Source: Pegea sp. RAD2-039 (Eukaryota; Chordata; Thaliacea; Salpida; Salpidae). Taken from it: a stretch of DNA of 64,000 bases. The stretch lies in contig JAQGEQ010000232.1 of assembly GCA_034620365.1 (NCBI GenBank), forward strand, positions 372,001-436,000, written 5' to 3'. The translations under genes and the position numbers were made by a program. Of this stretch, positions 1 through 64,000 are shown in pieces (the stretch's first letter is position 1; each line of letters begins with the position of its first letter). Under the pieces are notes generated by a model. That model had not been told where the DNA came from. It ran no database searches and was given only the letters and a program-made list of their open reading frames with translations.

Positions 1-99
1 TAAACTTTGAGAAATAATTTTAAAATAATTAAACATAAAGCCAGAAACATTTAAAATAAGATAAATTCTTTTTATTATAATAATAATAATCTTTTTCTT

Positions 100-161
100 T
101 TTATATTTCTAACTTAATAAATGTTATTTGTGAGAATGTGTTAGCGAGAGGTGCTTTCTTT
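100..161 (+). mobile_element. Fragment of a non-LTR retrotransposon 3' end
   Basis: About 60 bases match, in reverse complement, the 3'-terminal segments of the two longer LINE copies at 53.9 kb and 63.5 kb. The shared core includes GAGAATGTG and TTAGCGAGAGGTGC. Here the element reads on the plus strand, opposite to the other two. No coding sequence remains. It is probably the tail of a heavily 5'-truncated insertion or a decayed one. Confidence 0.6.
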
Positions 162-3090
162 AGATGTAATTTTAAGATTAATAATAATTTCTTGAAATTC
201 TGAAAAGGAAAATTTTTATCCAATAAACATTTAGTTCTTTTATTACTAATTTATAACAATTATTATATGTTATAATTATATTCATTTCATATTTATATAA
301 TAATTTATTTTAATCTTTAATTAGCAAAATATCAGAAAACATTTTTTGTATTTTTGGTCAACCACAAATACTAAACCTAAAAGCTGTTTTATATACAGCA
401 AAATATCAAGTCATATCAGATCCTTCTACAAGGTCAATCAGATATGATGAAGGTTTAAACGCAGTTTATCTGCGAGATGTGACTTGCCACAATTCTTGTT
501 ACGCTAAAAGTCACAGAGAACCGTCTGATCTGTTCCCCTTCAAATCAAAAGGGTCCTAAGGCGTCGAATACTCGCGCGATTATGACAATTTTATGATGGG
601 TGCTTGCGAGATCACTAGACCATAACCACTTAATAAGTTGGTGCTTTTTGAGTTTTAAAAATTAATCTTTGTTTCACATTATTAAAAAGCAAATTTCATT
701 AGTTACATGCTCATGTTTTATAAACAGTCTACTTTGTATTTAATAATAATCAATCAATTGTTAAACTCATTTGAGCTTATAATGAATCATCGAAACATTT
801 CAAATCGATTTTTTATATGAAAATTCATTTGTAATTTTCCATTAAAATTGCTGCACAATTTAATAAAAAATAAATTCAATGCTTGACATAAAATAACAAA
901 TGTTTTATTTCTTTTTTAAAATAAAGCTAACAAAACTGTTTAATGTTTTGGTGACACATTTATGTTTGTAAAAAAAATGAATTTACAAATAAAGTTTGGG
1001 AGTAATCAATTTCAAAAACAAATTTATTTCAAACAATTTGTCAATTTAATAATTTTCTGTAATTTGCTTTTGATTAAATCATGACAATGTTTTTTTTAAT
1101 TTAATCTTTTGTTTGTATAAACTTTTTAATAAAATAACAAAGTTTTTATTAATATATTTTGTTTTATTTTCACAGACTTTTATAACTGTCAAGAAAAGAT
1201 TTTTTAAACTTTAAATGGTTTTTTCTAGACTTTTATCTTTAACTTGAGAAAAAACTGGCATGCAATAATTTTGAATATTAGATGCATATACTCTAAGAAC
1301 CAAATGCAAAGTTAATATTAATTATTTGTTAATTCAAAGCCCTGTAAGTGTACAAGACTTTATTATTATGACCAACTCGATAAAAATGTACGCTAATTGA
1401 TATAGGACCTCTATGTAGCTGCTGGTAAACAGTTCCATATTCAATTAGTGACATATAATTACAAATAACAATCAGCAAACAAGTCTCTAGACTTCTTTTA
1501 AGTCTAGCATTCTGGGGTGAAGATATTATAAATCATCGGATTTGACAAAGCTGGATAACTGAACTCACTACAAATAATTTGATTTCTATCTGAAAATGAA
1601 AATCTTTGAATTTATAAATATAGAAATATAATAATAATTATAATAATGATATAATATAATAATAAAATATATATTTATAAATATAATAAGTTTAAAAATA
1701 TCATTTTAAAACTATTTATTATAAATTTAAATTTATAAATCTTTGTGTTTGTAATTTTCTTTTAATTTTTTGGAACAAAGTTACTGGATATAAGTTTATT
1801 TATTAATAAAGAAATAAACTTGAAAATGAATTAGTTTTCCAAATATAAATTAATTTATAATAAATAGTTTTAAAATGATATTCAAATTTAGTTTATAATA
1901 AAAATTAGCTTACATTTGCTGGGCATTTGATCTCTTATCAGCTGTATCTTTAAAATATAAAAAGTTTAAAGATTTAAAGAAGTCAAACGAAATCTTAACG
2001 TCAAATAAAAGTGAACGTTTTAAATGATGCTAGAAGACAGTGAGAATCTAAGAAAAATCACCCACAAGAAGGTGAACTTTTTAAAGAATATTTTCTTTCT
2101 TAATCAAGATACTTTTTGTTAATGAAATTTCAACAATGTTTACAGACAGTCAAATGTATGATTTATAAGAAATACTTGTTGAGTATTTAGGTAAAATGTC
2201 AATTTGCCACCTAAATAAGATCTTTAAAAAAATTCTCGTTTGTTTCATGGTCAGTAAATTTACACAAAGAATACATTTCTTCTTCGGCTTGTACCTGTTT
2301 AATACCTGAAAATAATATTTTTAAGTTAAATTGCTAAACTCTATTTCGTCTGTAGAATCATAAAACTGAAATATTCTAAAAATAAAAATTGTTGATCGAA
2401 TCAATAAACCAATTTGGACAAGTCAACATAAAATGATATAATTGTAACTGAACAGTTTAGCATAATAATTTTTTGAAGCTCTGCCTTTTTAGCAAAATAA
2501 TCTTTATAAATCTACTTTAATCATAGAAAGCTATTTTAATACAAAAAGTTTTATATAAACACTTTATCAAATGATTCTTCTATTTGTGTTTTTATCTAAT
2601 AACATAATGATTCGTCGGTAAACCAACATTTTTATTTCAATTTTATATAAAATTTGTGTTTTTATTATTCATTTTATTAATTAATATATTTTATTATTTA
2701 TTATTATTATTTAATAAGTCTTTTGATTCACAATAATCGAATCAATAATCACAACTTTTTATTTTATAAAAAGTGATGTTTTTAAAGAAAAACTTTTGAA
2801 ATTTAGAATTTTTCAATCTCTGTTTATAAATTTTTCTAATTAAAAATATAGTTCCGTATCAAAAATCAAATTGTCACGTACGCATTTCGAAAAATTCTAA
2901 GTATTCTTGAACATCAATATGTCATTACAGAACGTTTTATAGTTCCTCCTTCTTGAAAATGTTTTAGTTTTACCGCGTTTTTATCATGACGCCACAATAT
3001 TTCATATTTAGAGCGTTTTATAATTGAATTTAAATTTAAAACTTCTCACCACTAGTAGTAATTCATAGTTTTAGAATATTGAACAACACT
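162..3090. other. AT-rich intergenic DNA, no gene seen
   Basis: This stretch is dominated by A/T runs and short stop-rich frames. The only compositional change is at about 410-640, which is richer in G, C and CpG and contains short self-complementary pieces. I could not match it to a tRNA, rRNA, snRNA or protein. Nothing else can be supported. Confidence 0.6.
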
Positions 3091-3100
3091 CGCGCTGAAA

Positions 3101-3140
3101 TTGTCATTGGCGGGAATGAATTAAACTCTATAAAAGCATT
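3101..3140 (+). promoter_or_regulatory. Probable RRM2 core promoter: E2F site, CCAAT and TATA box
   Basis: The decamer TTGGCGGGAA at 3107-3116 is a perfect E2F-type site. ATTGG at 3106-3110, an inverted CCAAT box, overlaps it. TATAAAAG lies 12 bases downstream at 3129-3136. Transcription would start near 3160, about 640 bases before the start codon. RRM2 is a classic S-phase E2F target in animals, so site and gene agree. A second E2F-like string, TTGGCGGGAT, lies in coding intron 4 near 4422. Confidence 0.7.
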
Positions 3141-3765
3141 TTTAATATTTTCTTTCTTCATTTATAAATTGTATATTCACTGTGATGTACTTTTTATTAA
3201 ATATATTTTATTTATTTTCTAGTGTTTACAAGTTGAAATTATGATATTATTTTTTAAACTCATATCTATTTATTTTAAAATATGTTTCATATTTTTAAAT
3301 TGCTTTATTTTTTCTAATCATATCATTAATTTTTCCTCATATGTGAATCTAAATTTGTTTATGAATAATTCAAACTTGAAATAAACAAGTTTTTGAAAAT
3401 AAATTATATTCTTAAATATAAATTATATTTTTCTTAAACTTGAAAATTGGTTTGTTTTCTTTCTGTATTTTGATCAATAAATCAACATAAGTTTTAATTT
3501 TTAATCTAATCGGTATTCTTTAATTAATTATTTTAATTATAAGTTTTTATAAATTTATTTATAATTCTTAATATGATTTCCAAATCTTAATTTTTTTGAA
3601 TTTAACTTTTTTTTTTAAAAGTTTCTTAATATCTAGAAATGAAATAAACTTATTAAATATGAATTTATATTTTTTAAGATACATATAATATATAAGATAT
3701 GTATTTTTTTAGATATATAATTAAGTTTTAATTGACAGTATTTCTCTTATTATATAAATTAAAAA

Positions 3766-3780
3766 ACATTTTTTTTTCAG
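3766..3780 (+). promoter_or_regulatory. Unpaired 3' splice site just upstream of the RRM2 start
   Basis: A long T tract followed by CAG ends at 3780, 22 bases before the ATG at 3803. With the promoter near 3130, the stretch between is either a 5'UTR intron or the outron of a trans-spliced transcript. No convincing donor is obvious to me between 3160 and 3700. Confidence 0.6.
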
Positions 3781-3802
3781 ATCTAATATTTTTGTTTTTA
3801 AA

Positions 3803-5400
3803 ATGAGTCAAAAAGTTTTAAACAATCTTACTAACCAAAATGGAGCAGATGAAAACATGGTAAGATTAATTTTATTAAAAATTGAAAACTTTCCATAAAA
3901 ATTTAATATTTTATGAAAATTGAAAAATCTTCCAACTGATCTTATGTCTTCAGGTTCCTGCTCTTGCAACTAGGATGAGTGCTCTTGAAACTGGAAGAAG
4001 AGTCTTGGAAAATGCGAAATCAGTTTTCAAGTCTGATGAAAAGAAACCTGTTATAGATGAGAAGGTCTTTTGTAAAGTTGAATGATCAGATGATATGAAT
4101 TTGAATTTACAGATGACTGAGCCTCTTCTTCAAGATAATCCGAGACGTTTTGTGATCTTTCCCATCCAGTATAATGATATTTGGAACTTCTACAAGAAAG
4201 CTGAGGCTTCATTCTGGACGGTTGAAGAGGTAAGAATGATGACGTCATACTTATGATATTTTTAAAATTCTCTTTAAGGTGGATTTGTCGAAAGATAAGA
4301 AAGATTGGGAGAACTTGAAACCAAGTGAACAGAAATTCATCAAACATGTTCTCGCCTTCTTCGCCGCTTCTGATGGAATCGTCAACGAAAACTTGGTGAG
4401 ATCGGGAAATATGGAAAGTATTGGCGGGATATTTCATCTTCATTTCCGGCAGATTGAACGATTCAGTCAAGAAGTTCAAGTAACAGAAGCGCGATTCTTC
4501 TACGGATTTCAGATCGCGATGGAGAACATCCACTCTGAGATGTACTCTTTGTTGATCAACACATACGTACGAGATACAAGCGAGAGGTAGTATCGCGTTG
4601 ATGACGTCATCACTGTTACTTATCGCCCTCTGGTGGCAGAGATTATCTCTTCAACGCGATTGAGACGATGCCATGTGTAAAGCAGAAAGCTGATTGGGCG
4701 ATCCGTTGGATTGGGGACCAATCAGCGACATTTGGGGAGAGAGTCGTTGCATTTGCGTCTGTGGAAGGGATCTTCTTCAGTGGATCATTTGCTGCGATCT
4801 TTTGGTTGAAGAAAAGGGGTCTTATGCCCGGATTAACTTTTTCTAATGAGTTGATTAGTAGGGATGAGGTTTGTGATTTTTTCTGCCCTAACGCCCCAAA
4901 GTTTCAGCTGATTCTTTTAGGGTCTACATCGAGATTTCGCTTGTTTGATGTTTAAGCATCTCAAAAATAAACCTTCAACTGAAAGAGTCACAGAAATCAT
5001 TTCTGACGCTGTGAAGATTGAACAGGTTACTTCGGGATGTTGTTGATTCCCTCGCCGGCTTTTTAACATTTTATTCCCGCAGGAGTTTCTTACAGAAGCC
5101 CTTCCTGTCAGACTGATCGGAATGAATGGAGATCTGATGAAGACATACATTGAATTTGTTGCTGATCATCTCTTGATGGAACTTGGTTGTCCTAAAGTAG
5201 CTTTAATGACGTCATTAACGCGATATCGCTAACATACGTTTGTCCAGATCTACAACAGCCAAAATCCATTTGATTTCATGGAACTGATTTCTTTAGAAGG
5301 GAAAACCAACTTCTTCGAGAAAAGGGTCGGTGAGTACCAGAAGTCCGGCGTGATGTCCAATCCCGATGAGATGACTTTCACTCTGGAAGCTGATTTTTAA
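3803..5400 (+). CDS. RRM2: Ribonucleoside-diphosphate reductase small subunit (R2)
   Basis: Nine coding exons give a 378-residue protein: 3803-3859, 3954-4064, 4113-4229, 4279-4395, 4453-4586, 4640-4868, 4921-5025, 5083-5196, 5248-5400; all joins keep frame. R2 holds the diiron-tyrosyl radical that drives reduction of ribonucleotides to deoxyribonucleotides in the cytosol, paired with the large R1 subunit. Every iron ligand of the class Ia family is visible: Asp127 (in FFAASDG), Glu158 and His161 (in MENIHSEMY), Glu221 (in VEGIFFSG), Glu255 and His258 (across exons 6-7, RDE/GLH). The radical tyrosine is Tyr165. The C-terminus FTLEADF matches the R1-docking tail (FTLDADF in mammals). Vertebrate R2 is about 390 residues; the shorter N-terminal tail accounts for the difference, and I see no KEN degradation box. 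S-phase control by the E2F promoter upstream is likely. p53R2-type RRM2B is the alternative name. Confidence 0.97.
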
Positions 5401-5501
5401 TTCTTTTCTTTCTAATTTTCTGTCAACATTTTGAAGTAATTTCTTTGATTTCCGTTCTGGTCTCTTCTTCTATGACTCCATCTCAACATCCAGTTATTGA
5501 A

Positions 5502-5507
5502 ATTAAA
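5502..5507 (+). terminator. Candidate poly(A) signal of RRM2 (ATTAAA)
   Basis: ATTAAA lies about 100 bases after the stop codon and is the commonest variant of the animal poly(A) hexamer. A canonical AATAAA also occurs farther on, near 5850, so the exact 3' end is uncertain. Confidence 0.4.
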
Positions 5508-5519
5508 ACACAGAAAAGA

Positions 5520-8500
5520 GATCTCAAATAGGAGCAAACAGATGTTCAAGCTACTAACAGGGAATTGTAGAAAATTAGCAATTTTGTAATTAAATTACCT
5601 CTGAAAGACCACGAAGTCTCGTCTAGAAGTTAAATTTTCAAAACAAATAATTGATGCGAAATGGTGCCATCTAGCGGATAAAAAATTAACTTCGTGACAA
5701 AAAAAATTGTTATTAAATCTTCAATAATAACTTATAGGGATTATCATTTCTAGAAAGATTGAATCAAGGACTTTTACAGATTTCAGTCTTATAGTTGCTA
5801 GTGGTAGCAGTAACAGAAAGCTCTAAATATACTGATAAATATTTATACAAATAAAAACCAAACATTAGATAAAGCTTTTAGCAAAAATATTGTTTTAAAT
5901 TAAAGTTTGCAACTCGATTTAATCACAGATAAAAATGTTTTTGATGAAATACTTCTTTAAATTAAAAAATCTGATTAAAAACCGGAATTTTCTCAACAAA
6001 AATATTTCAGATTTTTAACAACAAATATTTAATTGTATAAATTTTTTGATCAATTATTTTAAGCATCATAACAAGAACTGACTTTTAACCAAAATCAAAC
6101 GAAAATTGATTTTTAATCATTTAGAAAGAAACTAGAAATCCTTAATCTATGAAATTTAAATTCTATTTATATAAACATATTTAAAGCAATAACTTGTTAC
6201 TTGCCAAATGAACTTTGATACCACAAAAAAATGTCTTGGGGTTCCTTAGAAAGGCCAGAAAAAGGGTGGTTATGGGGCGTGTTTTAATCACTTGATGTCA
6301 GATACTTGAAAAAGTTTTGCAGACTTTACAAAAGTTTATTTTTCAGAAGTAATTGTTCAGTTAATTGGATAATATTATTTACTTTTTTCTAATTAAATAT
6401 TGTTAGAAATAAATTTACCTCTAACTTTAATCAAGAATTCATTTTAATTTAAAAGGATATCGTTTACATAAATTAAAACCATTTAGACAGTTTTAATTAA
6501 ATTAAACAAATAAGACTTGTTTGATTTTAACAAATAATTATTTTAATTTAAAGAAAAACTGATAAACAACTTCTGGTAAAGATTCATTTTAAAAGAACAA
6601 TTTCAAAGTTTTATCAATAGTTTTTAAATATATATTTATGTTAATGCATTTATAATAAGAATATATCTAAAATATATTGAATTTTTAAGTTATAAATACT
6701 GCAATGTAAGTTGACGTCATCTAGATTTATAAAAAGTTTCTATTTTATAGAAATATTTACTAAAATTTTATATTTAGAATTTTGTTTATAAATTAGTATA
6801 AATAGTTTTCTTGAATTGCTATAAAACACTTTCGCTTTAAATTAAAATCATTATTATTATCCAAAAAATACTCTTAAAGCTTTTATAATAGTTTAAGAAG
6901 AATTATAGAGATAAATAATTTATAAAGGCTCAAAATATCTCATAAAATTAAAGCAAATATATTCACGAATTTTCAAGTAATTAAAATAAACATCTTAAAG
7001 CAGTTTGTTTTACTAATAGGTAAAAAGTCTTTTAAAATCAATATTCAATGTAATTAAATTTAATGATGTTTTCAAAACTACTCTTATAGTCAATAAAAAA
7101 GTAAATAGTAAATATTAGCTGTTGATTTGTGTTTAAAACCTTTTTTAGATTTCTCTATAAGTATTGTTTCACAGTAGAATGACATTGTTAGACTTCGCAT
7201 ATGGTTCAATTGTCCATTTTTCAAACAATTTTTCAGAATTGCTTTTTATTAATTTTATGAATGATGAGTTATACTAGACTGTGCAAAATGGTTTCAAATT
7301 TTTAAGTATACTTTTGAGCTTATAGCAATTTAAAACAGTTTTTTTTTACCAAGTTTGTCAAGTTATTTAAACTAGTTATAAATAAATAGTTTAACTATTA
7401 TAGAAATATTTTAAATAGTTTTGGTCAGTGAATTAGAAATGAAATAAAATTTTTGAAATAAAAAATTATATTTTACTCTTAGCTTGATAGTGACGTCACT
7501 AAGATTTAGATTTAAAAATATTTCTTATTTAAACATTTTGTAGATTTTCAAAGATTTTTTAAACAGTAGAAATTTAATTCTTAAGTATTTATTATATTTG
7601 AAATTTAAAACGAAAAACTTTTTTAGATTCAGCTACCTAGTTTTATTAGTAGAATATTTTTTAGTTATTTTACTTAAACGTTAAAATAATTTTATCTAGC
7701 TTAAGAAGCTGCTATATTTAACGAAATTATTATAATAAAATATATATCAGAATTTAATTGTTATATGAACTATTTTACAAAATAAATCAGATGAAAGAAT
7801 AAAATCAATAAAAATTAATTTATTTAATTTTCAAAAAGGAAATGAGTATTTTAAAAAGTCTAGGTCACAAGTAAATCGTTTTTTGTGCTTACAGAGCAAA
7901 TTTTATTGGTTATAAACTTGTTTTTATCAGTTGAGAAACCTTTAATAAGTCAATTTAATAAAATTTTAAAGTAATAAGTAACCCAGTAAAGAAATTATAT
8001 GAAATAATTGAATAGTTTTGTTGGTGTTATTTTTTATTATTATATTTTTGATATTTTTTTGCACTTTTGAAAATTTAGATAGAAATTATTAAAGTTTTTA
8101 AAGATAATATGTGATTATAGACCGTCAAATTTTTAATCTGTTTAAAAAAATACTTTGGCTGATTTAAAAGTTTATAAAAAGTTGGATATTATTTTTTTAT
8201 AGAAAGATAGTTTTTTTCTTTTAGTAATTTTATTTTTAAATTCTTTTTGCTAAGAAAATTGAGTTACATTTTAATGTATTTTCTGTAATTATTGATTTCA
8301 CAATTGCTTTTAATTTTGTTAAAATGTAATTCTGCAAAATACTCCAAAATTTTATTTTATTTCAGCTTTACAACAAGATTGAATTTAATTTTGAAATATC
8401 GATTTTTTAAAAATATACCTTTAAAATACTTGCGAACGAAATTTATGATAAATATTTATACAATTTAAAAAAAAAAGATCTATTTAAACTAAATGATTAC

Positions 8501-9050
8501 AGTTTACAAAATTTTAAAATTTAGAAACATTTAACAATTCTTTAAATACCTAATTACTACTTTTTAAAACTATTTAAAATAAATAAGAATTTTAGATCAG
8601 TCTAAGAATATTTAATTTTATAAAATGAGTCTCAGTACTTACAAATAACTTTTTTGTTCTTGAAAATATAAAAAATATCTTACTAAATACAAAAATTTTA
8701 TTTTACATTTTTTATTCAAGAAAAGAAGTAAATCATTACAAAGACATTTATTGAAATGTCAGCAAATAGAAATAAATTTCAATGAAGTCTATACATTGAA
8801 AATTATATCAGTCGAAAAGACAAAATTGTTTTGTTTATATTTCGGAAAATTTTAAATCTAGAATTTAAGAATGTATTGTTTTTCAAGAAAATTTAATTTT
8901 AAAACATTTTTTATTCAAATATTAATTTTGTTCTTTCTAGTTGCGCGATAAAACATAAATCTTTTGTAGAATAAACAAAGTAGGAAGTACACTAAATTGT
9001 GAAGTTTTTTGACTAGTAAAATAGTTTATCTAAAATCTTTTTATATTTAT
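5520..9050. other. AT-rich intergenic DNA, no gene seen
   Basis: About 3.5 kb of low-complexity A/T-rich sequence with stops in all frames. A few isolated TGACGTCA-type octamers occur (near 6712 and 7490). No repeat family, RNA gene or coding exon could be recognised. Confidence 0.6.
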
Positions 9051-9167
9051 AGCTATCGACCTATTATTAGAAGCCTCTTCCTAGGTGCGTTTCATATAAT
9101 TTTATGGTGGTGTTTATATTTAAATGCTAAAATTTATCAGAACCCTTTTTTTTAGAATATCTAAATT

Positions 9168-9410
9168 GTGGTTATGGTGTTTACAAAGGACTTTAATTTC
9201 GATGAAATGCCTATTTCAAATAGTGCGAAAGTGGATAAACGCACAAAAAAATTACTGGCGCCTAATTTAGAGAAACAAAAAGAAACAAAATGTTGTCACT
9301 ATTTAATTATCATCAGTATTTGTTTTTGTATAATTTCTGTTGTCCTTTTTATTATCATCTACTCTTTATTTATTAAATTTTTGCTGAGAAATCGTTTTAT
9401 AAAAATATAG
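9168..9410 (+). CDS. Small single-pass membrane protein, unknown
   Basis: An 80-codon ORF (78 if the second ATG at 9174 is used) whose product is polar and lysine-rich for about 40 residues and then strongly hydrophobic (about residues 45-69), ending in a short basic tail. This looks like a tail-anchored or type II membrane protein. An in-frame stop lies 12 bases upstream, so the start is bounded. A T-rich tract and AG end at 9155, and a donor-like CTAG/GTGCGT at 9084/9085 could pair with it as a 71-nt 5'UTR intron. AATAAA follows at 9506-9511. These signals make a real small gene more likely than chance, but I recognise no family. Confidence 0.4.
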   Translation: MVMVFTKDFNFDEMPISNSAKVDKRTKKLLAPNLEKQKETKCCHYLIIISICFCIISVVLFIIIYSLFIKFLLRNRFIKI

Positions 9411-9505
9411 TTTTTACATTTTTAAACTGTATTTTATTTTAACAATAATTGTTTACTAATTACAAATCTTGTATACTGTAGCAGAAAATATTTTCTGGAA
9501 ATTCA

Positions 9506-9511
9506 AATAAA
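9506..9511 (+). terminator. Poly(A) signal after the small membrane ORF
   Basis: AATAAA 96 bases after the stop codon of the 9168-9410 ORF. The hexamer is common by chance in AT-rich DNA, so it is only supporting evidence. Confidence 0.35.
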
Positions 9512-10447
9512 CATTTTATCGACTCATATGTTTGTTACATAATATTTGTTGACATATATCCGATCTTTAACAACAATTTTTATCCAAAAAAATAAAAAAT
9601 TGTTTTCTTTGAAATCGTCTGCTTGATACATTTTAAAGCCTGGAACACCTTATTATTAAATATTCGTCGTTTACAAAAATATTTTTAATCTACCACATTT
9701 AAATATTACTTTCTCATAGCAATTTGCTGTTTATATTAAAAATATATTTTTCTTATTTTGGGGACAAAGTTTAAAAATATTTTCCAAATATATAAAAATG
9801 ATTTTATCAAAAATTTATGAGAAAAACCATGAAAAAGTTTCATTGATAAAAATGTTTATCACAAACTTTTTGATTTATTCAACAATTACCATATAAATAA
9901 ACTTTACACACACTTTTAAATTAATCTAATCTTAGAAAAACTAAATGAAATTGGATTATTCTTCGAATAGATAATGTAAAAACCCCTATCACAAAATTTG
10001 ATTAATTAAAAATTGAGTATAAAACAGAAACAAAGTTGCTAGTAAAAAGTTTATCTTCCTCTAATCTAATTCACTATCTATCTAAGATTAAAGAAACATG
10101 TTTTCAATTGATATTTTGTAAAATAAAAAAAACATCATAATGAAATATTTAACAAAGAGATAAGAAATAATTTATTAAAGAGTAAATACTTTAGTAATTG
10201 CCAGAAAGACTTGTATTCAAATTACTTGTAAAAGATATTGCTTTTGGCATATTTTTACCTTTTTATAAAATTTAACAAATATTCTTTTAAATTGTATTGA
10301 ATAAATACTTAGAATAAAAACTCTTCAACAATAATAGCTTTATCATTAGTATCTAGATCAATACTGATTATTAAGATAATTTTATCAAGCAAAAGAACTT
10401 ATTGAAATAATAAATTATAATAAAACACTTAAAGAATTTGATAGAAT

Positions 10448-10726
10448 TTAAACTTTCTCTTTTTGATCTTTTTCTTCAGTTGCAGTAATAAGAAATAATC
10501 TCTTTAAAGATGTTTGAAAATTGGTCAAAAATAGGGGCAAAAATAACAAACAAAAAAACTTCAGGTTTTTTATCTGTAAAAATCGCAGCACAATAGCCAG
10601 AAGGTGAAGTGAGAAAGGAAGAAGAAAAAGATAGGAGAGTGCCTCAACAATTGAAGTTATATTTGCTATCAAAACAACGAATAATGGAAACGATCGCTTC
10701 TGCTTCTCCTTTTTAACTGACGTCAT
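10448..10726 (-). CDS. Weak candidate ORF, hydrophobic product
   Basis: A 92-codon minus-strand ORF in sequence somewhat richer in G and C than its surroundings. The product has a basic start (about residues 4-11), two or three hydrophobic stretches (about 13-45 and 55-70) and a charged, lysine/glutamate-rich end. No homologue is recognised, and no splice or poly(A) signal clearly belongs to it. It may be a genuine small membrane protein or a chance opening. Confidence 0.2.
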   Translation of the reverse strand: MTSVKKEKQKRSFPLFVVLIANITSIVEALSYLFLLPFSLHLLAIVLRFLQIKNLKFFCLLFLPLFLTNFQTSLKRLFLITATEEKDQKEKV

Positions 10727-11253
10727 ATGAAGTGATATCTCATGAGCCTACAAAGTTGAAAGATAAATTTGTGAATCTCTCCGAAAAAAAGAGATTTAAG
10801 AAATGGATTTTTGCGGCGATACATCTATTTCGTTTTCTCAAATCACAAAACCTTTTCTAACTTACTCATGTTGTATTTCTTTGCCCGGGGTGTTGAATAA
10901 TGTGCTTTATTTGCCGGCCTTTACTGTCATATTAAATAATCGTCCCTTGATCTTTTTGCTTATTTTTCTTTTAGCAGAAAATGATTCATAAAAGAAAAAT
11001 GGATTTCTGAATTTGCTTGTGTTTAAAAAACAGATATTAAAAAGTTTTATGTTACTTATTCCCACAATTTCATTCTATTTGAAGCTTATTGTATAAGTCA
11101 GTTATAGAAACAGTAAGATGTCTACAAACAAGTATTCAAACTTTGACATTTTTTAAATCATTTTTTTAACTTTCATAAGTGAAGTAATTTTACACACAGA
11201 ATTAAAGAATGAAAAGAAAAATGAGAGAAATAAGAAAAGAAATTTGATCTTTT

Positions 11254-11371
11254 GTGCGTAGAGGAAATGTCCTGGAGGTACAAGAAATGTTAGTCAATCA
11301 TACTAACGCGCGATCGAATGACAAAGTTGTTGGTGATAAATTAACCCCATGCCTACCATCTGCACATGCTT
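11254..11371 (+). pseudogene. Ankyrin-repeat exon remnant
   Basis: The plus-strand reading contains RRGNVLEVQEMLVNHTN followed by a degraded GDKLTP motif. This resembles one 33-residue ankyrin repeat (helix 1 'GN..EV..LL', then the 'G.TPLHLA' turn). The TPLHLA core is damaged to TPCLPSA. A perfect donor GTAAGT follows at 11372. No neighbouring ankyrin exon could be found, so this looks like an orphan or decayed exon. The assignment rests on pattern only. Confidence 0.35.
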
Positions 11372-11499
11372 GTAAGTTCGTAGCTGATGACGTCATTACA
11401 GACCATGAAATAGCTGAAAAGGTGTTTCCAATTACTTTTTACAATGATTTTTTTGTCAATTTTTTTTGGCAAATTTAATTTTTGTTTAGATATAATTAT

Positions 11500-13800
11500 G
11501 CAGTTTTGTTTTGATGTAAATAAACAATTTGAAAAACTTTTTTTAATAAGGCTCAAACTTGCTGAAGTAAATACAAAAAAAAACAGTTTTGAAACACTAA
11601 GTAGAAGTGTTTGATTTATCTTTCCTGATATCAAATTAACATTAACCAAAAAAATGTTGATGAAATGTTTTTTGAACTTACATCTTAACTAAAAGGTCTT
11701 ATTTTGAATTTATAAAGTAGATTTAAATTCTTGCAAACAATTGTTCTAAGTATTAAATAGAAAACGATTGTTTGAACAGATCTCAAAAAAAAAACGTTTT
11801 GCTTCAGTAGCAAAAAATAATATCTCCATCAAAAGTAACAAGATTATGGTTACACTTTTCATATTTTAAAATTTAGGCAGCTTATTATCAAGTTTTACTA
11901 TAAGTGTTGTAAGCTCAAAAAGTAAAGGTAAATAAAATATGACAAAATATTAAAAGCTCTGTACGGTGTATTACTAGAAACAACAAAAGTATTTCATTTT
12001 AATAAACAAAAAAAAATAATTTGAAGAATACGAGAAAGACTTTGTAAAGTTAGTTGTTATTACATGAAAACCGAAAATTCTTTGAATAAATTAGAAAAAA
12101 AAAAGAATTTATTTCAAAATTTAACTAAAAGCTTTCCAATTAACCTTTAGCTATTGAAGTAATATTAATCATTTTATTCAAGAAAGATATAATTTTTCAA
12201 AATTAATTTGTTTGAAAATCTACAAAATATTTTCAAACTTTCAACTTAATATTCAGTTTGTTTTATTTCCAAATAAATCAAAGATATATGTGAGACTGTT
12301 TTTTAAGTTTTTATTTCAAAGATTAAATTCTCTTATTTGAAGTAATGTTCACAACTAGAAGACTAAAAATACCAAGTTATTTTTATAATGCTTGAGGCAT
12401 TAAATTTTAGTTTAGTAACTTTTTAAGTTACTTTATAAAACGTTTTCAAAACTTAAAGTATAAGTTAAAATATAACTGCTATAAAACGGGTTAGGGTTAA
12501 TTGTATATATAACTTAAGATTTGATTATGAAAGTTAAATTATTTGTGAAATAATAAATTACTAAAGATTTGTGTTTCAAATTATATTTTCATGAAATTTA
12601 TAATAAAATATTTCAGATATAAAACTGAAAACTGATTTTGAGGAAATAAAAACTTTTTTTTACTTTTGTTTATAAATAAATCAAAACTTATCACAATAGT
12701 ATATCCAAACATGAATGTTAGTCAAGTTTATTTTTTTATTTAAAATCAGACATATAGGAAACAAATAACTCACATTAAACAATTGTGACTAATTGTTTCT
12801 TTCAATCAACAACAACAAAAACTTTGGTTATCAAAACATAAATTATTCTTTAAAAGCATTTTAATATTTCCAATATAGCCAATTCAATAGTTACAGCAAT
12901 GAATAAAGTTATATGGTACTTTGATAAGTTTATTGTTGATAAAATCATTAATAATTAAGCATAACTGGAAAGGTTATAACGATTTATTTTATTGATGGTG
13001 GCCACTTTTCTATTACTTTTTGATTTAAGACTCATACTAACAACAAGACAGCCGAAATAATTTATTATTCTTATTAAGTCGTTAAAGCTATTGGCTTAAA
13101 GAAATAATTTTCTTTCATTTAAAACATTAATTACATTTTGTTCAAACTAAAAGAATCAAAACTTACTTTAATATCGTAGAAAAGTTAAAAATAGTTCAAG
13201 AAAAATGATTTGCTTCACTTAAAAAGTAGAATTCTTATGAGATGATAAAAACGTGACAAGCTTAAGTTACAAGCTTGAAAAATTATCATTAAGCTTAATA
13301 TGACATCTCTTTACTTATATAAATATTTCTTATGAATATCTTAAATTCGATCTCTGTAAAGATCAACTTAAGTAAATATTTTAACCTCATTCAACTTCGT
13401 ATACTCTGTGTATTCACGAAAACACTTAAGTTATTTAAAGCGATTTATTCTAAACTAGAAAGGCTTTCATTTTTTCTCCTTACAATTCTGATAAAGAATC
13501 TTTTTCTAATTAAACATTAAAAATTTATTTCTAAAACTAATTGGTTTTAGTATTTTCATTAATTAAAAAAATTAAGAAAATTTTATTATTAATTTGCATT
13601 TTTTTAATATCTAATTCTTTTTAAAATATTATTTTATCAAATTTTTATTTAAGTTAAATTTGAAGTTTAAACCGATTTTAATTAATACAATTAAATCTTT
13701 ATCCGTTTAATTAGATTATAAAACGATTGATCAGATAAATAATCTAACCTAATGTAAACAATAACTTTCACAAGTTTAATTATTAGATCAAGTTAAAATT
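11500..13800. other. AT-rich intergenic DNA, no gene seen
   Basis: Low-complexity A/T-rich sequence without coding exons, RNA genes or repeats that I can support. Confidence 0.6.
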
Positions 13801-13814
13801 TCTCTGTTTGCAAT

Positions 13815-13995
13815 TGAACTTGTGCTAAAGCTGCGTTAGTTTTGTCGCAAGGTGGCGTACTTGCTACAAGTCTTTCTTACGTAGCAAACGCGAAAATGTT
13901 CAGTCAACCGTATCAATGTGAGGTTTTGTTTATGCTGAATTCAGTTTGACCTATTTACGTTGTACTTCGCGGCGAGCTTTAGTAGGTTTGATTGT
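13815..13995. promoter_or_regulatory. GC/CpG-richer island upstream of KDM3
   Basis: About 180 bases stand out from the A/T-rich surroundings by many CpG dinucleotides and short GC-rich words such as TCGCGGCGAGC. It lies about 1.6 kb before the first KDM3 coding exon. It could be the promoter or first non-coding exon of KDM3. I see no TATA box, and the function is inferred from composition and position only. Confidence 0.3.
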
Positions 13996-15570
13996 CGTGT
14001 TTGATAATGAGAATTATTCATACTATTTTTATTTTTGTTAAAGAAAAGATGATTAAAAAACGATTACAAGCGTTTATTGGCGTATAGAAGTTTTTTTTTA
14101 AGATCCTTATCAGCTTTTGATGAACTTGTCGAAAATAGTTTTAAAAATAGAATCACAAATTTACGAATAAATAAATTTATTTTATCAGTAAAACGTGCTA
14201 GGTGAATAATTATTTTTAAACTTAATTTTATTTACAAGTTTTCTTTATAGACTTATAATTTTTAAATAATTATTTCCTTTATTGTTAAAAATAACTTAGA
14301 ATACTAAAACAAGCAAAAGCAGTTCTATACAATTAAAAATATCTTTTTATTGATTTAAACTTTTGATATTTTAATTTATTTATTTTCTTAGTTAGGTATT
14401 TTTTCTACCTTTTTTTGTTTTCATGTTTTTTTTTAGAGTCATAAAAACAAATTTAGAGAAATATAAAAAGTTTCATATTTTGTTCATCATTATTTCTCTA
14501 CCTGAGGCTGAAATCTGATACTAACCACAAAATAAAGCTTTAAACTGATATTTTATAAAAAAAAACTTTCAACAAAATATATTTTGGTAGTGAAGTTTTA
14601 GTTTGTTATTTTTGTTATTCAAATGTTTATATTTTTTTTGACTATTTTATAAATTGATAATTATATAAATGATGTTTATTTTTATTATAAGTATATTTTT
14701 CTAATTTTATCAGCTATTTTTTTAGACTTCTTATTTTTATGTTTTCATTTGATAAAGTTATATGATAAAGAAAAAAAAATTACATGGTTTGATAAAAAAA
14801 GAAATTGATTTTGTTAATACTTGTATATGAGATTTTATGAATTTGCTATTTTTATATTAGCAATTTACTTTTTACTTTAATAAGTTTATTTAACAATTAA
14901 GCTAAATTTATAAAATCAAATCTTTTATCAAGATTTTTAGTAAAAAATTCTTTAAAATTGAAATGTAAACATAATTTAAGTATTATCTAAAAGTAATTTT
15001 ATTTTTTTCTAAGAATAACTCATAAATCATTTAGAGTATTACAATATCAATTTCTATTACTAATTACTACATTTATTGATTACAAAATATTAATTAGATT
15101 TTTTAAGTGTTCAATTCAAATAATATCCTTGAAAACTAACTTTTGAAGATAAAGTATGTTTTATAATAAATATAATAAATGAAATATTGTTTTTCTACTA
15201 AGTTTATATATACTTTATTTAATAATTGAATTAATATTAAATATCATTTAATAGATTTTTTGTTAATTAAATATATAATATGTATGGATTTAGTTTTTAT
15301 AGTTAAAATTAAACTATAAACTTTAATAAAATTTGATGATATTATATTTAAGATGTTTATATAATATTTTTCAATGAAAATTTAGAAATGAGTTATTGTG
15401 TAAAAAAGTTCTTATTTTTATTTCAGATAAAATTTGATGTAATTTGATAATAACAAAATAAATTTATTTTTAATTATTATATATTTATATATTCTCATTA
15501 ATCTAATTAACAATATTTTCTAAAGATCTTTTTAGAGATTCAAAACTTAAGAATCATAGATCTCTTTATT

Positions 15571-18500
15571 ATGATTTTAAGTGATGAGATTATAATAAGA
15601 ACTGAATCTGTTGGCAAAAAGCTGTTATTAGCTAAAAGTGACTCTGAAAAGATCTCATTAGCATCTCTTCAGTCTGTCTGGTCCAGTGCTGTCATCAAAT
15701 GTGTCTTTGAAGATGAAGAACAGGTTAGTTTGTTGTTTAATTATTCTTTATAAATTTGTTGAGTAAAACTTTTTAGTGGTTTTTCTTTTAGAACTTGTAG
15801 TTATTTCAATATTTACACAAAGCAATTTTGTAAAATGTTTTTGAACTGTTTGTTGTAGTCTTATTTTCATTCTTTATTTTTTAAAATAAAAGTCAAATTT
15901 TTTAAAAACAAAACAAATTTTCCTTATTATTGTTCAGTTTAAATATTTTTATAGTAATTGTTTATTAGTAAAAATAATTATTAGATTAGTTAACAAATTA
16001 TTAGTTAGTTTCACTCAAACATTTTTAGCTTTTTCTGATAACATTTTCTATAAATGGTAGAAATGAAATATTTTAACTTTTTTTTTTATCTCAAAGTTGA
16101 TGATAAATTTTGGTTTATTATAATAATTTTCATTTCTAAAGATTTGAAATTTTATTTTTAGATACTTAAATAAGACTGTTTTAAATTTACAAGGTCAGAA
16201 AATATAATAAAGTCAAAAAAATTAATCATTAAATTGTGAAAATACTTCTATAAGTTGGTGATCTTATAAATTATTGACATTTCTTTTTATCATGAATCTT
16301 TTTTTGATATTCTTTGTAAAAACATCATATAAACTGTTTAGTTTATGAAAATATTATTTATTGTCTTAAAGTAAGACAGAGTTTCTTTAATTTTAATGAT
16401 TTAATGTTTAATATAAAGTAGTTTATTGATTTTATTTATTTGATAAACAAAATCATTGTTTTGAAAAAAAAGTTATTTTCATTCAGTCTTTCTTATTTTG
16501 TTTGTAATTCAAATATGTTTAAATTGTGGTATTCTAAAAGTTTGTTTTTAAACTTAACCAACTACAAACTAAAAGAAATATCTTCTTATAAGCAAGATGT
16601 ACTATAGAAAAAGTTGGAATCATAAATTAAAGTTTGTTTAAGAAATTTTAAAGCTATGAAATCAGTTGGTGTACTTAAAACAACATAACCACTCACTAAA
16701 ATTTTAATTGTTGTTGGCTAATTTACTGATCAAACTATTGTGTTAACTTTATAATTTCCTGCTAAAACTATAGCAGCTTTTACAATATTAGTTTTAGCAA
16801 ATAATATTTTATCACCTTATAAATCAATATTTCTCTTTCTTCTAAAATAATAACATTTCAAAGAAATTTTTTCTGATTTTAAAGTTACTGAAAGTTCTTT
16901 TCAATCTTTTTTTTTTATGCTTTTAATAAAAAGTTTATTTGTTCAAGCTGTATGCTATTAAATTAACCTTTTATTCCTCTAATATATGCACCATCATTCA
17001 TCATGAATTTATTTATTTACTTAACTTACAAAAACTATGCTGAGATGCTTCAATCTCTTACCAGATTTTCAAATTTGAACAACTTTAATTTTGACTTGCT
17101 ACAAATATCTAACAACAAAAATTATTTATTTTGTTACAATTCTAAAATTTTTAGTAATTATTCAATCATTAATCTCTAACAACACTTGCTATAATTGTCT
17201 CTCTTAGAAACTAAACTTGCTCTTACACTTTTGTCAACTATTGTGTTTCTTTTAAGTGTACTTACCACACAGACAAAACCATCTCTAAACTTTTACGTCA
17301 TTAACATTTTTTGCTCTAACTTTAACAGTTCAGTTAGAATACTTCAAAAATGTTTCTTAAATTTAAAGCTGAATAAATGTAATCTTCAATTTGAACAAAC
17401 ATTTTACTTTATCTACGTTTTTTTCTTTACAAACTTTTCTTGTGATGGCTATTTAGGGATTTTATACAAACAAATTACACTAAAAAACTCACATACATCA
17501 AAAATATCAAATATTTATTTTTGTAAACAACTTTTTACATTGAAATAAACCTCAACTCTTTCATACAACCAAAAGTTGTTCATCTTCAACATTGTATAGC
17601 TTAGTCCTAATAATTTTGTGATAGAACTTTTCATAAAAGACATATGCTGAATACATATGAACTATTAACCATATGTTTCAATTCTAAAAATAGATTTTTC
17701 TACCACTGTTATTAACTGAGTACAGTGTTATTTTGAAAACTTCAAATATTATCAATTGTTCAAATACTACTTTCAAGAAATTAGTAATTTAGTAAAATAC
17801 TTTTTTATCTTTTTGTTTCTTATCTCAAAACAGGAAGTGTAGTAATACTACCTTTCAAACTTTTTGATTTCTTTTAAAGCTTTTAAAACTGATTATTTTG
17901 TCATTCACTTTACTTTTAGCTACTTTCAATATACACAGCAGTTTTTAGTTGTAAACAAATCGTCATGCTGTTTAAGAAACAATATTTCTATTTATTTATT
18001 TGTATACAGCAGCAAAAAGTTTTCTGATTTCATAAAACTGATTACTTGTAATTAAACTTTTTCAACTTTTTCAATTTATTTCAGATAATAATTATGAATT
18101 TGAGCAAAAAAATGTTCTAATTTTAATAAATTTTAATTTTAATTTTAATTTTACATCTTAAAATAAAGTTGAAAATATTCCACTTGCTTATACCTGTTAT
18201 TATAGCCAATAAAACTTCCAATTTTCAGTAAAAATAGTGAAAAGAACCTTTTTTTTCGCAAATATTCTTTAAAATGAACTTTTAAATACTTGTTTTTATG
18301 GTAAATTGAAGAAATTCTAGCTTATTCTAATAACTAGTTAGCTAATAATTAGAATAATCAAGTATCTATTAGTTAATGATTGAAAATAATTTTGTTGAGT
18401 AACTTGTTATGTTCAAAGCTTTCTTGTTTAAAGACGTTCCTTTTATACAAACTTCTGTTGTTGTTTGCCACTGAAGTGCAGTCAAGCGTGAAACCATTCA

Positions 18501-21500
18501 ATGATTTTCAATTGAAAGTTATGATTTAACTAATTTCTCGTTGCTCCTGGTAACTAATCAAAACCCTAATTCAAATCATATTTATTTACAAATTCTTTTA
18601 GCTGTCATAAAACCAACATGATAACTGTAAACAACCATCAACTAATTGTTTGTAGTTTTTTGTTGAATGGGTCAAACCATCAAATCAAGTATCAGATTGG
18701 TTAGACACCAACGAGTATGGTCACGTGTTTATCGAAGGGACTCTGATATCAGCAAAACATCCAATCAGTCATCTCCCAGAGCCAGCATTGGTTAGTTGAT
18801 CCCTTCAAATGTGTCTTTTAATACAATAGTCTTTATAATTAGGAGTTTTCGAATCTTAAAGGCTGTTTTGATCTTGAAAATCATTCAATTATTCAATTTA
18901 TGAGTGATCTGACGATGTAAGTTAATTTATCTCTTCTCTGATTGGTTAATCAAAAATCTTCATCAACAGATCATCACAACCAACTGGCGAACTAAATATC
19001 ATCACAAAAGTAAGTAAACTTTCCCTCTCTCTACTTTTCATTTCTTCTTTAAACGCCACGTAATCGCGTAATCACCATGACAACTGATTTAGGAATCAGC
19101 TATTAACACATGGTTACGTGATGCCAGTCATTTTCAAAAACCGCTCAACATCTGGCTTTCTTTCAATCGAACTCAACGTATTCTACTCAACGGTAAAGCG
19201 CTGTTCACTGAAGCGTGACGCGTTGACGTCATCAGCGCTTTTGCAGACATCTTCAAAGTGGATGGCAACCGGATTCGGGTCTATTCTCCTGATAGCTCCC
19301 ATCGATCCATTACAGCTCTCATCATCTCCAGACTCAAAAACAAACATTTAAAAGTGCTTACCGACGAGGTGATGACGTCACACTGCTTGCGACGATGACG
19401 TCATCGCTTCTTTGCGCAGGTGCTCACTGAGACGAGGGTGAATCCTTCAATGATTCAAGTAGAGTTCATCAGAGGTGATGACGTCATCAACGAGATCTTG
19501 AGCGGTCGAGCTGTCAGCCAATTAGTAGCTCGTGTTCGACAGAGACCGACGCGCGACAAACGAACTATGGTGAGTATGACGTCACACACAACTACGTCAC
19601 TTAGTGGTGAGCGATGTTACGCTTGGGTAAGTTCGAATGCATGGCGTAGTGAAGCGAAACCGTTTACAAAAGGTGCGCCCTTATCTCGTCGACTTGCTGT
19701 CGCTAGGGTTGTCATGGCAACCGATCTATTCTAATCGATCGCGTTTAACTCCAAAACCCCTTTTTTACTCGAAATTTTTTTTCTTATCGATTTTTTGGTC
19801 TGAAATTTTGTGACGTCATCAAATCAGGTGGTTGAATCTGTATGAATTTCAGGAGAGCTTCAGTAAGAGTTTGAAGGAGAGATTACGAGATCAAGAAAGT
19901 ATTTTGTCTTCTCGAAAAAATCTGTCGTCGGTGGTAAAAAGCAAACGAGGAAAACGGAAAAAAGCGGAATTGAAAATTTCAGCTGGTTGGTACTGGTTGC
20001 TAATGGTTGTTGGTGGTTGCTAATGGTTGTTGGTGGTTGCTAGTGGTTGTTGCTGATTGCTAGTGGTTACTACTGGTTGCTAGTGGTTGTTGCTGGTTGT
20101 TAATGGTTGGTACTGGTTGCTAGTGGTTGTTGCTGGTTGCTAGTGGTTGTTGCTGGTTGCTAGTGGTTGTTGCTGGTTGCTAGTGGTTGGTACTGGTTGT
20201 TGCTGGTTGTTGCTGGTTGCTAGTGGTTACTACTGGTTGCTAGTGGTTGTTGCTAGTGGTTGTTGCTAGTGGTTGTTGCTAGTGGTTGTTGCTAGTGGTT
20301 GTTGCTGATTGCTAGTGGTTGTTGCTGGTTTCTAGTGGTTGTTGCTGGTTGCTAGTGGTTGTTACTGGTTGTTAATGGCTATTGCTGGTTACTAGTGGTT
20401 GTTGCTGGTTGCTAGTGGTTGTTGCTGGTTGCTAGTGGTTGTTGCTGGTTGCTAGTGGTTACTACTGGTTGCTAGTGGTTGTTGCTGGTTGCTAGTGGTT
20501 GGTACTGGTTGCTAATGGTTGTTGCTGGCTGCTAGTGGTTGGTACTGGTTGCTAATGGTTGGTACTGGTTGCTAGTGGTTGTTGCTGGTGGTTGCTAATG
20601 GTTGTTTCTGGTTGCTAACTACTGTTTCTGGTTGTAAATAGTTTTAATTTTGTTACAGATGATGTTGTACAAACTCCTTTACATATTTTACCTTCTAATA
20701 ACCTCCCAGATGTAATCCCTCCATGTACTACATCAATTCCACCTTTAAGTCTTCAAACAACACCAAAATCTCGAAATCCAAGATCAACTATCCCCTCTTC
20801 TTCTTCATCTACACCAGATCTTTATTGTAATGAGAATTTCAAAGCTTCATCGCCATCATTAACAACTCCAAATACTCCTGAAGACGAAGTTGCTCAAACA
20901 CTCCTAACTCTTTCATCACAACCTGTTCTTATTTCAAACCTTGTGACGTCATCTCATACATCACAAGTTGTGTCGATGACGTCATCACCGGCCGCCTGCA
21001 ACCGCTTTTCCACTTCTACTTCTATTGGTGAGTTCTCTGTTTGCAGCTTTCTACTGCCCTCGCGTGCTTGTGATGTCACCACTAGTAGCGCTGTTTCTCG
21101 CTCAATCGTTTATTTATTGTGAATTGAAACGCGCTTTTGTGCGCTTGTTTGTTTGTGACGTCATTTCGACGAGGTTTTGATGAACGTTGAAATCGATGAA
21201 AATAAGAAGTCAGATAGTTAGTATGACGTCATCGTCGTCGTCGGTGGCGGCGATGATTTGTTGTTGTGATGCAAGTCAACTAGTTGCAGATATATTTCGT
21301 TGGTCGCATATGCGTCATTGTAGCAGCGACTTCTACTGTAAACGACATTTTATGGTCTCACCAACAACCCCCCCCCCCCTCTCCTCCCTCTCTCGCTTTC
21401 ATCTCTTTTTTTTTGTTTTCTTTTCAAGTTGTTTTCTGAACGAAAGTTTGATTTCAGATTCATTGAAATTAACCAATCAAAGTTATTACCAAGTTTAAAA

Positions 21501-24500
21501 ACTAATCACTGGAACCAGTTTACAAACCAGCAAACCAATTAAGCGACCAGCAAACTAATTAAGCGACCAGCAAACTAATTAAACGACCAGCAAACCAGTA
21601 AACCAATTAAGCGACCAGCAAACCAGTTAAGCGACCAGCAAACTAATTAAGCAAACCAGTAAACCAATTAAGCGACCAGCAAACCAATTAAGCGACCAGC
21701 AAACTAATTAAGCGACCAGCAAACCAATTAAACGACCAGCAAACCAGTAAACCAATTAAGCGACCAGAAAACCAATTAAGCGACCAGCAAACTAATTAAG
21801 CGACCAGCAAACTAATTAAGCGACCAGTAAACCAATTAAGCGACCAGCAAACTAATTAAGCGACCAGCAAACCAGTTAAGCGACCAGCAAACTAATTAAA
21901 CGACCAGCAAACCAATTAAGCGACCAGCAAACTAATTAAGCGACCAGCAAACCAATTAAGCGACCAGCAAACCAGTAAACCAATTAAGCGACCAGCAAAC
22001 TAATTAAGCGACCAGCAAACCAATTAAGCGACCAGCAAACCAATTAAGCGACCAGCAAACCAATTAAGCGACCAGCAAACCAGTAAACCAATTAAGCGAC
22101 CAGCAAACTAATTAAGCGACCAGCAAACCAATTAAGCGACCAGCAAACTAATTAAACGACCAGCTGTTCAACTATTCAAACCATTAGCAACTTGCCTTCT
22201 AACGAGCTCTTTGAATTTGTTGAAATATTTCGACCTTATTGATTATTATTTTGAACTTTTTCTCTGCTTTTCTCTTTCTTCAAATCCCCAATTAAAAGCT
22301 TGCTTTTCACCCACGTGACTATCAAAGGTCATGCTTGATTGACTTTACAATAATAAACATCAACCAGCGTTCATGACGTCATCGAAGCCTTCTTCAGTCA
22401 CTAACTGATCACTTCTCACCACTCAACTGAAAACTTTTATTGATTCGTCAATTTTTCTCGTACCCACTCCAATAACTTCCCTGATTACATCCATCACTTC
22501 ATCCTGCAAATAATTACTTCATCTGCATCCTTTTTCACCTCTATTTGTCCACGTTTCGTCATTATCAAGTCATCTGATCGCGCGTATCTGCCTCTTTTTG
22601 TCTGACGTCATCACCGCTTTGTGACGTCACTTTTCACGCTGGCAATCACGTGATGAGTCTACTATTTAGCCAGCAAATCTTAAAATGTTGGTTTCCGAGA
22701 TTGCTTCGAATCTGGCGTCGATGACGTCATCATGTCTTATTGTGGTGGTTTCCATGGCAATTGAATGTCGCACAAGGTCATTAGGTTGGCATGGTAACCC
22801 GATGTGGCTTCCACCTAAGCCACTAATCGCGAAACTGAAGCCCGCTGTCGCTTCACAATCGTCTTATTTCACAACTGCACTGACCTTTGAACCTTCGCCC
22901 GTGCGCGCGCGCATGCACACACGTGATCGCTGAGACGAGATGCCCAAGGCTCCACGCGATTCAATTTATTTTTAGCGGTTAGCAACTAGAAATCGAAGTT
23001 GGAATCAAATCGCTGGTGCTACGTCATAAACGCGATTGAAGCTGCTGTTCAGTGTTATCTCAGTCTATTCATCATGTTACTGTGTCGCGCTTTCTTCTCA
23101 TATAGAGAGAAAAGCCAGAAAAAATGACGTCACGTGCGCGCGCGATTTGCATGCTGATTGGTGTAAGGGAAACGAAATAGCGTTTGTTCTTTTCTCTTTC
23201 TTCTCTTCTCTCTTTGTTCAGTCGGCGTGGTAGGTTTTTATGTTGCCTACAGCTTTTCATTCTCAGTTTAGCTAGCTGCTGCTAGCATTGTCCGCCATCT
23301 TTAACGCTTTTGTTTGATATCGGCAAAATATGGCGGCCATGGCGGGCTTTTAAGTGCCTAAAGTCGGGGAAGCTTATTTTTTAATTTGAGGTGATTTGAA
23401 AGTCATTTTCAGTCGATTTTTAAAGAGAGTTTTGCAAAGTATTGAATATTGAAAGGTTGCTTGAAGGTTTTTTGTTCATTTCAAACTGACTTTTATTAGT
23501 TTTTTGAGTTTAAACAGTAAATTTAAAAGTTAATGAAGTGACAGTTGTAATTTTCAACTTCAGCAAATACAGCTTTTCGAAAATCTCTTTTTTAAGAAAT
23601 AAAAAAATTAGTCAAGTTTGAAAATTGTTCACAAAATTTCATTTAAACAGCGCATTTGTCGGTTACATTAAAAATCCGCTACAAAATTGCTGATTATGTG
23701 TTTGAAGAGAGATTAGGACATGAAAATTTACAATTAATTAATTTTGTAATTAATTATCAGATTTAAAATCTTTCTCTAACTGATGAAGAAAAATAAGGAA
23801 AATTCAATTGGAGTTGATATCATTAAATTAGTGTCCCAAGAGTCTTTTAAGATCTAATTATGATTCAGCTTCTTCTTATTTCCCACAATTACGAATACTT
23901 TTGTTGTCTGCTTCACTTTCCTCATCTCAATTTCCAATTTCTTGATTTCACAAGCAACTAAGTAATCATTTAGAAGTCAATTTGTTTTAAACACTTTTTA
24001 AAGACAGAAGTGGCAAAATATTTAATGAAATATATTTATTTATTCACATCTATTAAAAAAATCCTTTTTTTTTACAAAAAACCTTTTCAAAAACAATCTC
24101 AACTTTTTCTTCTATGTTCCTTTTATTTGCAAAACTAGTTTTTCAAGCAAGAAAAAGGTTTTTTGAGAGAGTATATCACATACGTCATCATCTAACCCAT
24201 AAGATCTGATGATATTCAATCCATCGTTCATTCGTTGTTGGTTATCAACTTGTTTCAGAGTATTTTTTGCTGAAATATCTGAACAATTGCATGATTTGAA
24301 ATGTTTTTAAGAAGATTTTTTGCTTAATTTGTTTCTTACACAAGCAACATGCTTTGTCAGATTCAATTAACTTTTCAAATATCGTTTAAAATTCTTTTTT
24401 ATTTTCAATTTTCTTCAAATTAGTGTTGGGTTAGGAGAAAGTAGTTTCTGACTTTTGCAAATTTTAAAGAATTTTTTTTTGATTATTTTCAAATTGAATT

Positions 24501-27500
24501 TAGTGTTTTGTTATCATAAGAAAATTCAATATTTACATAAAACTTACTACATATCGTCAATTCTTTATTTATTTACATTTTTCAACCTGGAGTACGAATT
24601 TTTCAACTATTTATACAAATTATTTTGTTTTTCGAAATATTTTTAAAACTATTTTTTCATTTTTAGATAAAATAAATTTGAAAATAACAACAGATTATCA
24701 ACAAGCAGAAGATAACATCTCACAAGTCACTGTTCATAGCTCATTGATTTTACCGATGAATTCAGAAACAAAAAAATTGAAAGGGGTCACCATGCAGGTT
24801 TGTATCATGTCCACCAACCAACAGATCTTTAAATACAATTTTACAGCAACCAAACATACCTGGTCAACAACCAGTTCTACAAGGTACAGGTTTATATCAT
24901 TATCCAACGCATGTATATGCACCAACAACGTGTATACCATCGCACCATTTCATTCCACCACCTATACTAGCTAATCGGGGATCTTACTTCCCTCAAGATG
25001 TAAGATCAACTTCTTCATTCCAAACTCTTCTTCTAATCAAATGTCTTTCAGTTTGTCAGCGCTCAGCTACAGTACGCAAGTATGATTCAAAACCTTCAAC
25101 ATTTTGGTGTAACCACCGGCAACCAACAACCTATGTTTATACAAAACCAATGGATGAGCGCTATTAATCAAATCAGGCAAATGTCACCAGAAGAATTATC
25201 TCGAATACGACCAGTAATTACCATATTTGGTTAAAACGCGCGAAGTATTTGTCAATTTGTTGCAGCCTCCTCAACCAGATATCTATCCTTACATGAGACC
25301 AGCTTCAACTGATTTCTTATCAACTCTCAATAATCCTTATCGCTTCCAAGACCCGACCAACCCGAACATGGCCTCCCCCCGGATGACTGTCCCACTCTAC
25401 CACCACAATTCACCTCCTGCCCACCGCGACCTGTAAGTTGTTGGAATCCATTTCATCTATTAACTTTTTCCTCACAGAAAACCACGTAGTGACGTCACAG
25501 CTAAATCTAGTGACCTCATCACATCTTCATCGTCACCGTTGCCTGGCAACAAGTACAGCTCACCCGTGCCCATCAAACCAAAGATGACGTCATCAGGACA
25601 TAATCCAACAACTTGTGGACCACAAACATTGGCTAATTCTTTGTACCAACCACCAATTAGTCATCAACGGACCACACATCCGTTTTTGATGTCCCCGAAA
25701 CCGTCAAGCCCCAATCGCGCTAAACAGAAGCTTAATGACGTGTCCCAATTACGCTACACGCCGCCAGAATCTTGGAATGATCTCGTCTCCTCTACTCCCA
25801 TTCATAACTCGAAATCGATGGAAGTGACGCGACCTTGGATGACGTCACAAACAAATCCTACTGAACTGAAACTTCTCGATCCAGCCACGATATTCGCGTC
25901 ACGGACCGCTAATAGGACAGATTTGTATTCGCGAGAAGTGAAGAAACACTCGAGCCAACCTACTAGCAGGTACGGGTCACCAGAACCACGTTCACATCGG
26001 ACCACAGCGCCATATACTAACTATGGTACGATGGCAAGTAGTAAAATTTGGCAACCACCTGTTGGTCATATTGGGACAAAAGAATGGTCAGAATCTAATC
26101 ATAGATCTACTAGTCACCCCACAACCACCTCAGTGGTCAGCATGTCTTCTACATCATCTTCAGTAGCTGCTACCTGTCCCACAACCAATCAAATGCCCCC
26201 TACCTGTTCCACAGCTGCTCAAATGGCCCCTATCTGTCCCATTACTACTCAAATGGCTCCTACCTGTCCCACGACCACTCAAGTAGCCACTACCTGTCCC
26301 ACAACTACTCAAGTAGCCACTACCTGTCCCAAGACCACTCAAACAGCCCGTACCTGTCCCACAGATAGTCCGCTAGTATCTATATCTTCCATAACAACTT
26401 TAATTGACTCGACCTGTCCCACAACCACTGCTATGGTATCCCAACGTCAGTCAACCGTCACATCATCACTTAGCAACCGACCACAAGTTAGTAGTCAAGT
26501 AGCAACAGGTCATTCAAGAATTTACAAACTTCATCAAGATCAAAATCTTATCTCAACACCGCCACCTAGTGACGCATCTTCTCAAGATATTTATAAGATT
26601 GATTCACTTAAATACAATCCATCAGAAGCATCTCATATCTCTTCTTTTACTACATCTTCTCGATCTTCAATTCCTCAGCATCCTAAGAAGCGCTACACGC
26701 ACGATCTGAAGCCGCGTCATCAACTGCATCATGACGTCACGCAACCTTTACTGAAACATATAGTTAAAGGAGGCAAAAGTGAAGTTGGTCCACTAATGGC
26801 GGATGGTGGACGCGCGCGTATCTTAAGTTTAGCTGAATCGAAGCATTTACATCGATTTGCATCTAACGACCAACCAGCTGTTCAACGCGCGTCATCGAAT
26901 GGTTGCCAAGCAACCGAGTTACCCACAGATCTATCTGTGAAAGTCCTGAAACGTCCAGCAGATACGCGATCGAGTGATGACGTGAAGAAGGTTCGAATCG
27001 ATAAAGTCGAAAAAGAAGTCGTCAACGCTCTATGTCCCTCGCCACCATCTACTCTTCCTCTCAATCAAACTCCCGAAGAAGCTCTTCAAATAGCAGCATC
27101 CGGGATCATGAATATGAGAACAGCTTGTTGGAATGAACCTACCGGGGCTCCTTACGCCCCTAGTAAGGGGCAGGTCAAAGAAGCGTTGCTAGGCAGAAGC
27201 GCGCGACAACCTGTTGCCACCACAACTGACATCACCGAAGCTAAACGAAACAACGGGAATCACGTGATGACGTCATCACCAGCCGCTTCACCGCCGCCGC
27301 CGCGATCGATGATGACGTCACAAACGCCTCCTCGAAATTTCAAGATCAAATCTCAATGGATGGATCGATGTTTCACGACGTCATCAACTACGTCATCATC
27401 GACGTCATCATCTCATTCTACTATTTCACCCGATGATGACGTCAGCATCGCTGAACCCGAATCATCGCCGCCGAAAAAATCGAAAATGCGCGCGCGTAGA

Positions 27501-30500
27501 GATTTGAAAAAAGTTTTGCGCGATCATCGCCAAGCTAAAAGGAAGAGAAAAAACCGCGCGCGTCATAGCGATGACGAATCAACTGATTACAACGAAGAAT
27601 CGCGATCGGATGGTAACGTCATCAATAAATCGAAAAGTCAACAGTATCTTGAAGCTGGTTACCAAGAAATTGAAGGAGAAGAAAGTTGCTATAGCGACGA
27701 GACGGAATTTTCGGGCGACGAACGCGCTAATAGTGAAAGTTGTATGTTTCCTCCAGATCGAATGCGCCCGATGGGTGATAGTAAGTTGATGACGTCATCA
27801 TCATCACGTGACTGCTGATGCTAATTAGATGTTTTGTAGATGGATTACCTCAATCAATCTTAAAGTTTAAGAAAGATGTGATGGAATTACGACGAAATTA
27901 TCGATCTTTTATTCAAGATTTATCTTGTACAGATCTTAGTGTTTATGATGGTTCTAATTTGACAAAATGTCGTGAATGTGGTGATAGGAGTTCGTCATCA
28001 TTCTGTCGTTTCTATTGGTTCCGAAGGTTGGTTAATACTGGTTGCTAGTGGTTACTACTGGCTGTTGCTGGTTGCTAGTGGTTGTTGCTGGTTGCTAATA
28101 GTTGTTGCTGGTTGCTAGTGGTTGTTACTGGTTGCTAATGGTTGTTACTGGTTGCTAGTGGTTGTTACTGGTTGCTAGTGGTTGTTACTGGTTGCTAATG
28201 GTTGTTACTGGTTGCTAATGGTTGTTACTGGTTGCTAATGGTTGTTGCTTGTTGCTAATAGTTGTTGCTGGTTGTTACTGGTTGCTAGTGGTTGTTACTG
28301 TTTGCTAATGGTGACTACTGGTTACTAATGGTTGTTACTGGTTGCTAGTGGTTGTTACTGGTTGCTAATGGTTGTTACTGGTTGCTAGTGGTTGTTACTG
28401 GTTGCTAGTGGTTGTTACTGGTTGCTAATGGTTGTTACTGGTTGCTAATGGTTGTTACTGGTTGCTAGTGGTTGTTACTGTTTGCTAATAGTTGTTGCTG
28501 GTTGCTAGTGGTTGTTACTGGTTGCTAGTGGTTGTTACTGTTTGCTAATGGTGACTACTGGTTACTAATGGTTGTTACTGGTTGCTAGTGGTTGTTGCTG
28601 GTTGCTAGTGGTTGTTGCTGGTTGCTAGTGGTTGTTACTGGTTGCTAGTGGTTGTTACTGGTTGCTAGTGGTTGTTACTGGTTGCTAGTGGTTGTTACTG
28701 GTTGCTAGTGGTTGTTGCTGGTTGCTAGTGGTTGTTACTGGTTGCTAGTGGTTGTTGCTGGTTGCTAATGGTTGTTACTGGTTGCTAATGGTTGTTGCTG
28801 GTTGCTAATGGTTATTGCTGGTTGCTAGTGGTTGTTACTGGTTGCCAGTGGTTGTTAATGGTTGTTTTTTTTAGGATGAAGTTTAGTAACGATCAGAAAT
28901 TGAAAGATAGTGGTTTCTGGGAACCTGAGGATTGTACTGCCAAAGATTTAGCTCTTTGGTTGCCTAAAATGTACCCGGAACCAACTGGCACTAGATCTGA
29001 ACGTCGTGAACGAATTGCCAAACAAGCTCGCCCAAAAATGTCTTTTAAGGAAGCCTGTTTTATCCTTTGTAAAATCAGTCCAGTATTCACTCTAATTGTA
29101 GAAGAAGAACGAGATATCAAACAATTTTTTGATCCTAAAGGTACCTTTTAGTTGTACCTTAGATGGTCGATGATGACGTCATTTTGTTCTTTAGCTACCG
29201 TTTATTGGAAGCGACCTGTAGCTGGTGTACGAGAGATGTGTGATTCTTGTGATACAACCGTTTTCAATTTACACTTTACATGTCGCGTTTGTGGTTTTGC
29301 TATTTGTTGTGATTGTTACATTTATCAAGAATCATGTGTCGCCCCAACTTCCCCAACATCCTCCGAATCTTCAACTCTTCTCACTTTATCCAATTTTGGA
29401 TCCACACTCACATCTTCATCATGTGGATCAAACGGTTCGTGTTTTTGACAACTTGCAACTAATCGCGTGTTTTACTGACCACGTGTTTCAACTGACCACG
29501 TGTTTCAACTGACCACGTGTTTCAACTGATCACGTGTTTCAACTGACCACGTGTTTCGGTTAATCACGTGTTTCAACTGATCACGTGTTTCACTGATGAC
29601 GTGTTTCACTGACCACGTGTTTTACTGATCACGTGTTTCATTGATGACGTGTTTCGGTTAATCACGTGTTTCACTGATGACGTGTTTCAACTGGTCACAT
29701 GTTTCATTGATGACGTGTTTCGACTGATGACGTGTTTCATTGATGACGTATTTCATTGATGACGTGTTTCAACCTCAACGTGATCAACTGACTCTTATTG
29801 GCTGTTTTTAGATTCGGATTCGAACGCAATTTACTCAGAAAATGGTAAAAAATGGCTTCCTTGTATAAAAGGTGAAGCTCATAATCATCTACAGATGAGT
29901 CCCACTCAATTAATTCCCAGGTAATCCCACATCTTACTCCTCTTCTATCTAATCCTCATCTTGATCTTTTACAGCACATGTCTTGAAGATATTTACAATA
30001 TGATGCAAAAAAGAGTTTTAAAATATTTAAAGAAATCAAATCCAGTTGGAAATGATCCTCTTCCTCTCCTGAAAAACATCTGTAAGACTTCAACTGCTCT
30101 TCATCTTCTTATAACTCACTTACATCTTGTTTAGTTGGTGGAGATAAACCAACATCCGCAAAAGAACGGATCAAATCTTATGATTCTCTCCAAAACAACT
30201 CTTCATCACCTCTTGATTGGCTGGCAAGTATCGCACTTCGAGAAGAACGCGAACAAACCAGGGTCACCGCGCCCCTCCCTAATCGCGCGATCGCTGTTAC
30301 TACGCCTATTAGCGACAAAACATCAGAATCCGTCACCAACCATCAAAGGTGCCCCCGTTTTTAATCCCCTAAACCTTTTTCTGACCCCTTTTCTTACAGT
30401 AATGGTGAACCGGAAGTGAACGTTCCGCACCGTTGGTTTTGTAACAAGAAGTTTCTCAACCTTCGCGATGGCAACCTGAAAGAGAACTTGCCGATGTTTC

Positions 30501-31926
30501 AACAGCACTGGCTCGTTGCTACAGTGAGAAACATCGCGCGCTGGTTGCCTAGCAACCCACTAACCACTCTTGTGCAGCCGGTAATGACGTCAGGAGCTAT
30601 GCACGCGTTGAATCGTGACTTGTGGACACCAGCAAGTATGAATGAGGACTTCGGAGATGAAGATCCTCGAGAAACGCTCATCAATTGCTTCGATGGGACT
30701 TCTGTGAAGGGAAAACTTTTCCGGGACTTTTGGAATGGATTTGAAAGTATCAAAGGTAAGTTTGAAGTGTCTTGAGGTGCTGTTGAAATAATTGAGGCGT
30801 TTCATAGATCGATTGAAAGATGATCAAAAGAATCCGATGATCCTCAAGTTGAAAGATTGGCCAGATAACGAAGATATTCGAGATAAGATGCCGGAACGGT
30901 TTAATGTAAGTCATCTTCATCATTAAGATCATATAAAGATCTTTATCTTCTTAGGACATCACATCAGCTCTTCCCTTACAAGAATACTCGTCGAGAACCG
31001 GAAGTTACAACATCGCCACTTTTCTACCTTCGTATCTCACACCACCAGATCTGGGACCTAAAATGTACATCGCATACGGATGGGTAACTGAGAAGGAATG
31101 GAATAAGGGCACCACAAATCTTCATTTAGATATCTCTGATGCTTGTAATATGATGATGTATGTTGGAATACCTGAAGATGAACCAAAATTTGCCCAAGAT
31201 GCTCTTATCAAGGTTACTCGGGTTTTATAAATATATTCAGCCGGAAATTAAGAGTAAATTTCCCGCCAACAAATATTAACTTCCCCGTTCTCATCATAGA
31301 TAATCAAAGAAGGCGGCGTTGATGACGAGCAAATCAAACGCGCTCAAGTCGATAAACCCGGCGCGCTTTGGCATGTCTACCATCCTAAAGACTCCGATAA
31401 AATTCGAGAATTTATGAATAAGGTCAGTTGTTAGCTTTTAAGAAGCTACGCGCGCTGATGACGTCATCACTCGACAGTATAACAAAGAAGAAAATATTGA
31501 AAGTGTGGCTGGAAGCGATCCTATTCACGACCAGCAACATTATTTAGATCGAAAGATGAGGGAACGTTTACTAGAAGAATATGGAGTAAAAGGATACCCG
31601 ATAGTTCAATGTGAAGGAGATAGCGTGTTTATACCAGCTGGGGCACCACACCAGGTACCCGTGCCCCATTTCTAGCCCCATTTTCTAACCTCTCTTGTGT
31701 CCAGGTCTTTAATCTACACAGTTGTATCAAAGTAGCTGAAGATTTTGTATCACCTGAACATGTTGATGTCTGTTACAATCTAACCAAAGAATTCCGGAAA
31801 CTTCCGTCGTCGCATAGCAACCACGAAGACAAATTACAATTGAAGAATATTCTTTATCATACAATCAAAGAGATTCTCACAACTTTCAATTTTCACGAAT
31901 ACCTCCTCAAAAAACCATCTCAATAA
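15571..31926 (+). CDS. KDM3: KDM3/JMJD1-family histone H3K9 demethylase
   Basis: Twenty-seven exons splice in frame to 2164 residues: 15571-15723, 18656-18790, 18843-18916, 18970-19009, 19093-19192, 19247-19368, 19420-19569, 19853-19985, 20659-21027, 24667-24797, 24847-24999, 25052-25213, 25266-25432, 25478-27780, 27840-28026, 28875-29140, 29195-29434, 29812-29920, 29975-30081, 30135-30348, 30400-30523, 30578-30755, 30808-30905, 30955-31212, 31300-31422, 31478-31654, 31705-31926. The enzyme is a nuclear Fe(II)/2-oxoglutarate oxygenase that removes methyl groups from H3K9. The N-terminus (SVGKKLLL) resembles KDM3B. Exons 10-14 are Ser/Thr/Pro-rich and unconserved. A KCREC motif lies near residue 1440, and the KDM3 cysteine zinc finger ([10 protein letters not shown]... 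to CCDCY) at about 1555-1590. The C-terminal JmjC domain keeps the iron triad His1962, Asp1964 (LHLD) and His2090 (PAGAPHQ), spaced almost as in human KDM3A. PTDLS at 1112-1116 fits a CtBP-binding motif. The N-terminal joins are the least certain. JMJD1C-type naming is possible. Confidence 0.93.
15724..18655 (+). other. KDM3 intron 1, AT-rich
   Basis: The largest KDM3 intron along with intron 9, about 2.9 kb against mostly 50-100 nt elsewhere. It is A/T-rich with stop-rich frames. A longer open stretch at 17195-17548 lacks a normal ATG, has skewed hydrophobic composition and is judged spurious. No nested gene or RNA is seen. Confidence 0.6.
19990..20625 (+). repeat. 20-bp minisatellite filling KDM3 intron 8
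   Basis: A tandem array with unit GGTTGTTGCTGGTTGCTAGT, itself two related 10-mers, with point variants such as GGTACT and TAATGG. It starts within a few bases of the exon 8 donor at 19986 and runs to about 30 bases before the exon 9 acceptor at 20657-20658. The related array in intron 15 (28.0-28.9 kb) has the same unit. There are no unique spacers, so it is not a CRISPR array. Confidence 0.95.
21521..22163 (+). repeat. 20-bp minisatellite in KDM3 intron 9
   Basis: A tandem array with unit AAGCGACCAGCAAACTAATT, mixing ACTAATT and ACCAATT versions with occasional extra CAGTAAACC segments. It lies in the 3.6-kb intron 9 and contains no open frame of interest. It differs in sequence from the intron 8 and 15 arrays but shares the 20-bp period and a CCAGCAA word complementary to their TTGCTGG. 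Confidence 0.95.
23225..23365. promoter_or_regulatory. Possible internal promoter in KDM3 intron 9 (YY1-like sites)
   Basis: A GC-rich patch within intron 9 with CCGCCATCTTT near 23291 and, on the other strand, ATGGCGGCCATGGCGG near 23330. These are YY1-type (AAGATGGCGGC) words typical of TATA-less animal promoters. CpG-rich sequence (GTGCGCGCGCG) lies 100 bases upstream. It would suit an alternative promoter for a KDM3 form lacking exons 1-9. No transcript evidence is available. Confidence 0.35.
26163..26445 (+). repeat. 30-bp coding minisatellite in KDM3 exon 14
   Basis: Within the 2.3-kb exon 14 a 30-base unit repeats about nine times, encoding ten-residue variants of CPTTTQMAPT. It is in frame and lies in the unconserved Ser/Thr/Pro-rich middle of the protein. 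The regular cysteine every ten residues is unusual for a nuclear linker. Confidence 0.85.
28030..28865 (+). repeat. 20-bp minisatellite filling KDM3 intron 15
   Basis: A tandem array with unit GGTTGTTACTGGTTGCTAGT and GCTAATGG variants, the same family as intron 8. It begins at the exon 15 donor (28027, GTTGGT) and runs to about 10 bases before the TTTTTTTTAG acceptor of exon 16. The array makes up essentially the whole 848-base intron. It is longer and more homogeneous than the intron 8 copy. Confidence 0.95.
29463..29775 (+). repeat. 17-bp E-box minisatellite in KDM3 intron 17
   Basis: A tandem array of about 18 units close to GACCACGTGTTTCAACT. Ten units contain the perfect palindrome CACGTG, and several others carry TGACGTG instead. 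Unit length varies between 12 and 18 as the CAACT part is gained or lost. It lies between the exons encoding the zinc finger and the conserved segment after it. Confidence 0.93.
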
Positions 31927-32305
31927 CACTTGCTGCTACTTCTCCTTAATGACGTAATACAACTGATGACGTAGTACACCTTGATACGATGGTGCTTGTA
32001 TCATCGTCCATAGCAACCTGACAACCGTAACCTGGTATTTGGTCGTCATGGAAACCTCTGTGCCAATTGCTACCTTTTTTCGCACAACCATGTGCTGTAC
32101 ATGACTCGCGCGGCTATGACGTGTGGCTTTGTGTGATGACGTCATCAGCGCCGACGTTCAACCTTGTTTCTTTCTATTTTGTTTCCTTATTAAAATGGCT
32201 GTGGTGATGACGTCAGTAAAGTGTGACTACTAACGTCATCGTTGTCATGTGAACAACACCGCTATGGATTCTTTCAACTTCGTTTTACAACAGAAATTCC
32301 AATCA

Positions 32306-32311
32306 AATAAA
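32306..32311 (+). terminator. Poly(A) signal of KDM3
   Basis: AATAAA 380 bases after the KDM3 stop codon, at the point where the GC-richer, TGACGTCA-containing 3'UTR-like sequence gives way to A/T-rich DNA. Confidence 0.55.
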
Positions 32312-32520
32312 ATTTCAAAGCATTTTTTGTTATCGATAAATATGCTGGTTTTTCTCACAACAGTTAGTTTAGTGTTTCCAAACAACATTTTTAAAATAAA
32401 TAATTATCGAAGATATCTTTAATTTTTCATCATTTTTTAAAAATTTGATTAAACAAGTTAAGATGTTTGTAGACATTTCAATAATTAATTAAAATCAGTT
32501 TAAGTAAATTTTTTCTCAAT

Positions 32521-33762
32521 AATTTGAAGTGTTTTCTTCAAGACATTTTTGTTGTTAATCACAACTTACATCAAGTACTAATATGACGAGAAGTTTCTAG
32601 TCAACTGTTGGTAGAAACCACAAACTAGTAGTTAAAACCAACTTTATAATGATTCAGAAAAGTTCCCGTACTTGCCTCATAATAGGGAAGAAAATATATT
32701 TCAAATGAATAGATAACAGTCAAGATTTTGTGTCCAGAGATATTCACAACTATCACAAATGATTGCTACAAATGAACAACACAAAAACAAGTCAACAAAC
32801 AGAATAAAAACTTGTATGTTGAACTTGTTAACAAATATATGATAAAACCATTACACAGTTAATAAGCAAGTTGTATTTGCAGAAGAACTAAACGATGCTT
32901 GGAACATATATCTAAACACCAAACTAACTGGTTCCTTCAAAAAGCTGGGTTTTTACTTGATACTTTTAAAGATAAAAATAATTTATTATTTTAAGGAAAT
33001 AATTCCAGACTTTAAGATCTATCAAAAGCTGTTTACGTTGCGTTTCTTTTATGACAAACAAAATGAACAAATATATTCTTGAAATTTCAGAATGATTCTG
33101 TTTGCAGCGCCAACAGATGCTTGTCTTTCCATAATAAAATTCAATCAAAGACTCAATAATAATTAGAGTGGAGAAAATAACTCTTGATCAGCTAATATGG
33201 CGTCATCGCGTTTTGCATCAGGAAAGCTAGACTATAAACTTTAAACGAGCTAAATCGCAATTTGAAAACTGATTGAAACAAATCCACTGAATGATCCCAA
33301 AATCAAAATCTTCTTCATGATACCAAGTATGATGACTTGATAATAAGAATTAAAAGAACAATTATTAAAACAAGATTACCTCAAAATACTTTTGTCGATG
33401 TAATCACATAGACACGGCTAATAAAATAAAACCAAATCTAATAAACCTCGAGTTGATGGATCTTTTAAGACATCAAAGACTTATTAGCAATTTATTGAGG
33501 AGTTTGAATCTCATTTAGATGGACTTTTTGTTACTTTTATGATAGTAGATTCCGACTGAAGTTTCTGGTTTAGTTGGAATCACTTAAGATGTAATCAGAT
33601 TTTAGTCTGAATCAAGAACTTATAGGTCAATTTCTGCTGGACATTTTGATACAATTTCCCAAGAAAAATATAATCTAATTTGATAAGAAAGGCTGAGACG
33701 ATTGCTTACGTTAATGGTTTGACATAAGTGTTTGAATTACTATTCTGTAAAATGATTGAAAT
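32521..33762 (-). repeat. 1.24-kb dispersed repeat, arm 1 (inverted)
   Basis: The reverse complement of this segment matches 59135-60380 nearly base for base. A 60-codon open stretch inside (32966-33148 minus; 59749-59931 plus) differs at only two residues between copies, but it resembles no known protein. The ends show no clear terminal inverted repeats or target-site duplications. It could be a non-autonomous transposon or a segmental duplication. Confidence 0.85.
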
Positions 33763-34720
33763 AAAAAAATCGATATTACAGTAGACTAACTGACGAGCTA
33801 GCCTTGTAAGCTGCGTCTTGTACAATTGAACCTTTAACATAATTGTCAGCAGTTGCTTGCTGAGGAGTCCTCCCACTCTTTCTGTGGTGCTCCGATCTTT
33901 CTGAAGTTATATAAATTCTTGTTTGATATAAGTCATCTGCATTGATACGTTGAATAAAATTTTAAAAATCATATTTTTTTAGATTAATTTCAAAAGAAGC
34001 GATCTGATGTAATGATGGGATTGAGAAGAAAATTCTGAGATGTAGTGACCTTTTGAAAAAAAACTTGTTGCCGACTGAATATGAAAATTATTTCATAAAT
34101 GATATATTCCACAATAGTTCAATAGATTACCAGGTGTTAGTATAAAAACCACGGATTTTTATAATTTCATGGAGTCATTTAGTTGTCATAACAACAACTA
34201 CAATCATGTAGTAATTACCCAATCAAGAACTCGGGTTTTAGCTAAAAAACTTTTGAATTGTAGCTAAGCTATAAGTGATGACGTCATCAGTAATATTTGA
34301 TGTTGTTATTTCAAAAGCTGATCAAAATCGTGAAGCGCTGACGTCACTGAGTTTTTTAGGTTAACGATTTTTTTTTGGGTTTAAGTCAAACTAGAAGTTT
34401 TCTACATAAATTTTCTCTTTACATTCTTTTGGTTTTTGGGGTTTTTGTTTTTTGTTGAAAGATATTTGTTAAATTCCAATTTAAGCTTTTAAGTATTATT
34501 TGAAGTTTGTTTCTTTTCCATTGAAAATATTTTAGAAAAAATTATTTTTTTTTATTTTATTTTACGAGATATGGTAAGAAGTTACGTTTTTGTAAACAAA
34601 AAATAATTTTCATTCGATAAAAAAAACTTTAGTTGAATCCAAATCTGATTGTGTTTAATTATCAACAAAAATATTTATCAGATTAATATATACTTTATAA
34701 AAATATTATTAAATGAATAA

Positions 34721-34915
34721 CTACAGATAAGCAATCATTAAGCTCTTAAAACTTTATAAAAATGACTGTAGCTAAAGATAAAAAAATCTCAAACGCAAAA
34801 CTTCAACAAAATTAATGTAAAAAAATCACAACACAAAAGACTCAGTTAAAAACAAAAATAAAGAAATATAATTTCATTTGCCAACAAATCATATTTTTAA
34901 ACTTAATTTTTAAAG
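34721..34915 (+). repeat. 190-bp dispersed repeat, copy 1
   Basis: This segment is over 90 percent identical by eye to 53441-53633 in the same orientation, beginning with ATAACTACAGATAAG. Both copies start and stop sharply. The sequence is A-rich and non-coding. It may be a short non-autonomous element. Confidence 0.8.
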
Positions 34916-37900
34916 AAGCGTTGAAATTTGCTGTTTGCTGGAGTCAGTAAAAAGAACTCAAAATATAGTGCCAAAGGTCAATTGTTTTTGTAACTTAAAA
35001 AATGAATAAAATACTTTTTAATTTGAAAATCAATAATTTGCAATAAGTTTACAAAACCCTGTGATTTCTTTAAAACATTTCTTCTAAATTTATCATTCAT
35101 TTATGTAAGTGCCAATCATTTTAATTTTCCAGACTTGGCTTACTAAAAACAAAAAATTCAATTTTTTGGCCTCATTAATAATTCATTGGGTGTTTACTTC
35201 ATTTTTTTTATTTGAATTATTGCTTTTTATCAAAATTAATTATTTCAGGAAGAAACTAGTAGAGACTAAAGCGAGATAACAGTTTAAATGATTTATTAAA
35301 TCCACGAAAAGTTCGTTTCCTGGATTGAAAAGTTGCTCATTGGTTCATTTTTTTTGGAATCTCAACAAAATTCGTTAAAATATCAACAAATTTATGCTAT
35401 AAATAGTTGAACAATTTGTCTTAAATTGAAAAAGGCCCAACAGTTTGAGAATAACCTTTCTTATAATTTTTTTTGGGAATACAAAATAGCTATTTAAATA
35501 TAAATAGTCAAAGTTTGAAAATGAATAGATTTTTTAAAGATTTTATTTCAATAAAACCTCAGTGATAAACATTTTAAGAGTTTTATCGTTATCCTAAAAA
35601 TCATTTAGAATTTTTATCTTAATTACCTTCAACTAAAGACTTATAGACGAATATTTTTTAGATTCAATTTTGGTTATAATCTAATAGAGACTATAATTTT
35701 TTTATTAAAACTGCAAAAACATTTTTTAAAACTAATGAAGAAAACAAATTTAGTTATTTCTAATTTTATAAAAGCAATTTTGAAATTGAAATATGAGTTT
35801 GTTGTTGCAACAGATAATTATTGAATAAAATACTTTACATAATAATTGATCTTAAAAAAGCTGGCATTTAATAAAAAAATGATATGAATAGAAAATCTAT
35901 TACATTTCTTATAATTTTAAATAACAACTATTATCATCTTAACTTCATAAAATTTTATAAAAAACAAAATAATAATCGTTACAAAAATACAAAGTTGAAG
36001 AAAAACTAAAATTAAATAAGTCCTTAGAAAAGTACTAATAAATTTAACAAATATCTTAATGTATTTTCAAAGCAGAATGTCAGAAATAAATAAAATGTTT
36101 AGCTTAGTTCTTGGATCAAACTTTAAAAACAAAAGTGCTTCATTATCTGAGTAATAAGTCACGAAATGTGAAATTCCAAACTGTATAACATCAAATTATT
36201 AGTAATATCTCCATAAAAATCTTAAACTCTGGTGGATCTTGACAAACAAGACAACTTTTTTCTGATGTCAGGATGTTACAAAAAATTAAATATTTATAAA
36301 TAAAAAATAATATTATAAACATTCTTAGGATTTCTTAGAACAAAATTAAATTCAATAAAAATTTAAAATAAAAATAAGTTTATTTGTTATTCAACGAATT
36401 CTTTACAGATTTTAGAAAACAAAGTCTATATTTTTTGTGAGCTTGAGCTTTATGAGGTAACTGAACTATTTTTTTTCGTATAATATTACTTTACTTATAG
36501 CTTGTAACTTCTTTTTTAGAGGTACTTTGCGGCATTTTTAAGTGGAATAAGTAACTAATGCTTGCAGCCACTAAAAGTAAATGGTTGTTCAGATAATTGG
36601 AGGTGTTAACTCAATTGGTTTTAAAGAATTCTCTCTTTCAAATGACAATGTATCTATCACATAATTTAAACTGTTATTATATTAATAATACTTACAGATT
36701 GGTCATTTCTAAAGCAGATTATTGATGACAAAAGTAAAGTAATTATTCGTTAGATGAAAGTTTTTATTTCTTAATAATATACTACAACTACTTAAAAAAC
36801 TTTTAGATTAATTTTCTTTAATTTTTAAACATATTAAGTAATATTTAGATTATGTACCAATCCTACCGTTAACTAAACATTCATTGTAAAGTAAAAAATA
36901 AATAAGTTGTTTTTACTTTGTAAGAGTTAAATATTAAGAAGACAAATGAGCAACTTTTGACAGGCGAGTTAAGGTATATAATTATTTATTTTTAACTTTA
37001 AAGAACTTTGAAAGAAATATGAATTAAGGAGCTTAAGTAATGTCAGCCATTTTCTGATTACATCAAAAGTTTTTCAATATCAAAATGTATAAATTAAAAA
37101 ATATATTTCAATTAACTTTCAAATACTAATTTTTGTTTGTATAAAACTTTAGATATAAACCATCTTTAATGCTGTTATAAATAATAATTAAAGGAAAGAT
37201 TAAACTGAAAGTTGTTGAATTGCTAAAAAGTTTCACTCTCACACATATCAATTCAGTTTCTTAGAAACTATTCAATAAGATTGACTATTAGTAATGATTG
37301 TAAGTGTCACAACAATATCCTGATAAAATTTCTCCAACTTCTTGATATTTCATCTGCTTAAAACTTCAAAACTTAATCTTGAATCTCTGTAACATCGACT
37401 ACTGTTCTCGTATTACTTTTTAAAACTAATAATGGTTTCTTTCATTTAAATGATTTTTATAAGATTGTAATCTTTTCGTTTAAAATTAACTCTTTTTAAA
37501 ACTTAAATAACTCACAATGGACTAACAACTTGCAATCTGTATCTTGATTACATTAAAATCAACCATTTCTTTAAAATCCAGTTTAAAAATATGATTTGAG
37601 TAATTTTGTTGAAAAGTAACTTATCCTTTTGAAGTTTATTCTCAACTCTACTGGCTGTTAGCTGATTTTTTTTTATCTTAATTATTGGTATTTGAGATTT
37701 ATTTCACTGCAGTTATTTTTAGGGTTATTTAAGCAACCATGCGTTGAAAAAATTAAAAAATTTTAAGATAAAGAAAAACTGATATTGCCAATCAGCAAAT
37801 CATAGATCTACCTAAAAATATTGCAAACAGATAGTTGATGTTTAAAAACGATGTTACCTATAACCTATTCTCAAGTAACGGGTGCAAAATTTGTCTACAA

Positions 37901-37980
37901 AATAATTTCCTTCACCTAGTCTCTAGCAGATGAAAGGAAGTTAACTTTCTACTTGGTCATGGAATTTGATCATATTCAAG
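34916..37980. other. AT-rich intergenic DNA, no gene seen
   Basis: About 3 kb of A/T-rich sequence with no coding exon, RNA gene or repeat that I can support. Confidence 0.6.
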
Positions 37981-37989
37981 ATCTGCCCA

Positions 37990-38345
37990 GTGACCTAGGA
38001 CAGTGACATGGGACAGTGACAATGACCTGGGACAGTGACATGGTACAGTGACCTGGGAAAGTGACCTGGGACAGTGGTATAGGACAGTGACCTGGGAAAG
38101 TGACAAGGGACAGTGACCTGGTACAGTGACATGGTACAGTGACATAGGACAGTGGCCTGGGACAGTGACCTGGGACAGTGGCATAGGACAGTGACCTGGT
38201 ACAGTGACAAGGGACAGTGACATGGTACAGTGACATGGGATAGTGGCCTGGGACAGTGACCTGGGACAGTGGCATAGGACAATGACCTGGGACAGTGACT
38301 GAGGACAGTGACCTGGTACAGTGACATGGGACAGTGACATCAAGG
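37990..38345 (+). repeat. Minisatellite with 13-bp-type unit
   Basis: A tandem array of variants of ACAGTGACCTGGG, ACAGTGACATGGG, ACAGTGGCATAGG and ACAGTGACAAGGG. Three overlapping minus-strand open frames (110-130 codons, all SLSQVTVPGH-like) arise from the stop-free repeat and are not genes. The array abuts the possible SINE at 38350. Confidence 0.95.
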
Positions 38346-38349
38346 ACAA

Positions 38350-38510
38350 CGGGTTGTAGGTTTTCTGTCTGGGTCTACTCCCTGTTAGTGGAGCCTACAG
38401 TCTGGGAAGATATATTTCGCGCTCAATAGGCGGTGTTATATGGCGCGATAAAGCGTATCTTTGACGATGAATTGGGATTCAAACCATGCGTGCAAGCTAC
38501 AATGGATTAA
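38350..38510 (-). mobile_element. Possible tRNA-derived SINE, uncertain
   Basis: A GC-richer block next to the minisatellite. On the minus strand it contains GGTTTGAATCCC near 38470, one mismatch from a tRNA B box (GGTTCGAATCC). It also contains complementary words (GTAGGCTCCAC and GTGGAGCCTAC) able to form a hairpin. No A box or cloverleaf could be found, so a tRNA gene is unlikely and a decayed SINE is only a suggestion. Confidence 0.25.
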
Positions 38511-38617
38511 CAACCAATCAATTCGTTTCTCGTTCATCTCGTTGTCTTTATTACCTATTTGCTAAGAAAATTATGAGAATAACACAGTAAAAAAAACAAA
38601 GTAATCATAAAAACTAT

Positions 38618-38623
38618 TTTATT
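38618..38623 (-). terminator. Poly(A) signal of the TRAIP-like gene
   Basis: AATAAA on the minus strand about 50 bases beyond the stop codon of the TRAIP-like ORF. Confidence 0.5.
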
Positions 38624-38675
38624 TCGAAGACTTTTATAAACTGTTAGTCAAGAAAAAATCCACATCATTTTCATT

Positions 38676-39902
38676 TTACTTTTTTTTTTTTTTTAACTTA
38701 GCAAGGCGGTTGTTAAGAGTAGCTAAGCTTGGCGAGTACTTTAAACTCTGTTCAAATTCATGACGAGATAATAAAGAAAAAGTCTTTTGACCTCCAAAGC
38801 CATCAGATCGGTTCGTACAATTATTAGTGATGAATTCGCCAAACTTTTTTCTTTTATTTTGAGGTGGTTCAACTATTGTATGTTGAAGACTGAAAACTTT
38901 TGGTTTCACAAACTCTTTTTCAACTTTCGCCACTTTTGGTTGAGTCTTTTTCAGTTCTGGGCTGGCACCTAAATCCTCATTTTCTTTTAAACATTTTGGA
39001 GCGGGACTTTCATATAAAAGACGAGACACCACCGAAGATTTTGTATCACTAGGTGACGCTATAGCGTTCTCTAATGAAGTAATTTTCTTCTTTAAACTCT
39101 CAACAGTTCTCAATAACTCCTCCTCACTGAGTTCTAAGACTCTAGATGAATTCTGGAGGTTTTCTAGCTGCTCAGTTATCTGAGCATTCTTTTGTTGTAA
39201 GAATAAATGCTTTTTTCGTAACTTTCCAAACTCTAATTCCTTTTTAGATTTTAACTCCTTAATACTTTCATATTCTTGTTTCAAAGCGATACAAAAAACT
39301 GCTAATTTATGACTAGACTCATCTTTACTTCGATAACTTTTTAGTAATTGATCAACTTCTACTTTTTGCCCATTTAAAACATTCTGTACATTTTTGTACA
39401 AAGTATTTTCATTCTGTAATTTTTTGTTTAGAATCTTTACACTTCTATAATCTGAAATTTCACGTTTAAAAGTGCTTAGTTCAATTTGAATTTGTTTTAC
39501 TTCAGTTTTTTTACTTTTTATTTCTGATTTAAATTTTTCTACTTCTACTTCCAAATTCTCAATTGTATTATGAGATTCTTCAAGAGATTTTAAAGTTTTT
39601 GATAATTCAATTTCAAGGTTATTTATTTTATCAGTTTTTTCTTGAAGTTCATGCTGTATTTTTGCAGTGTTCATTTCATTATTACATCCTTGTCGAGGAA
39701 TATCAGGAAAAATTTTATGAACTATTTGTTTATCTTTGATTTTAGAACGACAATGTGGACAAGTAGGTTTATTTCCACATGTTTCTATCCAACGGTTTAA
39801 GCAATTAAAATGAAATAAATGCCCACAATATAAAACACTAATTTCATCATTAATACAATCCAAGTTATCAGTACAAATAGAACAAAACCCTGCTATTAGC
39901 AT
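38676..39902 (-). CDS. TRAIP: TRAIP-type RING E3 ubiquitin ligase, intronless
   Basis: A single 408-residue ORF. TRAIP is a replisome-associated ubiquitin ligase that triggers CMG helicase unloading and interstrand-crosslink repair. A RING-H2 domain fills residues 7-51: Cys7, Cys10, Cys26, His28, His31, Cys34, Cys48, Cys51. A long coiled coil runs from about 75 to 285 (ALKQEYESIKELK resembles SLKKEYENLKEAR of human TRAIP). The tail has the family signatures VSRLLYESPAPK and GFGGQKTF. The protein ends in AKLKKKKK, encoded by a genomic A run, and I see no C-terminal PIP box (human TRAIP is 469 residues and ends with one). All other conserved genes here have 9-27 exons while this has none. With the A run at the 3' end, this suggests a processed retrocopy that stayed open. 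An AG splice acceptor (TATTTCAG) lies two bases before the ATG. Confidence 0.9.
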   Translation of the reverse strand: MLIAGFCSICTDNLDCINDEISVLYCGHLFHFNCLNRWIETCGNKPTCPHCRSKIKDKQIVHKIFPDIPRQGCNNEMNTAKIQHELQEKTDKINNLEIELSKTLKSLEESHNTIENLEVEVEKFKSEIKSKKTEVKQIQIELSTFKREISDYRSVKILNKKLQNENTLYKNVQNVLNGQKVEVDQLLKSYRSKDESSHKLAVFCIALKQEYESIKELKSKKELEFGKLRKKHLFLQQKNAQITEQLENLQNSSRVLELSEEELLRTVESLKKKITSLENAIASPSDTKSSVVSRLLYESPAPKCLKENEDLGASPELKKTQPKVAKVEKEFVKPKVFSLQHTIVEPPQNKRKKFGEFITNNCTNRSDGFGGQKTFSLLSRHEFEQSLKYSPSLATLNNRLAKLKKKKK

Positions 39903-39909
39903 GACTGAA

Positions 39910-42900
39910 ATATATCTGAAATATTTACAGAATTTTATATTAAAAGATTGTCACAAAGTTATGGAATATATAATATCAAACATTTTATAATATAATTATT
40001 AGATTATTATAAAAGTTTTTTATCAATTTTTAAGTCTTAGTATAAATTCTGTATCAGTTATAAAAGTCAGTTTCTCTAAAAAAGTAGTAAATAATTTAAG
40101 TAAAAATTAAGTTTACTCATATGAAGAAAAAATATTTCATTTTTGTTTAAGAAATATAGATTAATAGCAAAAAATAAAACAAAAAAAATACCATCTAATT
40201 TTAAATGTTTAAAATTAAATATCACTATTATATATAAAAGTTATTTAAAATTTTCATTTTAATATTATAAGCTTTTTATGAATATATTTAAAAATAATCT
40301 TTTTAAAATATTAATTTTCAATTTCAACAAAATAAATTTATAAATAGAAATTTTTGTTCAAAACATTTACTTTCAAAAGAATAAAACAAAAAAATATAAA
40401 AAATACACTAAATAATAATAAATTAAATAATATAAACTAAGTTTTACACAAAAAAATGTTTTATTTATATATTCATTATTTATACATAAAACCATAAAGC
40501 TCTTATAGTAGACACAGCACATAATGGCTGCAGAGAAATAAAAATGTCAAAATACAATCATTCAAAAATAATTAATGTAAAAATTAGTTAAATAGCAAAT
40601 AGTAGAGTTAAAAATAAAATCAAGAAAATTATAAAATAATAAATCGATTGTTAACAAAATTACTCAAATCAAAATTTTTTTGCTCTACTTAAAAAAAAGG
40701 AGGAAATAGTTAAAATTATAGAAAAAAGTGAATAAAAGTGAATAAAATAAAGTAAAATGTTTGTACTTTACTCTAATTGAGTTGGAAAAACGATAAGTTT
40801 GCTGAAATTTTAAAATTAGTAACGAAAAAAAAAATAAAATGGCTTTTATCAAATTTGTAACTTTATCTAGTAGCCATTACAGTGGTATTAGCATTTTAAC
40901 CAATTCTGCTTAATTATTCTCAAATGATATCAATTTTTATCAAATCTTCTTTTTTCTAATCTTATGTTTTTTAATGTATATTTTTCGTGTATACAGCTTT
41001 CAAAAATTACACCTTACTTACATTTAAATTATTTTACTTTCAGTAAACAACACTTTAACAAAACAGATAAATTATCTTCATATAAATATTTTGTTGGATT
41101 AACATAAGTCTTTAAAAAGTATGTGAAAATATAAATTGATCAAAATTTATTTATTTTACAACTTTTTTATTTTGAACTATATCATTTTACCAAACAATAC
41201 AGTAATTACACATACATTATTTATTTTTTATGAATGTTTGCATAGACTTAAACTCCTTCAATAATCTTCACGGTAATTATAAAATATAATATAAAGTAAA
41301 AATGTAGATAATTACAACTAAAAGCCAAAAGATAAAGTGTTGTTAAAGTACGACGAAATTGTTATTTCCATTTTATTTTATCATTACTTGTAAAATGATG
41401 AAAATTATTGATAGATAAAAATCAAATTTTTGCTTGTAAAATAAAGCGGTGCAAGCTAAGCTAGACACAAGCTAAGCAACCAGCAATTCAGAAGGAAAGA
41501 CATTGGTATATTTAAGATAAAATTATTTCTCTTAAATTAGAATTATTATTTTATATTAATCATTAAATTTTTGAGAGAACAATAGTAGGCAGTTATTAAA
41601 TTTTTAAGGAAATATGATGAGAGTTTCAGCTAGTTTATTTTAGAACAAATATTTACGAAAGTTTAGTTTTGCCGATTTAGGATTTTTAGCTTATCACTCC
41701 ATAGTTATAAAACCAGAACGAAAAACTTACAGCATAAATAAATCTCCTCTGGTTAGTTGAGGATGTTGTCTAGAATATAATATTAGTATTTATTTGTTTA
41801 TAAACCACGATATATCTAGCTTGTGACTACAAGAACATTTTGCATAAATCTATGAGACTCCAATGTTATTAATAAATAAAAAGATCAGAAAATGAAAGAA
41901 AAATACTTTTAAAACATACCGCCAGAAATTAAAGGCAATTATAAGATATAAAACAAATATTATAAATAATATCTTATCGTTTATATTAAATACTTTATTC
42001 ATTCAACGTTCTTATATTTATACCTGCAACTTATCACTAGGAAATATCATTTGATAGAATATTACAGCAAAAGTAATTATTTTATTATTTAATTACCTTA
42101 TTCTTGTAAAAAGTCTGAGCTGTATATGCATCTGAATTTGGAATATTAAATATATATTTGCTTCTTTTTCATGTCTTAAAATCAACTATGTTCAAAAATA
42201 TTCAAAAGTATATGCAGTTAATAGTTATTTTTTGTGTTTGCTACAATTCTTTAAAATTTTATTCTTATTAGTCTTCTTGTAGTATTATCAGTTTAAACAA
42301 TTTAATCTTAATTGTCTAAACATTTAAATGGCTATATTTAGTTTCAAAACATTTTGATTGCTTTAAAAGTTACAATTATAGTAACTTAAATTACTATGTA
42401 CCAATCTGTAAAATTTAAATATCAATTATGCTTGACAGAATGAGTAATGGAGCATAACTAGCACCTGCTCATGAAAGAAATAGGCTTCTATAATATTTGT
42501 AGCAATTGTTTTAGAAAATATTTTAAAATTCAGAAGTAATTATCAGCTTTAGTACTCTTAAATGAATTAACAGTTCTAATTGAATTGATTAAATTAGATT
42601 TTAATGAACGCTGTTATCTGAGAATAGTTTACAAGAAATGGTCAAACTGTATATAGAGTTTATGTATCTTTAATGATTCTTAAAAGATTTTTTTGTAAGA
42701 ATCATCTTTTTAAAATAGTAAAAACTATTTAAATCAAATTTTATTTTAAAAGAAGTTGATGTTTCCTAAGAAAAGTTTTTAAAAAGCTTTTATAGATTTT
42801 AATGGTTGTGTGTAAAACTCAAAAAGAAAATATTTTTCTTTGTAGTTTTTATTGAGTTTACTGCTTATTTTACTCAAATAAAAATATATTTCACAGCTTT

Positions 42901-45900
42901 GCACTTTTAAAATGTTTTTTGTTATCTATCTCAGCCTTTAATACAAAAACGTTTTCGCCAACAAAATTTCATAAAATCCACAACAAACAATTTTTCACCC
43001 AACAAGTATTTACTTTTCAATAAACTACTTTAATTTTAAGTACCACAAAATGTTTTACTATTGTTAGATTTGTTACGCTTCAGTGCTTTGGTGTCGATGA
43101 CGTCATACGGTGGGCTCATAAACATAGATTGCTAGTGACGCTAAGCAGAAAGCTGATTATCAAATTTAAACATATTTTGGTATTTGTTGTGACTGAAAAT
43201 CGTGATTAGATTACAATAAACAAATAATTTAATATTTGAATAACTTCTCTCCTATTTAATTATTGAGCTTCTAGTTTTTTAAATATAAAACTTATTTATA
43301 TAATGTTTTCTATAACTTTAAATATTATTGGCGTTTTATATAAAATATTATGATTATTTTTTTTGTTAGTTGTTGAATAATTTAGAAAAGTTTTTTTAAA
43401 TTTAATTTTGTAATTATTTTTTTTTGGTTAAATTTATTTCTAACAGATGTAATATTTCTTTTGAAATTTAGAAAAAGTAATTTTAACTTTTTTTGTGTGT
43501 TGCAATTATTACTTAAACTTTTTAAATAAAATTTTATAAAACTAAATTTTTTGTTTCAAACTACAAAACCATATTTACAAAATAGAAAATTTTAAAAGAG
43601 CCAATATTAGTAATATATTAAAAAAATCAATGTTAAAATGAAGAAGAATTATAAAAAATGAATAATTTGCATAACAACATTCTTTCAAAATAGCTGAGAT
43701 AAAACAATTCAAGTTCTGCTTTAAATACTATTTTTAGAAATATTTGATTTTTAAAACATTTTTTTGGAAGTGTGAATACTTTGAAAGATTATTTTTTAAG
43801 TGTTTAATTTTGAAATTATTCCAAAAATATCTTTGAATCTATCTTATTTTATCATTTAAAGCTGTAGCAATATTTTTTAAGTATCTAATGGCAGCTATTA
43901 TCCTTATGCGTGATAACTTTGTAATTGTCACTTGATTTTTAGGTGAGCTATCATATGATTCACAAACTATAATCAAAGGATTAGCAAACAGGCTGTTCTA
44001 AAACTTTTTAGTTTGATTATGATTAATAATTTAATTTTGTCAGATTAAATTGTAATAATCTGAAAGTATAAGTTTTTATATTAATTAATTTTAATTAGTG
44101 TAAAATGTTTATTTTTTGATTTTTGTATAGGATATCTTTTTAAAGTCAAAAGTAAATATAAAAAGAATGTATTATCAACACCTTTGACAAACAAAATCCT
44201 ATCAACTTTTTTCTCTTTATTTCTCTGTAGTCATATTTAAAAAAGTTGATTATAATTGAAAAGATAGCTGAAAGTTTGTTTATTGTAAATATAAATAGGA
44301 AAAGAAGTTGTTTTGCTATTTAAAGATGATTCATGTTATTATACTTACAATTATTTAGGATATAAATGATAAAACTTATTTAACTTTTATAATTTTTTAT
44401 TAATATTTTATGTATCTTGTTGCTTAAATTAACTATTATTAAAAGATAATTAAATTTTTTATATAAATGATTTTGGAAACATTTATTTTATGTTTAAAAA
44501 AACCTTAAATATTTAAAAATATGAATAATTTTGATAAATGTGATTTCAATTTTCTATCTTTAGCTATTCTATTTTGAAGAATCAACCTAACTAACTTAAA
44601 AGTTTATTTTATAAAATAGATAGATTGTTATAATAGCTTACAAAAGTATGACTAGAGTTGTATTTAAGTTATAAAACTAATATAGCAAGGAAAAAACAAA
44701 TTATGACAGTTTGTTTACTTTTAATTGTTTTTTAAATTAAAAAAAAATAATTGTTGTATGAAATTATAATCATTGAAATAATTGAACCAATTTTTTGCTC
44801 GGTGTTTACTTCTATAAGTATTTTTGAGGAAGTTCTTTTCTTAATATATCAGTCATTTTGATAGAAACAAGAGATTCTGTAGATATTAAAAAGGTACATA
44901 CAAGCATTTTGTCATTAACTTTTTGTTGGTGGTGTACCCATGTGTTCTCCAGATCTTGTTATTTCGTGCCCTAATATTTAAGGAAAAGGCAGTGATAGTG
45001 TCCTCATAGGTCAGTCCTATTCTTGTTTGTTGATATTTTCTGATTCTTAACCAGAAAGAGGTTTACTTCAGGAATTATTGCAAGTACTTCTTTCTTAGGT
45101 ATTTGAAAATATAAGGATTCAGCTAAGAATCCATATTTTGAATCTAAGGTAATCGTCATCTTTAGCAACTTACAGAAATGTTTGCATTTAGGAGAATTTT
45201 TTTAAGTTTTATGAGAAGAATTATTAAAACTGAAGATGTATGAATTACCAACTAACTTTTTATATGTTTTAAATCAGTTTTTATCAAAACTCTATTAGAT
45301 ATTTTGAGATGAAACAACATATTTGTGAAACATTTCATTTTTAGAAAGATATCATAACAAAGAAAGCTCTTGTTGTTTTATGAAAAAACATTTTTGTTTA
45401 TTTTGCATCTTTAAGAAATTTTGTGAGAACCAACTTCAAGCTAGAAACAGTTTTATTGAATTTATACAGAGTTCCAGTTTTAATATTTCCAAATATTTTT
45501 CTTAATTATTTAAATCTATACTTAAAAAATCATGTAGCCTTTAGTGAATTTAATTATAAAAAAATTTTTGCATGATAAGTACACATGACAAGGTTTATTA
45601 TAAAAGTGGTATAAATGTATAACAAAATCTGACAAATAACATTTTATGCTGAAAGTTATTCTTTAAACTTTTAACTTCACAAGTAAACAGTAAATTAAGC
45701 AAATGGATTTTAGTTTTAAAAAAGTCAAATAAAATTGAACTTTTCTTAATTTAGAATTTCATTCTAAAAAATATTTAAAGAATTTTTTAAGTTAAAATAT
45801 CTTTTTTTAACTTTTAATCACTTAAATATCAATAATATTGATTTAAATTATTTCCATAGAAAAATTTAAATTGAATTTTAGAAATTATCTTTTCCGATTC

Positions 45901-46010
45901 AATATCAGAATTGAAAAATTAGTTTGTTGTTGATTTTGAACTTTTTTAAAGTTAATTTATTCAATTATTTACAGAGTTTTTATAAGAAATGTTACCATTC
46001 CAATATTATT
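39910..46010. other. AT-rich intergenic DNA with two composition islands
   Basis: Six kilobases without a supportable gene. Two patches break the A/T background. The first is 43070-43150, with CpGs and a TGACGTCA octamer, which could be the SLK promoter about 2.9 kb upstream of its start codon. The second is about 44930-45080, mixed composition with no open frame, possibly a 5'UTR exon or old repeat. Neither can be proved from sequence alone. Confidence 0.5.
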
Positions 46011-46014
46011 AGCT

Positions 46015-46024
46015 AATTCTTTAG
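46015..46024 (+). promoter_or_regulatory. Unpaired 3' splice site before the SLK start
   Basis: TAATTCTTTAG ends at 46024, three bases before the ATG at 46028. It is either the acceptor of a 5'UTR intron or a trans-splice site, like those before RRM2 and the TRAIP-like gene. Confidence 0.5.
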
Positions 46025-46027
46025 AAA

Positions 46028-53073
<7,046 letters not shown>

Positions 53074-53387
53074 CGTCACACCAAACCTTCGCCTTACTTC
53101 TGTACATTTGCTGCTTTATATGACGTCATCACAAGTGGACATTTTGGCTTTTACTTTTTGTGGCCTTTTTTTTTGAGACTTAGATAAAATTTGATAATTT
53201 TTTCTTTCTTTTTTTCTCTTTTTTTTCTGGTCACCTTCTTAAATGATCACAAGAAGATGAAATGATGAGATTTTATAATTTTTAAATCATGTTATGCTCC
53301 AATTTTACGATTATTCGCTGAATTATGTTTTCTTTTAATTCGTCTCAAAGTTTTTCGTCACAAAAAATAAGGTTTTTTTGATCACAA

Positions 53388-53393
53388 AATAAA
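53388..53393 (+). terminator. Poly(A) signal of SLK
   Basis: AATAAA about 315 bases after the SLK stop codon. Confidence 0.5.
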
Positions 53394-53440
53394 AGAAAAT
53401 TTCAAAGATGGAAACTTAAAAAAGAAAAATTAAAATCAAA

Positions 53441-53633
53441 TAACTACAGATAAGAGATCATTAAGCTCTTAAAGTTTTATAAAAATGACTGTAGCTAAAG
53501 ATAAAAAAATCTCAAACGCAAAACTTCAACAAAATTAATGTAAAAAAATCACAGCACAAAAGACTCAGTTAAAAACAAAAATAAAGAAATACAATTTCAT
53601 TTGTCAACAAATCATATTTTTAAACTTAATTTT
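53441..53633 (+). repeat. 190-bp dispersed repeat, copy 2
   Basis: Near-identical to 34721-34915 in direct orientation. It lies just after the SLK poly(A) signal and before the LINE at 53.9 kb. It is non-coding. Confidence 0.8.
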
Positions 53634-53924
53634 AAAAGTGCTAGAAACAGTATTTAAAACATTAAAGTTCAGATGAAAAAGAAATAAAGAAAAACATGAA
53701 GACATACAAGTGGAGGAGCTTAATTCAGTGTTTGAGGGTCTTTGGATGAGGATGAGGGTTCTCTACATTTAAGGAAAGCTTTTCTAAATGACTTTTGAAC
53801 GGATTGAAGATTTGGAATATTTATTTTAAGGTAAAAAGTTGAACTTTAACTTGCAACGGATGCAAGGTTTTGTCTAGATACTTTTGTGTAGAAGATTTGA
53901 GAATTTGGTATAAAGTTAATAAAA

Positions 53925-54655
53925 TAAATGCAAAGGAGGGTACCTGAAGAGAGCACCTCTCGCTAATACACATTCTCACAAATAACATCTATTTAGTCAA
54001 CAATATAGAAAGCAAAAGATGTAACAAATGGTATTTCGATATCACTCAAAGCATATAACTGTGAACAATTACATGGAATGTTGATAATATAAAAAAGGAA
54101 AAATCATAGTTTAAAAAAGACAATGTTGGCAATATTATAATGGTTCAACTTCTGCTTGAACAACGCGAGTGATTCTGACATGATAATGTCTGATGGCAGC
54201 TGGTTCCATGTACTAATTGTGCGGTATAAGAAAAAATTCGCTCTGATTAATGTACCAGGTGATATGGGCTTATTAAGATGTAATGTGTGTCTTCTGAGTT
54301 GATATAACTTGAGGGAAGGACTAATGGAAAAGAAATCATCAAACTGAATGTCAATTAAATTATGGGTAATTTAAAAATAAGAATTAAGTCGTATTTAATC
54401 CGTCGAATTTCCAAAGTATCTAAATTTAAGAAGCTAAGACGATGTTTATAACTATCGTATTTAATATTAAGTTTCCTGCATACCAATCTGGTAAATGTGG
54501 CCTGAACAGACTCGATTTTTTTGGTATCACCAACTTGATATGGCATCCATGCATTAACATTTATTCAAGAATTGGACATACGTACGAATTGAAAAGATTG
54601 GTAAAGAAGTATGGATCCTTAGAGTTAAAAGTCTTACAATAAATTATTAACTAAC
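53925..54655 (-). mobile_element. 5'-truncated non-LTR retrotransposon (LINE), 3' part
   Basis: The minus strand encodes the end of a LINE reverse transcriptase: KKIESVQATFTRLV, then RLSFLNLDTLEIRRIKYDL and LILIFK. These match the thumb region of jockey/CR1-type enzymes ('IE.VQ..FT', 'RL..L.L..L..RR...DL'). Upstream there is a stop and frame change after YVCPILE, so the copy is dead. The 3'UTR runs to about 53925 and is shared with the copies at 63525-64000 and 100-161. Confidence 0.85.
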
Positions 54656-54659
54656 TTTC

Positions 54660-55205
54660 CAAATATTTTGGAAATATAATTGCGTCATTTAAAGTCAGAT
54701 GAGGTTGAGTTTTCTTGATTGAAACAAGAAGTTAGTAATTTATTCCTAAATTCATCTGAAGATTATAAAGAGTGTTTAAAAGTTGTTAAGAAAAAAACTT
54801 ATTTGATTAAAGCTCACATTTACAACTATTTCTAAATATTTAATAAAATTGTTTAAAAAATTTTTGAATTTCTAAAAGTTTTTTTTGTATAAATTTTAGA
54901 AATTATAAATGAACTAATAAATTATTTTTTTAAATTTTGAAACAAAAACTTAATAAAATGAACAATTTAGATGTTTAATTCACACTTAGGCAGCAGATTT
55001 CTCAAATAATTGTTTTAAAATTTTCCATTAAATCAAAAACAACAACAAAATAAATAGTTGTGGCTGTTGTCGAAACAACAAATAAACAAACTTTAACATT
55101 TGCTTGTAATGGCAACAATGTTTTTAAGTATAAACCCAAAACCTGCCTTAAAACAACAACAAACAAAAAATCATTTTCTACATCAACAGCTATACTCAGC
55201 TTCCT
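54660..55205. other. AT-rich intergenic DNA, no gene seen
   Basis: Short A/T-rich spacer between the LINE copy and the promoter of the first SOUL gene. No feature is supported. Confidence 0.6.
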
Positions 55206-55213
55206 GTATTCAT

Positions 55214-55236
55214 CACGTGACTAAAGGTTTAAATAG
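55214..55236 (+). promoter_or_regulatory. Promoter of SOUL gene A: E-box plus TATA-like box
   Basis: CACGTG at 55214-55219 and TTTAAATAG at 55228-55236, 40-62 bases before the start codon. The same order and spacing is found before the two other SOUL genes. Confidence 0.5.
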
Positions 55237-55275
55237 ACGCCGAATTCAAGCTTCTAGTCACAACAAAAATACTCA

Positions 55276-56035
55276 ATGATGAAGTCTTCAATCTTTATTC
55301 TCTCTCTAATCTCACTTTGCTGCGCTCAACAACTTGTATCTTTGTCAGATTCGTCAACTGCTCATTTTACACTTCTTTCAAAGGTATGTTTATATGATTA
55401 TCGATCAACTAGCTGATCACGTGATTTCAGAACAACAGATATGAACATAGAAGATATGAAAAGTTTATTTGGTTTGGAATCGCTGAAACAATTCTTATTG
55501 ATGAGGATTTTTACGCCGTAAACTTCACGAATGTCTGTAATTACATCAATGGTGAAAACTCTGATGGTAATTAGCATAAGAAAGTAGGATCAGAAATTGA
55601 TATTTTGTTGCTAGGAACCGAAGTTAAAGTTGCTTCGCCTGTGATCACTGCCTTAGGGAAGAGGTCGTGTGCTTTCTGCCCAATTCCAATCTTCAAAGGC
55701 TTTCATATGTCGCCTGATCAAACATATTTTAATCTACCTTTGACTTCCAAGATCTCTTTTTACATAAAACCAAATCTTCATGTCTACGTCAAGTCAGTTT
55801 AGTTTTCTTTGTTGCCATCTAGTGTTGATAATTTGTCGTTAACAGGAAATTTGAAGGAAGTCCGAGTATAAGAGAGATTATTAGAAAAGCTAATATTCTT
55901 TTAAGAAATTTAAAAAGAGATGGAATCACTGAAAGTGATTTGAATCTTGAGTATTTTTATATTATTAATTATAAAAATGGAATTAATGAAGTTGGTTTTG
56001 CTACAAACAGGATTAAAAGACAACCTGTCGTCTGA
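55276..56035 (+). CDS. Secreted SOUL/HEBP-family protein, divergent paralogue A
   Basis: Four exons (55276-55383, 55431-55566, 55615-55792, 55846-56035) give 203 residues. A signal peptide is clear (residues 1-18, ending LCCA). The body follows the SOUL fold order: YEHRRYEKFIWFG strand, a helix ending VCNYINGENSDG, the TEVKVASPVIT segment (family 'I.MT.PV'), a CxxC (CAFC), HVYVKKFEGSP (family 'VYVRSFGG') and a final helix and strand. Intron positions and phases match genes B and C (exon 2 is 136 bases in all three), which proves common descent. SOUL/HEBP proteins bind heme or other tetrapyrroles; a secreted form may carry or scavenge them, but no binding residue can be assigned. The C-terminus has lost the 'RRNEVW' motif and ends NRIKRQPVV. 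Confidence 0.85.
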
Positions 56036-56107
56036 TTGATAAAATTAAAAGAAATGTTTGCAAATTTGTTGTTGATTTATTTTGCAATTTACAAATATTG
56101 ATATTTC

Positions 56108-56113
56108 AATAAA
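56108..56113 (+). terminator. Poly(A) signal of SOUL gene A
   Basis: AATAAA 73 bases after the stop codon. Confidence 0.5.
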
Positions 56114-57291
56114 ATATTTTGATATTCTAACAAAAAGAACTTTTAGAACTTGTTATTTGATTAAGTTTGAGGAAAATACTATTTTTTAATACATAGCTCT
56201 CACAATTTAAAGATAAAAGAAATTAAAGATTTAAAATAAAAGTCAGAAATTAAGAAAAGATCTAAAAATATAATTTGAAGCAAAATTTGAAAAGAACTAT
56301 TCTCTGAAAGAGTTGTTAGTATAGATAAACAACTGATCATTTGGGAGTTATTTGTTGAATCTTTTTAACTAAAACTGAAAAATCGAATCAGCTGAAAGCT
56401 TGTTTTGGTCTTTCATACAATCTATATTATCTAAAGATTTTTCTTAAAAGTTTTATTTTGTTTTCATTCATCTTTTACTTCTAATTTGTTTAAAAAGTAT
56501 TTCGCACAGACAAAATCCTTTTGACAAAAAAATTAGTTTTTATGTCACAAATACTGTTGTTAAGAAAATATTTTTTATAAAGAAGTTTTTATCAAATAAT
56601 TCTTTAAATTATTTTACTTTCTGATTATTATTGTCTAATTTTTTAGAGAAATCTTGTTTTAAGTAATATAATGAAAAACTGATTTCAATCTTTGAAAAAT
56701 ACAATTTAAGTTTTTCTTTAATATTGTTAATTACTTTTTCAATCTAAACATTGAAGTGATGATTCGAGCTCATCGTCTAGATCTTACATACTTAATTATG
56801 CCACCAGCATTTGAAAACAATCTCTTCAACAAAAACTGGATAGTGTCACCACCAAATGATTTAGAGATCCAAATATTTTAGGAGTAAGACATAAAATAGG
56901 ATTAATTGAGGTCAATATTACAACCTTAGGACCTTGTAAGCTAGCAGCTGATCTAAAGTGTAAGAAGATCTTATATTAAAAGGCTTGTGCTGATAAGAAG
57001 GTTACCAACTTCTTTTTATCTACTTTTCACCCACAAAAGTTAAAAAATAAAAATATTTTTATTTATTTTATTCTGAAAGCGATAAATTTAAATCTAAAAC
57101 GATTTACTTCATATAATTTTTAACTGATTTTATAATAACTAAAAACTATAATTCAGAATTTAATTTATTTGAAAATAAAAGTTTTGATTTTGAAATGAAA
57201 CTTATTAAAAAATCATCTCACAGTCAACATAAAGCACCAAAAAGTTCATTTAGAAAATTTTATTTTTACGAAAAACTAAATTGTAATATAA

Positions 57292-58034
57292 TTAAACTTT
57301 CAAAATCCAAACTTCATTTCGTCTTTTGAAAAAACGCATCGGACTATCACAACCAACAGCATAAAATAAGTCAAGATTTAAATCACTATCACTAATACCA
57401 TCAGCATTTAATAAGCCATGAAGCTTAGAAGCTTCTGTTTTCCATTCATTTCCATTTGCATAACCTCCAAAAGTTCTGTGAACAACCTGATAAATAAAAG
57501 TTCATTTGTAATTTAACTCACTTGACATAGACTTGCATCTCTTGAAGATCAACCAATGAAACTTCATCTCCTGTGGGAGCAGGGCTTGGCTTAGAAGGAG
57601 ACATAAAAAACATCATTGTATATGTATTGTTACAGAAAGAACATGGTCTTGTTGAAAATTTGGTGATAACAGGACAAGTCATCTTGATTTTCAGGCCTAC
57701 GAGTAACAAAATTATTATTTTCATTTGAAACACTTTTTGATAAACTTACTGTCGCTGTTTGCACCTCCAATGTATCCAAAAAGTTTCCAAAACACTTTGG
57801 ACTGTACATCTTTAAAAATGGCACCATCCATACTAGTAGCAGCCCACTTAGTCACACCATAGCTTCGTAGTTCATAACCATCATGCTGAAGAAAAGATTA
57901 TTAAAACTAAAGTTATTTCTTTAAGCTTCACTAACTTCTTCTAGAACTGTATAATCAGGAGTTTCATAACCGCTATAGTTTCCAGCAACTGCTGCAGAGA
58001 TAATTGAAGCGAGGAGAAAGACGAACAGTTTCAT
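57292..58034 (-). CDS. Secreted SOUL/HEBP-family protein B
   Basis: Four exons on the minus strand (58034-57936, 57885-57750, 57696-57522, 57475-57292) give 197 residues. The signal peptide is MKLFVFLLASIISAAVA. The mature part shows the whole SOUL/HEBP pattern: YETPDYTVLEE, YELRSYGVTKWAATS, FWKLFGYIGGANSD, LKIKMTCPVIT, MMFFMSP, MQVYVKTFGGYA, SDLNLDLFYAVG and FFKRRNEVW. A CSFC pair after CPVIT may form a disulphide in the secretory path. The 46-nt last intron uses the second of two nearby AGs; only that choice keeps frame and restores VYVKTFGG. It differs from copy C at four residues (2, 21, 64, 179). The likely role is extracellular heme or tetrapyrrole binding, inferred from the family. Confidence 0.93.
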
Positions 58035-58074
58035 GGTTGTAGTTTCAAGTGAATTACTGCTGACTTACCCGTCA

Positions 58075-58099
58075 CTATATACTCGATTCTAACCACGTG
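58075..58099 (-). promoter_or_regulatory. Promoter of SOUL gene B: TATA box and E-box
   Basis: On the minus strand CACGTG (58094-58099) precedes TATATAG (58075-58081), about 40 bases before the start codon. No splice acceptor lies near the ATG, unlike RRM2, SLK and TRAIP here. Confidence 0.6.
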
Positions 58100-58603
58100 A
58101 TATTTAATTGTTTCCATGTTTTAATGAGTTTGTTTGTTTTTGGATTTTTCTTAAGAATGTTGTTTTCTATAAACAATATTTGTTGATGTCAGTTTTACTT
58201 CTGAAAATATTTAATTTTAGATTTGTTTTTAAAAATTTACTTTTGTCCTAATTCATCTTTTTCAAACCTTTTATATGTCAGTTACTTGAAGCTTCACATG
58301 GTAGATCTTAAAAGCTTCCCTGTGCCATGTATAAATAAAAAATTCTTTCTATACTTGAATTCTATACTTGAATATACCATCATAAGAGTATTTTATCGCA
58401 TGCGTAAATATGTTGTCAAGTTTAGTATTGTTATTTACTAATTTATTCTGTATGCTGACTACGGAAGTTTTTGTCGTTATTACAATAAAATAAAGATCTT
58501 CTAAAAACTATCATCATTATTTTGTTCCTCGGTTTCAATTTTATAAAAAGTAGGTTTTGTTTATCTTTGCTGCCATCAGGTGTTTAATGAATATCTTTAA
58601 CAG

Positions 58604-58826
58604 GAGCTTTGAAGGAAATCCGGATATAGAAGAGTTTACAATCTTTTACTATTTTAATAGTAAATTAATCAGCGTGAATCACAACTTTTAAGTAAATTAT
58701 GTGAAAATTTTGATCTAAAAGAACTTATTAAGCAAGTTTTTGATCTTCTACGAGATTTGAACGAAAATGAAACCGATAAAAACGATTTGATACTTCTTTA
58801 TGGGTCGTTAAGATGTACGATTTAAG
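58604..58826 (+). pseudogene. Last-exon fragment of a fourth SOUL-like gene
   Basis: After AACAG the sequence reads SFEGNPDIEEF, matching the start of exon 4 of gene A (KFEGSPSIREI), and the preceding intron is also similar (GCCATC..GTGTT..TAACAGG). The frame then breaks. A second open stretch, encoding LIKQVFDLLRDLNENETDKN, resembles the helix KANILLRNLKRDGITESD of gene A in another frame. Exons 1-3 were not found. It is therefore a truncated, frameshifted relic of the gene A lineage. Confidence 0.6.
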
Positions 58827-59134
58827 TATTTAGGATCATTAAGATGATTTAACAATTAAAAAATTAATTTTTCTTCTGGTTTCTATCTCTACTTGTTAAT
58901 CTTGAAGATATTTGTATCGAAACGAGATAATTGCATCTTTATTCTTAAAGAATGTAAAGTTCTAAAAGTTCATTCAAACTGTTACAAAGAAAGAAGCTTT
59001 ACTATATCTGCTTAAAACAGATCAATTCTATTCATTAATTGTTTGAATGGTAATCATCTAAAGTGGAGCACAAGATGCAGTTTGTAAAAGTCTTGAAATA
59101 TTAGTCAGTTGGTCTGATTGGCTGTTAATTTTCC

Positions 59135-60380
59135 ATTTCAATCATTTTACAGAATAGTAATTCAAACACTTATGTCAAACCATTAACGCAAGCAATCGTC
59201 TCAGCTTTTCTTATCAAATTAGATTATATTTTTCTTGGGAAATTGTATCAAAATGTCCAGCAGAAATTTACCTATAAGTTCTTGATTCAGACTAAAATCT
59301 GATTACATCTTAAGTGATTCCAACTAAACCAGAAACTTCAGTCGGAATCTACTATCATAAAAGTAACAGAAAGTCCATCTAAATGAGATTCAGACTCCTC
59401 AATAAATTGCTAATAAGTCTTTGATGTCTTAAAAGATCCATCAACTCGAGGTTTATTAGATTTGGTTTTATTTTATTAGCCGTGTCTATGTGATTACATC
59501 GACAAAAGTATTTTGAGGTAATCTTGTTTTAATAATTGTTCTTTTAATTCTTATTATCAAGTCATCATACTTGGTATCATGAAGAAGATTTTGATTTTGG
59601 GATCATTCAGTGGATTTGTTTCAATCAGTTTTCAAATTTCGATTTAGCTCGTTTAAAGTTTCTAGTCTAGCTTTCCTGATGCAAAACGCGATGACGCCAT
59701 ATTAGCTGATCAAGAGTTATTTTCTCCACTCTAATTATTATTGAGTCTTTGATTGAATTTTATTATGGAAAGACAAGCATCTGTTGGCGCTGTAAACAGA
59801 ATCATTGTGAAACTTCAAGAATATATTTGTTCATTTTGTTTGTCATAAAAGAAACGCAACGTAAACAGCTTTTGATAGATCTTAAAGTCTGGAATTATTT
59901 CCTTAAAATAATAAATTATTTTTATCTTTAAAAGTATCAAGTAAAAACCCAGCTTTTTGAAGGAACCAGTTAGTTTGGTGTTTAGATATATGTTCCAAGC
60001 ATCGTTTAGTTCTTCTGCAAATACAACTTGCTTATTAACTGTGTAATGGTTTTATCATATATTTGTTAACAAGTTTAACATACAAGTTTTTATTCTGTTT
60101 GTTGACTTGTTTTTGTGTTGGTCATTTGTAGCAATCATTTGTGATAGTTGTGAATATCTCTGGACACAAAATCTTGGCTGTTATCTATTCATTTGAAATA
60201 TATTTTCTTCCCTATTATGAGGCAAGTACGGGAACTTTTCTGAATCATTATAAAGTTGGTTTTAACTAATAGTTTGTGGTTTCTACCAACAGTTGACTAG
60301 AAACTTCTCGTCATATTAGTACTTGATGTAAGTTGTGATTAACAACAAAAATGTCTTAAAGAGAAACACTTCAAAATATT
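59135..60380 (+). repeat. 1.24-kb dispersed repeat, arm 2
   Basis: The inverted partner of 32521-33762, 26 kb away. It sits inside the spacer between the two SOUL inverted-duplication arms, covering its centre. It holds no recognisable gene. Confidence 0.85.
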
Positions 60381-60399
60381 AAAACTTTAAATAGGAGAG

Positions 60400-62580
60400 T
60401 TAAATTTTTTTATATGAATCCAGTTGTTTGAAATCGACGTAATTACTTCTCAATTAAATTGAACTCTGCCAACAGCTGTCTGCTACCAAGTAATTTTAAT
60501 TTAACTTTTTAAATCAAGTTTTCGTCTTTCTACACTAAATGATTATCACATTATTAAATAGCAATGAAAGAGAACTCATAAATTTCTTTTTCTACTTCAA
60601 TAAAAATTTATTGAATTTTTTTGAAAACAGATTATTAAAAAAAGTGTTTGGAAACACTGATCAGGTTTTGTTACTTTATCCAGATGGTGATTCTAAATAT
60701 TTACAGATTAACTATAAAATTTAACAAAAGCTAATGAGCGACTAAAAATGATTAAAACTAAAAATGATAAAACTTTGTTGACTCATTTATGAATCAAACA
60801 TTTTTATCAGTTATTTAATCCGATAACAAGAGTTAATAGGGTAGAGTTACAAATGCAAACAAATGCGTTTCAATTATTTTTAATTTTTAGCGTGTCTGGA
60901 TTAGTTACATCAATTTTCAAGTTTTGAAGAAAAGCTATATACTGTAAAATCGAGTTTATATAAATATATTTTAATTGTATAATTGCTTTCTTATAGAAAA
61001 AAAAAGTTTGCTTTAAAATCTCCTTTTTTATTAATTTAATGTTAAATAGTTTTGTGTAAATCTACCTAACAATCAATTTAACATAAAATACTTTCAAATT
61101 GAAATTTTAAACTTATATTTCACTTTAATAGTTATTTTTGATTAATTCAAGTTTTTATTTTGGTAGCTATGTTGTTTTAAAATGTAAAAAAAAGTTTTAA
61201 GTTAAAATTTTTAAAGTTTATAATTGTTCAAGCGGAAATTAAAACTTCAAAATTTCAATATTAGAACTTTTGATACAAAATTAAAAAGAAAGAATAAGTT
61301 GTTTTTAATTACTCAAAGATGCTATTAATTCGTGTTTACAACATAAACAATTGAAAAACTTTCAAATCTAGGCTTCAAAGTACATTTTTTTTTGCATTGA
61401 AATTATCTTCAGCAAATTATTTTATTACAAGTTGCATATTCAGCAGAAATATCTCTTTTATGATATCTCAAATCAAACAATTATTTTCATCTTTTTGTTT
61501 ATTTAACAAAATTTTTGATTCATTTTCAATTCTTCATTTTATAACATAATTGATATAAAATTTGTCAGCTATTTTTGAAGATTTGATAAAAAAAAACTGC
61601 TACGATTTGAACTTTTGTTGTTAGATTTTAGTTTTATTATCTTGTAATCTAATTTAATACTTACTACACAATTACACGGCTCTGTTATAAAACAGATTTT
61701 TACAGTCACCAGTTAAAGATATAAAACAGTATTTTATTTCCTGAGTTTTTCACATTTTAAAAAGTTTTTTTATTCGGTTATGGAAAAGTAATTAAATTCA
61801 AAAACATTTATTGGTATAAAACTAAAACTATAAATTAAATATTAATTTAAGTTTTTTTTACCAGAATCTTATAACTAAAATTGATTATCAAAACACTTGA
61901 AATAATTAATTGACAAAAATTGTTTAAAAAAAATACAAGAAAAAATTGGTTTGTTTAATTTGTTTGTAGTAAATAATAAATACAATTTAACTAAATAAAA
62001 AAGAAACAATCATAAATAAAAAGCATTGTAATCATTATGTAACAAGGCCACAGTGATACGTAAACCTTACATAAAAACACTGGTTTCAACAACTTATGTA
62101 AGACTGTTGCAATATTTGAAATGACTTATTGAAAAGGATTTAAAGGAGAAAGTTTTTGATGGTATTTACTTTGTTGAAAAGTCATAAAGCGAAGTCAGTT
62201 AACTTTTTTTAGTTATCTTTGTGGCTTGTAATAAAAAGATTTGGTAAAAATGCCATGAAATATACTGAAAGCTTATTTTAAGATGTTTACCAAGTTTACA
62301 AAAATAAATGTTAAAGAGAAAAATAAAAGTTAATTCAAAAGAGTTGAATACTTGCTGAATTAGAAATAAAAAATTTTATTCATAAACTTAAGCTTTGTGA
62401 AAATAACAATCTTATTTTCATTCATCAGGATATATTTTTGACAAACGTTAGATATCTAAAAGCGAATTCAACTATGAAAAAAATTGCAGCAGAAAATGAC
62501 TTAAGTCTGCAAACTTTAGTGGTCAGAACAAAGACTTAGAGAAAAGCTTTATAAACCTAGCAATTCATGATCAATAACCA
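60400..62580. other. AT-rich intergenic DNA, no gene seen
   Basis: A/T-rich sequence between the dispersed repeat and SOUL gene C. A 61-codon open stretch at 60539-60724 has no recognisable domain and no supporting signals. Nothing else is seen. Confidence 0.55.
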
Positions 62581-62588
62581 TGAAATAT

Positions 62589-62613
62589 CACGTGGTTAGA
62601 ATCGAGTATATAG
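62589..62613 (+). promoter_or_regulatory. Promoter of SOUL gene C: E-box and TATA box
   Basis: CACGTG (62589-62594) and TATATAG (62607-62613) lie 65 and 47 bases before the start codon, identical to gene B. Confidence 0.6.
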
Positions 62614-62653
62614 TGACGGGTAAGTCAGCAGTAATTCACTTGAAACTACAACC

Positions 62654-63396
62654 ATGACACTGTTCGTCTTTCTCCTCGCTTCAATTATCTCTGCAGCAGT
62701 TGCTGGAAACTATAACGGTTATGAAACTCCTGATTATACAGTTCTAGAGGAAGTTAGTGAAGCTTAAAGAAATAACTTTAGTTTTAATAATCTTTTCTTC
62801 AGCATGATGGTTATGAACTACGAAGCTATGGTGTGACTAAGTGGGCTGCTACTAGTATGGATGGTGCCATTTTTAAAGATGTACAGTCCAAAGAGTTTTG
62901 GAAACTTTTTGGATACATTGGAGGTGCAAACAGCGACAGTAAGTTTATCAAAAAGTGTTTCAAATGAAAATAATAATTTTGTTACTCGTAGGCCTGAAAA
63001 TCAAGATGACTTGTCCTGTTATCACCAAATTTTCAACAAGACCATGTTCTTTCTGTAACAATACATATACAATGATGTTTTTTATGTCTCCTTCTAAGCC
63101 AAGCCCTGCTCCCACAGGAGATGAAGTTTCATTGGTTGATCTTCAAGAGATGCAAGTCTATGTCAAGTGAGTTAAATTACAAATGAACTTTTATTTATCA
63201 GGTTGTTCACAGAACTTTTGGAGGTTATGCAAATGGAAATGAATGGAAAACAGAAGCTTCTAAGCTTCATGGCTTATTAAATGCTGATGGTATTAGTGAT
63301 AGTGATTTAAATCTTGACTTATTTTATGCTGTCGGTTACGATAGTCCGATGCGTTTTTTCAAAAGACGAAATGAAGTTTGGATTTTGAAAGTTTAA
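62654..63396 (+). CDS. Secreted SOUL/HEBP-family protein C
   Basis: Four exons (62654-62752, 62803-62938, 62992-63166, 63213-63396) give 197 residues, almost identical to gene B. The signal peptide starts MTLFVFLLASIISAAVA; threonine at position 2 replaces lysine and removes the usual basic residue, which may weaken but need not abolish secretion. Other differences are Asn21, Glu64 and Tyr179 (Ser, Val and Cys in B). Tyr179, in AVGYDSPMRFF, fits the family consensus, so C may be nearer the ancestral form there. All splice sites are intact and AATAAA follows at 63424-63429. The function is as for B: probable extracellular tetrapyrrole binding, inferred from the family only. Confidence 0.93.
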
Positions 63397-63423
63397 TTAT
63401 ATTACAATTTAGTTTTTCGTAAA

Positions 63424-63429
63424 AATAAA
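63424..63429 (+). terminator. Poly(A) signal of SOUL gene C
   Basis: AATAAA 28 bases after the stop codon; the same hexamer is conserved in the arm carrying gene B. Confidence 0.5.
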
Positions 63430-63524
63430 ATTTTTTAACTGAACTTTTTGTTGCTTTATGTTGACTGTGAGATGATTTTTTAATAAGTTTCATTTCAAAA
63501 TCTAATTAAAGCGATTTGAATTAT

Positions 63525-64000
63525 ATTTATTTATTTATTTCAATAAATGCGAAGAAGGGTACCTGAAAAGAGTACCTCTCGCTAGCACACATTCTCACAA
63601 ATAATACCTATTAAGTTAGAAATATAGAAAGCAAAAGATGTAACACATGGCATTTCGATATCACTCAAAGCATATAACAGTGAACAATCACATAGAATGT
63701 TAATAATATAAGAAAGAAAAAAATCACAGTTTAGAAATGGCAATATTGGCAATATTATAACGGTTCAACTTCTGCTTGAACAACACGAGTGATTCTGACA
63801 TGACAATGTCTGATGGCAGCTGGTTCCAAATACTAATTGTGCGGCATGATAATATCTTTTCTCTGATTAACGTACCAGGTGATATGAGCTTATTAATGTG
63901 TAATGTGTGTCGTCTGAGCTGATATAACTTGAGGAAAGGACTAACGGAAAAGAAATCATCAAACTGAACGTCAGTTAAAATGTGGATAACAATTAATTTT
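63525..64000 (-). mobile_element. LINE 3' part, continues past the window
   Basis: Matches 53925-54400 with scattered differences, on the minus strand. In element orientation it ends in GCATTTATTGAAATAAATAA, i.e. a tail of ATAA/AAAT microsatellite repeats typical of jockey/CR1/L2-type insertions. The reverse-transcriptase part lies at or beyond the window edge. Confidence 0.8.

Follow-up and report, generated by a model that had tools for sequence, protein, structure and literature searches.

The window, the whole 64-kb stretch of DNA that was analysed, contains the genes RRM2, KDM3 and SLK together with many copies of the octamer TGACGTCA, the full 8-bp CRE. The features are listed below.

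4230–4278, + strand: RRM2 intron of 49 bp with one TGACGTCA (gene model).
19224–23132, unstranded: 15 TGACGTCA in the 5′ part of KDM3, in tudor exons, short introns and further stretches (site list).
19369–19419, + strand: 51-bp GT..AG intron in the KDM3 tudor domain with two TGACGTCA (gene model, intron comparison).
25464–27818, + strand: long open frame of KDM3 encoding low-complexity protein (gene model, exon 25478–27780).
30578–31925, + strand: catalytic end of KDM3, JmjC (best PDB match KDM3B, E 2e-66).
32137–32215, unstranded: two TGACGTCA closely 3′ of the KDM3 coding end (site list).
47237–52323, + strand: SLK gene (kinase domain nearest to SLK and STK10 PDB chains; PKK domain PF12474).
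48055–48112, + strand: 58-bp SLK intron in the kinase domain with two TGACGTCA (gene model).
48585–48870, + strand: SLK exon encoding a low-complexity linker, with five TGACGTCA read as MTSS, VTSS, DDVI and DDVT (translation).
51443–52128, + strand: 30-bp coding tandem array of SLK, 22.9 copies of a 10-residue unit (repeat and site lists).
52405–53128, unstranded: three TGACGTCA at the SLK 3′ end or slightly past it (site list).

The tudor domain of KDM3 corresponds to Pfam PF22987 (E 1.4e-11), and the region 19.1–19.7 kb matches the KDM3B tudor. Exon 25478–27780 of this gene contains seven TGACGTCA, read as MTS, DV and similar, and the catalytic end has one exonic copy (30585) and one intronic copy (31459). 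The RRM2 introns at 4587–4639 and 5197–5247 carry one apiece. A last small exon of SLK is predicted, with uncertainty, at 52382–52444. Alignment of the 22 whole units of the SLK array found TGACGTCA in 21 and TGATGTCA in one, and the partial last unit holds another TGACGTCA. Scans of the 64-kb window for tRNAs and Rfam families gave no matches. A search with a 2.5-kb query for a second SLK copy, for allele comparison, found nothing beyond the window except a 122-bp stretch at 70%. TTAGGG telomere repeats are present in the genome, which makes an insect or a nematode an unlikely source; KDM3, SLK and a CREB with pKID suggest an animal. A search for mitochondrial COX1 gave no match.

A sequence-only reading of this DNA had described a great excess of the palindrome, and the counts confirm it, genome-wide. 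The window holds 81 exact copies, against a mean of 0.44 and a maximum of 3 in 100 dinucleotide shuffles. The SLK array accounts for 22 of them; outside eight masked tandem arrays 59 remain, where 0.46 are expected. In the GC-rich gene parts (19.6 kb unmasked) 53 are seen and a local trinucleotide model expects 0.62. The 105.7-Mb genome has 27,792 copies, or one per 3.8 kb on average, about 62 times expectation. The trinucleotide model predicts 449 when built, after masking of the octamer, on systematic samples of 240 kb; built on all 318 kb sampled, it predicts 475. The same 240-kb model predicts 1,027 copies of the reversed control palindrome ACTGCAGT and 27,334 of its one-mismatch neighbours; 969 and 27,699 were found. 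Chance and base composition are therefore rejected as the cause by the shuffles and the trinucleotide models. The excess is also sharp. One-letter variants of TGACGTCA reach only twice their expectation, with a mean of 1,547 per variant.

Equal enrichment of unrelated CpG palindromes had been named as evidence that would count against the observation. This is not seen for the A/T-flanked palindromes AAACGTTT, AATCGATT and TTTCGAAA, which reach 0.7–0.8 of expectation in the window as compared with 129 for TGACGTCA, and a general CpG-palindrome excess is rejected for words of this kind. However, TCACGTGA (five copies in the window, 11-fold above expectation) and the G+C-only or nearly G+C-only words GCGCGCGC, ACGCGCGT and TCGCGCGA (counts of 2–4) are in excess. 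TCACGTGA, whose dinucleotides are identical to those of TGACGTCA, occurs 4,614 times in the genome against 467 expected, approximately tenfold.

The sites are densest in short introns, with 13 TGACGTCA in 2.4 kb (5.4 per kb) as compared with 16 in 7.8 kb of coding sequence (2.1 per kb), the latter including one within a short repeat (48707). The earlier statement that exons and introns are alike holds in that both contain the octamer, but not in density. Across RRM2, KDM3 and SLK, 12 of 37 introns hold TGACGTCA; these 37 include some longer ones, up to 294 bp, and four GT..AG junctions picked from listed choices, two of them with more than one choice, and leave out introns near 49120–49280 and 50800–50900 (three sites) and two minisatellite-bearing introns. 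Site 19479, exonic in the gene model and intronic in a hand reading, is in neither count. Introns outside the three genes are predictions of a home-made gene finder, trained on few genes with the octamer masked. In 200 kb of contig C1, one of 119 predicted short introns, a number that will include false introns, holds TGACGTCA.

Most sites lie inside KDM3 and SLK and not, as had been proposed, on both sides of them; the tudor match places KDM3 at about 19.1–31.9 kb, and seven copies are downstream, within 2.6 kb of the end of KDM3 or SLK. Seven more, at 4240–11388, and one at 53121 fall beyond the 19000–53120 span first described. The rarity in A/T-rich gaps is upheld, with five sites in about 40.4 kb (1–3800, 5601–18900, 34501–47100 and 53301–64000). 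Clustering by gene is strong, and the first 1.56 Mb of contig C1 contains only 100 sites, against the genome mean of one per 3.8 kb. A CRE-poor contig still has 10 copies in 200 kb against 1.02 expected, and part of the cause may accordingly be general.

Selection on the protein for TS or DDV motifs could be proposed as the source, and so could base composition alone; MTSS, VTSS and DDVI peptides do recur in low-complexity regions. When codons were shuffled synonymously with the proteins kept, a mean of 0.78 TGACGTCA was left against the 16 seen in coding sequence. Similarly, seven other loci, all chosen for holding the octamer, show 33 copies against 1.9 after shuffling. The excess is thus lost while the protein is retained; moreover, introns have a higher density of sites than exons, and composition models give just 449–475 copies genome-wide. 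Selection on protein or composition is scarcely credible as the explanation, and the DNA-level cause favoured by the sequence-only reading is supported. The coding copies use the two stop-free reading frames 10 and 6 times; the third frame reads TGA. The claim that one DNA word is read as MTSS, VTSS or DDVI in different frames stands for exons, but several sites readable as coding (4240, 4602, 5207, 48070, 48085, 48277 and 48514) are intronic.

Alternatively, the octamer could be carried by introners, a tiny mobile element or local duplication. Three sites at 24-bp steps in one locus (L029) and the 30-bp SLK array speak for duplication. The doubled word TGACGTCATCATGACGTCA occurs at 26 exact places in the genome, and five of the eight fetched sit within predicted introns of about 50 bp; the eight loci fetched for this word (L001–L008) have 11-bp spacings that reflect their selection and are uninformative, and L037 was fetched for its cluster. 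Nevertheless, a comparison by eye of 29 CRE-bearing short introns finds no similarity over their length, only the octamer and a short flank, on which ground introners are rejected and the suggested mobile short word is unsupported. A word of 8 bp provides no means of moving, and the sites outside the array sit in unlike surroundings. We consider this group of explanations very improbable; introners, mobile words and protein selection are all disfavoured.

The flanks of TGACGTCA are symmetrical and extend toward TGATGACGTCATCA, the sequence that CRE-type bZIP dimers bind best in vitro. Among the 59 sites outside arrays, TCA is found on both arms in 10, on one arm in 21 and on neither in 28. The ATCA extension shows no preference for one arm, or for one side with respect to transcription, which refutes the directional extension proposed earlier; a fixed orientation of the flank appears only in the 30-bp SLK array. 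The AP-1 spacing is rejected, as TGASTCA shows no enrichment in the samples (36 seen, 40.6 expected). TGACNGTCA is absent where 2.9 are expected and TTACGTCA is enriched only twofold; the pattern thus concerns the full 8-bp CRE specifically.

The number and placement of the copies point to a strong force on the DNA word itself, most likely its use as a binding site of a CREB-type regulator. The excess, sharpness, symmetry, gene-wise clustering, hold over codon choice and company of TCACGTGA are properties of the octamer, and a CREB orthologue is encoded. Our best explanation, to which we would give almost an even chance, is that the copies serve a CRE-type bZIP protein (CREB/ATF) as intragenic binding sites and that DNA-level selection keeps them. 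CREB or a relative would bind TGACGTCA, often within TGATGACGTCATCA, inside genes. Binding there would promote expression by holding the gene body open, in the manner of a distributed enhancer, and selection on this effect would preserve the exact octamer. In this reading, certain genes carry sites densely along their bodies at all places where the sequence permits, namely introns of about 50 bp, coding-adjacent stretches and low-complexity exons. The CREB orthologue was recognised by sequence match: a bZIP stretch of 43 aa on contig C14 resembles CREB1 (E 2.2e-18), and 3.8 kb upstream of it, in the same orientation, lies a partial match to pKID. In the first 1.56 Mb of C1, 10 of 41 TCACGTGA lie within 200 bp of a CRE, some overlapping it, where a comparison with uniformly random positions only gives 0.84. 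The mouse has six co-occurring CpG words, CRE and E-box among them, that are described in parts of PMC2267717 as predictive of housekeeping promoters.

Several observations weigh on the binding-site reading. The sites are spread across whole genes and not clustered at starts (the bodies of KDM3 and SLK are filled to the last exons, with starts placed by inference), which counts against a CRE regulatory role. Ordinary regulatory DNA is rich in weaker site variants, and their scarcity in this genome counts against it as well. The 12 bZIP matches in the genome are an ordinary number. Under neutral decay, we estimate, near-misses should be roughly as numerous as octamers. In CRE-rich loci, which were chosen for their sites, near-misses are 25 above expectation beside 107 octamers. 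In the 240 kb of systematic samples they are 19.5 above expectation beside 24 octamers, close to neutral decay, and maintenance of the octamer is therefore suggested for the CRE-rich loci only.

Base composition also differs between loci. With octamers masked, the CRE-rich loci, chosen for their sites, have a GC of 41.3% and a CpG o/e of 1.02 as compared with 31.9% and 0.70 in C1 genes, and short-intron GC is 38.6% against 29.0%. Methylation decay is unsupported as the source of this CpG gap, TpG being 1.12 in both. The raised GC and CpG could reflect CRE-dependent meiotic recombination hotspots, in which the sites would make chromatin accessible and draw breaks, with GC-biased conversion raising local GC. 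Passages of PMC9775316 treat both the M26 motif and the ATF/CREB factor that binds it as established. GC bias, however, favours no single octamer. A break-attracting motif is, besides, expected to be converted away on its own chromosome, not multiplied. We regard hotspots as an improbable cause.

A eukaryotic counterpart of the cyanobacterial word HIP1 is the most serious, if tentative, alternative. Here TGACGTCA would be made and kept by an enzyme that biases mutation or repair, for example through octamer methylation that steers mismatch repair, with no need of regulation. It would agree with the presence of sites in exons as well as introns, HIP1 likewise lying in coding and non-coding DNA, with the tenfold excess even in CRE-poor DNA, and with an exact palindrome far above composition models (27,792 against 449) and above its variants. 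Eleven matches to PF00145, seven of them in single frames of 832–873 aa, would be candidate methyltransferases. HIP1, however, is evenly spread over the genome, whereas TGACGTCA is strongly clustered by gene, as the sparse start of C1 illustrates, and repair bias alone does not predict the company of TCACGTGA. Favouring the parallel, a palindromic extension like that of TGACGTCA is described for HIP1 in parts of PMC4390886. In a broader form, it is possible, though we would not count on it, that this is the first highly iterated palindrome in an animal, where a dedicated binding, modification or repair activity would write and preserve the word in permissive parts of chosen genes, bending codon choice and seeding MTSS, VTSS and DDVI peptides. 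The literature searched yielded no description of a comparable word from an animal.

Compared with known systems, the octamer is identical to the CRE bound by CREB/ATF bZIP dimers, its flank is symmetrical in the same manner, and the genome encodes a CREB orthologue that has both a pKID and a bZIP stretch. Mammalian CREs have a much higher frequency in the 150 bp upstream of the start, as stated in parts of PMC1796609; for sea squirt, fly and worm that paper found no start-site bias, and its abstract and relevant section mention no comparable excess. Unlike the start-proximal mammalian sites, those studied here run through gene bodies, tiny introns and coding exons, about 62-fold above expectation. 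If they are bound, the site of a known regulator is placed inside genes at a scale that we have not found described, and the role of intragenic binding is directly testable, as there are individual introns of about 50 bp with one perfect site or two. The mammalian promoters with CpG words (CRE, E-box, ETS, NRF-1, SP1, BoxA) are similar in that CRE and E-box co-occur here too. The ETS word is raised in the samples (6 seen, 1.3 expected), and BoxA (2 against 1.4) and the NRF-1 half word (1 against 0.5) are not notably enriched. Unlike in those promoters, the words here sit in gene bodies. The ade6-M26 hotspot of fission yeast (ATGACGT, Atf1/Pcr1) shares a CRE-like word bound by an ATF/CREB family protein, as sections of PMC9775316 describe, and GC is locally raised here, yet the present genome has tens of thousands of full palindromes. 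HIP1 (GCGATCGC) of cyanobacteria resembles TGACGTCA as a short exact palindrome in huge excess with a palindromic extension (parts of PMC4390886, where the density of HIP1 is about one per kb). In contrast, the present word occurs in a genome whose genes suggest an animal, is strongly clustered by gene, is the site of a known regulator and shows a small near-miss excess. If it is not bound, a repair or conversion process writes one octamer into coding DNA, which would be the eukaryotic counterpart of the HIP1 problem.

In the 64-kb window the octamer TGACGTCA, the CRE word, has 81 copies, against a mean of 0.44 and a maximum of 3 in 100 shuffles that keep the dinucleotides. Twenty-two of these copies lie inside a single 30-bp tandem array (51443–52128), and masking of eight arrays leaves 59 copies where 0.46 are expected. 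The genome assembly (105.7 Mb, 387 contigs) holds 27,792 copies of TGACGTCA and 969 of ACTGCAGT, the same palindrome read backward. A trinucleotide model built on 240 kb of octamer-masked samples (200 kb of contig C1 in even steps, and 10 kb each from four other contigs) predicts 449 and 1,027, respectively; from all 318 kb sampled, the prediction for TGACGTCA is 475. Since the control palindrome is well predicted, the model is usable and the excess of TGACGTCA is about 62-fold. In the part of the literature searched, no report of a comparable over-used word in an animal was found.

RRM2 was identified by a PDB match, KDM3 by a JmjC end matching KDM3B (E 2e-66) and a tudor domain at 19.1–19.7 kb, and SLK by a kinase domain (E 1e-70) and a PKK domain. 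A purpose-written gene finder, run with the octamer masked, recovers most of the three genes, whose introns are mostly 45–62 bp long. The octamer is present in 12 of their 37 introns with accepted junctions, two minisatellite-bearing introns excluded (13 sites per 2,410 bp, or 5.4 per kb), and 16 times in 7,758 nt of coding sequence (2.1 per kb). Fifteen octamers lie in the 5′ part of KDM3, exon and intron taken together; a further 7 are found at most 2.6 kb downstream from KDM3 or SLK, and 5 occur in the roughly 40.4 kb of sequence apart from these genes. TGACGTCA was not found in the window past 53128. Two coding octamers are in or near conserved parts, one bordering the PKK match (49548) and one in the putative N-lobe of SLK's kinase domain (47292). 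Further features of the window are:

19984–20617, 20-bp minisatellite of the TGGTTGTTRCTGGTTGCTAG type inside KDM3, 31 copies
21526–22164, further 20-bp array
28039–28864, 20-bp minisatellite of the TGGTTGTTRCTGGTTGCTAG type inside KDM3, 41.8 copies
29456–29771, KDM3 intron minisatellite of 16–17 bp, consensus ACTGATCACGTGTTTC, with CACGTG in many units
37988–38338, 13-bp minisatellite adjoining the RING finger frame
38676–39950, minus strand, RING finger protein of 424 aa in a single frame, without the octamer
51443–52128, 10-residue repeats built on the octamer, by which the SLK tail is longer by about 230 residues
54141–63919, a SOUL haem-binding match at 62791–62964, and open frames resembling it at 54141 and at 63761

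The excess points to a cause at the level of DNA, not of protein. Synonymous-codon shuffling that keeps proteins and codon usage gives a mean of 0.78 and a maximum of 5 octamers in 1,000 runs, against the 16 seen; in seven other loci, all chosen because they bear the octamer, 33 are seen against 1.9. ACG TCA writes 16 of the 34 TS dipeptides, and the octamer uses that frame 10 times and a second frame 6 times, the third being closed because it reads TGA. Within the SLK array, 1 of 176 octamer positions is changed compared with 29 of 484 positions outside, which is weak evidence because the copies are not independent.

The extension of the octamer had been described as directional in the sequence-only reading, but the flanks form a symmetrical palindrome, TGATGACGTCATCA. 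At the 59 window sites, A stands before in 41 and T after in 40; the second position has G before in 31 and C after in 32, and the third has T before in 34 and A after in 35. By transcription sense, the TCA extension is upstream in 16 and downstream in 15 among 29 CRE-bearing introns. A fixed orientation is confined to the tandem array.

The excess is also sharp. Among 64,917 genome places with at most one mismatch to TGACGTCA, 37,125 are near-misses over 24 words (1,547 each), about twofold the model total of 18,731, in comparison with 62-fold for the exact word. Loci chosen as CRE-rich contain 38 near-misses (13.3 expected) and 107 exact words, and the 240-kb systematic samples 62 (42.5 expected) and 24 exact words. 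By our simple estimate, neutral decay would leave about one near-miss per exact word. Divided by the number of exact words, the surplus of near-misses comes to 0.23 at the rich loci, 0.66 across the genome and 0.8 for the systematic samples, and therefore the octamers look kept or remade only in the rich loci, which were chosen for richness. The half site TGACGT has 128 copies on one strand of these loci and 133 on the other, and on either strand 107 of them belong to the octamer.

Octamers cluster by gene. The first 100 on C1 take up 1.56 Mb, a density of one in 15.6 kb compared with one in 3.8 kb for the genome as a whole, with clusters such as 1210361–1215014 and 3204329–3208039. Predicted short introns (at most 75 bp) carry the octamer in 1 of 119 cases in the C1 sample and in none of 34 from the other four contigs sampled, in 3 of 21 at L037 and L038 (L037 chosen for its cluster), and in 15 of 44 at L001–L008, loci chosen for a doubled word. 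The word TCACGTGA, with the same dinucleotides as TGACGTCA, has 4,614 genome copies (467 expected). For its 41 copies in the first 1.56 Mb of C1, a CRE lies within 200 bp in 10, within 1 kb in 13 and within 2 kb in 21, against 0.84, 3.4 and 6.1 for uniform places. A further over-used palindrome, GTTGCYNRGCAAC (window 47904–47916 and C1:618473, for example), presumably an RFX-like X-box, has 439 genome places versus 3 for its more CpG-rich reverse. GC is 41% in CRE-rich loci versus 32% in C1 genes, with TpG equal in both.

The symmetry of the flanks, a pattern specific to the complete 8-bp word, gene-wise clustering and regulator-like company words favor the reading that the octamers are most likely intragenic sites bound by a CRE-type bZIP, and the genome encodes a CREB orthologue. 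The observations themselves are of sequence. Such a protein would bind the octamers inside genes; we infer that binding may benefit gene expression, and that selection may then act on the octamers. A recombination reading modelled on ade6-M26, a meiotic hotspot of fission yeast (PMC9775316), is possible. Such a process would, however, tend to erase the motif.

Besides intragenic bZIP binding, the strongest rival is a process like that behind HIP1, the highly iterated palindrome of cyanobacteria. The genome has 11 PF00145 matches, putative cytosine methyltransferase domains, seven of them in long single frames (832–873 aa); these genes are perhaps retrocopies or mobile-element cargo. Two of the seven are close together on opposite strands, and a further copy lies in pieces at C49. 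Single-frame genes are located at:

C32:10146–38173, C52:9209, C57:819728–826344 and C249:1740707, methyltransferase domains
C75:1987–115766 and C265:335286–381761, series of adjacent protein kinase genes, each in one open frame

In Elhai's account, HIP words are tied to methyltransferases and methyl-directed repair is proposed (PMC4390886), and a process of that kind may likewise produce the octamer excess in Pegea.
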